Origin: Owenia fusiformis
Taxonomy: Eukaryota; Annelida; Polychaeta; Sabellida; Oweniidae
Length of the DNA: 64,000 nucleotides
NCBI GenBank assembly: GCA_903813345.2
Contig: CAIIXF020000004.1
Span: 662,513 to 726,512 of the forward strand
Direction: 5' to 3'
The notes below the pieces were generated by a model. It was not told where the DNA came from. It saw only the letters and a list, made by a program, of their open reading frames with translations, and ran no database searches. The first letter of the stretch is position 1; every line of letters begins with the position of its first letter. Both the position numbers and the translations under genes were made by a program. Positions 1-64,000 of the stretch are shown here, piece after piece.

Positions 1-796
1 TTCATTCACTTCATATGATATTTTCACCTGGCCCAATCAATGGTGTTAATTCATTCACTTCATATGATATTTTCACCTGGCCCAATCAATGGTCTTAATT
101 CATTCACTTCATATGATATTTTCACCTGGCCCAATCAATGGTCTTAATTCATTCACTTCATATGATATTTTCACCTGGCCCAATCAATGGTGTTAATTCA
201 TTCACTTCATATGATATTTTCACCTGGCCCAATCAATGGTGTTAATTCATTCACTTCATATGATATTTTCACCTGGCCCAATCAATGGTGTTAATTCATT
301 CACTTCATATGATATTTTCACCTGGCCCAATCAATGGTGTTAATTCATTCACTTCATATGATATTTTCACCTGGCCCAATCAATGGTGTTAATTCATTCA
401 CTTATTATGATATTTTCACCTGGCCCAATCAATGGTGTTAATTCATTCATTTCATATGATATTTTCACCTGGCCCAATCAATGGTGTAAATTCATTCACT
501 TCATATGATATTTTCACCTGGCCCAATCAATGGTGTTAATTTATTCACTTCATATGATATTTTTACCTGGCCCAATCAATGGTGTTAATTCATTCACTTC
601 ATATGATATTTTCACCTGGCCCAATCAATGGTGTTAATTCATTCACTTCATATGATATTTTCACCTGGCCCAATCAATGGTGTTAATTCATTCACTTCAT
701 ATGATATTTTCACCTGGCCTAATCAATGGTGTTAATTCATTCACTTCATATGATATTTTCACCTGGCCCAATCAATGGTGTTAATTCATTCTTTGA
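1..796. repeat. 49-bp minisatellite, about 16 copies
   Basis: A 49-bp unit repeats head to tail from base 1 and is probably cut by the window edge. Each unit contains TTCATTCACTTCATATGATA followed by CACCTGGCCCAATCAATGG. Copies differ by only one or two bases (for example GGTCTTAA in two units and CACTTATTATG in one), so the array is young or well homogenised. Confidence 0.97.
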
Positions 797-1190
797 AATC
801 ACTGCAAAGGTAATTTTTTTTTCACCAGGTGTATCTACTGTCTCTCTCCAAACATACCAATCATATCAACCCATACTGAATAAATAAGGCCCATACAGAC
901 TAAATGCCTGTTTAGCAGGGACTATGCCAAAAATTCCAAACATTAATCTTTGCTTAATGGTTTTGCTTTTGTTTTTGCATGCAAGTCCCGTTTTGAATAA
1001 CAAAAAAGTCTGGTCACGATCCTTTGCAGAGAACATTTGGCATTGATACCTGATCTGATGACATTGATGAATAAATGATCTTTGGTTCTGCCCTGCAACC
1101 ATGATCAGCACTGAGTGTGGCCACCCAATTATTTTTGAAAACATATAATCAATCTGAAAAAGCCTAACTTCCATTTAGCCATTAATAAGG
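797..1190. other. Non-coding, no feature seen
   Basis: Single-copy AT-rich sequence between two repeat blocks. The short open frames here have no recognisable domain. Confidence 0.5.
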
Positions 1191-1320
1191 CACACATTCC
1201 GGCACATATAGCAGCACACATTCAATCCCTTACCACCATGCCTTAATTGTAATATACCAGCACACATTAGGGCATATATAACAGCACACATTCAATCCCT
1301 TACCACCATGTTTTAATTGT
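1191..1320. repeat. Two-copy 73-bp tandem duplication
   Basis: Two adjacent copies share CAGCACACATTCAATCCCTT and ACCACCATG. The copies start near 1192 and 1265 and differ at several positions. Confidence 0.8.
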
Positions 1321-1574
1321 CAGATAATGACTTATTACAAGCACCGCAACACCAATGGAGTAAATTTATTCTTACCAAAAATATTTCTCGATGATGACAA
1401 CATATCAATGATGACAGAAAAATATGTCTTCCAATAGTGAAGACTAGATTCAGGATTATAAGATATATTAATTTTCTTTCTCTATGAACTGTCGGCAAGT
1501 CAGTTGTAAAACAATCTGTAAAGTAACAAACAGTTGAAGCACATTTTGAAGCACTATATACATACATACCTTTG

Positions 1575-2040
1575 ATACACTACAGCACGCTTTAATATAC
1601 TAAAGCACATTATCATTCACTAGAGCAAACTTTAATATACTAGAGCACACTTTAACATATAAGAGCACATTAATACTCAATATAACACACTTTAACATAC
1701 CAGAGCACACTTTAACATGTAAGATCACATTATTACTCAATATAACACACTTTAACATATAGCAGTACACTTTAACATATAAAATCACATTATTACTCAC
1801 TAAAGCACACTTTAATATACTAGAGCACATTATTACTCACTAGAGCACAGTTTATAAACATACTAGAGCACACTTTAACATACCAGAGCACACTTTAACA
1901 TGTAAAATCACATTATTACTCACTAGAGCACACATTGATATATCAGAGCACACTTTAACATATAGGAGCACATTGTTACTCACTAGATCACACTTTTACA
2001 CACAGCAGCACATTTTAACATAGAACAAGAGCACACAGTA
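1575..2040. repeat. Irregular tandem repeat, AGAGCACACTTTAACATA type
   Basis: About a dozen diverged copies of a 20-45 bp unit built on AGAGCACACTTTAACATA and CACATTATTACTCACTAGAGC. Period and sequence drift along the array, unlike the tight 49-bp array at the window start. Confidence 0.85.
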
Positions 2041-2443
2041 ATTTATTTTGACAAATCTTTAAAAAAAAAACTAGCACATAATTCTCTGCCTTCAAAAGAA
2101 ATTGGCAATTATTCGTTCTTTGATACAGCAACAAAGGTTATTAATTTTTCACCATGGGTAGCTAGCCATTGTCTCTCTTAATCATATAAACCCAACTACT
2201 CAACTACTACTGACAGATACATTTTGGGTTATCTATAACAACTTATCAGCAAAACTATATTTATTTGCCCTATTCAGAGGGGAGTTATTTCTACTAACCA
2301 AAGGGTAATTGATACGTTTTGTATTCAATGAAAGAAAGAGAAATGTTTAATCACACAGATGTCAGAGCGGACACACAAACAGATCAATAAAGAAATCAAA
2401 CATCTTCAAGATTAAAACAAGATAATTAAGAACAACTGCTTTA

Positions 2444-3005
2444 GTCTTCTGTGTTTGTAAGGAATCAATCCTGGATAAAACTAGCTTCATGAAGAAAGTA
2501 TTACATTTTCTCCGATTGTTTTACCAAAATTGCTTGTTGTTTTATAGAATTTGGCAACCATTACCAATTTAAATTGTGTCAAAGTCTTCTTTGTTTGTTA
2601 GGAATCAATCCTGGACAGATCTTGCTCATGGCATCTTGGAGAAAATAATATTACTGCTTTCTTTCAATCAATATACAGTTATACCTGAATATCAAAACAC
2701 CTCTCTAAAACAAAACTCCCAATGTGAACCTGCAAATAAGAACACTTTTGGCAAGTCCCTGTTCATTATTTGCAAGGGTATGAGCTCTTTCAGTTATTTT
2801 TTTTATAAAACATATCTATAGACTTCTAGACCCATCTTCTGCATTTTAATTATTTCCAAAGAAAGGTCGGATCAGTATAAATTCCTGTTGTTTTTTTATT
2901 AGCAGCAAACAACATTTAATTTTTTCTCTGTTTGTTTTACCAAAATTGCTTGTTGTTCTATAGAATTTTGCAACCATTTCAACTTTAAATTGTCTCAAAT
3001 CTTGC
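2444..3005. repeat. Old segmental tandem duplications
   Basis: AGGAATCAATCCTGGA occurs near 2461 and 2600. TTACCAAAATTGCTTGTTGT followed by a tract ending in TTTAAATTGT occurs near 2521 and 2938. The copies are diverged and interleaved, which indicates at least two old local duplications. Confidence 0.75.
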
Positions 3006-3960
3006 CTGTCATTTTTTACATTTGTTTTATTTTGAAAGAAACCCTGACAACGGTTATATTCAAAATTTGCATATTATAGCTTCTATTCATGAACTTCTAC
3101 TTCTACTAGTATTCTATCCACTACAGCAATATAAAAGGAGGGGGGGGGGGGGTGATTAATACAAAACATACATCAAACACTGAAGTTCAACTTCCTTCAT
3201 TTGTAACCTGATACAACATTAAGCCATTAGCAGGAACTTCATTATTCAAATCAGATCAAATTCTAATTTTCAAAGGGAGGCTTTTATTTCTCAACTGAGC
3301 TCAACATTTGATATTTTTACGGTTTTCAAAATAGAAACAATTATATCATTCTCATCTATTGATCACCCTTGACCCAAGATTACTCCCTAGCTGTAACAAC
3401 CCCCCAACCCCCCCCCCCCATCCAGCTGCACGGCAGACTAAAAAATTCTATGGACTCAAGATGACTTGTGTGTATAATTATTGTCAGACTGAACGACCAC
3501 ATACATGTACAGCCTTTCTGATTAATCTTCGCTAATTTCCATAATCTCAATGCTTATTTTTCCAATTATGAGTTAATACTTGATAAAATATCAGCTATAT
3601 GAATTATTTATTACACAAGGGAGTTAAACACAATTAAACACAAGTTATCCTAATGTTTTATAGGTATACTAGCCCCAGGGGGAATATATGAACTCTATTT
3701 CCAGACGAGAATCAATGCTATTCCCAAACAGGGAATCAATCCATACGTCTTCAGTACTTCAGTTCATCACATGACCTTTTATCAACCAATTAAATTTCAG
3801 TCAATTCCAAACTGAGATAAGTGGAAAAAGAGCAATAATATTGATCTTCTAAAATACAACCTATAAAGGGTCTTGAATATCAAAAGTTTGTTTAGCAGTC
3901 CTTATCAAATTTTTTAAAGTAATTTTAGGATTTTTTTTCATTTCTATATGCATTTTTTCA
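3006..3960. other. Non-coding with G and C homopolymer tracts
   Basis: No gene seen. A run of about 14 G lies near 3138-3151 and C-rich runs lie near 3401-3420. The rest is AT-rich single-copy sequence. Confidence 0.5.
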
Positions 3961-3967
3961 AGCTGAG

Positions 3968-4065
3968 GACAATATTGTACGTTTTTGGTAATATTGTACG
4001 TTTTTGGTAATATTGTACCTTTTTGGTTATGTTGTACATTTTTGCTAATATTGTACCTTTAGGTT
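3968..4065. repeat. 20-bp tandem repeat, ATTGTACGTTTTTGGTAAT
   Basis: Five copies of an about 20-bp unit. The first copies are nearly identical and the last is diverged (ATTGTACCTTTAGG). Confidence 0.9.
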
Positions 4066-4126
4066 CAATAACCTGATAAAAAAATAAAGAAACTAAGTAA
4101 CATGAAAAACCTGGTTGTATTTATTA

Positions 4127-4702
4127 AAGTGTAACTATTCGTTAAGGATGTGTAACTATTCGTTAAGGATGTGTAACTATTCATTAAGGTTGTGTAACTA
4201 TTTGTTAAGGATGTGTAACTATTTGTTAAGGATGTGTAACTATTTGTTACAGATGTGTAACTATTGGTTACAGATGTGTAACTATTTGTTAAGGATGTGT
4301 AACTATTGGTTACAGATGTGTAACTATTTGTTAAGGATGAGTAACTATTGGTTACAGATGTGTAACTATTTGTTAAGGATGTGTAACTATTGGTTACAGA
4401 TGTGTAACTATTTGTTAAGGATATGTAACTATTTGTTAAGGATGTGTAACTATTCATTAAGGATGTGTAACTATTGGTTACAGATGTGTAACTATTTGTT
4501 AAGGATGTGTAACTATTGGTTACAGATGTGTAACTATTTATTAAGGATGTGTAACTATTTGTTAAGGATGTGTAACTATTTGTTAAGGATGTGTAACTAT
4601 TGGTTACAGATGTGTAACTATTTGTTAAGGATGTGTAACTATTGGTTACAGATGTGTAACTATTGGTTACAGATGTGTAAATATTTGTTAAGGATGTGTA
4701 AC
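4127..4702. repeat. 21-bp minisatellite with two unit variants
   Basis: About 27 copies of a 21-bp unit in two main forms: TGTAACTATTTGTTAAGGATG (here A, written only to its 21-bp period) and a B form with TTGGTTACAG in place of TTTGTTAAGG. A and B often alternate. The period is a multiple of three, so frames stay open on both strands: plus reads CNYLLRM/CNYWLQM and minus reads NSYTSLT/NSYTSVT. These low-complexity frames are by-products and not supported as genes. Confidence 0.95.
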
Positions 4703-4739
4703 TATCCTTCTTCTTGGGAATATATTGTTTACATTTTTT

Positions 4740-7320
4740 AATTCCTGTTAAACAGTCAATTAACTGTAGGGGTCTTATAGAATAGAAAGACTTCTGTTAA
4801 TTATTTTCTTAAGAGTTGTAAAAATGACTTGACACCTAGAGGTGAATTCATCATGGGAATGAAACGTTTATCTGAGATTCATTAGTTCAATTTACATCAT
4901 TAGTGCATTTAAGAAAGCAACATCATCCCCTCCTCAAGATAAAAGCATTCATTAGCAAAATTTCATTCTTGAGTCATGACATTTCATGATTTTTCTCCAT
5001 AAATTTTGAAAGAGCTACCCCATTTTCTGTCATTTCTATACAATTTAGAGTGTTGTTGACATGCCTGTAAACTTTTTCCTTGCTAGTCCCATTCTTTTCC
5101 ATTCTATTTTGCAATTCAAAAGTATGGTACCATGAATTTTTTTTCGGAGGGAATAGATCATTAGCTGCTAGCAGAAAATTACACACAATTACACCCTGTA
5201 CTACTGAAGAAAATCTTGGAATTTATGGATGGAAAAATATATAAACTAAAAAAAATATATATGTCTCAATCACATGCTTCATACTTAAAATATATTTCAT
5301 AGAGAAAAATGGAATGTGTTTCAATGCCATCTGCAAAAGTTGCACACCTTCCTTAAAATGAGGATGCAATAGAGTTGATCGAATCTCACATGTTGCAAGT
5401 TATCTTTCGCAACTTTCTGTAATCACCCATGTTAGAGTTCTGGCTGATTTATCAGACCGACACCATATCTTAACTTTTTGAATGTGTAGTCTTTATATTG
5501 CGGTCTTTTGAGAGAATATGGTACATAAAAACGTAAAAAGTGAGAGGAAATAGATGACCGTAAAACCACATGTTCACATACAAGTTCTATTAACAATAGC
5601 TATATGTCCTCCCTTTTATCTGCCATTGCATTCCCCAAGTACAATTGTAAGTTATACTTTATAAAACTTTGCCATGAGGAATGCATTTGAACCTAAATGC
5701 CAATCCTTGGATGTAATCACAACAAAATCACTAGAACAACATGGCAAAGAATAACACTGAAAAAATGTTACACCTTGGGAATCTACAGAGATTATTGCCA
5801 TGAGTATTAAATTAACAACCCTGATGCCAAAAGGTTAACAATTATATTACTATACTCTGACTGGGAAGGATTACATGTATTTTAGTTTTGATGCTGCACA
5901 GATCTCAATGCCCTCAAATGCATCTATTATGGCTGCCTTTCATGGGAGTTTGAATACAAAATTAATGCCAATTCCTTGGGGTTGTGATCTCCCTAACATT
6001 AACATAATTGAGATTTTCAAAACAGGCTTGCACCTACCTGAAAACCCATTGCACTTGAGAAAAATGGTGAAAAATTTGCATATTTTGACTGAATTTTGAA
6101 AATGAAACTTTTGTATCAACTTGAGGAAAATTTCTGTGGAGAACACTGTATAGATAACAATAATATGAAAAAATGCCATCTATTAACTGCAGTTCTGATT
6201 GGATATACCTCACTTTTGTCAACCTAATCTGATAAGTCGAGGTTAGAGCAAAGGATTATCACTTAAACGAAGAGCGTAGTACACTCTCTTTTACAGAAGT
6301 GCAAAGGGTGAAATGTAATTACGGAAATCAGTGTTTTTAGGTGTTAATTAACCATACTTTTTAAATCTCTAAAATATTCTAACCGTGTTCCACAATTTAA
6401 ATTAACCAAATCAATGGCATTTTGTAATATCACTCAATCTAATTGTTTCCTCTGAAGTATGTGCTAGTAATAGAGAACTCTGCCATTTAGCGTAATCCAT
6501 ATCTATTATTTTGTATGAGAAGCATGCAATCAGATAATACAGTGTCTAACCCACTCATTAAGACTTCATTCATACATACCACATACAACTCCCACATGCA
6601 TCCACCAATCAGACAATTTTACATTTATTCTTTCAACCAATCAGACGCCATCAGAGAGGATTATGGGTAATTTTATCAAATTTGGACAGGAGTCTTTGAC
6701 TCTTGTCATGGAATGTTCCCAGAATAAGTGGGGGTGTAAGTTGTAAATCATGGGCTCTGTAGGTGTTTGAAGTTCGATATAGTCTGTGGGTTAACCTTGT
6801 TACTTATAATTGTTGGAAATGATCTCATCGGAGATTTCATAATTTGGTTAAAAGAGATAAGTGTTTCTAGTGGATTGGCTTCTATGAAACTGACGCAACA
6901 ATTTTTCTATGTTGCCCTCTTTGGATGAGATGCAATAGTGAAGCATAAAATGTCCTGAATTGTATTTATTTTAGATCTTAAAATGGTTCAGACAGGGAAC
7001 ACATCACTGTTGATGGTGATCAAAAATCTTTATTTTATACAAAATACCCCGTTATTGTTTTTCAAAAAAGGATCAAGAAATCTCAGACGGAGAAGTGCCT
7101 TGTATCCAACAAATAGAATGCATCTCCAATAAAAGATGCTACTTGTTAGGATTCCACAGGCCAAGTGTCTATAAAATAATAACAAGGCCAAGAAGGAAGC
7201 TAAAGTTCTCCTTTATTAGCTTAATCTGATAAGAACTACCTGAATTCCGTGGTTAATGTCTAATATAGGCTGATAATATGTTATGTTGCGATATCATAAT
7301 ATTCAACACTGAGATTGTTC
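4740..7320. other. Non-coding stretch; one dispersed-repeat copy
   Basis: No gene recognised. 5017-5125 is homologous to 58440-58545 (shared CATTTTCTGTCATTTCTATA and TAGAGTGTTG), marking an unclassified dispersed repeat. Two CCAATCAGAC motifs lie near 6606 and 6638, with no other promoter evidence. Confidence 0.5.
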
Positions 7321-7560
7321 TGATGTGCTAATGTATGAGTATATGTTTGTGCTGATATATGCTTGTGCTTATATATGTATGTGCTGATATATGTTTGTGC
7401 TGATATATGCTTGTGCTTATATGTGTATGTGCTGATATATGTATGTGAGCACACTGGCTCAAAGAGAAATCAATGTTTTAAGGATGTAATGTTATGTATG
7501 TGCTTATATGCATGTGCTAATATTTGTATGTGCTGCATATAATGTATGTGCTGATTTATG
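7320..7560. repeat. About 18-bp tandem repeat, TGTGCTGATATATG type
   Basis: About ten diverged copies of TATGTATGTGCTGATATATG-like units, with a 60-bp interruption near 7447-7500. Confidence 0.85.
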
Positions 7561-8450
7561 AATAAGTATTCAGAGCTGTAAAATCATTCCATTTCCCCCC
7601 AAAAAACATTCAATTAAAATCTTAAACATTGTATTCTGAAAAAGAGATTCCCAAAATAGGTTCTAATCAAAGAAATGTTCTACTAAAATGTTAGACGTGT
7701 TTGAGTTGAACCCTAGTAAATCAGAGCAACTCAATTACTGGCAATTCCAGATAACTCGAAGCCAATTTAATTTGGTGGTTTAGCAAATGGACAAAATTTC
7801 ACAATTCAAAGCTTTGCATATTATCCACAGGAAGTAATCCCTTGGGAATATTTTCATTCAGTGAAAAATCCCTGAGCGTTATAATCTGCATTGTGTTGAC
7901 TTATTGTTTTAGAATAATTGTGGATTTATTTTTAATATGTTAAAGTTTTAAATGTTAGCATTACTATTTAAATGTTAACATGACTATTTCAATTCAATTT
8001 ATACATATGTTTCCAATTTTATTTGTTATCTCATAATTTTATGAAAGATTATCACACAATTTTAGACCACTGAAATATTCTCACATATAGGCTCATAGTA
8101 AACGATCTGAACAAGATATACACAAAACTCATACATTGAATCACAGATAATTACATTTATAATTAAATCTTTCAACTTAAAAATGTAACAATACAGAAAG
8201 AACTGTCTCTAATACAGAGTGGCATTATAAGCAAGATAGTTAGGCGATATAATACTGTACAACAGTTACTCAGCTGAATTTACTATAGCAACATTCAGCT
8301 GCAATTACTATAGCAACCCCTATCACTAAGCTGCCATCACCATAGCAACCTTTAGATAACAGGCTAACATCACAAAATGACATCCAAAAGTCACAATTCA
8401 AAGTCACAACTTCAGATTAACTAAATAATGTCACATTACCTAAATGGTTA
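7561..8450. other. Non-coding; three CTATAGCAAC motifs
   Basis: AT-rich, no gene seen. At 8282-8352 the motif CTATAGCAAC or CCATAGCAAC occurs three times about 33 bp apart next to CAGCTG or AGCTGC. It looks like a short diverged tandem repeat and resembles RFX half-sites. Confidence 0.45.
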
Positions 8451-8870
8451 AATAAGTCACATGGTTTAACTTGTTGATAAAGTCACATGGTTTAACTTGT
8501 TGATAAAGTCACATGACGATGTTCATGACATTTCTAGTTGACTAAATCATATGACTTAAACTATATATATAGTATATTAGTTTAGTAAGATACAATACCT
8601 CATTAGTTGAAGAAATCAAACTAATTAATTTACTGTTAAAGTCACTTGATCTTATGAATAATTCAATCACATGACTATATTAGTTAAGTAAGTCACATTA
8701 CGACATTAGTTAAGTTAGTCACATGGCCACATTAGTTTAATAAGTCACATGACCGTATTAAGTCATATGGCCGCATATGTTAAGAAAGTCACATGACCAC
8801 ATAAGTGAGTCACATCAACGGGGCCAAAAAGTCAAATGACTAATTGATAAAGCCATGTGACTGGATTAAT
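8450..8870. repeat. Diverged tandem repeat, AGTCACATGACCACATTAGT type
   Basis: Units of roughly 25-35 bp carry AAGTCACATG followed by AC(C/G)(A/T)CATTAGTTAAG, with two near-identical units at 8457-8510. Copy borders are loose, so this is an old array. Confidence 0.8.
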
Positions 8871-9297
8871 TTATTAAACAAATCAAAAGTTCTACAAACA
8901 TTGAACAATATGACTATACACTGTAGATTTTGCAGTATATACATTATTACATGATGTCTAAAAATACTCTGTGGAAAAGTTAAGAACTTCTGTGGTTACA
9001 ATGTACATCGTAATACCTAGAATATACACTTAAGGGCTATATATATATACATGTATATATAGGCATAATAACTATCTTCTTATTATATTACTGCATTATA
9101 TAAAGCGTCACTAACTCAAATATTTTACAGTTAATCATGAACTCTTTAGATTGCATTTATATTATTACATTATATTGCCATTGACTTAGTTAGATATGGC
9201 AGTAATATATGGCGGTAATATATGATGTATAAGAATGCGTTATATCATGCTATATAGATAATAATATCTTTATATGTATAAAATCTACAGGGTGAAC

Positions 9298-9477
9298 CAA
9301 TGAACTAGCAATTTTTCTAAATAGACACCGTGAAAATTTGTTGACAAGTATGTTGTGTGTGATATATAAATTTACAGCAGATTAAGTTAAATTTCAAAAT
9401 GTATATTACATGTAAGTATTCATTTATCTATTTAATAAGGATTGATTAAAAAGTTGCATATTTATTGGCCCATCCTG
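9298..9477. mobile_element. 180-bp MITE, mariner/Tc1-type ends
   Basis: Bounded by TA on both sides (9296-9297 and 9478-9479). The left end CAGGGTGAACCAATGAA is imperfectly inverted at the right end, which reads CAGGATGGGCCAATAAA on the other strand. No coding capacity. A related end (GTTATTGGCCCACCCTATA) occurs near 51749-51767, suggesting a second fragment of the family. Family assignment rests on the TA duplication and CAGGGTG ends only. Confidence 0.6.
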
Positions 9478-10074
9478 TACATGGATAGAAATAAAATGTA
9501 AACTCTTTTATAATACTTCAATACAACAATAATATTGACCAACCTAATCTAATATTACTCATTAATTGGAAGCTAACCGATTTTATGGCTTTTCTACTAA
9601 TTAATGACTTTTAATTACAATGCTAATTAATAATATTTCTTTCATATTTTACTTCAGAAATTAAAATTTGATGTTGACACTTGAAACGATTAAATGATAT
9701 AATTGTCTTCAATTAAGTCTAATTTAAGCTGATTAATTAACATTAAATAAATAAAAGCAAAATCAAATTTTCGGTATAGACATAGTTGTATGTCAGAATC
9801 ATATAACAGGACTATTTACGTAATACTTGGTTTAAAAAGGGAAAAAGCTTGTAAATGAATATAAGTAAACACAGTAAAACTCTGATGTGAACACCCTTGT
9901 GATCAAGCAAAAAAGTGTTCAATCAAAACATGGACAATGTGAGATTTGAAAAAATGTTCAAATTGAGGATCAATTTTATTGAGGTGTTTAAGTTGAGAAG
10001 TTTCACTGTAAGCAAACCAAGGGGCATTTACAATGTTAACAAACCTGACCTCTTATATTTAACCATAATTCCAT
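9478..10074. other. Non-coding, TAAT-rich
   Basis: No gene seen. 9555-9760 is dense in TAATTA and TAATTAAT motifs. Near 9871 ACAGTAAAACTCTGATGTGAA resembles a pogo/Tigger-type MITE end. Confidence 0.4.
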
Positions 10075-10235
10075 ATGTCGTTTTGATCCCATATGTTTCA
10101 TAATCCCATATGTTTCATAATCCCATATGTTCCATAATCCCACATGTTCCATAATCCCACATGTTCCATAACCACATATGTTCCATAACCACATATGTTC
10201 CATAATCCCATACGTTCCATAATCCCATACTAGTT
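10075..10235. repeat. 17-bp tandem repeat, ATAATCCCATATGTTCC
   Basis: About nine copies of a 17-bp unit with variants such as ATAATCCCACATGTTCC and ATAACCACATATGTTCC. Confidence 0.93.
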
Positions 10236-10884
10236 TGTCCAACGTCAACTTATGGACATTCCAATTAAACCTGCCATCTAATTTTACTAATAATCACTAA
10301 ATATACAGTCTTGGGGACAAATCAGATTCTATATTCTTACTGAACACATCTTTATATGAACATTTCTTATAATATCAGAATGTTATGAACAGAATTAGTC
10401 CTACTCGACTTAATAACATACAGATGATAATTCTTGATGTATAAATTAACAGTTTAAACAAATATACAATTTTCAGTTTGTTTTAAAGTAAGGAAATCTG
10501 TAAATTGTTTGTAAGGTAAGGTTAACTTATTGCCGCAATAGGATGTGTCTATTTACAATAGCCTAATAGTTCATTCATTGTTACATTTATCAGAAAACAG
10601 CCAGGATAAAAAATCAATATCTTTAACACAATTAACGGAAAATTGATACAATTTCCTTTTTCTTAAGAAATCTAGTCCATGATTTACTCAAAAGGTGGCA
10701 GAGTCGACCCATTTGACCAGTAATCTTTGCTTTCCTCAAAAACACAATATTGATTTGAATCATTTTAATTTATTAATGATTATTATTTTTAGTAAGCATA
10801 TGGTAATTGGAGTAAACAATCTGGATGTTTCAGCCAAAATCTCATTTCACCTCGACATGCGGTTAATCAAAATGCGAATGACAA

Positions 10885-10990
10885 TGACCTTGGATTGAAG
10901 GGTGCCAGGTTAAAGGTCATGTGATGTCATAGGGTCAAGGTCAAGTTAAAGGTCAGTTAAGCTCACATGCAAACTAGAGGTGAAGGTCAT
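10885..10990 (+). promoter_or_regulatory. Cluster of nuclear-receptor half-sites
   Basis: Within about 105 bp there are five AGGTCA-type half-sites: TGACCTTGG near 10885, AGGTTAAAGGTCA at 10907-10919 (a DR1 arrangement), GGGTCAAGGTCA at 10932-10943 (contains TCAAGGTCA, the ERR/SF-1 extended half-site), AGTTAAAGGTCA at 10944-10955, and GAAGGTCA at 10982-10989. It lies about 2.3 kb downstream of the FERM gene's stop codon. Function is inferred from motif density only; part could be an old tandem repeat. Confidence 0.4.
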
Positions 10991-13235
10991 GTTGCTACTC
11001 ATTGGCATACTCCATCCTAGATCATGATATATGCCCTCACTTGGATATATATGCCCATGCTATAAACTGACCTTTGAAAGGTGAACATATCACTAAACAA
11101 GGGTATATATCAAAAACTAGGGCATATCTCACAATAAATGAGGGCATTTATCCTAGCATAGAAACATAAAGTACAACATACCTTAACAAAGTTGCATCCC
11201 AATATACAGAAATTGAAATTGAAAATAATGCTTCAAACTTTTGCCCTATATATAAAATCAGTACCATATATATTCAATGATATTCTAGGTCAGGTATGTT
11301 ATGCATGAAATAAATATTAAAGCAAACTTAGTATACAATGTACAGCTTTATAAAATAACAGAAATAAAATAAAAATATGAACTAAAGTTTTACTGCAGTC
11401 ATCATAATGTTTTCAAACACGATTAGATTTATATATATTATTAATATTAAATCATGCAAATAATGTAGTTATACTTCATATAATTAAAAACTGTTAACTG
11501 TTAATATTAAATATTATATTATTAAACTATTTATTATATTAGTAGTTAAGGTGAGGTCATCTAAAATAATTATTTTCAATTATTTAGAAATTGTGCTCTC
11601 TCATATTAATCTCATTTGTGAGCTACGTTTTCAAACCTTTGATTAAAGGGGTGACAAAGAATTAAGCTCAAATGGAGTTACATTTCTTGTATATTTACCT
11701 CTTAAATACCCAGAATGCCGAGATTTCTCGTCACCTTGGAGATGACCTTGAAACCCAGAGTGAAGAGTTAATCTGTCACAAAATTTCGCACTAAAATTGC
11801 TCTTATTTGGACAATATTCATCTACTTTACACAAAAGTTGTTTTAAAATGTGTAAAAACGAACCCTGCCATCTAATTTTACTAAATTGAGTATCACACAT
11901 TGTATATGTAGGTAGTAAAATTTCAAAAACTGGAAAAAATGAAAAATTCTCCTGTTTGAACCAATTTTAGAGCCTGGGATTCAAGAGGTTACTAATACTT
12001 AAGGAGGATTGGTTCATGCCATACTATTGCAATAGGACTTTCAAGCAACAACCAAACAAGTGAGTATATTTCATTTTACTTTACTCAATCCAAAGATTTG
12101 AAGTAAAGCTGCAAAACCTTCTTGGTTCTTCCAAAATATTTTATTAATTAAACAAAATCTTGAGATTGAATTGTTATTATTACATGTTGTTATTATGTTG
12201 ACCTTGACACCATATAAGGATAGGGGCGTGCCCCAACTGACCACTCAAAGTGCACCCATGTTGTTTGGTGCATGCTTGTGATTTAATGAGTGTATGTTAG
12301 TAAAGCAAATAATAAAACACTTAATTGAAGTCCCTTAAATATAAAAAATAAGATATAGATAGTACTAATTAATTTCAGTTATAAATCATAACATTAATAA
12401 AAAAAATTGAATACTTTTACATATTGTTTCATTGCACATTGAGTTAGTAAGATGATGGCACGAGTTTCTTCTACTTAGATCACATCTGATTCTGAATTTT
12501 TGCCCACTTATTTTATATTGCCCAGTTTACTTATCTTATTTAGATTTAATTTTATTTACCATTGGCAACTTTATTCATATCTCGAATCTTTATAAATATT
12601 TAAATATTCATCTGAATTTTATAAGCTTATCTGATTTTGTCCCCTTTAATATTAACTTTTACAATAAATCCTATCTTTACTTCTTTTTAAATTAGTTTAT
12701 TTATCTTATGCATTGTAAAATTTTGCCGAATTCTAAAGTTTCTTCAACATTTATTGTATTACCCTATTTATTTATTAATCTATGTACTTATCTACATGTA
12801 TTTTCTTACATTTTATCGTACATTTTATTTATACTGTACAGGAAGGCTGATCCATTGTATTGGATTTCTACAACATCAGAAATGCATTTAGGAACATTTT
12901 GAAGTATTTAGTTGAGACAAAATAAATGGTCTCTCTAACCTAATAATCATTATATCTTAATTTTTGTATCTTAACATTTCCTAGATCTAATTATTGTTTC
13001 ACAAAGTTTTCTCCCTAATATTGCAGAGTTCAAATTCAATCATCAAATATCTAAATTCTTCTAACCTAATGTTATATACATATTTGGCAAAAATACCAGA
13101 GAGAGAGAGAAAAGCAAAAACTTCTATTCATGTTCTCTTATTTCAATGAATCACTTATTTTGGATAATTCTTGAATTAGGGCTTATTGGACTACTACAAA
13201 TGATGCTTCCTTGTAATAAGCAAAATCGTGTAACT
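10991..13235. other. Downstream flank of the FERM gene
   Basis: AT-rich, no gene seen. Minus-strand AATAAA signals occur at about 12750-12755, 12767-12772 and 12771-12776 and are possible distal polyadenylation signals. CCTGCCATCTAATTTTACTA near 11867 is also present near 10270, a small dispersed match. Confidence 0.45.
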
Positions 13236-13241
13236 TTTATT
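13236..13241 (-). terminator. AATAAA overlapping the stop codon
   Basis: On the minus strand the end of the reading frame reads AAGAAATAAAAG, so the stop TAA lies inside a canonical AATAAA hexamer. Whether it is used is unknown. Use would place cleavage only 10-30 nt past the stop codon; other AATAAA copies lie about 470-490 bp downstream. Confidence 0.3.
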
Positions 13242-16200
13242 TCTTGTGTACGACTCTAGGGCTTACTGAACTACTACCAGCAAACCTTCCCTGTGCATAT
13301 AGATTAGTGAAGACTTCATCACTGTCAGGACTAACAGGGGTTCCAGGACTCAAAGAAGACAGGGGATTCTCTATGACTTTCCCATTTGACAACTCCAGTT
13401 CTACTGAACTAGTATGACGTCTTGCTTTATTCTTGGACCTGCCCTTAACTTCAATACTTATATGGTGTTTGTCGATTTGTTTCTGGATTATGATTGGTTC
13501 CGAGTCTACGTCAGAGTCTGAGCTACTACTGCTGGAGCTACTTGAATCATCCCCACTATCAGAATGAAGGATATAAGGCTTGTTTAACATTTCTAATGAT
13601 TCTAAGGGGTCTTGTTCTGCCTCATTATCAAGGTTGAAATTAGGCTCCATAAAACAATCATCCCCAGCCTCATAGCCTTGGTGAGTGGTAATGGCTGATG
13701 CTTGAGCTGTTGTGACTGTCTCTATAGTGTGGGTATGTGTTACTGAGCTGGTTGATTGATGATGTACCACATCTTCCATTGAATACTGATTTGAAATAAC
13801 CTCACTGTAATGTTCACCCATGGCTCCTTGACCTTGACCTTCGACATGTGCTTCTTGTAAACTACTATCACTAGAGCTTGATATTGAACCTGCCAACAGA
13901 CGTTCTGTACTTCCTGAGACACTGTCATCGATATCAACATCTGGAATACCACGAACTCTCATCTTCTTTGTTGTCACTTTCTCATCAATGATCTCCTCAG
14001 CTTTAACTTCTTTCATGTTTTCCATTTCCTCTTCTTCGAGCTCCGGCTCTTCTTGAATCTGTGCAAGCTCATCTAAGTCTTCCTCATAGAGCTCTTCTGG
14101 TGGTTTATCAATAATAGCTGGGCCTTCATACTCACTCTCACTTGACATTTCCTCCTGTTCAACAAGGTCAACCTTAGCTCCTTTAAGTACACCTTCCTCA
14201 AATGCTTTAACTTCTTCCTCTTCAGAGAAACTTGACGTGGTCTCATGGCCATTGCTCTCCTTCTGTCTGATTTGTTCAATAACTTGATGGACTACTTTAT
14301 GGGATGATGACCCAGAGGACTGGTAAGGCATAGCGTCGGTGTCTTCAGAGGAGGGTGACTGAATGTTGATGTGGACTTGAGCAGGAGGTTTTATCCCAGA
14401 ATTCACCTGTGTGGCCTCAGTTGACCTTGTCTTGTGTCTCTGTGGAGGAGGTGTTGGTAGCTCCAAGGAGCTTGATGATGAGTTATCATCATTCAAAATA
14501 TATGTGAACTTAGCAGGTCCTTGCTCCTCATTATCAGAATCTGATAGTCCTATTGATATTGGACGATCACCTTTCACAATCTCTGCATCATCGAAAGAGT
14601 CATCGGATGCTGACCTGTGCAGGCTGTTGTCTTCATCTGAAGAGTTACTGTCTGCATAACGAAGTCCATTTCCAGCTATTGTGAGAGCCTTCTTTCCTTC
14701 AGTTCCCATATTAGGATCTATTTCAGGATCCCCAGAGGCACTTTGTGTAATCTCATTTTCTGATTTTAATTTAGATTGCTTAGTAACAGTCGTCGTGGTA
14801 ACTGTGCCATGTGATATAGTAGCCATGGTAACTGAATGCTCATCAGCTCTAGAGTCTGTTGTAATCTCATTGGTAATGGGTGGGTCCTCAATTGGAAGAA
14901 CTCCTGAATCTATTCCCATACTATATGATGTATAAGTTGATTTCTCGTCATTTCTCTCGACATCTTTACGATTCTTGTTAGTTTTTGTTATGGTGTGTCC
15001 AAATGAGGAGAAAGTAAGTCCTTGTGATTGGCTAAATTCCGTACTCTCGGTGGATGATTGACGTTCAAACTCAATATTGGATGCTGGCCTAACAACGGAG
15101 AAACTCACTGGCTCACTAGCATCAATGGTTGCTGCAGTTTGACTTGTTCTAATCTTAATCTCATGCTCTGATTGGCATTTGGAAGTTCCTTTGAAGGAGG
15201 ATATTGCAATGACATGGGTGTTTGGACCTGGAGGAGTTGATTCACAAACTATGACATCATGCGGTATTGTGTGGTCATAGTCACCATTGGTTGACTCAAA
15301 GTTTGTGTTGACAGAGGATAGAGCAATTGTAGCAGATGTTAAAGCCGACTCTTGGTTAGATGGGATACTGCTAATTTGAAGGTCATTCATATCAATTGGG
15401 AATCTTTGTATGGGGTCTATTAATTGTATTTCAGGGCTTTCCTGAAACTGGACAGATTTGGTTCTTTTCTTTTGGGACTGTGCAACTTTTGCGTCTGTGT
15501 CAGTTTCAGGATCATCTACTGAACTCCGAGGGGCTTCTTGTACATACTGACCATCTTTTTGCAGAGTTTCTGCACCTTCAACTTTGGAATCTTCAACTCT
15601 ATCATTCTTATCATCTTCTGCTTCTTCATTTTCTTTACCATTGTTAGATAGGTTCTCACTTGTACTTTGCTCAGGTTCATAAGGGTCTTCAAGCACTTTA
15701 TTTGGATGCTCCTGTACAAGTTGAACTGCATCAAAGATGGCCTGTTTCACCAGATCCTCTGCAACGTCAATAGTTGGGCTGCTATTGGCACTGTCTTTAA
15801 ATGTTACAACTTCTATGTGTTCTTTATCTTCTTTAAGCTGTTGCTTATCAGTCACCTGTGTAATGTCTGCATTGTCCAACCTTTGTTTAGTCTCAGCAGT
15901 GCTGTCAGGTTGCATCTGATGCAAAACATTTTCTAAACTTTCGTGGCTTTTTTCCAGCAGTTCAATGGAATTTTCCATTCTCATTATGGAAGTTTGCTTA
16001 GTTTCAGCAATGGAATTTTCCGTTGTTACAAGGGAATTTTCCGAGGTATCATTGTTTTTGTCAGAATCTTGTGTCTGGTCAACCTTACTTGGGTCATAGT
16101 CATTTGAGTTTTGAGGAATAGATATTGGAATAAAGGTGGTTTCAACGTGAGCATTATTCTTAGTTTCACTGCTGTCTTTCTCATCATCGTCATCATTGTC

Positions 16201-17815
16201 ATCTGCATCTTCATGGTCATCTTTTACATCATGAACTTCATCCCTAAGCTTGTTCTTATTTTTTCTAATCTGTTCTAAAATTTCTTTCTCCATTAAAGGA
16301 CTTACTGAATGATCTGTACTTGAAAAGCTATTTTTAGGAGGCAATTTGCGAATTTTTACAAAATCTGAATGTCTCTGATTTTTTGGTGACCTTTCGGGTG
16401 ATTTTGGTGGCAATGGGTGCTGTAAATTACTTTGAATTTTTTGTAATGTTGCTCTTTGTTGTTCACGAAAATTTGGACTTTTCGGTGAAACTGGTGATAG
16501 GGGTGATTTTTGCATAGATGTTGTGGTGGCGTGTGATTGTTGAAGAAAATGTGTGCTGTGGTCTATTCCACCAATGTACATTCGACGGTGAAGTGTATAC
16601 TCAATATCAGTGTCATCAACTGTTTCACTATCTTTAACATTTGATTTATTTGGTGTATCATATGATTTTTCAGTATCCTTTAATATTGATTTAAGTGGAA
16701 TTGGATTTGGTTTAGGCTTATCAGAAACCTGGTTTAAAGAATCATTTTCAACCACTGAAGAGACAGACATTTTGGAATCTTCAACAGTGTGTGAATTTGT
16801 TTCAGTTGTTGTATGTTCTATAGTGTTGGTTATTACATTGGATGTAGTTACTTCATTTATCACACTTGTTTCAGTCACAGATGCATTCTGACTTTCATGG
16901 CACACCACACTTTCAACATGACCCACCCCATCTTCATTGCGACTCACCACATGTTCACTGGTATTATCAGAGGCACTTTCAATATTATCAAACCTACTGA
17001 TCACATTCTCAAAGGTTTCATCAGCATCTGTTGATGATTCCTTTTTCAAGTTATTACCACGAGTGATGCTATCAACAGTATGATCATCCAAGTTACTATG
17101 ACTACCATCAGAGTTACTATGACTACCATCTATTTTATCATGACTTTCTACAGATTCAGAGAAAGTGTTTGCTAATTTCTCATCCCCGATAGATACTTTT
17201 TCTGTGATAGCATCAGGGGACGTAGGACTAGCATTCTCTGTTACCTTTAGAAGGTCATTCTCGGAAATATGCAAAACTGTAGAAAACACTTCCTGAGTGG
17301 AAGATCTCCGACCTTCCGCCAGATCATAAGAATCATGGGATATGTTGTCATCATTGTCATTAGCATTTTGATTGGCCGATGGGCCACTAGTATCGCAACT
17401 AAGGTTACTGGTGTTATAGGTTAGTTTATAATAATATTTAGACTCTGCACCTGATTGGTCCACTGCTGGGATATCGTGGTCCATCTGCTCTCTGATTGGC
17501 TCATCCTTCAACCCACCGTCCTCATCATCTCTAGGTGGTTTTGCTTCACTTTCCTCCTTGATATTTTCATTCTGATCAGCACCCTCAGAGGGCGCTGGTA
17601 TATTACCTGATTGGCTGCTATCATCATGAACTTCAGCTTTTTCCACCAATCGCGTTGAAGCAACTGAGGGCGTGTCTCTAGTCTCTTTCGGAGATTGTTC
17701 TAGAATGTGAGAACCACTTGATGTGCTGTTGTGCCCGTAATTGGAGTTAAGCGTACTTGTATTGGATTTGTTAGCACCATAAGACCGTGACGCTATTGAA
17801 CGTGCACTAGTTGAC
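13237..17815 (-). CDS. FERM gene exon 10: giant terminal exon, disordered tail
   Basis: An acceptor (TTTTAG, 17816-17817 on this strand) opens a 4579-bp exon entering at codon position 3 and continuing FA residues AFER into [11 protein letters not shown]. It encodes about 1525 residues and ends VVHKK-stop. The tail has little predicted order: Ser/Thr/Asp/Glu-rich tracts, a Pro-directed block with [12 protein letters not shown] and [11 protein letters not shown], acidic runs ([21 protein letters not shown]), and a nine-Ser run before DSDVDSEP, typical of casein kinase 2 targets. KSVQF (about residue 1127) fits the PP1-docking RVxF pattern. No DH, PH, PDZ or kinase domain is visible; a resemblance to the 4.1 C-terminal domain near TITKTNKN was considered but is too weak to claim. 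Such uninterrupted length is unusual for this family. Confidence 0.88.
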
Positions 17816-20800
17816 CTAAAATCAATCAAAGACAACAGCTTAATGATAAAATATATACACCAATGGAGTTTAAGGTCAATAAAAAATTAACATGTCGAGG
17901 CATATGTATATTTTGATAAATTTGTCTCTTCTATAGTGCCGTATCTACAATATACATGTAATATGAACATAAAGAATACAATGTTAGGTGAATTTGTATA
18001 TCAATGTTTCTTTCAGCAACATATTTTAGCAAATCCACTCTTTGAAAATCAAAACTTAAGAAGAATTGTGAACAAATAACAAAAGTTTAAAGATAAAGTT
18101 CCTAATTCTATTGTTCACTGAAATTTCTTGTGTTTGTAATAGTTGACGAGGCCTCGCAGATTTGCCCATTCCCCATAATTGATCTTAGATATGGGATCTA
18201 CTATACAAAGCCCATTGCAACACACCTCTGCATGTGACATTTATATACAGTGTATATACAGGCTGTGCAGTCATTTATTACTTATGTTCTCATATATGGT
18301 TATAACGACATCGTAGTAACAACCAAATATGGTAGAAGCAACCAAATATGGTATTAACAACCAAATATGGTAGAAACAACCAAATATGGTAGAAGCAACC
18401 AAATATGGTAGAAATAACCAAATATGGTATTAACAACCATGGTAACCAAATATGGTAGTAACAACCAAATGTGATTAAAACAACCAAATATGATATTTAA
18501 CAACCCAATATGGTAGTTACAACCAAATATGGTATTAACAACCCAATATGGTAACCAAATATTGTAGTAACAACCCAATATGGTAGTTAAAACCAAATAT
18601 GGTAGTCACAACCTAATATGGTAACCAAATATGGTAATAACAACATGAGAGCATAATTGAGGGTATGGCATAAGCACCAGACCATCAGTCAATAATAAGT
18701 GAAGTGAATATTACTAAGGACCAAATTATTTCAATACCGGTAGGAAAATACTGAACCAATTTGAGCCTGCTTCAAAATTTATCACAGATAATACTTCCTA
18801 AATTTCAATTGTCTTTTTTTACAATGTAACTACAGTATAATGTTTTATATACATGAAAATTGTAATTCTATGATAAATCCCAATAAATTTGAGTAACAGG
18901 CCCCATGGTACAGTTTTGAAGAGCAGATCTGAAATCCTTATGGCATACCCTGTACACTTTAGTAATAAGCCATATACCACTTAAGTTACATTCAAACAAT
19001 ACATCACACACATGTTACACAAACATACAATCAATTGATCAGCCAATCAATCAAGTTTTTTGATCTCCATGCAGACATTCCATCCTTCATTTCTTCAACA
19101 CATGTGTACTATGTGAAAAGGTTAATGAAATGAGTTTGGAGATGAGAATTTATTAATTTTTATAACATCCATGCCATACGTGTATATATACAGTATATGA
19201 AACTGAGAAAATATAATGACATTAAAATTCAAACTTGACAGACACCAATTTTAAAATGTTCACTTTCACAGAGTGCACTTTTGATTCCATTCACAAGACA
19301 GAGTGCACTTTTGATTTCACATATAAGACAGAGTGCACTTTTGATTTTACATATAGCGTGCACTTCCATTTACAAAACAGAGTGCACTTTTAATTCCATA
19401 AATAAGACAGAGTGCACTTTTGATTCCATATAAACAAAACAGAGTGCACTTTTAATTCCATATATACAAGACAGAGTGCACTTCTGATCTGATTTCATAT
19501 ACAAAACAGAGTGCAATTTTAATTCCATATATACAAAACAGAGTGGATCTTTGATTCCATATACACAAGACAGAGTGCACCTTTGATTCCATATATACAA
19601 AACAGAGTGCACTTTTGATTCTATATATACAAGACAGAGTGCACTTTTGATTACACTTACAAGACCGAGTGCACTTTTAATTCCATACACAAGACAGAGT
19701 GCACTTTTGATCTGATTTCATATACAAGACAGAGTGCACTTTTGATCTGATTCCATACACAAGACAGAGTGCACTTTTGATCTGATTTCATATACAAGAC
19801 AGAGTGCACTTTTGATCTGATTTCATATACAAGACAGAGTGCACTTTTGATCTGATTCCATACACAAGACAGAGTGCACTTTTGATCTGATTTCATATAC
19901 AAGACAGAGCGCACTTTTGATCTGATTTCATATACAAGACAGAGTGCACTTTTGATCTGATTCCATACACAAGACAGAGTGCACTTTTGATCTGATTTCA
20001 TATACAAGACAGAGTGCACTTTTGATCTGATTTCATATACAAGACAGAGTGCACTTTTGATCTGATTTCATATACAAGACAGAGTGCACTTTTGATCTGA
20101 TTTCATATACAAGACAGAGTGCACTTTTGATCTGATTTCATATACTAAGACAGAGTGCACTTTTTTTATACAAGACAGGATGCTGGTATTAAAATTATGA
20201 ACACAAAAGAGAACTGATCTGTTTGATTGAAATCTCATTAATTGAAGTTAACAAACTGGGGCATTTCACAAAACATAAACCCAATATCACTGGACAGATG
20301 GAATTCAAAAATATATTTATGGAATTCACAAATTCTTATTGTTTCTATTACAAGTAATTTGATATGGTTTGGTTGTACCCTGATGTTTACTTTCATAGTT
20401 CATATGACTTGAGGGGGTTTCATCTGCTTGTGCTCTCTTGTGCTAATATTACTCAGGCAGTAGTGACTGATTCAGATTGCGATAGAAGAGCAGTGATGTT
20501 TACTCCAGTGTAAACCAATGAAACCTATTTTTCAATACCACTTCAAATAAAGTTGACCTCAGAGGAAGGAGGATTGCCTCCCAGGACCTAAACTCGATAT
20601 TTTCCAACAATGAAATTGTCAAAATGTCGTTGTTTTCTGAAATTACAACTGTAAATTCAAAATAAACAGTCCAAAAGATTCGAACCAATATCTCGATCAC
20701 TTGCGAGTTTGGAAATCAGACCAAAATTCACGATTCAAATGTTGAAGTGAACAAAATGGTGCCTGTTTGAATTCAAATTTTTAATCATATGCCCATATAT

Positions 20801-23800
20801 GGTTAAAATATCGATGTTGCATTCTGGGAGCCAGTTCTCCTTGACTTCAGGGTGTAATTTCATAAGATGCTTTGAGGCAAATCCGTGCATCTTCCAAAAA
20901 TTGGAATTCTGAATACCATCGGGCAAGAAACACTATTGATTAGTGACCACAAGCTATTAACATTTCACGGACTGATCTACAGGGTGGCCAAAAAACAGAA
21001 CCCAAAAAACTTTAAGGTTTAGACTTCTGCTTTTGGGTCACTCTGTACTTGATGCATTGTGTATTTGTAGCCTTATACCCGAAATGGGTGAAGATTAACA
21101 AAATAAAATGAAAACTCTAACACCTTGACTTGAAGCACTGCATGGTTGGACTACAATACATGACAAGGACAGGGGTTTCATAATGTTAAACTGTCTTCTC
21201 AGCAAGTTTCATAAAAAGCAATTACTTTGGTCTAGTCTTGCATCAAGCCTTTCAAATTGTGTGACATTTTGGAATATATTGCCTTAGTAGTAACATGGGG
21301 GGGGGTCCAGACCCAAAGTACAAAACCATTTCTTGCTAATTCCCTACTATCACACCAAACTAGTTCTCACTACATTCTCGAAAATGGGCTTAAACTGTGC
21401 ACGAACGGATTTGAAGTACTAGGAACCCAATAAGAACCGTTTGGGATCTGTTTACAAACTTCATGAAACTACTAGAACGAGTAGGTTCTCCAGCACTTAG
21501 AGCATGCTCAAAATTTTCTGGTGATCGTCAAAACGTTGCCGAATCGGTTTTAAACTGTGTGCGAACTGAATGAACGTAGATACAACGTTCTACAATCTGT
21601 TTACTAACTTCATGGACTTTCCTGGATGGGGTATGTGATTTAGAATTTTGAATCGATTCAAAATTCGATGGCGACCATACCGTTCTGTAATCAGGTCATG
21701 ATGACCTTCTAGACTAAGGGACGGTTTCTACTACGTTGCACACCGACGTAGTGCGACCTGAACGAACTGCGAATGAGATTGACGTATTGAAGACTGCTAA
21801 GTAGCTAATTATTTTAGACATATATCCCGACCGCAGCTAGATTGAGCCCGTTTTACGACATTTTCGTAGGACTGGCAAGAACGGGTAAGAACTAGTTTGG
21901 TGTGATAGGGGGGTTAGCAAATTGCAAAATCAATTGTTATAAGCAATTGTGACATATAAGAAGCATTCTTAAGTTCACAATATTTTCAATCACAATATTT
22001 GAAGAAACACACCCTTGATTTAAATACTACAAATGGAACAGTTGTTAACTTGAACACAGTTGTTTGTGACATATATTTCCAACCAAAGACTGGACCAGAG
22101 AAGACAGTTGAACATCACAGCATGAGCAGTTTTGGCAAAAACAAGGAGAAAATTCAGTGAGAGATTTCAACTTACGGTCTGCGAGAATTTTCAAGCAAAT
22201 TTTTTGAAAACGTGTTAGTAACTATGACGATTGTAAAACATATGAACATACAATTAGTGTATGTGATAGAGAACATTATGACGTTTATACTTCATATTCA
22301 AAAATACATAGTTGTTACTGGATATACAAAAACAATAGTTGTGATGACATCATAATTGAAAATAAGGAAGATAGAGTGTGACATAACATGTCTCAAAAAA
22401 CAAGCATTAACATGTGTTGTCTTGGAAACTAAGCAAAACAAATCAAAATCATAATAATAATGCAGATTTTCTACCTCATTCCATATATGGTATGATATAA
22501 TACAAATACTCAGGCATTATGGGATATGGAACATTCCCGCAAAGTTTTCAGTTGAGAATCACAATGGGATCAATTTTTAGGTATCATATACAGGGTGTCC
22601 ATAAAGTGTCTTCACTTTACAAACTTTGTATTGTAAAGAGACTTTGTAGACACCCTGTACATCATTCTACAATTGATTACCATTTCTCAACAGTTTGATT
22701 TGCTTCTTAAAAGAGAGCTTCGTCTAGATGAAGGAACTACATAATGCGCTATGCTTTGGACTCAGAGTGACAACTGGTAAGCATAGAAGATGTCTAATAA
22801 TCACCAAGGCACAGAGGGCCCATAACTGGGAATGCTCCATGTCTGGAATGCCTTTGTATATACTTGGTTCTCCTTCATTCAACACTGAATAGGGATGTCA
22901 TATACAAGGAGCATGTCATTATTAAAGACATATCAAAATTGAAGTTGCTATTTCTTTAACACACATCCCATATTAGCCATCAGGATGTATTTTTTAAAGT
23001 TGATTAATTGATAGGTTAAGAAGGCAAAATGTCAGATTTCATGTCAGATATCAGAGAGTTGAGAATTCACCTTAAGGTAATTACTTTCAAATTATATTGG
23101 GCCTTGACCATAAATTGTTTTACTTCACCTACCTTAAGGCATAGATGTTAATTAACTAAAAAAATTACCATTTCAAATACTTTTTAAATGATAGCCCAAG
23201 CTAACATGAAGGTAGGTTTTTAAAGTAATATATTTTTAACACAAAACTTTAGGGGAAAAGCTGAAGTTTCTTCTTGGCTTCATATGGCCTATTTAATTTG
23301 GAGGGTTTCTGTTCTTCAAATGTTGCCCTTTGACCAGCAATTACCTGGCTTGGGGGGGGGGAGTGGGAAGCTAGGTATATGGGATGTGTGTTTATAACAA
23401 GCAGCATTGAAGGACAATCAGAACCTATTGGTCAGATATACAGTAATATAGGTGCAATTAACAATTTTTATAAATTGAGATAAAAATTAATTCAAAGTAC
23501 TCAAATTTCAATGTTTTCCATTTTTCAGAATGGTACTACTGATTTTCAAGTATGTCCAATGTGTGTGGATTATGTCTATTCAATCAGAATGGTACCACCA
23601 TTAATGTTTCTTTCCAAAGGATAGTTCAAAGTGGTTAATTTCTATGTTTTGATATCAGTCTGAATATTCAAGGAAGACTTTAAATTGAATGTTAGTTCAC
23701 CTTTAATACTGTATATCCCTAACAATTGGTTTGGAAGGAATGAAGCATAAAATCTTGCAAACTCCAAAACTACGAAAAATTTTGAAAATTTGACTTAAAT

Positions 23801-26800
23801 TCACCTCTCTGCGGAACGAGCCCGGGTACGTTCTGGCGATCTTTAATAAAATGAGCATTTTATTTTCAACAAAATGAAACAAAATCTCCTTCACAATATG
23901 CTAATAATAAAAAAGGTTTATGAATCTCAAACTATTCATGAGTTGTTTTTTACATTGAAACAACAAACATTAAATGTTAGCCAACGAGTTCTACCTTTAA
24001 GAACAACATTTGTATTTTTGAGTCCTTGTTTTTCGAACAATCATTTTATTTCATAGTAGCTTTAAGTGAACCATGGCTAACATTTAAAGAAGCCTGTTTA
24101 CATATTATTACCAGTTATAATTCTTTAAAGGCCCCATGAAATTTTAAACCACAAACAACTCAGACTTGATAATGAAATGACTTGATTCACGAATGTTATT
24201 TCTAAATAAATATACATAGGGCCTTTAATATTTTGTATAGACAAACAACCATATACATATATACATGTACGTATGTATACAATTATTTTATCAAGACAAA
24301 AATATCACATTGAAAACTTAATAAGACAAATTAGACACATATTCAGTTCTACTTTAAATGTCTCATACAAAGGATTTAATAACGAAAACTATCTGTTTAC
24401 ACACAAAAATATCTCTATTTGTAATAAAAACTCTATAATGTAACTTCATGCAGCAAAAATGATACATGATTTTTTATAAAAACTCTATTACGAAAGGGGC
24501 CATTTTGAAAATATCAATGTATATTTGAAAATATCAATGTATATCTGAAATTTCAACATTTCATTTGATTCCCAGAGTCAAATATATCCGTATTTAGTAT
24601 TTCACAAAATAATTTAAACCATAAATTAAACCAAAAGTCATAAGAAACTATAAGAATATGAAAGGTATTAAAGAGAATATTCAGATATGTACAATTATCC
24701 CACCCTAAGTGCTTTATATGATTGTATAATAGCATTGTATAACTGCAATATAAAACCAACACTCATCGTATACAACTCTTGAGAACGATATACAACTCCT
24801 GGATAGCGTATACAACTCCTGGATAGCGTATACAACTCCTGGGCAGCGTATACAACTCTTCGACTTGATATACAACTGCTGAATTTAGATTAACCTTTTA
24901 TTGATTAAAGATTAGGGTGGGATAATAAGATCATATAATGGTTGATTCTGTATATCGTTATACTCTCGTGAGTATATGATATATTCACTCGTTCCCTTCA
25001 GTCACTCGTGAATATATCATATACACACTTGAGTATAAACACGATATACGGAATCAACCATTATATAACCTCATAGTATCAAATACTTAACTGTACATAC
25101 ATGTATATATACAGTATATATATACAGTATATATTGATATTGGATAATCGTATACATGTACATGTATATCCAAACAAATCCAGTAGCTGACAAACAAATT
25201 CTTGATATAATTGTGACTATACATGGACATTTCCAAACTGATGAAGCCCAATAGTGGTTCATTTTGTACATACCTTTCAAAGGCAGGCCTTTTAACATAG
25301 TTCTCTCTTACATACTCTACTAGCTGCTTCTGTGTGCGACCACTGTACCTATAATAGTATATGTAATATATAATAGTATATATCTTTTAACATAGTTCTC
25401 CCGTACATACTCTACTAGCTGCTTCTGTGTGCGACCACTGTACCTATAATAGTATAAGAGCAAACTAGTAGTATTACTAGATATGCGTAACAAGTACATC
25501 AATCAAATGTCTTTGAAAGAACTTAAGAGTCCAGCAGTACACATGTAATAGTGCATAGTGCACATGTAATAGTGCACATGTAATAGTGCATAGTGCACAT
25601 GCAATAGTACACATGTAATAGTTAAACGGGTCTAAGTGCACATTCTGCAACCATACAATTTTGGGTATATAGGCACTTCATAAGAAATAGTGAAATAATT
25701 TCAGTACACATACTTCACCTTTATATAATAGTGAGACAATAATAAATGCAACATTTATAATTACAATAGGAAGGGAAGTTATGAACCTATGACAGCAAGA
25801 CAATTCAAAAAAAAATATAAAGTAGAATTTAAGGATCAACTTTATTTTATCAATCAAACTCCATGTATTACTTCATATACGCTACATATATGCTATGCAT
25901 ATCTCAAGCCTACAACTAGATGGAATTCCACCTACCTGAACGAAGATCCTCGACTGACAACACGAGTTCTATTTCTGGGCAGCTTTTTCACTATATGGCA
26001 TCGGAAGAAGGCGTGATGCTCTATACATTTCTTCCAAAAGTTTTTACACTCATTCCTTGTATCAAAGTAGAATTCAACAGTATCTTTATAATAGCCCTGC
26101 AAAGAGAAGTTACATATTGTACATGATAAAGCTACATATTATATACAACAAATCTACATATTGTATACAAGCAAGCTACATATTGTATACAATGACGCTA
26201 CATATTGTACATGATCAAAGTAGAATTCAACAATATCTTTATAATAGCCCTGCAAAGAGAAGTTACATATTGTACATGATGAAGCTACATATTGTATATA
26301 ATGAAGCTACATATTGTATATGATCAAAGTAGAATTCAACAATATCTTTATAATAGCCCTGCAAAGAGAAGTTATATATTGTATACAATGAAGCTACATA
26401 TTGTATACAAGCAAGCTACATATTGTATATGATCAAAGTAAAATTCAACAGCATGTTTATAAGAATAGCCCTGCAAAGATCAGTTACATATTGTACATGA
26501 TGAAGTTACATATTGTACAAAATGAAACTACATATTGTATATGATAAACCTACATATTGAACATGATGAAGCCACATATTGGATACATTGAAGCTACATA
26601 TTGTACATGATGAAACTACATACAGTATGTGATTAAAGTACAATTCAACAGTTTCTTTAAAATAGCCCTGCAAAGAGAAGCTATATATTGTACATGATGA
26701 AGTTACATATTGTATAAAATGAAGCTACATATTGTATACAATGAAGCTACATATTGTACATGATCAGTAGAATTCAACAGAATCTTTATAATAGCCCTGC

Positions 26801-29800
26801 AAAGAGAAAAAAATCAAGAATGTTAAGAGACATATCAAATTGTTAATATCCTCTGAGAGGTGAACATTGTATACAGTTTTGGGGGGTGTAGGTATTTTGT
26901 GATTGCAAGGCTTTCTTGAATTCCTGGGGTTCACTAATGAGGCAAAAGTGTAGATTTGGTTTTGACAAAGTGATCCTTCCCTGCCTTCCTTAATATTTAA
27001 GCTTCATTCAAAGTGTGATTCAATCATGTGCCTGAAACATATGCCTAAAATGGTGAATGTGACACCCACATGTGATACAACTCTATATTGTGATGAAGGC
27101 ACAATTAAATATAAAGGTTATATATAAAGGTTTCCACTTTTCAGAAAGAGCAAACTCTCAATTAAATGTAAACACAATACAATGTGGACACAATCATTTT
27201 TGACACAAAAATATACAATCAATCCAGAGATTTGGCCTTAGATTGACAGATGACATACGAATTGGACTTTACAAAGTCTGAATTCTGATTCATAAACAAG
27301 CCGAAATATAAATGAGCCAATCAGATTGGCTGTAGTTCTACTTATATCATACATGTTATCTGATTGGTGCAAAATAATACGAAATACATCAAATATAAAC
27401 CAATCAGAGTACAGAAACCTTTAAGTCATCCCTAATATTTATAGATATACTGAGTGATTCACATATTATAAGTTCTCCACTTTTCAGAAGGAGCAATCTC
27501 TCCAGTTTCATTAAAGGGTTCCGATTAGCATCCCGTATAAAAACAATATGGCGGCTCCAGGTAATTCAACTTGATCAGTCCATTTTTAAGAAATAAGGGG
27601 AGTTCTGTAAAATCCAGTTTATTGAAATTGTCTTTGAGATAAAGTAATCCGTTTATAATGATTTTGAAAACGTTATCCAAAGAGTGATTGCGTTCAAATA
27701 ATACATGTACAACAGCCAATATAAATTCTTGTATTAGAAACCGGTTTGTTTTGCTTTGTTTTATTTGTAGGATATTTCATATGCCAAGCTGTGTGCTATT
27801 ACGTTATGGGGAAATTTAGATGCAAATTTTTCCTTATTATACACAAATTGAAGATCCTGAAACTTCACCCATAAATGTGGAATTGATTTGTCAAAATAAG
27901 AATCACCCTTTTATAAATGTGTGACGATCTATAATATACTTATGCTATATAACAGTTAGAGGTGTTGACACAACGACCTCGAACCTGTGAACCCTTGAGT
28001 ATTATTCCGGGATCGGGCCTTTTATACTAAACGGTGAGCAACACCAGAAACGAGCGTTCGATTTGCTAAACGATATGCGTCACCCTTTAAGACAACATTA
28101 AAAGCACAGCAATAGGCAATTGCAGAAGCAGACAAACTGTCACAATAATACAATGAAGTTACATATTGTAAACAATGAAGCTACATATTGTAAACAATGA
28201 AGCTACATATTGTATACAATGAAGCTACTTATTATATAGGTACAATGAAGCTACATATTGTATACAATGAAGCTATATATTGTAAACACTGAAGCTACAT
28301 ATTATATAGATACAATGAAGCTACATATTGTATACAATGAAGCTACATATTCTATATATTGATATCTATGGACATGTTCCATGGTGATTTGAGGCATATA
28401 TAGTATTTGGCCATTCAGCATATACAGGTTAATCATTTACAATATCTGTATAAAAATAATAAAATCTCTCCTCTTGAGAAGCTTTCATGCAAGACCCTTG
28501 TAAAAGGTAATCATTTTGCATAGACTTTACTTAATAATGACCAGCCATGTGGCATATGCATGTGTTAGCAGAGCCAAAACTTAGCATTTAATTATCTATG
28601 AATCAGGTCAGACCTTCAAAAAAGCACCACAATACCATTTTCATCATATTTTGCTGGGCTTGCATGGCTTTAAAAGAAAATGCATGCATATAGAGGAAGC
28701 ACCCTTAGCATTCTTGGAGACATTTGCAATAGGATAATATTTATATATTACAGACAGACGATTTGTGAAACCTCATTAGGAGAATTTAGAACTCTGTGAA
28801 AAGATCTTTATTTTAATTATTGTTCCATCAACTATTATGATGACATCAAACCATTATGATGACACCAACCTATAATAATGATGACATTCAGTTATGATGA
28901 CATCAAACCATTTATTCACATGATAGGGCCAAATGTGCGTATATAACCATACAGTGAGGACCAAAATACAACATCCGCATGCATCACCACCACAGTCTGA
29001 TGAAAATAAAAAACTGAGAAAATGGCGTCAATATTTCTGGTTCTGCCGTATTTCCCAGAATTCATTTCCAAGATGGCGGGCGGCCAGTCGTGCCTTACTC
29101 ACTGTTGGGATTTTGCTGGCTGTGTCAGAGTGTTTACTGTACCCTACCAACTGCAAGCATATATAACAACGGGTTCAATTGCATTATGGGATGTTTGTGT
29201 TGCATTGTGGGGGTACTGAATGCTGCGTCATTCTTAAATTGCATCGTGAGAGTTTTTATTTATTTACAATCATTGTACTTTTAATGTTCCATCTTGGGAG
29301 TTATAATATATTGCATCATGGGAGTTTTAATATTGCATCATGGGAGCTTTTGTCGCATCATGGGAGTTTTATATATTGCATCTTGGTAATTAATTATTTT
29401 ATTATTTGGCTTCACCTTGTGAAATAAATACATGTATGTTTCACTTTTGTTGGTGGATTCATTGAGCTATTGAGGAAATCAAAATTTAGTACAGAAAATT
29501 TTGCATTTGAAGATAATTGTACTCAAGATGTTCAATATACGGACAATCTACAGACAACAAATACACTGATAATCACAGTATATAATACATATGGAGTGCA
29601 TATTTGAGATACAGTGTGTGAAGATGTGTTTTAATTCACACTGGCCAGTAGAGTGGGCTACAGTAACCATGGTGATGATGCATGAAGTGATGTCCATCTT
29701 TATGAGAAGTATAGACAGCATTTTATTACATGTATATATCCTCTTGACTAGAGGCAGAATCAGATATAGCGAGCAAGTAAATTTCACGTTTAGATGTTTT

Positions 29801-32800
29801 TGAGGGTCTTGTTATATCAATTTTCAAAAAATACCTCGTGTTCATACTTTATTCAAGGAACACTAAAGATTTTTACATGTACATTTTTACATTGTGTTCT
29901 TATTCTTCATTTGGAAATATTGCACTTTGAATTTGACAACTTCACTCGCTGTGATCACAGATCTTTCGAGAGATAATATATTTGAGATGGTCAATTGTAT
30001 GCTTGCAATATCATCTAATTCTGCCTTTAGGATAATGTCCTTCATATGGCAAAATCCTTCGTGTGTTGAGGCTTATTCAGATCTAAGAAGAGATGAAAAA
30101 GCAGTATAGAGAGACAAACTGTTTCATGCACATGCAGATTTCCATGAAAGAATGATAGTATGATAAATACAATTATAATGTTATGGAACCTGGTACATAA
30201 GTACTAAAATCTGGTACATAAGCACTGGAACCCGGTACACGAGTACTGGAACCTGGTACACGAGTACTGGAACCTGGTACACGAGTACTGGAACCTGGTA
30301 CACGAGTACTGGAACCTGGTACACAAGTACTGGAACCTGGTACATGATTACTAGAACCTGGTGGTAGATGTATACATCATACATCTCATACATTGAGTAC
30401 TAGAACCTAGTACATGAGTACTACAATCTGGTACACAAATAGGTGGACCTACAATCTGTAAGGAATGTTAGAAGTACAGGCTTTCTAAAACATCACTCAA
30501 ACAGTGGGGTTGATATAGGGAGATGGAGAATCTGGTGAATACATACAGATACAGTCATGTCTAATGCTTCCGACCCAAACATATAAAAATCATTGTGCAC
30601 TCAGGCAAACTGTTTTCTAATCAGATCTAAAATGAAGACAAATATATAATGCACTTTGCAAACTTGTAGAAACTTGGGAAAAGTGCGTACTTCTGCACTG
30701 AAAAGGTACACTTGCACTTGTGTAGGGTACATGCGTACCGAAAGCAGTCACTCAAACTTTTAAACACTCACCATCCCATTGTAATAAGCAGGGATATGTG
30801 TTTGTTCATCTCCATAGCCTAGACATAGCTACATAAGAAGAAGTCTACTATTAGTCAAGCCTACACAAGCACTGGGAAGGCATTGTTAACAATAAAGCAA
30901 TGTATATAGAAAACATACAGTTATAGAGCAAGTGTACTGGCACAGAATAACATACCATGATTGAACAAGTGCATATGTACTGGTATTGAGTAAACATGAA
31001 GTTATAAAGGAAGTGCATATGTACTGGTATTGAGTAAACATGAAGTTATAAAGGAAGTGCATATGTACTTTTTTTTTTTTTTTTTTTTTTATTTATTTAT
31101 TTTATCCACCATATTTGATGTGTTTAAATAAATTTTACATTATTTACTTATAATTATAACATATGTATATGATATACAATTTAATTATAGTTACAGACCA
31201 GACTCTGGTCTATTTATGTACATTTTATGGATGTAAACAGCAATTTGCTTATATTCCTCGACATCAAATATCTCCCCTGCACCAAAAATTGCTCCAAGAA
31301 TCATCTCTTTTGGATAATTTTGTGCTGGTTTGAAGATATTATGTACAATTTCCAAAATATTAGATCTTAAAGCATCATGACCTTCACAGTCCAGTATCAT
31401 GTGTGATAGTGTTTCTGGTTCTTTATAGCACATTTTACATAATACAGAAATTTTTCCGTTAGACCACCTATTGACATTAATCATTATGTTTCCTTCTCCC
31501 AACAGTAGTTTAACCACCGTCCTGCAACACTTCAAAATTCTAGGATCTAATTTAGCTACCTTCCACCATATTATAGGCTGGATGTCATGGGTTACTATTC
31601 TGAACAATGGCAATTTTCTTGACAATATACATTCAATTTGCCAGTTACGTAATTCAAATAAATGTACCTTACTCTTCACAATATTTTTCCACTGTAACTT
31701 TGAATAGACGTGTCCATTAAACATTTCATAGACCATTTCATCTAGCTGATATGCTTTTGCCATCTTAATACAATTCCCTATAGGAGAAAATTTGTTGAGA
31801 TCTTCGTATGTTGCACTAAGGAGGCGTAAAATGATAAGTTTCTTGTAAATACTTGGAAATGGTAAAGATAAAAGTTGCCATAAAAGCATAAGTTTACTTA
31901 TAACAATGTTCGATGTTAAAGAATGCCATCCTAAAATTGAAGTTGAGGCTGCGTTGCTAGTGGTCTTGGGGATTCCTTGAATTTTCTTAGCTATTCCCCT
32001 GTGGCCACTTTCAAGGCACTCTAACTCAGATTCATTTAGTGGTAAGAGTTCCATACCATACGTTATAGATGGGACACAGCATGTCCAATATAAGCGAGAG
32101 ACAGTGAGAGGATTTGTAGGATTATTAACAGTGGATGACACTCCAATATAGGCATTGATAGCTCTTCTGCCTTTTGAAAGGGAATTTTCAACGTGGGAAA
32201 TATGTGACTTATTCGCTAAAGGCAGGCCTAAATGTTGTACAGTGTCATTCACTTCAATGGTCCTATCACCAAGAGACAAAATGGGTTTGTTTACATGCTT
32301 CTTATTTGAAAAAACGATTGCTTGACACTTATCCGGATGGTATTGGAACCTCCATTTCACACTATAATCATATACAATATCTAACATTTTTTGCATTGAT
32401 TTTGCATGATAAGCTATAAGAACTGTATCATCAGCAAAAGAAGGACATGATACAATTATGTTATTGATTTGACAACCTGCTTTAGATTCCTGGATAATAT
32501 TAAGTAGTTCATTTGTATATAATGAGTACAATTCCATCGAGAGGATTCCTCCCTGATGAACCCCCCTTTCTACTAAGAAGGGATCAGACAAGGGGGAGTC
32601 ATTAGTGATCTTTACTGAACAAGTGAACCCTCTATATGAACACCTGATTAATCGCCATAATTTACCATTAATTCCTTGATTGAAAAGTTTGAATAAGAGG
32701 CCATTGTGCCACACGCTGTCAAAAGCTTTTTTGATGTCCAGTGACGTCACAATGACGTCATTGCCATTTTCTAAGCCATAAGAGATTGCTTCACGAGTCA

Positions 32801-35800
32801 GTAAAGATGTATGAACACTTGAACACTTCTCAACACCAACACCTTGCATGTCTGATTTTATCTCCCTACGCGGGCATTTCTGAGATCTGTTAAGCATTAA
32901 CCGTTCAAATAATTTCATGAAGGTTGTTAATAGGGTGATCCCTCTATGATGATCCTTATTTAAGCAATCTTTATTTCCCCCTTTAAAAAGAGGGAGAATG
33001 ACACCTAATTTGAAAGATCTGGGAATGTGTTCTAAGATAATGATATGATTGAACAATGTCACTAGGACCTGGATCACAGGGAGACCCCCCTTAGATAAGT
33101 GTTCAGAACTCACTAAGTCCCATCCAGGAGCTTTATTATTAGACATCTTTGAGCACATCTTAGTCATTTCATTTACATCAATTGGTTCAGTAAAACTTAA
33201 ATCATTCATGAGTTTACTTTCTTTCTCCATTCTATCTACTGAAGTATTCACCATGTCAAAAAACTGTTGGTCATATAAATTATCATGATTACCATGAGCG
33301 GACATTAGATCTTTAAAGTAAGTCCTCCACTCATTTGTGACCTCCAGTACATCAGTAAGTATAGTGCCATCATCAGACTTTATTGCTGGGATACTATTAA
33401 CCCTCGGTTTTCTCTTTTTAACAAGATACCAGAATTGGTTAAGTGATAATTCTTCTAATTTATCTATTTCCAACTGACATTCGTTTTCATAAACCTGTTG
33501 GGCTTTTCTAAACTCGCGTCTGAAAGACCTTTTTGCATTTTTATAATTATCCCAAAACATATTACCTCTAGTCCTGGGTTTACCATGTTTAACCCATTCA
33601 TTCCAGGATTTCTTTTTACACTTGACTAGTTCTTTCAGAATAGGAGACCAATAAGGCTTTAAATGTCTGCAATATTTAGATTTAGGTAGATGTTTGTTTG
33701 CTGCATAGTGTAAAATCTGAGTAAACATGTCAAAACATTCCTCTAATAATACATTATTTGAAATATGTTCATCAAGACTAGACATCAAAGGGTTAAGATA
33801 CTGATTTATTAATGATTCTAATTCCTCTGTATAATCTCTTAAATTCCCCTCAGAGACTTTTTTCCATGCAATTTTTGTGGAATGACTTGTTTGTTGGTTC
33901 TTAAGAATAATTCCTTCTTGAATTAGGAGTTTAACTTTAATTGGTAAGTGATCAGAGAAGTTCAGAGGATCATTCTCAAGAACCATTATATAGTCACATT
34001 TACTAACTAATCGTTCACTCAAAATGCAATGATCAATATAAGACTGACCTGTGTAGTCCCTAAAGAAGGTGTAATTTGGGCCTTGACACATAGGGAGCAT
34101 GTCAACTGGCATTAAGTTAGAGCGTTTACACATATTTAACAGGTTTACACCATTAGCCGAGATTGACCCTGCCCCCCTTGTACCAATGTTCTTGCCAAAA
34201 TCAGCATTAAAATCACCCATTAAAACAGTGTCACCATCACCTTGTAAATCATTAATTATCACCTCAAGCCTATCTAATACTTCAAGGAAGTTATCATTCT
34301 TACATCGCACATGTGGTAAATATACACAAATAACATAAAGGTGATGAATACCAGGTCTTAATATTTTAATAACCATGTATCTATCACTTTTGTATTTCGT
34401 AACATGAATAATATTTTGGTTTAACGATTTTTTCCAGAAAATAGCAATTCCACCATTTCCAATTATGTGACCTTGATTTAGGGGATCAAGTGTGGTACTA
34501 CTTTCTGAAACACAAGTAAAGTCAGGATGAATATCATAAAGTTTGTTTAGCGAACCTGGATATAACCAATGTTCTGTGAGGCAGAGAATATCAGTTTTAT
34601 CGAGCAATGAGTTTAAATAAGGGCTGCTGGCATTAAAACCATTCGCATTCCATGCAGTTATTTTAAGATTATCTGCTGTTTTCATATTTTGGTAGTTACT
34701 ATGTTTATTGAAAGTACTGGGTGCAAGGAATAAGGACGATGTAAGCACAATTAATGATAATGTTGTCAGAGCCATCATTCCTCATAACATTCTTCAACGC
34801 AGGAATCACGCCAATCAATGTAAGAAGTATACTCTTTTGAAGCATGGTAAATGTTGTCATAATCAATATCATCAAGCCTGGGAGCATTATTACGACGGCC
34901 TTTTGGCACCCATTCTCTGCATTGCACTGGAGAAGGCCAAGCAGAGGGGGACATTGCACGTTCAACATTGGATTTTGGCACAATAATCTTGCATCCAACT
35001 CTATACTGGGACACTTTATTATGCACAACATAGCTTTGCATAATACGTATATTTTGATTTTTAGCATGTGCTGACACCTGGTGTTTGATATCCTCATTAG
35101 TCTCACCCTCACATATCTCAATGTTCTCCAAGTATAAGGTAATACCAGATTCAGATTTGACACCTCTGAGAAACCGTGTTGAAGAATTAGCTCCGCTAAG
35201 GCCACGAATCGTTGGCTTACTGGCAGTTGACCTTAGATCGAGACGAGGGGGAGGGTTTTTTGGCCTTTTACGTCGTACAACATCTGACCAAGTTTCTCCA
35301 TCTGCTACAGGATCAGACACAATGACTTCAATGGGATTCTGCGTTGGGTTTCGTGCGCGCTGCGTAGCATTAGGCTTTTTTGAGGTTTCCTTTCCTGGTG
35401 CACGGGGTTCAGGAGCAGATGCATGGCGACCGCGACCCCTTCCCCTACTAACGCGAGGGGAGATCACAATACCAGAGGGGATATCCTTACGGCAGATATC
35501 ATTAGGAGGGACAGCAAGGGAGGGATTAGCCTTGGTAGGAACATCCCTAGCTGGTGGATCCTTTGAACTTGATTTTTTTTCAATAAGCGTTGCGGGGGCA
35601 GGTGGTACATGTATTGGGACGTTTGTGGATTTTTTTGGATCAGACGGTTTGGAACTCAGTGAAGATTCTTTTATCGCCATTACAGACTTCATTCTTTCAT
35701 TTAGCACTTTTATCTCCTGATCATGAGACTTTTGCATTTGTAATATTTTACTATTGAGCTCACAGATCTTCTCAGACAATTCAATAATCTTTAATCCATG

Positions 35801-38800
35801 TTCCTGTATAACAGCTCTAGGAACAGTGAAGGGTTTAGGCTTGCGTATTTCAGGGATTTGACTGCTACCTGCCAACACATGTTTGGGGAAGTCCTCATAT
35901 AGGTCTGTGGAGTACGCATATAAATCGTATATATCATTACATATGCTGATTGTCTTTTTATCACCAGTTCGACGTTTTGCTTTAAGCTCATCCGTTTGAT
36001 CCTGTCCCCTAATCTCTGGGGGACCATAGATATTTTTTAACACATCTGAGAGCTTATCACGGCACAAGGAAAACAATATGTCTCTAGTTTCCTCCAAAAG
36101 CTGTTCATCATAGTCATGAATGAGAGTTTCGATAACATCTTGTCGAGTATTACAGTCAATAGACTGCAAAATAATATCAATGGTGGTGTCCAAAGGGTTA
36201 ACTGATGCCATGGTGTTAAGGCATGATAAATGTTTGTTATTGTTTACACCAGCTTAATTGGGGTAGAAAAACTTAGTAATTAGTCAAATATGACCAAGTA
36301 AAAAAGGTCCTTATTAAGCAATATACAGTTTATCCAGCTGATATGGCCAATTAAGCTTCCAAAAATATGGCCTAATTTCTGATCAGCTCACAAAGATTCA
36401 AGAAAAACCATACCTTTTCCTTTCAAATACGCATTTTTGAGGCATAAATATTCCATAAAGACAGTATATCCAGAAACCCGGAGGTTTTATGATTGTCCTC
36501 ATGTACCAATATTTTACTAATGTGTTTTTACTAATGTGTAATCCGCTAAAAAGTAGGAGCTCCAAAAAACTTGACTTCATCTACCTTTGACCTTTGATCA
36601 TCATCTGGTATTGAGTAAACATGAAGTTATAAAAGAAGTGCATATGTACTGGTATTGAGTAAACATGAAGTTATAAAGGAAGTGCATATGTACTGGTATT
36701 GAGTAAACATGAAGTTATAAAGGAAGTGCATATGTACTGGTATTGAGTAAACATGAAGTTATAAAGGAAGTGCATATGTACTGGTTTTGAGTAAACATAC
36801 AGTTAAACAGCAAGTGCACATGTACTGGCACAGCATAAACACCATAATTGAGCAAGTACATATGTAGTATTAGAGAGTAAACACACAGCTAGAACAAGTG
36901 CACATGTACTGGTACTGAGGACATATAAGGTTATAGAGGAAGTGCATATGCACTGGTACTGAGTTGACATTGAGTTATAGAGCAAGTGCATTTATACTGG
37001 CATAAAGAATATATCAAAGCACAAATGGCAAAAAATAATTATTAGCCATTGATTAACAATACTAAACATACAGTTATAGATCAGAGTAAGTGCATTTGCA
37101 CTTGTACAAAGTAAACATGCACTGAAATATCAAGTACACTTGTACTGAGTAAGCGAACACTTATATATTGTTACCTCAAAAAAATTTAATTATACTATTT
37201 TTTCGTTATGTATACTTAATTTAAGTTAATGCATTTTTTTGTTTCAGTGACGAAAGAAAGCAGTTATCAAAATATTTTGAAAATTGCCCATGAGGTGTCT
37301 TTTTGTCTTTTTCATGTCAATGTGTAATACTGTATCTGAAACATTTGAAATAAAGTGAATTGAATTGACAAAAAAATCAAATGGTACCAAAATGAGCAAA
37401 ATGAGTTCAACCATGGTACAAGTAAGTATCTGTGATATGCTGTGGAATAACTACAGGGAATAGCATGCACACAAAAGAGGTTGCCCAATCCCACAATTCA
37501 TCCTGAATATATATGTTTATGAGATGGGGAACTTATCTTTGTTACTGACCTGGGAGACATTAATAGAAACTTTGTAAAGTTAGGAATTCGTAAAAGTCCA
37601 TTGTTCTTACTGTGATATCTTTGTATCCATGGTTATGACAATTGTTTTATTAACTCAAAACTTTACGCCGATTCTGTTCTTATTTCTATGAATTTCTGTA
37701 CAATATACCCTAGATAATGTCATTTATAACTAAACAAGCCATCTGAAGCAAAGAGCAAAATCATTTCATCCGTAAAGCATTGAAATCTGGACTGCGGTAA
37801 CTATGTTCATGCTACTAAGCATATAATCCCACAAATAACCCAATGCCAACATGTAACGAAACATATATCAATACTTACATAGCCTTCTGGATGAAGTTTT
37901 ATCAGGAACTTTTTCCGTTTGAAGCTAAGTTTGCGTATTTTTGCCCAAGAGAAGGTGTTTATCTTGGTTTGGTTTTGAAAGACTAGTACTCCCATATGGG
38001 CCACAGCTAATGTCAGTGGGACACCTTCATGGTCCTGCAAAATAAAGGTACAGTCAAGCCACTTCTATTCTCTGTATGAAACACTGGCATGTAGCGATTA
38101 TAGCGGTCCTGTCTTGGCTTATTGAATTGTTACGAAGTTACGTATGCGGTGCGGAAGTTAGAGAGCAAATGACCATCATTTCAATGTAATAGTTTATGCA
38201 GGAAAATTGAGATTAGGCCATTGGAGTATTTGTTTCATGCATTTGTAAAACGTTACCCACTCATAGGTCATACTTATCGTTAAACCAATAACTCAAATAT
38301 ATGCCCTTGTACACCGATCACCTGTTGAAATTAATACAGGCCGATTTCAACAAATGTAAACGGCGATATATTTAAAATCGTATTCAAGCATGACCACGTC
38401 CCAACTTCTTTTGTTTTCTTTACAACTAAGCTATGACTGCAGTCTATTCAGTGTTGCGTATCGAACCTTGTTTATTATAAAAATAGTGCAACAACAAGCA
38501 GAATTCACACATTTACCTTATACTTATTCTCAACTGAAGACATTGAATTTATCTCTTAGGTTTTACATTATAAATATCTTAACATGCAGAATACGAAAAT
38601 AGAGGCTTAGGCCCAACTTTGTATGAATTTTATGAGAATAATCTGATTTTAGAGAAATGAAAAGAAAAATGTCCACACACTACACAAAATATTTATGGTT
38701 CCCCGGGAATACGTATGTGCTGCTTGTATATTAGAATCGTATTCCAGTTACAGAAAGAAGTACATATCATGCTAAACTATATACAACAGTTATGCACTTG

Positions 38801-41800
38801 GAGGTTTTGGATACAGGGAATATCCCGAGGGATACATAATATGTCTTCCCTTGGTCCCTCGGGAAGAAATATTGTATATCTCTCGGGATATTCCCTGTAT
38901 CCAAAACCTCCAATTGCATAACCCCTATATAATGGCCAAGGGATAATCCCAATATCCTGACTATAGGATAATATGTTTATCCCATACCAATCTTGGTCAT
39001 CTGGTTCACATTGTTAAATCGTGGAAATATTTTAGAATATTCATGTCCAGTTTTGTTTTCTTGGTCGTGGGCGGATTTTCATGTTCTCTCAAATAATCCC
39101 ATATTTATTTTCTCGAATTTTTTATTGATAAAGTGGATGCTCTCTCCCTTTTTTAACTATCAAACAGACCCTGATTGTCTGTGTTTTCTCCATTGCCGTT
39201 TACAGTCATTCCGCGAACGTTACAAATTATGAACAAATATGCAAGCGGCGATTATGACGTAGCGGGCAGATATACTACATCTGCCCGCTTGGAGCGGGAC
39301 GTAAAGCTTTATCCCATGGTTGCAAGGAGGATATAGATCGAATATCACATGATGATATATTTGATATGTGGATCAAGATATCATATTTTAGCAAACAATT
39401 TACGAACCATCGAATATCACTTTTAAACTATCGAATATCACATCTTAAATAGAGGATATCCTATGATTTATGAGTGATATGATTTTTATCCATGAATGGA
39501 TATGATATCTGCACGAGTGAGCGTAGCGAGAGATTAAAATCATATCACGAGTAAATCATAGGATGTTCTTTATATTCCATAGTTAAAGTCATCATCAGAA
39601 TCTTCGGGAATTAAGTGATCTAAAACGAATTTTCCAAACGATACGGCGATATTGACACTTAGCCTCGTTTTGAGTCTAAAGTAGCAAAAATCCATAAACC
39701 ATGGCATGACGGCGCCGCATGTCATGGCTAAAACACCGTATGCTATGGTTACACGCGGTAGTATCTCTTCGGGACGTATCGAAACCACTCCGTCCCGAAA
39801 AACCGTTAATTTGAATTTAAAACCTACCCCAGTGTTTGAAAATCAAGGATTGTGAGTCTCACACTTCACCGTTTTTCTTCAAACTTGTTCCGTACAAAGC
39901 TTCACAGAAATACCTTTCAGTCGATACATTGTTTTCGTGTACAAAGTACCTCGTTTTAGCGGCGTTTTGGTCCCCAGCTGTGAGATAAAGCAAATTTTCA
40001 TAACTTTCAACTGTAAGTCAAGTTATCTCGCCAGGCTTTTACCCATTCTCGCTCATAATTTCAGAATGGACTCCCATTACAAACCTTCCATCGCTACGTT
40101 TTGATTTTTGGGCATCAAACGCAGCAGTTTCTAAATCATCCACACATCTCTTAAAATTTGACTAATACGTCCCGTCACCTTCCACTACGCCCCGCCGAGT
40201 CTATGACTACAAACGTGGAGTTTTCATGGGGAGGCGGTAATAGAATCTGAAGCAGGTCCTTTACCGGGATAATAGTTTCAATAATGCAGTAGCAAGTTTC
40301 GTGAAATTGGTGACAAAATATACTTTTACATGATACTGTCCCCTCCATAAGTTTGGCAACCTTAGCATTGTGTTAAAGCCTATTTATGTTTGAATTTTTA
40401 TCTACATAACCTGCGGGGGAAATACTTATAAAATTGACGGAAATATAACTTGACTTTATTCCCAATACCTCCAAATTTTCTTGATGTTTTTCCTCAATTA
40501 CAATAGATCGGAAATGGATGATAAATCTGATGAATTTTTGAAAATCGACATTCCCATGTAAACCCATGAGAATTGATATGTTTGTCGCATGCCATACGAC
40601 AGAATATCCATCAATCTGAGTACTAGATATAGCAAAAAGTACAAGTTAGGTACAGTAGACAGCTGAATTTGCTATCTTTATTTAACAAAAAGTTGATACG
40701 TTTCTTCAGGTTCAACAAAGTTATAGGTTAGGGTTGTCCAAATCTGCAAAATTTTCCAAAAATCTGTCATCTGATAGATTCTAGTTACAAATTGACTCTT
40801 GGTACAAATATTTCCACTCTAGACCCCTGGGAAATTTTGCCACGCGTCTCACTTGAAGTTTTGGTAATTTTGACAAATATGCCGTTTTCATAAATGGTTT
40901 ATAACTCAAAATTAAACTGTTGTATTTCAGGAATATGTATTTTTTCTTCATCATGTATAATTTTCAATAAGCCTACAGGCACCACTTTTTTTTAGCTAAA
41001 TCCATCGGGAAACTTTGCCACGCTTAATTTCAAAATAACGGAGATGTTATCAAAATTGAGCAATATTGGCACAAAAACGTTTCTAGATTCATATAAAGAA
41101 TGCATCATCATACAACACTAATTGGTATATAAACAACATCTACTGACTTGGTCTGATAATGTTATATAAAGATTTTAACTGTTGTGTGTCAACCTTTCTT
41201 CTGTATGATTCCATTGGATTACATTATGAAACGTGTACCATATAAAATGATACATGTTTCTAACGTTATGCTGAAAATAATATAATTGACATCACCCATC
41301 CTCTCGCATTTAACATTTTTCAAGGATAGGGCACTTTAAACGTTTCTTAAAAATATTTTCAATTGTTCAGTAATTAAAATCTTTATATTGCAATATCGGG
41401 AAATCTAAATTTTAGGGAGATTTTGGACCACCCTATTATAGGTATATTGAAAATGGACAAGAATGGGTAAATCTTAAAACACAATCCGATTGGTATTTAG
41501 AATCGACAATGACAATGGCAACCTACAAACGGACACATCGATGGACAAATTGTTTTAGAATGCAACTCTACGTGTATAGTGATAGACTCGGCGGGGCGTA
41601 GTGGAAGATGACGGGACGTATTGGTCAAATTTGAAGAGATGTGTGGATGATTTAGAAACTGCTGTTTTTGATGCCCAAAAATCAAGACGTAGCGATGGAA
41701 GGTTGTAATGGGAGTCCATTCTGAAATTATGGGCGAGAATGGGTAAAAGACTGGCGAGATAACTTGACTTACAGTTGAAAGTTATGAAAATTTGCTTTAT

Positions 41801-44800
41801 CTCACAGCTGGGGACCAAAACGCCGCTAAAACGAGGTACTTTGTACACGAAAACAATGTATCGACTGAAAGGTATTTCTGTGAAGCTTTGTACGGAACAA
41901 GTTTGAAGAAAAACGGTGAAGTGTGAGACTCACAATCCTTGATTTTCAAACACTGGGGTAGGTTTTAAATTCAAATTAACGGTTTTTCGGGACGGAGTGG
42001 TTTCGATACGTCCCGAAGAGATACTACCGCGTGGGTTAAGTGAAAATTTGCCAAAAATATCATATTTTACCACTGATTTCAAAAATACCGTTTTTATTTT
42101 GACATGTTATCCTATGGATATCATGCTAACTATGGAATAATATAGGAATATCCTATGGCTCTGAAAAAATATCACTTATATCCATGAGTGGATATTGATA
42201 TCTTCGCGAGTGAGCGCAGCGAATGAGTGAAGATACTGATATCCATGAGTGGATATAAGGGAACATGGGGCAAAGCGGCCCAAAAAATTTAATTTTAAGT
42301 TGTTCTGTACGCGGTATTTTCGTATCTGTCAATCATCGCGCACTTTGATGTTCCACTTTATTAATGGTTTGTGGTTTACATTTTTCGAGTGTTTTATACT
42401 TTCCTAGGACTATCTTCTGTGATTTTTCAATGGTCAAAAATATTGTCGAGAGTGGGGCAAAACGGCCCATGGGTGGGGCAAAACGGCCCACCCTCTGTTA
42501 CATGGGTTTTGAAACCAAAATTAATCAATTACAAGACTCGTCCACAAACATCTTATCTCAGACGTTCAAACCTTTGACAGATAAAGTATTCTTAACCCCT
42601 ACCATAATTCTAGTCATTCGATATGTGTCGGAAGGAAATTAGGCACAAGCCAGATGTTAAAATTGTTACATTTGAAAACCAATTGTTCTTGCACAATAAG
42701 ATTTTTGTATGTTATAACATGTGTGGGCCGTTTTGCCCCAAAGACATGTGAATTATCAAATAGACGCCATTTTAATTTGCCTAATATTTGAAGCTCGAAA
42801 TTTTTACAAACAAATAATAAATGTGCACACTCTATGTAAAATGTTACATCGAAACGATATTCTATTGTTGCCGGATTTTTTAGAGATTCTCGTGAGAGGG
42901 GTAATTTCCAAAAAAGAGGGTGAAAAGTAGAATTACCTCTTACGTAAAGCGAGACGCTGCTTGGTTAAAAATGGACGCTCGAGAAGGTGGCAGATATTTC
43001 AAAATTCGATTTTGTGACTTTTGAAGAACCATCTTTTTATAGTTCAAAAGATATTTCGATGGGCCACTTTGCCCCAGAGGGCCGTTTTGCCCCATGTTCC
43101 CCTAAGTGATATTTTTGAAAAACTATAGGATTGTCCGTTTCATCCCATTGGGAATTATTATCCAGCGAACATTGAATAGTCAGATAAATTGCAATGGAAA
43201 TTCCATTTCGTCTGACATTTTGATTGCGATAATTCAACGAACGTCATATACGTGACGTAACAGAGTGGTTTGTATTTAATGCGAACGCCGTAAAAACAGG
43301 ATCCCAAAAAATAAAAATATATAATAGATATATAATTCAATTCAATTCAATTCAATTTATTTCATATTTCTTATATAATATACACTATAAAAACAAGCCG
43401 CTAGACACCCTAGTGGGTATATGTTGCGGTCTAACAGAAATCATTTAAATGACATCTAGACTACATATAAAAGAAAACACTTATATTATGTTACATGTAG
43501 GTATATAAAAATGGTATTAACAATTAATCTAAGGATGTACAATGTAAAAATGTTACAAAAATCAGGTATCAGTATAAAATCAACAGTATAGTATGATATT
43601 GGTATTATACATTATCGATAGATGAGTAGTTTTTTATATGAAGATTTGAAAATATTTAGAGTGGAGCATTTTTTAATATCATGTGGTAGAGCATTCCAAA
43701 GATTAGGACCTAGATAGCGAAGGGAAAGTTTAGAGCATTTAGGGATATGAAAATAATGCAATTGTCTTGTGTAATGATGATGAATATTAATGTTGATATC
43801 AAACAAGTCTTGAAATAGATTTTTTGGAAGACTGGGGTGCTTATTAAAGATTTTGTACATGAACTGACCAGTACAATATCTGTTGACATCAAAAATATTT
43901 AATATGTTAAGATCTTCAAATAAGGGAGCGGAGTGAGAAAGTCTATCCTTATTTAAAGCTAGCCTTAAGAATTGTTTCTGCAGTTTATGTAGACGATCAT
44001 AAAATGATTTAAATGTGTTACCCCAGATTATGTTGCAATAATTTAATTGAGAGTGTATCAATGAGTAGTAAATTGTTTTGAAACTGTCTATTTGAAGTAG
44101 ATGTTTAATGTGATAAAGAGAACCAATGACGCGAGAAATCTTTGTTTCAATAGATTTTATGTGCTCTTTAAATTTCAAGTTTTTATCAATAATAATTCCA
44201 AAAAAGTCAATTTTATCCCGGAAATTTATGTTCTCATTGCGTATTTTGAGATTCAGATTTGTTTGATTTTTTTGGGGTCCAAATAGAATAGCATTGGTTT
44301 TTGCCAATATTAAGTGAAAGTTTGTTTGCTTTTATCCAGTCATCTATTGAATTCAAGTTTGCATTAGTTCATTTAAATCATAATCACTATCAAGAAGATT
44401 GGTGTCATCAGCAAACATAATAAATTTTAGATTAGGGTCAACAAAAGGCAGATCATTTATGTAAAGAATAAATAATAGTGGTCCAAGCACCGAGCCCTGC
44501 GGAACACCACAATTTAGAGATGATTGTTTAGATTCATAATTGTTAATGGTGACATATTGTTTGCGGTCTTTTAAATAACTTTCAAACCAGGACTTAGCTA
44601 TTCCTCTGATGCCATAATATTCAAGTTTTTGTATCAAAATGTCATGATTAATAGTGTCAAAGGCCTTGGAAAAATCTAATGTTATGCCAATGCTCGTTTT
44701 CCCCAAATCAGTTGATTTTCGAATTTGTTCAATGAAATATAAAATGGCCATGTAGGTAGAGTTGAATTTCTGAAATCCAAATTGATAAGTAAAAATAATT

Positions 44801-47800
44801 TCAAAACGTTCTAAAAAACCAGTGAGTTTGGCGTGCATGAGCTTTTCTAACAATTTAGAAAATACCGATAAAACTGAAATTGGTCTATAGTTCGAAGGAT
44901 TTGTAGTGACTCCTTTTTTAAATACAGGTGTTACTTTGGCCAATTTGAGGGCGTCTGGGAAAATACCAGATTTAAAAGATAAGTTTAATATATACAAGAG
45001 CGGATCAATTAAAAACTGTCTTACAGACTTAATAAGTGATGGTAGAATCCCATCAGGTTCAGGCGAGGAAGATTTTAGAAGACATATTTCTAATTCAAGC
45101 TCAATTTTTGAGGTCTTTTTGAGATAAATAGATGATTGAACTTTTTGAGCTCTTGCTAGGTATTCATAAACAATCGTTTTGCTGAATTAATAAAAAAAAT
45201 TGAAAAAATCAAAACCATCGAATATCACTTTTGAAACCATCGAATATCAATTTGAAACCATCGAATATCACCTTTCAAAAAGTGATATTCGATGGTTTCA
45301 AAAGTGATATTCGATGATTTGGGAATTGTTTGCTAAAATATATCTTCATCCACGTATCAATTATATCTTCACGTGATATTCGATCTATATCCTTGTAACC
45401 ATGGGATAAATAAGGGTTATGTACTGGGAGGTTTTGGATACGGGGTTTTTCCAGAGGGAGATATGCATATCTACCTGAGGGACCGTAGGGACAGAAAGTA
45501 GATGTGCATATCTCACGAGGGATGAACCCAATATCCAAACCGACCGTACATAACTGCTTTATCCTATACCAAGTAGAGTTTTCAGTAGTACAAGGTGTAA
45601 AAAATAAACAAATCATTCATATGCAAAGTCATTTTATTGCATTTCCACTTTTTGGAAGCGGGAAGATACGCCCCGAAGCGGGAAGATATGCACCGAAGCG
45701 GGAGATATGACGGGAGATGTGGAGGTTCTTGATATGGAAACCTCAAAATCAGGATACGGGATATATCTTACCAACTTATCTCCCTAAAACCCTACTTGGC
45801 ATAGGATAAATCAAGATAATTTCTACTCGCATCTAGTCTATTCCACATGTTTGGGAAAAGTGTACAGGAAAATCTCCATGTTCAATTGATGTATGATCAA
45901 CCCTCATAGGGGTCAATCCAGTTGTCCGAAACCCAGTTGTCCGAAACTCAATTCTCCGAAACCCAGTTGTCTGAAACCAAGTTCTCCGAAAATTAGGGGA
46001 TCTTATCAAAAAATACAATTTCTTAAAACGAATCTTGTCGCAACCTCTGCGAATCACGACAGCATAACATTTGAATCACGTTGACATCATTGCAAAATTA
46101 GGCTAAATATGCTAAGTCAAGACGTTAATTAGCCCACGAAAGTTCATGGGTAACTTGAGAACTACAAAATACAACCAAACACTTTTCGAACGTACAATAG
46201 CAATATTTCTCACCCAACGTCTTCATAGTTTTAGGAACGTATTTTAAACGCATGATAGCCAAATATATCAAGATACTATATCTGCCTAAATGAAGTTATC
46301 TAGTGTTGACAAAGTTTTGAAATATATTTTATCCAGATCCATCAGAAATTAACTTAGCCAATACATTTGTTCATAAGAATTCTTTAATTCTACCTCGTTC
46401 CCAATACGTCCTCAGACAGACAAGAAATTGAAGTCACACCCGTTTGTTTGCGTGGCATATTTATACGTATACGCACTTTCTCTGATTATTGTCAAACAAA
46501 TACATTTCAGGAGAAGAACATAAAAAACAAATGCCTGAAACGAATGCCGAAACATAAATCCCAAGTGATTAAGTTTAGAATGTTTTATTCTTTTACGATT
46601 TGATAAGAGACTGAGACTAAGAAATTAAATGCGACGAAATATTTTGACAACGTAATTTGTATACTGTTTTGTTCTTAAAGTTCTATGCGATACCTTATTT
46701 TATCTGTTTCAAAATGTTTCATTTTATTTTGCCTATATAAAAGAGATCGAAGAAGATAAGATAAACTGTTCCGTAATATATATTGTGTTTTAATAACCTT
46801 TTTTAGAATCACAATGTAAAATAAATCTCCCGTTCCTGCCATTCTGGTAACGCCATACAATGGATGCAATTCAAAGTGAGAGAGAGAGATCTATGAATAT
46901 CAGAATGCGTCCATGCCATTAATTTGGCCAAATACATGGCATGAAACTGACGTAAGCTTAAGTAAGCTACGCCCCCCCCTTTCTCTGGTAAATTATGACT
47001 TTATTTTTCGGAGTAATGGGTTTCGGACAACTGGGTTTCGGGGAATTGGGTTTCGGACAACTGGGTTTCGGACAACTGGGTTTCGGACAACTGGGGTGTC
47101 AATATATACGAATCGAATGTATTCTCGTGTGCATTACAATATCCCCATTGAAACATTTTTGGCCTGCAATGGACGTATAATGAATTAGAATATGAGGCCG
47201 TGTTATCATTCTAATGTAAAGTCAAGGTATTTACTGTAGTATTGGGTTGCAAGTTAATATCAGATTCAATGCAAATTAATCATCTAATATCAGATGCGCG
47301 ATCAGTCCAATAATCTAATTTCAGGTCATCAGTTCGATATCTAGCACTTGTTCTAACGACACGGTATTACTAGACTATCATATTATAAATACACACACAT
47401 ATAAAACAATCAAACTGGTACACAATATAAGCACGACTGCTCTTTCAATTGAGTATAAATGTTGATAAACTTACCCGGAAGCCAAGACATACACGTTTAG
47501 ACAATGCTATTTTCAGTTCAGTGTAAGAGTAAATGCCCGGATATCGAGGCTTTTTCGTGTAAAGTTTTAACCAAGCATCTAAAATCGGGTTATATTGCGT
47601 GTAGAATTTATCGATATCAGGGCCGCTACATGCCAGTGATGAAATATACTCAGCAAATCAATGAATGTGACCAAATAAAATCTGGGGTAAAATCCTGAAG
47701 TCAAAAGATTTACCAGTCTCAAAATAACACTACAGCAATCGATAGTGTGCCCCTTGTGCTGATTGGTAACAATTATAACTTTATTTTCCGGATTTTTTCA

Positions 47801-50800
47801 TTTCAAACTTATGGTACTATTTCAACCCTATTCACTTGACAACATTACCCACATACCAGTATTTTTACCTTTGCTTCGTGCATCCTTATGCCGTAAAGTT
47901 CAACTTTCCTGGCAGTATCTAATACTGTTTCAACCCTATTCACTTGACAACATTACCCACATGCCAGTATTTTTACCTTTGCTTTGTGCATCCTTATGCC
48001 GTAAAGTTCAACTTTCCTATCAGTATCTAATACTATTTCAACCCTATTCACTTGACAACATTACCCACATGCCAGTATTTTTACCTTTGCTTTGTGCATC
48101 CTTATGCCGTAAAGTTCAACTTTCCTAGCAGTATCTAATACTATTTCAACCCTATTCACTTGACAACATCACCCACATGCCAGTATTTATACCTTTGCTT
48201 CGTGCATCCTTATGCCGTAAAGTTCAACTTTCCTAGCAGTATCTAATACTATTTCAACCCTATTCACTTGACAACATTACCCACATGCCAGTATTTTTAC
48301 CTTTGCTTTGTGCATCCTTATGCCGTAAAGTTCAACTTTCCTAGCAGTATCTAATACTATTTCAACCCTATTCACTTGACAACATCACCCACATGCCAGT
48401 ATTTATACCTTTGCTTCGTGCATCCTTATGCCGTAAAGTTCAACTTTCCTAGCAGTATCTAACAGGTTGAAGTCTGCCTCTGCTGGACTCTGACCTCTGC
48501 AAGAAATATAACACATGGTTGAGACAAATGCATGGTAATATTGCCATTATTGATATTTTGAACCTTTTGTGTGGAAATATATATGACTGATGTCTGGATA
48601 CCTGGATGTCTAATATACAGTGCAGACACACATAATGTGGCCCATGTCAGCTTTTTTTGACATGATTAAGAGTCATATATGTGTCGTGGAAATTTAAACT
48701 AAATGGTACGCAGAATAAGAATTTAAAATCGCAAAAGAACAGAAATTTCAGAACGATTCAGTTTTGAACATTTGACTTTTGAATGGAATGATTCTGGTTA
48801 AGTTCTGGCACAAATACAGAGTTGTCATTGAAGAAGACAAAGTACTATACAGTGAAGATGACCTATTCAGCTTTTTATAAAATAGCCTGTATTGACAGTC
48901 AAACTTGGTTAATCAAAGCAACTTAGCAACTCCGAATGTACCACAAAACAGAATACATACAGATACTCTAGGAGCACAGAATGATCAAATCTCTAATAAC
49001 TGTGCCATCTTTAACATATATAGGGTGATGCAAAAATCCAACCCCTATTTTTGTGTCACCCCGAATGGCATACTCCTAAGCAGGTATCCAAAATCCACCT
49101 CCTTCCCCCTGCTATAACCAATTTGGAAGCGCCCGATTAAACTGAATCATGTGATCTAATTATGCGCAATGACTTATACATGATTTCTGTTGCAGTGTTG
49201 CGACAGCCAATCAGATCGCGAGTTCTTAATTGGGGAAATGCTTATCTCAGGGGGTAAAAAGAAAAAATATATTCTGGATTTTGAAGCCCTGTGATCGGAG
49301 GATGGTAACGCTGTATGTACTAATTGTACTTACATGTGACCCTGATGATATTCCATTATTTTCAGCTCCAGGTCCTCAGACTGGTTTTTGAAGAATTTAA
49401 AATTAGATAAATATGTATGGTCCACATACTCTTCCTCTAGGAAGTCTCCGAGCTCAGCTGAAAATATATGAAAGTTTATATTTTTGTTTTTACTACAAAA
49501 CAAATAATAAAAATAGGCATTTGCTACCTATAGCAGAAATGCATTCAGATACATTCACACCAAAAATTATTCAATAACTTTAAAGACTAAAATCAAATTA
49601 TTTTGCTCAATTCATCTCTGTTATACGATCGTACATTTAGTTTGCATAATGCTCTAAAGAGTAAAAGCGAAATAGTTTGCTTATAATGTACTGAATCCGG
49701 TGTTTGTTTAAATCTTACATTGGGGACAGTGGAATGGATGGATATAGTGTATAGTCTGAATCGAGCCAGGGAGCAAACAGATATCACAAACGACTGATAA
49801 TTTCAGTTTCAATTGTGTGGGTAATAAAGCCTTGCATTGCAAAACATATCTTTAGCCAAAAATTCAAAATTTCATATATCAGACTGTGAGTAAACAGGGT
49901 GTGAATCAGACCAATAACAACAATGAATGTGCAAGTATTTATTTAAATTCTAAACCCACCTTGTACAATATAAGATGCCAGTAATGCTGCAGTGTTCTCT
50001 GAACATGGAATATCCCCTGATGCCAAATCACGCTTTACTTGGAGGGCAAATAAATACCTACAAAACATCCATTAATTAACAATTATTTATCAATCATTTA
50101 CCCATTAAAATATTCAAAAATATTCCAATATTTCTAAATATTTAAATATTTAAGTATTTAAATCTAAACCTTTGGATTTACAATTCAAATCTATAGGTGC
50201 ATATAATCATGTGAAACAGATAGGCACTGTTCTACAGTGCTGAATAAAAATAAATCAGATCAATCAATAAAATTAGATGTTTTTTCTATTTGGTCCATGC
50301 ATTTTAATCAATGACAATAAAAAAATACTAATTAAAATCAGAACCTAGAATACATTGTATCAAAATCCTTGTAAATATATGTGGAATTGAATAATGTATT
50401 CTAATCCAAAGTATTCTGCTTGTGATACATTATAAAGCTAGAAAACTAAAATGACATGTAAAATATGTCAGCCATGCTTTACAAGTTGGAATTGCTGGAT
50501 AAATACCAAAGTCCTACATCACTCAATAAAAGGGTCTCTGCCGTCACTGGCACATCTGGTCTCTGGCCAGGTGCGGAATCACTATCAAGAGATTTCGGAG
50601 ACATAATTTTTATAAACTGGTGGCTGTGAGTGTCCTTTATGACCTTGCGCCCTGGTAAAAAACTCTAATGTCATTTGATACCACTCTGGAGTCCCAGAGG
50701 AATCAAATTTTGATTTTCTTACTCCGGGTTATAAAAATTGGAACATTGGCCCTACAACCCTTATGCTCCAACTACATTAGAGATCGGATTTTGAAGTGTT

Positions 50801-53800
50801 CAGTAAATCTCACCCTACGTTCATTGACAAGGATCATTTCTTCTCTGGATACAGTTTTAGTATCTTTCTGGCTCCATATCCATGTCCATTTTATATTTTT
50901 ATAACTATTTTATCATGTTCAGTAGGTTTTGTCATCATAGAATTTCATTTAAAGGGTTCCGATTAGCATCCCGTATAAAAACAATATGGCGGCTCCAGGC
51001 GAATCAACTGGATCAGTCCATTTTTAAGAAATAAGGGGAGTTCTGTAAAATCCAGTTTATTGAAATTGTCTTTGAGATAAAGTAATCCGTTTATAATGAT
51101 TTTGAAAACGTTATCCAAAGAGTGATTGCGTTCAAAGAATACATGTACAACAGCCAATATAAATCTTTGTATTAGAAACCGGTTTGTCTTGCTTTGTTTC
51201 ATTTGTAGGATATTTCATATGCCAAGCTGTGTGCTATTACGTTATGGGGAAATTTTTCCTTATTATACACAAATAGAAGATCCTGAAACTTCACCCAAAA
51301 AGTATGGAATTGATTTGTCAAAATAAAAATCACCCTTTTATAAATGTGTGACAATATATAATATACTTATGCTATATAACAGTTAGAGGTGTTGACACAA
51401 CGACATCGAACCTGTGAACCCATGAGTGTTATTCCGGGATCGGGCCTTTTATACTAAACGGTGAGCAACACCAGAAACGAGCGTTCGATTTGCTAAACGA
51501 TATGCGTCACCCTTTAAGTGTTTAAAGTAATTTTGCAGACAATTTTACATATGCAAAGGAGTGAATATTTGGAGATTTTTCATGACACACCCGATGTATA
51601 TTTTAGGCTGGTAACAAGCCACAAATAAATTTTCAACCATATTTTTTATTTTTTAATTCAAGAAATAAACAATGTTTCTTTATGTAAATTTTGGTAGATG
51701 TAGCTGTACTAATGAATAAGTGATTATCAATTGAAAAATGTTCCAATTGTTATTGGCCCACCCTATAAATATCAATAAAAATGACAAGCTCCAAATTTAA
51801 AAGAATTGTAACATTGGTTACCTAGTGTACTCCTCTTCCAGAAGGCCAGGGTCTGGAGTGTAAAATTTGACAGCAAATCTAAACCTTGGGTCTTTTGCAG
51901 AGACTTGTTTTAAAAGTGGTTTTTCATGGTCCAGCCAACACTAAAAGAGAGACACATTTTGATAAGATAAGGCGGTCATGACATTTATCAAAAAGATTGT
52001 CAATTATAGCAATCAGCATTCTACAGAATTTTACGATATTGTCATTATTACATTGTAGAAAATAAGATTCAAAGACATATAAAATAATAAAAAATTACTT
52101 ATGCTGATAGTAGCTGGTAGTAACAGATACTTCTTGATCATATTTGGAAATATTAATTTCTTCACCCAGAATTGTCTTTTATATTATACCGAGTTACCAG
52201 AATACAATATTGTCAAATAAAATTAAAATCAAAAAACCTTCCCTATCTTTTTATTCGTTGTGATTTTTCATGAAATTCTAAAATTACCCGACATTCAAGG
52301 TCAGCTGACATTTCCATCACCATGGTAATTCTGTATAACTGCTCTCCCCCCTCCCCCTTAATCCTTCAAGTGCAGTACTTACACATATTCCTTTCTCATC
52401 CAGGTATTCTAAGTCAAAGTAGTCCGCCTCAAGAAGTTGCAATCTGTGGGACACTTCATTGTATAGAATAACACCCTGACATTTTTGCTGGAAATATGTA
52501 TATAAAACAACATGTATTATTTGAAGTTGTAATCTTTGGGACACTTCATTGTATAGAATAACACCCTGACATTTTTGCTGGAAATATATATAAAAAAACA
52601 TGTATTATTTGAATCGAATCTTTGAATATCAAGATCTACCTCCCCTTTGTAAATTCAGACTTTATAGGCGGTATCACATCAATTAAATATTGTGTCAAAT
52701 ATATACGTATTTGAATTTGACATTTTGTGAGTCAAGCACAGTCTGAGTTCAATTAAAAAAACATATATAAAAAATATTAATAATGTGCCGTCCAAGATTT
52801 GAACCCAGGCTGAGTTGATAAATAAATAATTTGATGAAAATGCAGAAATTTAAGAGAATGGCCAGATATTTAAAAAAATCATTCCAAACGGATGATTCTT
52901 GACAAAAAGCCTGAATTGCGCGAGTGGGTGTTATCGGTGGGACTCAAACCCACAATTCTTTTCTGTGCTGGAGAAATATCTTACCATTAGATTATGAAGT
53001 ATCCATAATGCTTAGCCAACCTAGAATTCTATTTAGAAAATGTACTATTTGTTAGAATCAACTTTCTGATGTAACATTTGTTGCAATCATGTGGTCAAAA
53101 ATTTCATCATACTCCATTATTATCTTTAACATGTTTAATGCAATCAGATTGTTTATAAACCTACTTATGAAGATGAACTTTTCAATAAATACAAATGATA
53201 AGAAAAATACTTATAATATAGGAAATTTGATAAAAAGCAAAATGAGCATTCTACAAAGTGACTGATATTTTAAAAAACAAAAACAAATATACATGAATTT
53301 AAAATACCCTCTCTGAGATTTGAACATTGTCTGTCAAACATAAGTGTCTAAAAATACGAAATTCGGGAGATTGAGAGAAAAAGACAGATACCGACTCAAT
53401 GTGTAAATCATTGAGAATAAAAAGGCTGGATTGCGAAAGTAGAAAGTATTGGATGGAATCGAACCAACATCTATTCTTCCCGCAAGAATAATCATACCAT
53501 TAGACTACGATGGATCCACTTTACTAGGGCCAACCTAGAAGACTATTCTACGAAGAAAATCTACTTTGTTGGAATGAACTTTATGTTGCAATACTCATCC
53601 CGATCATGTGATCTGCAATTTCCTCATTTTCTGTCGTCATATTTACCATTCAAAAAATCAGTTTATTATAATTTTCATCTACCACGGATCATTCTACTTG
53701 AAATTGAAAAAAAAAGAATCTAATATGCCCCATCTGAGATTTGAACCTTGTCTGACGACCAACATACATACATAAATAAACATCTAAAAATAAAAAATTT

Positions 53801-56800
53801 CTGGAGAAAGAGAGAAAAATACCAAAGATCACTTTATACAGGTAAATCAGGATAAAAAGGCTGGATCGCGTAAGTAGAAATTATCGGTGGGAATCGAACC
53901 CACAACCTATTCTACCCTAGAGAATAATCATACCATTAGACTACGAAGTATCTACTTTACTAAGCCAACCTCTCAACAGAACTCAAAAAGACGTTTATAA
54001 ACCAATTTCCTGATGCAATACCATGTGACCTAATGTTAAACCATTCACATGGTTTAAGGAACAACAGTCATCTTTTCTTAACTCTCCATTTATACCATAT
54101 TCATATTAATAATTGTCAAAATAAGTGAGAAAACATAAGATAGAGTGACCAGGTAGATTCAATCTAAACAAGAATATAAAATAACAGTAAGTTTTAGAAA
54201 TACACCAATAAACACTAATAAGACAAATAAGTGAATGCAATACTCTTATGGATTATTTGGTAACTCTCTTATGAAAGCATAATGCAATATTTACAAAATA
54301 TGGATTACTTGATCCATTCATGAACAAAGTAACACACACAAGGTGTCTTAATCCCAGAATTCCTAACATTGAATTTTACAATTATTGAAATAATTCCATG
54401 TAAAATGAGTGGATATTTTTGAGTTGGACGCTAAAAAACAACTGATGTATGAATTAAATAGAAGCAAGTTAAAGTACAAAATATTTTTATCTATAAGCAA
54501 TCAAACTAAACATCAAATGAGAAAAATAAGATGAAGGAAAATCCAAATTACAAAACAATCCCTATAAATGATATAAACAGATAGAACTGATCCAAAACAT
54601 CAGTATATGATAGCCAAAGCAAACATGGAAACCATCCACAACAAACCTATATTATAACAAAACAAAATGGTACTTATAGTTCTATTTCCACAATAAGATG
54701 GCAGCACTTAATGTACAAACAAAGAGAGCTAGTACTTTATTCTGATTACACATTTAGTATCCACTCTGCAATGAGGTCTATTTGACCTACAGAGTACTAG
54801 TTTAATCAACTACAGCGTACTATATATCTTGCTAGGATGACATGGTTAGAACTTTATGAGCACAGAGTTTACTAATATTCACTTTCTCTTTTTGAATACA
54901 GCATGCTCTTGAAAATAGGTAAAAAGCATAATACCCAACCTACTACTAAATACTACCAAATTCTTTGCATTGTGGGATCTACAGAACTCTCACAAGCTTT
55001 AGACAAGACATTACATGCAGAATGTCACAACCTGCCATTTGTTACAGATACTGAATGCTGACTGCCACACACCAACTAATATAAACCAACTGCTGAACAT
55101 AATCCACCAAAAGGTTGGAGACTATAACAATATGACTGATAAACAAGAAGGCATTCTCTGGTACCCCAATCTTGTATGATAGAAACTCATAGAAGGTGGC
55201 AATCTCCTAAAATCAGAATTGCATTCTCTTCTATAATGGAAACTCATAGAATGTGGCAATCTCCTACTTTGCTCGTAACCTAAGCAACTATTTGTTCCTA
55301 TTTGGGATATTTGGAATAACACAAGGGCTGTGATGAGAAAATATGAGATTTGGCAAGTGAATAATAGCAGACTCTGATCGTAGTTATGTAAGCTTATAGA
55401 ACAGCTTATGTGGCAAATTAGTCCTACACTGAAAGTGGCTTTATTACCAAGAAAATGATTTTACCAGATTGCCTTTGGACCCATAGTGTATCACATTTTA
55501 AGAATTTGATCAATACCAGCCCAGTACATGACAAGTAGATACATATAAGTAGTAAAGTCAATAAAATATATGGTTTTCAACATTTCTAGTGTTCGTTTAG
55601 TTTTGGTAACAAAATGTCGGAACGTCGAAGGTACGATTTTTCTTTTTTCCTTATTTCACGCGTTGTAAGCAGAATCCCCACAACGTTTTTTCTCACAAAC
55701 GTATATCAGTATCCTATGTTTTAGAAAATGTACATGATTGCAAAAAATAGATCAGAAGACGACAGAATCGTCGATTTAATTCCTCACTTAAAATACATAA
55801 ACTGTTTTGGTTAAAAGTGCAGTTCTTAACTGTTTTTCGAAAAACCATTTATGTAACTTAAGTGAGGAATTAAATCAACGATTCTGTCGTCTTCTGAACT
55901 ATTTGTTCGCAAATATGTACATTTTCTTAAACATATGATACTGATACATGTTTATGTTAAAAATGTCGTGGGAATTCTGCTTATTACATGTGAAATAAGG
56001 AAAAAAGAAAAATCGTAAAAAAAAAAATGGTTCGTTTTGGTAACCAGCTAATCGAGTGGATCACCAGTGTAAAGGGACATAGTAATAATATACAGCCTAT
56101 AATTGGTTCAAATTTTTTTTCCAGGCTTTAGAGTCAATTTAAAACCTTCTCTGATGATTTTATATTCGAACTATGCATGAAGGTCCATTCAAAGTCGCTT
56201 ATTGAACCTTGAAAAGCCATATTAAGACTGGGGATTATAACAACTTTCAGCTCATCTTTATTACGATAGACGAAAAGTGAATTTTTGAGCAGAGTAAATG
56301 GTGATAATGTTCTTTGTATAAAGCGGGGAAGTCAAAACATTACTTAAAGAAATCAGCATTAGGAGATCATTAAGAAGCATTTAACTCCCGAATTAAGGAT
56401 TATTACTAATCGAATCCATGGCGAAATCTGAATAATTTAAATATTCACATACGGACGTCACAGAACACACTTTCAGTTTTATAATCAATGATTTTATCAA
56501 TCAAAAAATAGAATGTGTCTAATCTACTTGCTAGCAAAATAGGTAGGGTAAAGATTGTCAAAGTCGTTTGATCTCGTCCCAGAAGCAATATTTTGTCACT
56601 TGTGTCCCCCAGAATTCCTTTAAAATCCCTGGGAAGACTCTTTGTCAAGTCATATAACTGAATCATCCCAGCCCTAAAGTGCTAAAGATATTATTTTCCA
56701 TGAAAGCTGAAATGTCGAGGTTATAAAACACACTTCATACATTTATTCATGTCTTAACTAGACCATACTAGAATAATTCCCTACTCAGGCCATCAGTCAA

Positions 56801-59800
56801 TGCCATGGAATGATATCATAATGGTCAGTGTCTTGATACATAGGCTGAACCTTGCTAAGTATCCTGAGTTTGGTATTTTTCAAAATCTCAAGTAGGCAAA
56901 TTCAGGAAAGCATCTCTACAAACACATGTTTACAAGTCCTATATGTAGAAGACTCACAAAGTACTCAGATGTGAGCTCAGTTATAGGCCTGACAAAATGC
57001 AAATGAATTTTCTGGCTCATATGCAGGACTATGTACCTTAGTCTGTACTTAAACAGAAAGACAAGCTCTACTGTATACACAAGCATACAACACTTTTTCT
57101 TGGTCCCAAATTTTATATCTTCTATTCTATTGGCTCGTATATCTAAAAAATTGAAATGTGAACACCTGCTATAATCTGGACATACTTTGCCAGTCCTAGT
57201 CACCACGGGATTATAGCATGATGGTTACATGAACGTAGGTGGTGTAACCATCATGCCATAGCAGGGTGGTCACTTGTTGTTTGACTTGAGAGGATGTATT
57301 CCAAGGGGTGGTACAGTACAGGCTGTGGATCTAACAATGTTAGACCACCATTTTATCAACTGTACTTTTACTTCATACATTAAGTCAAGTCCCCCTTACT
57401 CTTAGAGTACCATTCTAATTTATCCTGTTTATCTAATGCTTGATAGCGTGTATTCCAAGGGGTGGTACAGTACAGGCTGTGGAATCAACAATGTTAGACC
57501 ACCATTTTATCAAGTGGGAAGCTAGTTGTGGTAAAATGTTGGCATATTTATAGAGACTTTATCAAGTAGGATAGTTTGGAGATAGGTTACTATCAACTAC
57601 CTAAACAAAATATCTCATCCTGCAACAGAAATGTCACGGTGGTCTGAGTTTTAAAATACAAAACAGAAATGAAAAGAGCCAAGTCGGCAAAAAGATAAGT
57701 TTAGAGGCATGAAGTCAACACTCTAAATTGTAAGGAAATGCAAGAAAATCAGGCAATTCATTCATATTTTAGAGAGAAAAAGCATGGAATTGAAGTGATC
57801 AGGCAGAAGTATTTAATATGCAAAGGATGGGCTATCTTACAGCAATATATTAGAATTATCAAATTCCTTGATTATAAATTACTTTCTTGACTGTTTATTG
57901 TTAACTGATGGCATGACTTCATTACTGTTCAATGTACTTTTAAGGATTTTGGAAAGTGGGTGCAAAATTCTCATTTCCTAATTCTAAACCAAAATTGCTC
58001 CATTTTCACCATTTACCATACTAAGGTTGGTGCGAGCCTTTTGTCAAACCCTGAAGTTGGTGGACTCAATTTGGTGCACTCAGGTTGGTACACTCAAGTT
58101 GGTGCAGTGCATACTTATAATAAGGGGATATCCCTAAAATGTAACTATGGTAAAGGTACATAAATTTTGCCCTGTAATTCTTTTAACAAGTGCAATAATT
58201 TTCAACAAGGGTGCAAAATTTTCATTTTACCTAAGATGACCTTATTTTGATGTTAAGTACTTCAATATTATTTTCAAATGCATGTATTAAATGGGATGCC
58301 TAGGAGCTTATTTCAGTGTGCAGCTTATTTCAAGCCATAACATCTTACAGTTTAACCAAGTTCTTTGATCAAGGTACCCTGACCAAAATGTTGGTTTATC
58401 TCAATCCTTACTTAATCTCTTGTATTTACATGAACCACCTCATTTTCTGTCATTTCTATATAATCTAGAGTGTTGACTACATGGCTGTCTATGTTATTCC
58501 TTCCTGATTCCACACGTTTCCACTCAATATTGCATATCAAAACACGACCACTTCTATTTTCTCAATGGATTCTTAGTCTTACTGGTTTTCAGTGTTTATT
58601 TAGAATTGTACCTTTGATAGGTTTTGATATTACACACCAACTAAAGATATGAAGTAAATACAAATTTTTATCAAGTTCAAAGGCCAACATTCCAAGTTTA
58701 AATGGTTACTTCAGGCTAAGCAAGGCTTACTTTCTAAAATAAATGTAGCTTGTCAGGCCCGTAGGCAGGATTTGCCAAGGGGTAGGTTCACTTTTTGAAA
58801 AATTCCAGGGGGGGGTTCACTTTTGAAAATTTTGGTCCAAAAATGGCCATAAATGTACTTCCCAGGACTGCATGATTTTAAAAGAATTTTTGGCCGGCGG
58901 GGGGGGGGGTTCCGATTGAACCCCCCCCCCCCTGGCAACAGGCCTGCTTGTTCACTTTTTAAAAGACAGCTTCATCCGCCTAATTATATGGTTGTAGCTA
59001 TCATCTCATCTTATAATCCTGGCTTATATAAATGATTCATTCTATTATGCTATCTAGTTATGGTCTCACACTGGAATACCCTGACAATGGTAAAGTCACA
59101 TACTGTTGTCACAAATGGCAGACATAACTGTCGCTTTAACTCTTTAATCACTTCGTTCTGATTTCATGGGACCTTATCGTCACTTATTCTGTGCACATAT
59201 TAAGCTCTTGTGATGATGTATTATATGAAATCCCAATTTTGATCAAATGTGGTCGTGACATGAAATATAACCACTTTATTTTGTCATCGATCAATACATG
59301 TTTTTATTCATATAAAATGAGCAAGGATGTTAACCACCCCTTTAATCTATCTTAGCCTTATTTCAATGTTTTATAAATCTATTCCAACTTGTATTTATTC
59401 CATAAATCTACACTCATCAATGTCGACATGACCTTGTGCGGGTTCCTAGCAGAATTCTACGAATATAATCATAACTTTAATTCCCACAATACAACAATTA
59501 GTTTAATTCTCCGAACACGATCAGAGATTTCCATTTGCAGATTTCCCATGATGCACTTGTCATGTTTGGTTATATTCTAAAATGAAATTGAGCGAAGATT
59601 TAGTGTAATCAGTGGAAGGTAATAAAGTGACAAGGCATGTAGACAGTGCTCTGAATTATATCACATGGGATAACTATCATATTTTCCCTCAGAATAAAAC
59701 CTTTATTTAATCCCTCTAAATAAATTAACTCTACCTCACAGGGAATAATGATTGGGAGAATGCTGTGCAATATTCCCCAAAAGATCCATTTCTCCTAAAT

Positions 59801-60436
59801 CCTCATATTTCCTGTTTTGGTCAAAATATCTCTGTGTAACTGTTTCACATATACAAAGAAAGAGGAGGGGGGGGGGGTAGAATGCAATGATATGATATAA
59901 ACCTAAAGATTTCAATAGACTAAACACACTGAAGGTCTACCCATATCCCAAAAAAACAAGGCAAAAATTGAAAACTGATGCTTTGCTATGAAGCAATATG
60001 ATTCCATACTTACGGGAACATTGAAGTCCCGCCCCTCCCCCCTAAACAAGATTGGAGCATGTGTGGACACAAAGAGTATTAATCATATCCTTATAGGCAC
60101 ATTGAAGTCCCGCCCCTCCCCCTAAACAAGACTGGAGCATGTGTGGACACAAAGACTATTATTCATATCCTTATAGGCACATTGAAGTCCCGCCCCTCCC
60201 CCTAAACAAGACTGGAGCATGTGTGGACACAAAGACTATTATTCATATCCTTATATGAACATTGAAGGTCGGCCCCTCCCCCATTATAAGGGCAGTACAC
60301 GTGAAGATAATTATTCAAAAATACTTACAGGCACATTGAATGTCTGCACCTGATCATCCAACATATAGACCTTGACACCCATCATCTTCCCTTTAGGCGT
60401 GCGTCCAGCCTGATCAGCTGACATATTGTAGTTCTC
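13237..60436 (-). CDS. FARP/FRMD7-like FERM-domain protein, ten-exon gene model
   Basis: I joined ten exons by GT..AG sites and matching phases, giving one open frame of about 1866 codons from the first Met of E1. Residues about 14-107 form FERM lobe F1, 107-210 lobe F2, 211-300 lobe F3, and 308-345 the FERM-adjacent segment with [15 protein letters not shown]. Lobe F3 contains [20 protein letters not shown], and the F2/F3 junction contains GQSPAEADF and [12 protein letters not shown]. These follow FARP1, FARP2 and FRMD7 more closely than band 4.1, EPB41L5 or PTPN3/4. FERM proteins of this group act under the plasma membrane; FARPs add a Rac/Cdc42 GEF (DH-PH-PH), which is absent here. FRMD7 also lacks it. 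GEF exons could lie beyond the left edge as an alternative 3' end. Exon-edge arrays accompany E1, E2, E6, E8 and E9. Confidence 0.85.
17816..18290. other. Intron 9, start of non-repetitive part
   Basis: Intron sequence next to the exon 10 acceptor. No other feature seen. Confidence 0.5.
18300..18640. repeat. 17-20 bp minisatellite, AACCAAATATGGTAGTAAC
   Basis: About 18 copies with variable spacers (AGTAAC, ATTAAC, AGAAGC) and some CCCAATATGG variants, inside intron 9. Confidence 0.93.
18650..19250. other. Intron 9, no feature seen
   Basis: AT-rich single-copy intron sequence. Confidence 0.5.
19262..20168. repeat. 36-37 bp satellite, ACAAGACAGAGTGCACTTTTGATCTG
   Basis: About 26 units. The left third (19262-19680) has shorter, diverged units without GATCTG. 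The right part (19690-20160) is nearly uniform, built from units ending in TTTCATATAC or TTCCATACAC. The homogenised right end suggests recent amplification there. Open frames in the array arise from the low-complexity unit. Confidence 0.95.
20170..20975. other. Intron 9, unclassified moderately complex sequence
   Basis: 20480-20940 is less AT-rich than its surroundings and carries two short minus-strand open frames (66 and 63 codons) with no recognisable domain. It may be a transposon fragment, but no ends were found. Confidence 0.35.
20980..21045. mobile_element. 66-bp palindromic MITE, TA-flanked
   Basis: TA at 20978-20979 and 21046-21047. Left end CAGGGTGGCCAAAAAACAGA; the right end on the other strand reads CAGAGTGACCCAAAAGCAGA. 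It is nearly all terminal inverted repeat, as in very short mariner-derived MITEs. Confidence 0.6.
21333..21920. mobile_element. About 590-bp MITE with 35-bp inverted ends
   Basis: The left end TTGCTAATTCCCTACTATCA continues CACCAAACTAGTTCT. The right end is its inverse, AGAACTAGTTTGGTGTGATAG followed by GGGGGGTTAGCAA. No coding capacity seen. No clear target duplication, so the superfamily is unassigned. Confidence 0.7.
22591..22657. mobile_element. 67-bp palindromic MITE, TA-flanked
   Basis: TA at 22589-22590 and 22658-22659. The left end CAGGGTGTCCATAAAGTGTC is mirrored on the right by GACTTTGTAGACACCCTG. CAGGGTGTCC ends are typical of mariner/IS630-type elements. Confidence 0.65.
22660..24530. 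other. Intron 9, mostly featureless
   Basis: AT-rich intron sequence with a G tract near 23353-23361. No gene or bounded mobile element recognised. Confidence 0.45.
24765..24880. repeat. 20-bp tandem repeat, CGTATACAACTCCTGGATAG
   Basis: About five copies of GTATACAACTCCTGGATAGC with variants (CTTGAGAACGA, CTTCGACTTGA). Confidence 0.88.
24933..25066. mobile_element. 134-bp foldback element
   Basis: ATATAATGGTTGATTC at the left is inverted as GAATCAACCATTATAT at the right, and the stem continues inward (TATATCGTTATACTC against GAGTATAAACACGATATA). It lies about 200 bp from the exon 9 donor. Confidence 0.7.
25274..25348 (-). CDS. FERM gene exon 9: FERM-adjacent segment
   Basis: Acceptor TATAG and donor GTATGT flank 75 bp, entering at codon position 3 and leaving after two bases. 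It encodes [17 protein letters not shown] and then VKRPAFE, the FA segment that follows FERM in FARP and FRMD7. The Ser in YSGRTQ-type motifs is a known regulatory phosphorylation site in FA-containing FERM proteins; this is family knowledge, not visible here. A 60-bp partial copy of the exon lies immediately upstream in the intron. Confidence 0.9.
25349..25470 (-). repeat. Partial tandem copy of exon 9 with its acceptor
   Basis: The copy's exon-like part is 25384-25443, 95 bp from the true exon, and includes the same acceptor context (CTATTATAG then GTACAGTGG). It matches the first 60 of 75 exon bases; the last 15 bases and the donor are missing. The only exon-body differences seen are AGA against CGG, both Arg, within VRENY. 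Splicing into this copy would not find its normal donor. Confidence 0.9.
25535..25625. repeat. Short tandem repeat, GCACATGTAATAGT
   Basis: Six or so copies of GTGCACATGTAATAGTGCAT-like units inside intron 8. Confidence 0.88.
25936..26096 (-). CDS. FERM gene exon 8: end of lobe F3 and start of FA
   Basis: Acceptor TTTGCAG and donor GTAGGT flank 161 bp, entering in phase 0 and leaving after two bases. The product starts [20 protein letters not shown], then [12 protein letters not shown], which is the FERM F3 alpha-helix signature (family form WK.CVEHHTFFR), and ends VVSRGSSF leading into exon 9. Upstream, in intron 7, five partial copies of its first about 35 bases are dispersed through a minisatellite. 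Confidence 0.93.
26097..26810 (-). repeat. Minisatellite carrying five partial copies of exon 8 start
   Basis: About 22-bp units (GAAGCTACATATTGTACATG and variants) are interrupted five times by a segment copied from the exon 8 start with its acceptor. Exon-like segments begin at about 26214, 26323, 26432, 26631 and 26763. Each spans roughly 35 coding bases and retains CTCTTTGCAG or a close variant as acceptor (the third reads GATCTTTGCAG). Copies 3 and 4 are the most diverged. None has a donor. Confidence 0.92.
26811..27510. other. Intron 7, no gene seen
   Basis: AT-rich. 27308-27408 carries three CCAATCAGA or TCTGATTGG motifs in opposite orientations, possibly a small decayed inverted repeat. 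Confidence 0.4.
27515..28086. mobile_element. TTAA-flanked MITE, copy 1 (piggyBac-like)
   Basis: TTAA at 27511-27514 and 28087-28090. The ends are AGGGT and its inverse ACCCT. It is near-identical to 50953-51513 over most of its length, with small indels. TTAA duplications are typical of piggyBac-class elements; the very short inverted repeat makes the class provisional. A minus-strand open frame (27525-27719) containing [18 protein letters not shown] is shared with copy 2 but has no known domain. Confidence 0.75.
28140..28350. repeat. Second block of the TACATATTGTATACAATGAAGC minisatellite
   Basis: About eight copies of the same unit family that surrounds exon 8, here without exon-derived segments, about 1.3 kb further into intron 7. 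Confidence 0.9.
28351..29280. other. Intron 7; short GC-richer patch with ATGGCG motifs
   Basis: Mostly AT-rich, with TATGATGACATCA repeats at 28835-28905. 29018-29075 is GC-richer and contains AAAATGGCGTC and CCAAGATGGCGGGCGG, the latter matching a YY1 core. No exon of a second gene could be built from it. Confidence 0.4.
29280..29395. repeat. Tandem repeat, GCATCATGGGAGTTTTA
   Basis: Five diverged copies of TTGCATCATGGGAGTTTTAA in intron 7. Confidence 0.85.
29396..30182. other. Intron 7, no feature seen
   Basis: AT-rich sequence with only short unrecognised open frames. Confidence 0.45.
30183..30435. repeat. 21-bp minisatellite, GTACTGGAACCTGGTACACGA
   Basis: About nine copies, the central five almost identical, with diverged flanking copies after a short interruption at 30361-30395. 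Confidence 0.93.
30960..31068. repeat. 44-bp minisatellite, left part (split by LINE)
   Basis: About two and a half units, containing GTACTGGTATTGAGTAAACA then TGAAGTTATAAAGGAAGTGC. The array stops at GTACT, where the LINE poly(T) begins, and resumes on the other side at 36606. Confidence 0.93.
31191..34778 (-). CDS. LINE ORF2: endonuclease and reverse transcriptase
   Basis: 1195 codons. The N-terminal APE-like endonuclease has [11 protein letters not shown] (about 37), [14 protein letters not shown] (about 187) and SDHLPIKV (about 275), covering the metal-binding and catalytic residues expected. The RT follows, with [13 protein letters not shown] and the catalytic SFADDTVLI (about 780). A C-terminal CKMC...H...C finger-like motif lies at about 1113-1130. 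No RNase H domain seen. ORF2's ATG overlaps ORF1's TGA in ATGA, suggesting translation by termination-reinitiation. No stop or frameshift, so the copy is young and may be active. Confidence 0.93.
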   Translation of the reverse strand: MMALTTLSLIVLTSSLFLAPSTFNKHSNYQNMKTADNLKITAWNANGFNASSPYLNSLLDKTDILCLTEHWLYPGSLNKLYDIHPDFTCVSESSTTLDPLNQGHIIGNGGIAIFWKKSLNQNIIHVTKYKSDRYMVIKILRPGIHHLYVICVYLPHVRCKNDNFLEVLDRLEVIINDLQGDGDTVLMGDFNADFGKNIGTRGAGSISANGVNLLNMCKRSNLMPVDMLPMCQGPNYTFFRDYTGQSYIDHCILSERLVSKCDYIMVLENDPLNFSDHLPIKVKLLIQEGIILKNQQTSHSTKIAWKKVSEGNLRDYTEELESLINQYLNPLMSSLDEHISNNVLLEECFDMFTQILHYAANKHLPKSKYCRHLKPYWSPILKELVKCKKKSWNEWVKHGKPRTRGNMFWDNYKNAKRSFRREFRKAQQVYENECQLEIDKLEELSLNQFWYLVKKRKPRVNSIPAIKSDDGTILTDVLEVTNEWRTYFKDLMSAHGNHDNLYDQQFFDMVNTSVDRMEKESKLMNDLSFTEPIDVNEMTKMCSKMSNNKAPGWDLVSSEHLSKGGLPVIQVLVTLFNHIIILEHIPRSFKLGVILPLFKGGNKDCLNKDHHRGITLLTTFMKLFERLMLNRSQKCPRREIKSDMQGVGVEKCSSVHTSLLTREAISYGLENGNDVIVTSLDIKKAFDSVWHNGLLFKLFNQGINGKLWRLIRCSYRGFTCSVKITNDSPLSDPFLVERGVHQGGILSMELYSLYTNELLNIIQESKAGCQINNIIVSCPSFADDTVLIAYHAKSMQKMLDIVYDYSVKWRFQYHPDKCQAIVFSNKKHVNKPILSLGDRTIEVNDTVQHLGLPLANKSHISHVENSLSKGRRAINAYIGVSSTVNNPTNPLTVSRLYWTCCVPSITYGMELLPLNESELECLESGHRGIAKKIQGIPKTTSNAASTSILGWHSLTSNIVISKLMLLWQLLSLPFPSIYKKLIILRLLSATYEDLNKFSPIGNCIKMAKAYQLDEMVYEMFNGHVYSKLQWKNIVKSKVHLFELRNWQIECILSRKLPLFRIVTHDIQPIIWWKVAKLDPRILKCCRTVVKLLLGEGNIMINVNRWSNGKISVLCKMCYKEPETLSHMILDCEGHDALRSNILEIVHNIFKPAQNYPKEMILGAIFGAGEIFDVEEYKQIAVYIHKMYINRPESGL
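34775..36211 (-). CDS. LINE ORF1: nucleic-acid-binding protein
   Basis: 478 codons, immediately upstream of ORF2 with a 4-base overlap. Residues about 140-180 form a probable coiled coil ([20 protein letters not shown]). The middle is basic and proline-rich with [16 protein letters not shown]. The C-terminal 100 residues form an ordered-looking segment ([12 protein letters not shown], later [10 protein letters not shown] and a [10 protein letters not shown] motif) of the sort found in ORF1 of several invertebrate CR1-like LINEs. No CCHC zinc knuckle seen. It probably packages element RNA, by analogy with other ORF1 proteins. Confidence 0.85.
   Translation of the reverse strand: MASVNPLDTTIDIILQSIDCNTRQDVIETLIHDYDEQLLEETRDILFSLCRDKLSDVLKNIYGPPEIRGQDQTDELKAKRRTGDKKTISICNDIYDLYAYSTDLYEDFPKHVLAGSSQIPEIRKPKPFTVPRAVIQEHGLKIIELSEKICELNSKILQMQKSHDQEIKVLNERMKSVMAIKESSLSSKPSDPKKSTNVPIHVPPAPATLIEKKSSSKDPPARDVPTKANPSLAVPPNDICRKDIPSGIVISPRVSRGRGRGRHASAPEPRAPGKETSKKPNATQRARNPTQNPIEVIVSDPVADGETWSDVVRRKRPKNPPPRLDLRSTASKPTIRGLSGANSSTRFLRGVKSESGITLYLENIEICEGETNEDIKHQVSAHAKNQNIRIMQSYVVHNKVSQYRVGCKIIVPKSNVERAMSPSAWPSPVQCREWVPKGRRNNAPRLDDIDYDNIYHASKEYTSYIDWRDSCVEECYEE
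36212..36606 (-). promoter_or_regulatory. LINE 5' leader / internal promoter region
   Basis: The extreme 5' end reads GATGATCAAAGGTCAAAGGT, containing a TCF/LEF-type ATCAAAGG and a DR1-like AGGTCAAAGGT. LINEs of this kind carry internal promoters, so these are candidate binding sites; function is inferred. Confidence 0.4.
36607..37165. repeat. 44-bp minisatellite, right part
   Basis: Four near-identical units to about 36790, then diverged units of the same family (CAAGTGCACATGTACTGGCA) to about 37165. They continue the array interrupted by the LINE. Confidence 0.92.
37166..37878. other. Intron 7 next to the exon 7 donor
   Basis: AT-rich with no gene or bounded repeat seen. Confidence 0.5.
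37879..38034 (-). CDS. FERM gene exon 7: FERM lobe F3
   Basis: Acceptor TTTTGCAG and donor GTAAGT flank 156 bp, phase 0 at both ends. It encodes [20 protein letters not shown], then [20 protein letters not shown] and LIKLHPEGY. The basic [13 protein letters not shown] strand is a hallmark of FARP/FRMD7 F3 lobes. No exon-edge copies flank this exon. Confidence 0.95.
38035..38788. other. Intron 6, no feature seen
   Basis: Mixed-composition intron sequence with only short unrecognised open frames. Confidence 0.45.
38789..38922. mobile_element. Foldback element, 134 bp, outer left
   Basis: GTTATGCACTTGGAGGTTTT and then GGATACAGGGAATATCCCGA at the left are inverted at the right (TCGGGATATTCCCTGTATCC, then AAAACCTCCAATTGCATAAC). 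A diverged relative lies at 45416-45553, on the far side of the nested inverted-repeat region. Confidence 0.8.
39255..39300. other. Perfect 10-bp hairpin
   Basis: GCGGGCAGAT and ATCTGCCCGC are separated by 7 bases near 39260-39286. It is a GC-rich stem in an AT-rich region, next to the outer inverted-repeat arm. Confidence 0.6.
39570..39788 (-). CDS. Hypothetical 72-aa open frame at the edge of an inverted arm
   Basis: The frame starts [12 protein letters not shown], has a hydrophobic stretch ([17 protein letters not shown]) and ends [12 protein letters not shown]-stop. Composition looks more protein-like than neighbouring frames. It begins inside the left long arm but runs past it, so the mirror copy on the right encodes only its first residues. 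It could be a captured exon fragment or chance; no family recognised. Confidence 0.25.
   Translation of the reverse strand: MVSIRPEEILPRVTIAYGVLAMTCGAVMPWFMDFCYFRLKTRLSVNIAVSFGKFVLDHLIPEDSDDDFNYGI
39752..42032. mobile_element. Long-TIR element: 470-bp inverted arms, 1.34-kb loop
   Basis: 39752-40222 and 41562-42032 are inverse copies with few differences. They share, for example, CTCTTCGGGACGTATCGAAA, GGGGACCAAAACGCC (inverse on the left) and GACTCGGCGGGGCG. The loop between 40223 and 41561 has no recognised gene. Close arm identity implies a recent origin or gene conversion. Confidence 0.85.
42258..43102. mobile_element. 845-bp MITE with TA duplication
   Basis: TA at 42256-42257 and 43103-43104. 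The left end AGGGAACATGGGGCAAAGCG and the inverted right end GGGGAACATGGGGCAAAACG match over about 24 bases. The motif GGGGCAAAACGGCCCA recurs inside (near 42453, 42474 and, inverted, 42723 and 43080). Removing the element restores GGATATAAGTGATATTTTT, also present (inverted) near 42161-42180. No transposase seen. Confidence 0.8.
43330..45185 (-). pseudogene. Decayed CR1/jockey-like LINE, 5'-truncated
   Basis: Minus-strand RT: 44353-44997 and about 180 bases upstream read in one frame, with [55 protein letters not shown] and the catalytic FADDTNL. The region after the RT continues in other frames (43612-44307: [23 protein letters not shown]), implying two frameshifts between about 44300 and 44370. 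The 3' tail is a (TTGAA)n-type repeat near 43336-43360, typical of LINEs that end in short tandem repeats rather than poly(A). No endonuclease domain remains. Confidence 0.9.
45214..45320. repeat. Palindromic array of CCATCGAATATCAC
   Basis: Three direct copies of AAACCATCGAATATCA are followed by two inverted copies (GTGATATTCGATGGTTTC), forming a stem of about 50 bp. The same module occurs at 39403-39443. Confidence 0.85.
45416..45553. mobile_element. Foldback element, outer right
   Basis: A diverged relative of 38789-38922. It shares GGAGGTTTTGGATAC and GTTATG/CATAAC ends, but its stem is more eroded. Confidence 0.65.
45654..45720. repeat. Short tandem repeat, GAAGCGGGAAGATA
   Basis: Three copies of GAAGCGGGAAGATA(C/T)GC(A/C)CC, with one shortened. 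Confidence 0.75.
45918..47095. mobile_element. About 1.18-kb element with subterminal CAGTTGTCCGAAACC repeats
   Basis: The left end holds five tandem 15-16 bp modules beginning CCAGTTGTCCGAAACCCAG. The right end (about 47010-47095) holds the inverse modules (GGGTTTCGGACAACTGG). Flanks carry GGGGTCAAT on the left and GGTGTCAAT on the right, a possible imperfect target duplication. The interior has no gene. It is probably a non-autonomous DNA transposon. Confidence 0.7.
47096..47805. other. Intron 6, no feature seen
   Basis: Ordinary AT-rich intron sequence between the mobile element and the 108-bp array. Confidence 0.45.
47806..48408 (-). repeat. 108-bp array made of exon 6 3' end plus donor and intron start
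   Basis: Five copies precede the true exon 6 end in plus coordinates, with exon-like borders at 47869, 47977, 48085, 48193 and 48301, exactly 108 bp apart and ending at the real border 48409. Each holds 54 coding bases ([14 protein letters not shown](E/K)AK) and a GT donor context (GTAAAA or GTATAA). The real copy and the 48193 copy share two variants (GTATAA donor, CACGAAGCA) and CATCACCC, so dimers of 216 bp have been exchanged. No acceptor is present in the unit. Confidence 0.96.
48409..48496 (-). CDS. FERM gene exon 6: end of lobe F2
   Basis: Acceptor TTCTTGCAG and donor GTATAA flank 88 bp, entering at codon position 3 and leaving in phase 0. It encodes [20 protein letters not shown] and YGIRMHEAK, the conserved last helix of F2 leading to F3. 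The donor GTATAA is weaker than the GTAAGT donors of E1, E2, E5 and E7, and five decoy copies follow it in the intron. Confidence 0.94.
48497..49333. other. Intron 5
   Basis: No gene. 49019-49063 is a short near-palindrome (TAGGGTGATGCAAAAAT against TTTTTGTGTCACCCC), probably a decayed mariner-type MITE. Confidence 0.5.
49334..49457 (-). CDS. FERM gene exon 5: lobe F2
   Basis: Acceptor TTTTCAG and donor GTAAGT flank 124 bp with two split codons. It encodes [20 protein letters not shown] and then [18 protein letters not shown]. The (A)ELGDF motif, completed with Ala from exon 4, and the EYHQGHIGQSPAE junction follow the FARP order. Confidence 0.93.
49458..49959. other. Intron 4
   Basis: AT-rich 502-bp intron with no further feature. 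Confidence 0.7.
49960..50057 (-). CDS. FERM gene exon 4: lobe F2 start
   Basis: Acceptor TTTTGTAG and donor GTGGGT flank 98 bp. It encodes [20 protein letters not shown] and [12 protein letters not shown], the F2 opening helices (family form Y.F.LQ.K.DL..G.L.C....A..L..Y..Q). It starts with a G completing an Arg codon from exon 3 and ends with a G completing Ala into exon 5. Confidence 0.94.
50058..50948. other. Intron 3, left of MITE copy 2
   Basis: AT-rich to 50450. 50515-50900 is less AT-rich and looks like an unclassified dispersed repeat fragment. No gene seen. Confidence 0.4.
50953..51513. mobile_element. TTAA-flanked MITE, copy 2 (piggyBac-like)
   Basis: TTAA at 50949-50952 and 51514-51517, ends AGGGT/ACCCT. 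It matches 27515-28086 closely. The shared minus-strand frame is longer here (50963-51202) and contains [18 protein letters not shown] and [13 protein letters not shown]. Both copies carry AATATGGCGGCTCC, a YY1-like core, about 30 bp from the left end. Confidence 0.78.
51518..51821. other. Intron 3, right part with MITE fragment
   Basis: Ends with GTTATTGGCCCACCCTATA near 51749-51767, related to the right end of the 9298-9477 element. No gene seen. Confidence 0.45.
51822..51940 (-). CDS. FERM gene exon 3: end of lobe F1
   Basis: Acceptor CTCTTTTAG and donor GTAACC flank 119 bp, entering in phase 0 and leaving after two bases. It encodes [20 protein letters not shown], then [22 protein letters not shown]...KQ and VKFY.PDP...EE.TR are standard F1/F2 FERM signatures. 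Confidence 0.94.
51941..52382. other. Intron 2
   Basis: 442-bp intron with no further feature. Confidence 0.7.
52383..52487 (-). CDS. FERM gene exon 2: lobe F1
   Basis: Acceptor ATTTCCAG and donor GTAAGT flank 105 bp, phase 0 at both ends. It encodes [20 protein letters not shown] and [15 protein letters not shown]. The L.E.DYF.LE pattern is the FERM F1 signature. A partial copy of its first 55 bases with the acceptor lies 90 bp upstream. Confidence 0.92.
52488..52590 (-). repeat. Partial tandem copy of exon 2 with its acceptor
   Basis: The exon-like segment 52523-52577 is a 90-bp-offset duplicate of the first 55 bases of exon 2 plus the acceptor ATTTCCAG. It differs by His to Gln and one silent Leu change. 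The rest of the exon and the donor are absent; the copy joins intron sequence AAATAATACATG. Confidence 0.93.
52800..54020 (-). repeat. Three tandem about 475-bp units with tRNA-Pro-like cores
   Basis: Each unit has a segment with GAGATTTGAACCTTGTCTG or a close variant, then AAAAGGCTGGAT(T/C)GCG, then a tRNA-like core on the minus strand (52931-53004, about 53449-53517, 53881-53952), then CCAACCTAGAA-like sequence. Copies are well diverged. This may be a tandemly repeated tRNA-derived SINE or an old tRNA cluster. Confidence 0.75.
53881..53952 (-). pseudogene. tRNA-Pro(AGG)-like sequence
   Basis: On the minus strand it reads GTAGTCTAATGGTATGATT (D arm / A box), an ATTCT stem around a CTAGGGT loop (anticodon AGG), and GTGGGTTCGATTCCCAC, a perfect T arm / B box. 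Only the inner three pairs of the acceptor stem form, so it is probably not a functional tRNA. The two neighbouring copies have looser anticodon loops. Confidence 0.55.
54021..55590. other. Intron 1, mostly featureless
   Basis: AT-rich. 55139-55268 carries a two-copy tandem duplication (TAGAAACTCATAGAAGGTGG against TGGAAACTCATAGAATGTGG). No gene seen. Confidence 0.45.
55632..56017. mobile_element. 386-bp near-perfect palindrome
   Basis: TACGATTTTTCTTTTTTCCT at the left is inverted as AGGAAAAAAGAAAAATCGTA at the right, and the arms continue about 170 bp inward (CAGAAGACGACAGAATCGTC against the inverse near 55878). Flanks carry a direct GTTCGTTT..TTTTGGTAAC repeat (55591-55610 and 56030-56044), a possible long target duplication. 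It is a foldback MITE with no gene. Confidence 0.8.
56050..57240. other. Intron 1, no feature seen
   Basis: AT-rich intron with unrecognised short minus-strand frames (56445-56666, 56916-57206). Confidence 0.4.
57290..57520. repeat. Two-copy 153-bp spaced duplication
   Basis: GTATTCCAAGGGGTGGTACA, continuing to ACCATTTTATCAA, occurs at about 57296-57360 and 57449-57515 with few differences. Confidence 0.88.
57521..58440. other. Intron 1; short GGTTGGTRCACTCA repeat
   Basis: No gene. 58025-58108 carries four loose copies of GTTGGTGCACTCA-like sequence. Confidence 0.4.
58440..58660. repeat. Second copy of a dispersed repeat
   Basis: Homologous to about 5017-5125: CATTTTCTGTCATTTCTATA, TCTAGAGTGTTG and a CATATCAAAA-like tail align in the same orientation. 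Family unknown. Confidence 0.6.
58755..58950. mobile_element. About 195-bp MITE with CAGGCC ends and G/C hairpin
   Basis: The left end CAGGCCCGTAGGCAGGATT is inverted at the right (CCTGGCAACAGGCCTG). A run of 10 G (58901-58910) and a run of 12 C (58920-58932) flank TTCCGATTGAA, able to form a strong stem. CTTGT on both flanks is a possible short duplication. Related to widespread invertebrate CAGG-ended MITEs, perhaps hAT-derived. Confidence 0.6.
58951..60000. other. Intron 1, no feature seen
   Basis: AT-rich with a G tract near 59868-59877. No gene recognised. Confidence 0.45.
60006..60328 (-). repeat. 80-bp array related to exon 1 3' end and donor
   Basis: Four units lie downstream of exon 1 in transcription order. 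Borders aligned with the real donor (60329) fall at about 60014, 60095, 60175 and 60255. Each has ACATTGAA next to GGCAC or GGAAC, matching the last coding bases (TTCAATGTGCC), and TTATTCATAT-like intron sequence. The outermost unit keeps an intact GTAAGT; the others read TATAAG. Homology on the coding side is short (about 15-20 bases), so this case is less certain than exon 6. Confidence 0.7.
60329..60436 (-). CDS. FERM gene exon 1 (first coding exon)
   Basis: Acceptor-like CCTATTAG precedes GAGAACTACAAT ATG (Met at 60424-60422), and a strong GTAAGT donor closes the exon. From that Met it encodes [20 protein letters not shown] and [12 protein letters not shown]. The VKVYMLDD....F.VP strand is the F1 opening seen in FARPs (family form IKIQMLDD...F.VP). 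I chose this Met because it precedes the domain by about the usual distance. The acceptor upstream implies a further 5' exon, so an earlier start is possible. Confidence 0.85.
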
Positions 60437-61795
60437 CTAATAGGGGCATAAAATGCTCAATTCACGATTCATTTATCCATCTAGGTATCTACGTTATGTT
60501 GATGTATGTATCTTATATGAATCTAGCTTCATATTCTAGACGATGTATTATTCCTGTGTATATTGTGATACTAATATTCCTATGTATCCAGGCTGAAATC
60601 TCCAATGGTGTTTATATGTTCACTTTGGTTTTCCAGAAACAGGATATACGAACTTGTATTTAATCCAATATTATGGTAATCTATTGGTGATCTTAATCTT
60701 GGTGTTAATCCTTATATGCTGCTCACAGTAGTAATATTAATCCTAATATATAGCTGTTACATAGTGCAAAAGCAGTCCCTGGAAATACATAAAATAAATA
60801 TGTTAAACAACATAAAATAACAGCTACATTATATATATTTTTAAACATTAATTTTTGCATAAATATATTCTATTACAATGGAAGGTTATAATGGGGCTTG
60901 ATGTAAAAATGGCATTCAGTAATTTCACAAGTTTTGTTAGTCTCGCTACAAGCTTCAAGCTCTTACGAACCCCCCCCCCTCCATCCCATTACACATCTCC
61001 CAACAAGGACTGTCATGTGTTGGTGAAGTAGGGGTGTGGGGGGGGGGTCCACAGTTTAGAAGCAAGAATAAAAATTTATTAAATTGCAATATACTGGTAA
61101 TGGCTGATCTGTCCAACAAAATAAGAGAGTTAATAGAATCTTCTCTGATGACTAACATCACCTACTTTATGTAAAATTAACTGTGACACACTGACTCCAG
61201 GGAGAGATCACAATCTGATATATAAAAATTGAATTAATAACAATTTATTGAACAATCTTGTTTGTTGCCATGGTAACAAGGTTATTGAAAGAATAGACAG
61301 TTACATGGCATAGGCACATCTTCAATGTACAAAGAGAATATTCCATAAATGCACCATAATATTCAAATATATAATGCACTAGTTCTAGTATCAATGCATC
61401 TGGAGATTCCAATTTCAATGCACCATAAGATTCTCTTGTTAACAGAGTGTGTATGATAGAGTATTGAGAATAATTCTTAAAATGGCTTGATGACCATATG
61501 AGCTATAAAAGAAATACAACATAAGTTAGATAAGGGATTAATCCCTCATTATAACTAACTTATGTTCTGTACTTGAACAGATGCTAACTTTTCCCATATA
61601 ACACATTTCCCAATATATCAAGCTATCTACATGATATCATAAACCTAATTTAGGGCAAAGAAACTAGTTTTATGTTTAGTAGGTGGAAGGTTTCCTGTTT
61701 TGGTAATCCAAAATATCATCAATGGGATGTTTCCCAATCAGATCTGGTAAGAAATATTTCATCAAGTAGAGAAAATAGATGCCTTAAAATAAAAA
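60437..61795. other. Upstream of exon 1: intron or 5' flank
   Basis: No further exon recognised. G/C tracts near 60968-60978 and 61039-61048. 61516-61566 is a short palindrome (AACATAAGTTAG against CTAACTTATGTT around GGGATTAATCCC). Confidence 0.45.
61264..61277. promoter_or_regulatory. Palindromic RFX X-box motif
   Basis: GTTGCCATGGTAAC fits the X-box consensus bound by RFX factors and lies about 840 bp upstream of the start codon. A shorter CCATGGTAAC form recurs elsewhere in the window, which lowers its weight. Confidence 0.35.
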
Positions 61796-61796
61796 T

Positions 61797-61965
61797 AGTA
61801 AAACCTGTACATCCAAACACCTCTCAATCTGAACACTTTTTGTTGATCCAAATTTCGTTAAGTCCCGTTGACTCACATATTAATCCAAACAAATATTAAG
61901 AAAATTTGAAATGTTAACACCAGCAAGTTAAAGTGGTGTTCAGATTAGACAGGTTTTACTGTAGC
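61797..61965. mobile_element. About 165-bp MITE with AGTAAAACCTG ends
   Basis: The left end AGTAAAACCTGTACATCCAA and the inverted right end CAGTAAAACCTGTCTAATCT frame a non-coding core; TA follows the right end. The ends resemble pogo/Tigger-type elements. The right end continues directly into the satellite. Confidence 0.6.
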
Positions 61966-62540
61966 ATTCAGATTAGACTGGTTTTACAGTAGCATTCAGA
62001 TTAGACAGGTTTTATTGTAGCATTCAGATTAAGCAGGTTTTACTGTTACATTCAGATTAGACAGGTTTTTCTATAGCATTCAGATTAGACAGGTTTTACT
62101 GTAGCATTAAGATTAGACAGGGTTTACTGTAGCATTCAGATTAGACAGGTATTACTGTAGCATTCAGATTAGACAGGTTTTACTGCAGCATTTAGATTAG
62201 ACAGGTTTTACTGTAGCATTCAGATTAGACAGGTTTTACTGTAGCATTCAGATTAGACAGGTTTTACTGTAGACAGGTTTTACTGTAGCATTCAGATTAG
62301 ACAGGTTTTACTGCAGCATTAAGATTAGACAGGGTTTACTGTAGCATTCAGATTAGACAGGTTTTACTGTAGCATTCAGATTAGACAGGTTTTACTGTAG
62401 CATTCAGATTAGACAGGTTTTACTGTAGCATTCAGATTAGACAGGTTTCACTGTAGCATTCAGATTAGACAGGTTTTACTGTAGCATTCAGATTAGACAG
62501 GTTTTACTGTAGCCTTCAGATTAGACAGGTTTTACTGTTG
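61940..62540. repeat. 27-28 bp satellite seeded by a MITE end
   Basis: About 22 copies of CAGATTAGACAGGTTTTACT followed by GTAGCATT. The first 21 bases are the terminal repeat of the adjacent MITE, so the array appears to have grown from a transposon end. One unit near 62269 is a partial duplication. Confidence 0.93.
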
Positions 62541-64000
62541 CATTGTGTTGTTTCTATATGATGATGAAATCTGCAAAGTCACAATTTATGTGGTAGTATA
62601 TTTTGAGGCTTCTGATTGGAAAAGCCACATCAAAGAATTAATTCTTCATGAAAGAGTAAAGATGAATCCCTTTTATGAAAAGTGAAGTATTTTATAAAAT
62701 GTATTTACTCTCTCATTATAATGTTAAAAGACAGGAACCAACTAAGGAGGATCTTTTCAAATCCATCCAAATTAAATCTTTTTCTACCAATTCAAAGCAA
62801 GCCAATCAGGCTTTGATTAAAGAGAATAAAATTGTCTGCATTAAAAAATAAGAAACATTCTCCCTGTTCATGTCAATTTTAGCAATAAGAGTAATAACGG
62901 ATTATAGAATAGAAATAGCAGCGAGGCCCCTAAAGGTGAATTACCTGTTTAGAGGAATCATTTTTGAAACAAATTAACTCAGGCTGGTACAGAACAACAA
63001 AATCTGAACAGATTTACAATTTTGGGCCTAATTAGATACATTTACTGAAGGCAGTTCCCAAAGTCTATTTCTGAAGTTAAAACCAGAGAGCTTTGTCAAT
63101 AATTTCTTTCTTTGATAGCCTTAAAGGAGGTGGCCGGAGTTTTTCTTTTTCAATAAACAGCAAAATATGTGTTTGGGAGAAATATCCTAAATCGTACTAA
63201 ATGAGAGCTGATCAGAAGATCAGAGAACTAAACGAATGTGATTTGTCAGTGCCTAAGGCTAGAGTAATTGAATTCAATGTTGAGCAGTAATTTGTTTACA
63301 CTGAATGTTGCATACATCATGCATGATGATACCCTTTAAGAGGCTGATTTCAGTTCTTCAATAAAAGATTCATCCTTATACTAGTTCCTGCTAACCTCTG
63401 GGTCTCTGAGTAACATCACGATTACACTTTGGAAACGGTAAGTGCATCTCAAAAATGCAGCCTTTAAAATCGAGTATAAATCTTGATTCATACATTCTGA
63501 TACTCATCGTATCTTTCTTAGAAAAATAGCATTATTATAAAAGCAAGCCTTGAGAGTAGAAGGGAATGAAGTATATGCTGTCTGATTGGTTCAAAGCAAA
63601 ATGATAGCTCTCAGTCAGAGGATAAAACTGCATACCAGCCAATACTAGACTCAGGGTACAGAGACGCGAGTCTGTATCAAATTACTATGACAATGTTGTG
63701 CCTTCATATTTCACACATGATCATACTGCAGAAAACATATGTAATCAAGTGAGAAATTAGAGCTAAAATACCTGATGATGTAGTTAAGGAATAGCAATAT
63801 GCTACAGTAGCAATAGACACAGTTATTCTTACAGCTTTTCATTAATAGCCTCTATGGGTATAGACCACACCCATGTGAATAAAGTAACTGTTCATAGGAA
63901 GAGACACAACTGAAGTATTGAATAAACCTGTTTTAGATTTGCCATACTCCCCCCCCCCCAATCTTCTTTCTCTTACACAATGTCCAAGCCTTATATTGCT
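62541..64000. other. Non-coding right end of the window
   Basis: AT-rich sequence with no gene or bounded repeat recognised. A 5' untranslated exon or promoter of the FERM gene could lie here, but I cannot identify it. Confidence 0.4.

Follow-up and report, generated by a model that had tools for sequence, protein, structure and literature searches.

The FARP-like gene and the arrays at its exon edges

In this study, we examined a stretch of 64,000 nt of the Owenia genome (C4:662513-726512, here called the window; the assembly holds 498,259,871 bases in 525 contigs). Nine exons of a minus-strand gene are placed there from 60424 down to 25274, and a long tenth exon probably starts at 17815 (Table 1). 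When joined, exons E1 to E9 give an open protein with FERM_N, FERM_M, FERM_C and FA domains, and the best matches of this translation are the solved FERM domains of FARP2 and FARP1 (E 3.3e-109 for FARP2). We call the gene FARP-like, a provisional label taken from this domain match. The open frame of the probable E10 has no Pfam match. A possible splice acceptor lies upstream of E1 at 60436, the position given as the outer limit in the original prediction; the E1 coordinates used here start at the start codon. The window also contains, within 31191-36253 on the minus strand, the endonuclease and reverse transcriptase frames of a LINE-like element, which is flanked on both sides by one 44-base repeat (30967-31069 and 36605-37000), and a second reverse-transcriptase open frame, belonging to another element, is found at 44353-45186.

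Table 1. Exons of the FARP-like gene and the tandem arrays at their edges, in window positions
Feature	Position	Strand	Remarks
Exon E1	60329..60424	-	from its start codon
Exon E2	52383..52487	-	
Exon E3	51822..51940	-	edge copies absent
Exon E4	49960..50057	-	edge copies absent
Exon E5	49334..49457	-	edge copies absent
Exon E6	48409..48496	-	
Exon E7	37879..38034	-	edge copies absent
Exon E8	25936..26096	-	
Exon E9	25274..25348	-	
Probable exon E10	13237..17815	-	long open frame; acceptor without copies
E1 array	60014..60340	-	donor side; ~80-base units; 12 exon bases and donor common to copies
E2 array	52433..52624	-	acceptor side; period 90, 2.2 copies
E6 array	47815..48462	-	donor side; period 108, 6 copies, 97% matches
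E8 array	26061..26808	-	acceptor side; exon-edge copies interleaved with 22-base intron minisatellite
E9 array	25289..25474	-	acceptor side; period 95, 2 copies

It had been claimed from the sequence that five exons of this gene carry tandem copies of one of their own edges, on the donor side for E1 and E6 and on the acceptor side for E2, E8 and E9, and that these copies stop inside the exon and never contain both splice sites. Our analysis confirms this for all five arrays of the window, although the case of E1 is weak. In each of the five exons a single edge has its splice site copied in tandem, and its copies, all situated on the intron side, end within the exon; a unit with both splice sites, as in whole-exon duplication, was seen in none of them. 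Because the unit spans one edge, the copies are without the second splice site. The claim that E3, E4, E5, E7 and E10 have no such arrays was likewise upheld, as the edges of E3, E4, E5 and E7 and the acceptor of E10 score zero for local copies. Altogether this holds for 13 of the 18 tested edges of E1 to E9, a set that includes the start-codon side of E1, which is not a splice site, and the possible E1 acceptor at 60436 has no copies either. When the window was shuffled within 40-base blocks, no score of at least 14 arose at the tested positions, which were one in three of those taken in the real window.

The five arrays differ in their make-up. The E6 unit comprises at least the last 54 exon bases, the donor and the adjoining intron, and the functional edge is accompanied by five copies, all with GT and at a spacing of exactly 108 bases. 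Variants alternate across four successive edges of this array, the pattern expected if double units were exchanged unequally. A genome search with the E6 unit, which skips very common words and was confined to this one assembly, returned six matches, all of them within the window array, and no second locus. At E2 the acceptor and exon start have one upstream copy at 52577, with AG and 94% identical over the compared stretch, and at E9 one upstream copy at 25443, 97% identical over the compared stretch, in which 60 of the 75 exon bases are repeated. The E8 acceptor has five upstream copies, one of them displaced by a small indel. The 22-base repeat that is interleaved with them (26107-26808) is also arrayed about 1.4 kb away, at 28148-28356, where no exon material was seen; this minisatellite may be an intron repeat that was later joined with the E8 edge into a higher-order unit. 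The E1 array is the weakest of the five, its copies having so few exon bases in common. Copies of its donor are listed at 60175, 60095 and 60014, and a fourth was recognised by eye near 60254. Here GT is limited to the functional edge and to the outermost copy, both of which keep it within a GTAAGT, while the interior copies (two listed and the one seen by eye) have lost this motif and read AT.

Tandem arrays are error-prone in assemblies, and the arrays might for this reason be artefacts. We find this barely credible, since the copies at E6 differ from one another with alternating variants, the arrays have diverged to unequal degrees (at E8 and E6 the matches are 71-97%) and 19 further stretches of the genome have such copies.

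Exon edges elsewhere in the genome

These further stretches come from two samples of exons taken by HMM matching. The first consists of matches to myosin, kinesin and tyrosine phosphatase (93 stretches, 217 exons), hand-picked, most of them being short matches free of stops and matches lying close together. The second consists of HECT, kinase and FERM genes (73 exons), and for this sample a prediction of 3-6% positive edges was written down before the sequences were fetched. In total 290 of 585 matches were used (217 of 335 and 73 of 250), chosen by hand from the HMM tables and not at random. Left out by choice were a myosin cluster at C9:37986009-37994334 (12 matches), provisionally regarded as whole-exon copies, 17 of the 18 matches of a kinesin array, and 17 HECT-like places of equal score on many contigs. 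To assign edges we used an approximate splice-site score, which resolved 197 donors and 253 acceptors of the 290 exons, and only these were counted, that is 450 edges (340 in the first and 110 in the second sample), or 448 after the removal of two. An edge was taken as positive when it had an edge-spanning copy on the same strand within 700 bases.

In the first sample 17 of 340 edges had an edge-spanning copy, of which 15 were upheld after the sequences had been read, and in the second sample 4 of 110 edges were positive, which is inside the predicted range. Combined, edge-spanning local copies are present at 19 of 448 resolved edges (4.2%), in 19 of 290 exons, with donors (9/196) and acceptors (10/252) both represented. 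The 19 positive edges come from 19 separate stretches, but some of them share a gene. Copies were found at mid-exon positions in 3 of 217 exons. The five cases had been presented as those of a single gene, but edge arrays are not peculiar to the FARP-like gene. The gene does have more of them than the sample, with 5/18 against 19/448 edges (P = 0.0013), or 5/19 when the E10 acceptor is added (P = 0.0017), both comparisons being post hoc.

The two edges removed were the acceptor of L036, where the HMM match had crossed a stop into an AT-rich repeat and the true edge lies downstream, and the donor of L072, where merely 4 exon bases are shared. With these two included, 13 of 77 arrays of the first sample would span an edge against 4.5 expected, and without them it is 11 of 77 against 5.0. 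L047 and L081 were kept although the automatic edge falls on a neighbouring copy of their own array, as was L034, a copy inside the kinesin array that may not be the functional exon. In L044, a string common to intron and exon was noticed by eye only.

Edge arrays compared with random placement

In a minisatellite-rich genome some arrays will land on exon edges by chance, and the crude rates would seem to allow for this. A local copy (score of at least 14) is present at 12.2% of window positions, against which 5 of 18 edges is unremarkable, and the crude copy rate at non-exon positions of the two samples, 6.0% (197/3,265) and 7.8% (51/653), is no lower than the 4.2% found for edges, although these figures include intronic copies that belong to edge arrays. 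We set the crude-coverage test in the window aside as non-decisive, because the length of an array inflates the control while each exon edge counts as one founding site only, and replaced it by a permutation in which each array is collapsed to a unit. If non-exon positions are weighted by inverse copy number, the founding density of the background is 1.6% and 1.4%, compared with 4.2% of edges. With arrays collapsed, three TRF arrays of the window lie on edges where 0.31 are expected (P = 0.0035); the E1 and E8 arrays fall outside the TRF overlap rule of this count, and the P value is post hoc because the window was chosen for the feature itself.

In the 133 stretches of the samples TRF reported 94 arrays, of which 15 span a resolved edge; L006, L043, L060 and L083 have edges with copies but are outside this overlap count. 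Random placement of single units predicts 5.6 such arrays, and none of 20,000 permutations reached 15; when exon interiors were barred from placement the expectation was 6.2 and 12 of 20,000 permutations reached the observed number. In these counts the excess is seen among long units. All 15 edge arrays have units of at least 30 bases, and in this class 15 of 43 arrays are on an edge against 5.4 expected (0/20,000), whereas for units below 30 bases there is no edge excess (0/51, with 0.75 expected), an edge array of ~22-base units at L043 being one of those outside the TRF overlap count. The median unit length is 92 for edge arrays and 23 for other arrays. Each sample by itself gave a similar picture, the first with 11/77 against 5.0 (139/20,000) and, for units of at least 30 bases, 11/35 against 4.4 (33/20,000), the second with 4/17 against 1.15 (393/20,000) and 4/8 against 1.0 (181/20,000). 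Without L034 the counts are 14/93 against 5.9 for all units (17/20,000) and 14/42 against 5.0 for units of at least 30 bases (4/20,000).

The original prediction had called for exon-edge arrays to be counted against shuffled borders. We carried out a count of this kind on the sample rather than genome-wide, sliding edges 60-600 bases into the intron in 28 slides, and the slid edges carried on average 4.1 arrays (maximum 12), or 3.5 (maximum 9) for units of at least 30 bases, so that the real edges exceed this control as well. Edge-spanning arrays are, as shown on a sample, 2.4 to 3.1 times commoner than random placement predicts. With 15 arrays observed, 5.4-6.2 expected and 0-12 of 20,000 permutations reaching the observed number, we regard chance as quite unlikely to be the explanation.

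A different way to arrive at an excess is longer visibility. If selection on the exon fixes one copy, arrays at edges might persist in recognisable form for longer than others, which is plausible in principle, chiefly for two-copy cases. Edge arrays are indeed more uniform over all units (median identity 95 against 86, P = 0.0075), but among units of at least 30 bases this contrast falls short of significance (95 against 91.5, P = 0.25). We had taken the youth of edge arrays as proof against such a bias, and this argument is withdrawn as the identity difference is lost in the long-unit class, which makes the bias somewhat likelier than we had first held. The excess itself, however, survives when arrays are limited to an identity of at least 90 (11/45 against 3.8, 4/20,000; with units of at least 30 bases 11/28 against 3.6, 5/20,000), and in many-copy arrays constraint on one copy should hardly affect the likeness of the others. 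We think it unlikely that persistence bias explains the arrays.

More weight has to be given to the idea that exon sequence itself, with its higher G+C content and complexity, is prone to long-unit duplication and that selection purges arrays in exon interiors, so that edges as such are not special. All 15 TRF edge arrays having long units, a G+C content of 42.5% in exons compared with 33.4% in array-free intron and the rarity of copies at mid-exon would all agree with this, while the units of intronic arrays, contrary to it, show no shift in G+C (0.321 against 0.334 in array-free intron). Proneness of exon sequence with purging of interior arrays fits the data equally as well as seeding at borders, and we consider it a substantial possibility, though not one that we would favour as the whole explanation.

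Splice sites in the copies

Over 24 arrays the splice dinucleotide, GT or AG, is intact in 118 of 129 copies. A first sign of preservation, with 118 intact where 101 were expected from flanks of up to 30 bases, was dropped because at the level of arrays the adjacent bases behave alike (0.964 for the splice dinucleotide against 0.941 for flanking bases, P = 0.31). In pooled copies the dinucleotide (0.953) is kept about as well as the adjacent exon bases (0.963) and better than intron bases 3-8 (0.885). Neither purging nor retention of decoy sites is clearly indicated.

These figures bear on the proposal that arrays are selected, repeated splice sites helping in the recognition of exons that lie beside long introns. 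It would suit this proposal that four of the five arrays of the FARP-like gene adjoin introns of 7.8-11.8 kb, as calculated from the exon coordinates, and that in the sample arrays are commoner at edges beyond which the stretch holds no other sampled exon (12/203 against 7/245). However, the latter contrast is not significant (P = 0.16), by array the splice dinucleotides are not better kept than adjacent bases, and in most E1 copies the GT is lost. We hold selection for repeated splice sites to be a very improbable cause.

A proposed model for exon-boundary minisatellites in Owenia

Taking these findings together, we think it probable that the edge arrays are exon-boundary minisatellites of the mirage type, which are spliced out with the intron and are two- to threefold over-represented at exon edges. 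According to this model, a local tandem duplication would first include one exon end together with its splice site and a part of the neighbouring intron. The unit would then expand and be partly homogenised like other minisatellites, a step that the copy patterns of the E6 and E1 arrays support. Splicing would use the site that adjoins the full exon body, and the copies would stay intronic; because of this use, they would be removed with the intron, the protein would be unchanged and the array, in spite of GT or AG that look intact, would be tolerated. In our sample, edge-spanning copies are present at about 4% of exon edges, with arrays at 2.4 to 3.1 times their random frequency, for which the simplest cause would be that founding is more frequent at or beside exons.

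Two explanations had been offered with the original prediction. That exon-intron borders are preferred seeds agrees with the excess over both the placement and the slid-edge controls, as obtained on a sample and not on the whole genome, while seeding as the cause would be a step beyond these counts. That partial copies are tolerated agrees with the anatomy of the arrays and with the scarcity of copies within exons, but it leaves the excess over introns unexplained. Border seeding, proneness of exon sequence with purging of interior arrays, and longer persistence could each contribute to the edge excess. It is possible, if somewhat doubtful, that borders are hot spots that found long-unit arrays, perhaps tied to transcription or splicing; introns would then grow from the edges of their own exons, and a large reserve of decoy splice sites in the genome could give rise to new introns or exon ends.

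Arrays of this anatomy are not without precedent, and the original report on mirages, for Adh, is said to date from 2002. In amphioxus, exon-boundary minisatellites have been described from single genes under the name 'mirages', and a like anatomy is reported in globin genes, where RT-PCR suggests normal splicing; the mechanism is regarded there as unclear, and the authors suggest that such arrays have a part in the gain of introns (PMC3087553). PGBD5 is reported as a further mirage case (PMC3902484). In their anatomy the Owenia arrays agree with mirages: the unit spans one exon-intron boundary, on the donor or the acceptor side, units measure from tens to about 160 bases and many GT and AG signals are kept in the copies. 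For mirages it has also been said that interior copies are homogenised and boundary copies excluded from this, and the E1 array, the one examined in this respect, would be in line with this, as its outer copy is less altered than the interior ones. For amphioxus genes normal splicing and length variation between haplotypes are reported, and copy number in mirages is described as varying between haplotypes or somatically, whereas the Owenia arrays are known from the sequence of one assembly; on the other hand, the Owenia case concerns an annelid, and its frequency was determined at 448 edges against a control for placement. The erythrocruorin linker domain, which is not known outside annelids, has three matches over the cut-off in this assembly.

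In whole-exon tandem duplication and in mutually exclusive exons, exon material is also repeated in tandem. The copies in the Owenia window differ from these in containing a single splice site and only a portion of the exon. In the potato RdRp gene, a tandem duplication across an intron-exon boundary is reported to have made a new intron (PMC4974935). There too the duplicated segment crosses one boundary, on the acceptor side, but it is a single duplication and the new intron has RNA support, whereas in Owenia the copies enlarge an existing intron. In human segmental duplications, internal tandem repeats with minisatellite units are located at exon-intron boundaries, with altered splicing; as far as the accessible text goes, these repeats, unlike those of Owenia, are associated with recent paralogs, alternative splicing and novel introns, and no comparison of founding rates at edges was seen in it (PMC2812944). 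Among annelids, intronic minisatellites have been described in earthworm metallothionein, with no mention of exon-edge copies in the accessible part of that account (PMC12783039). In a literature search that took in few subscription papers, we found no earlier annelid report of boundary arrays. What we describe is thus a known kind of structure, counted in a new lineage.

That about 4% of the exon edges sampled in an annelid have such copies, with a measurable excess over random placement, makes the pattern frequent outside cephalochordates, and the seeding of tandem arrays by exon edges becomes testable within one annotated genome. For annotation the arrays are a warning, as searches by homology will run into series of partial exons that are unlikely to be expressed.

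Three other groups of repeated matches were seen in the HMM tables. The kinesin array mentioned above (C2:23266359-23269174, part of it in L034) has 18 kinesin-domain matches in 159-base steps, one of them 158, and both inspected units combine an acceptor AG with a coding piece and a stop codon; judged by this layout, the units might serve as alternative terminal exons. The 12 myosin matches on C9 all cover roughly one segment of the myosin head over 8.3 kb and are possibly a cluster of mutually exclusive exons. The HECT-like segment, with a 161-residue open frame, recurs with equal score at 17 dispersed places on many contigs and probably sits within a mobile element.
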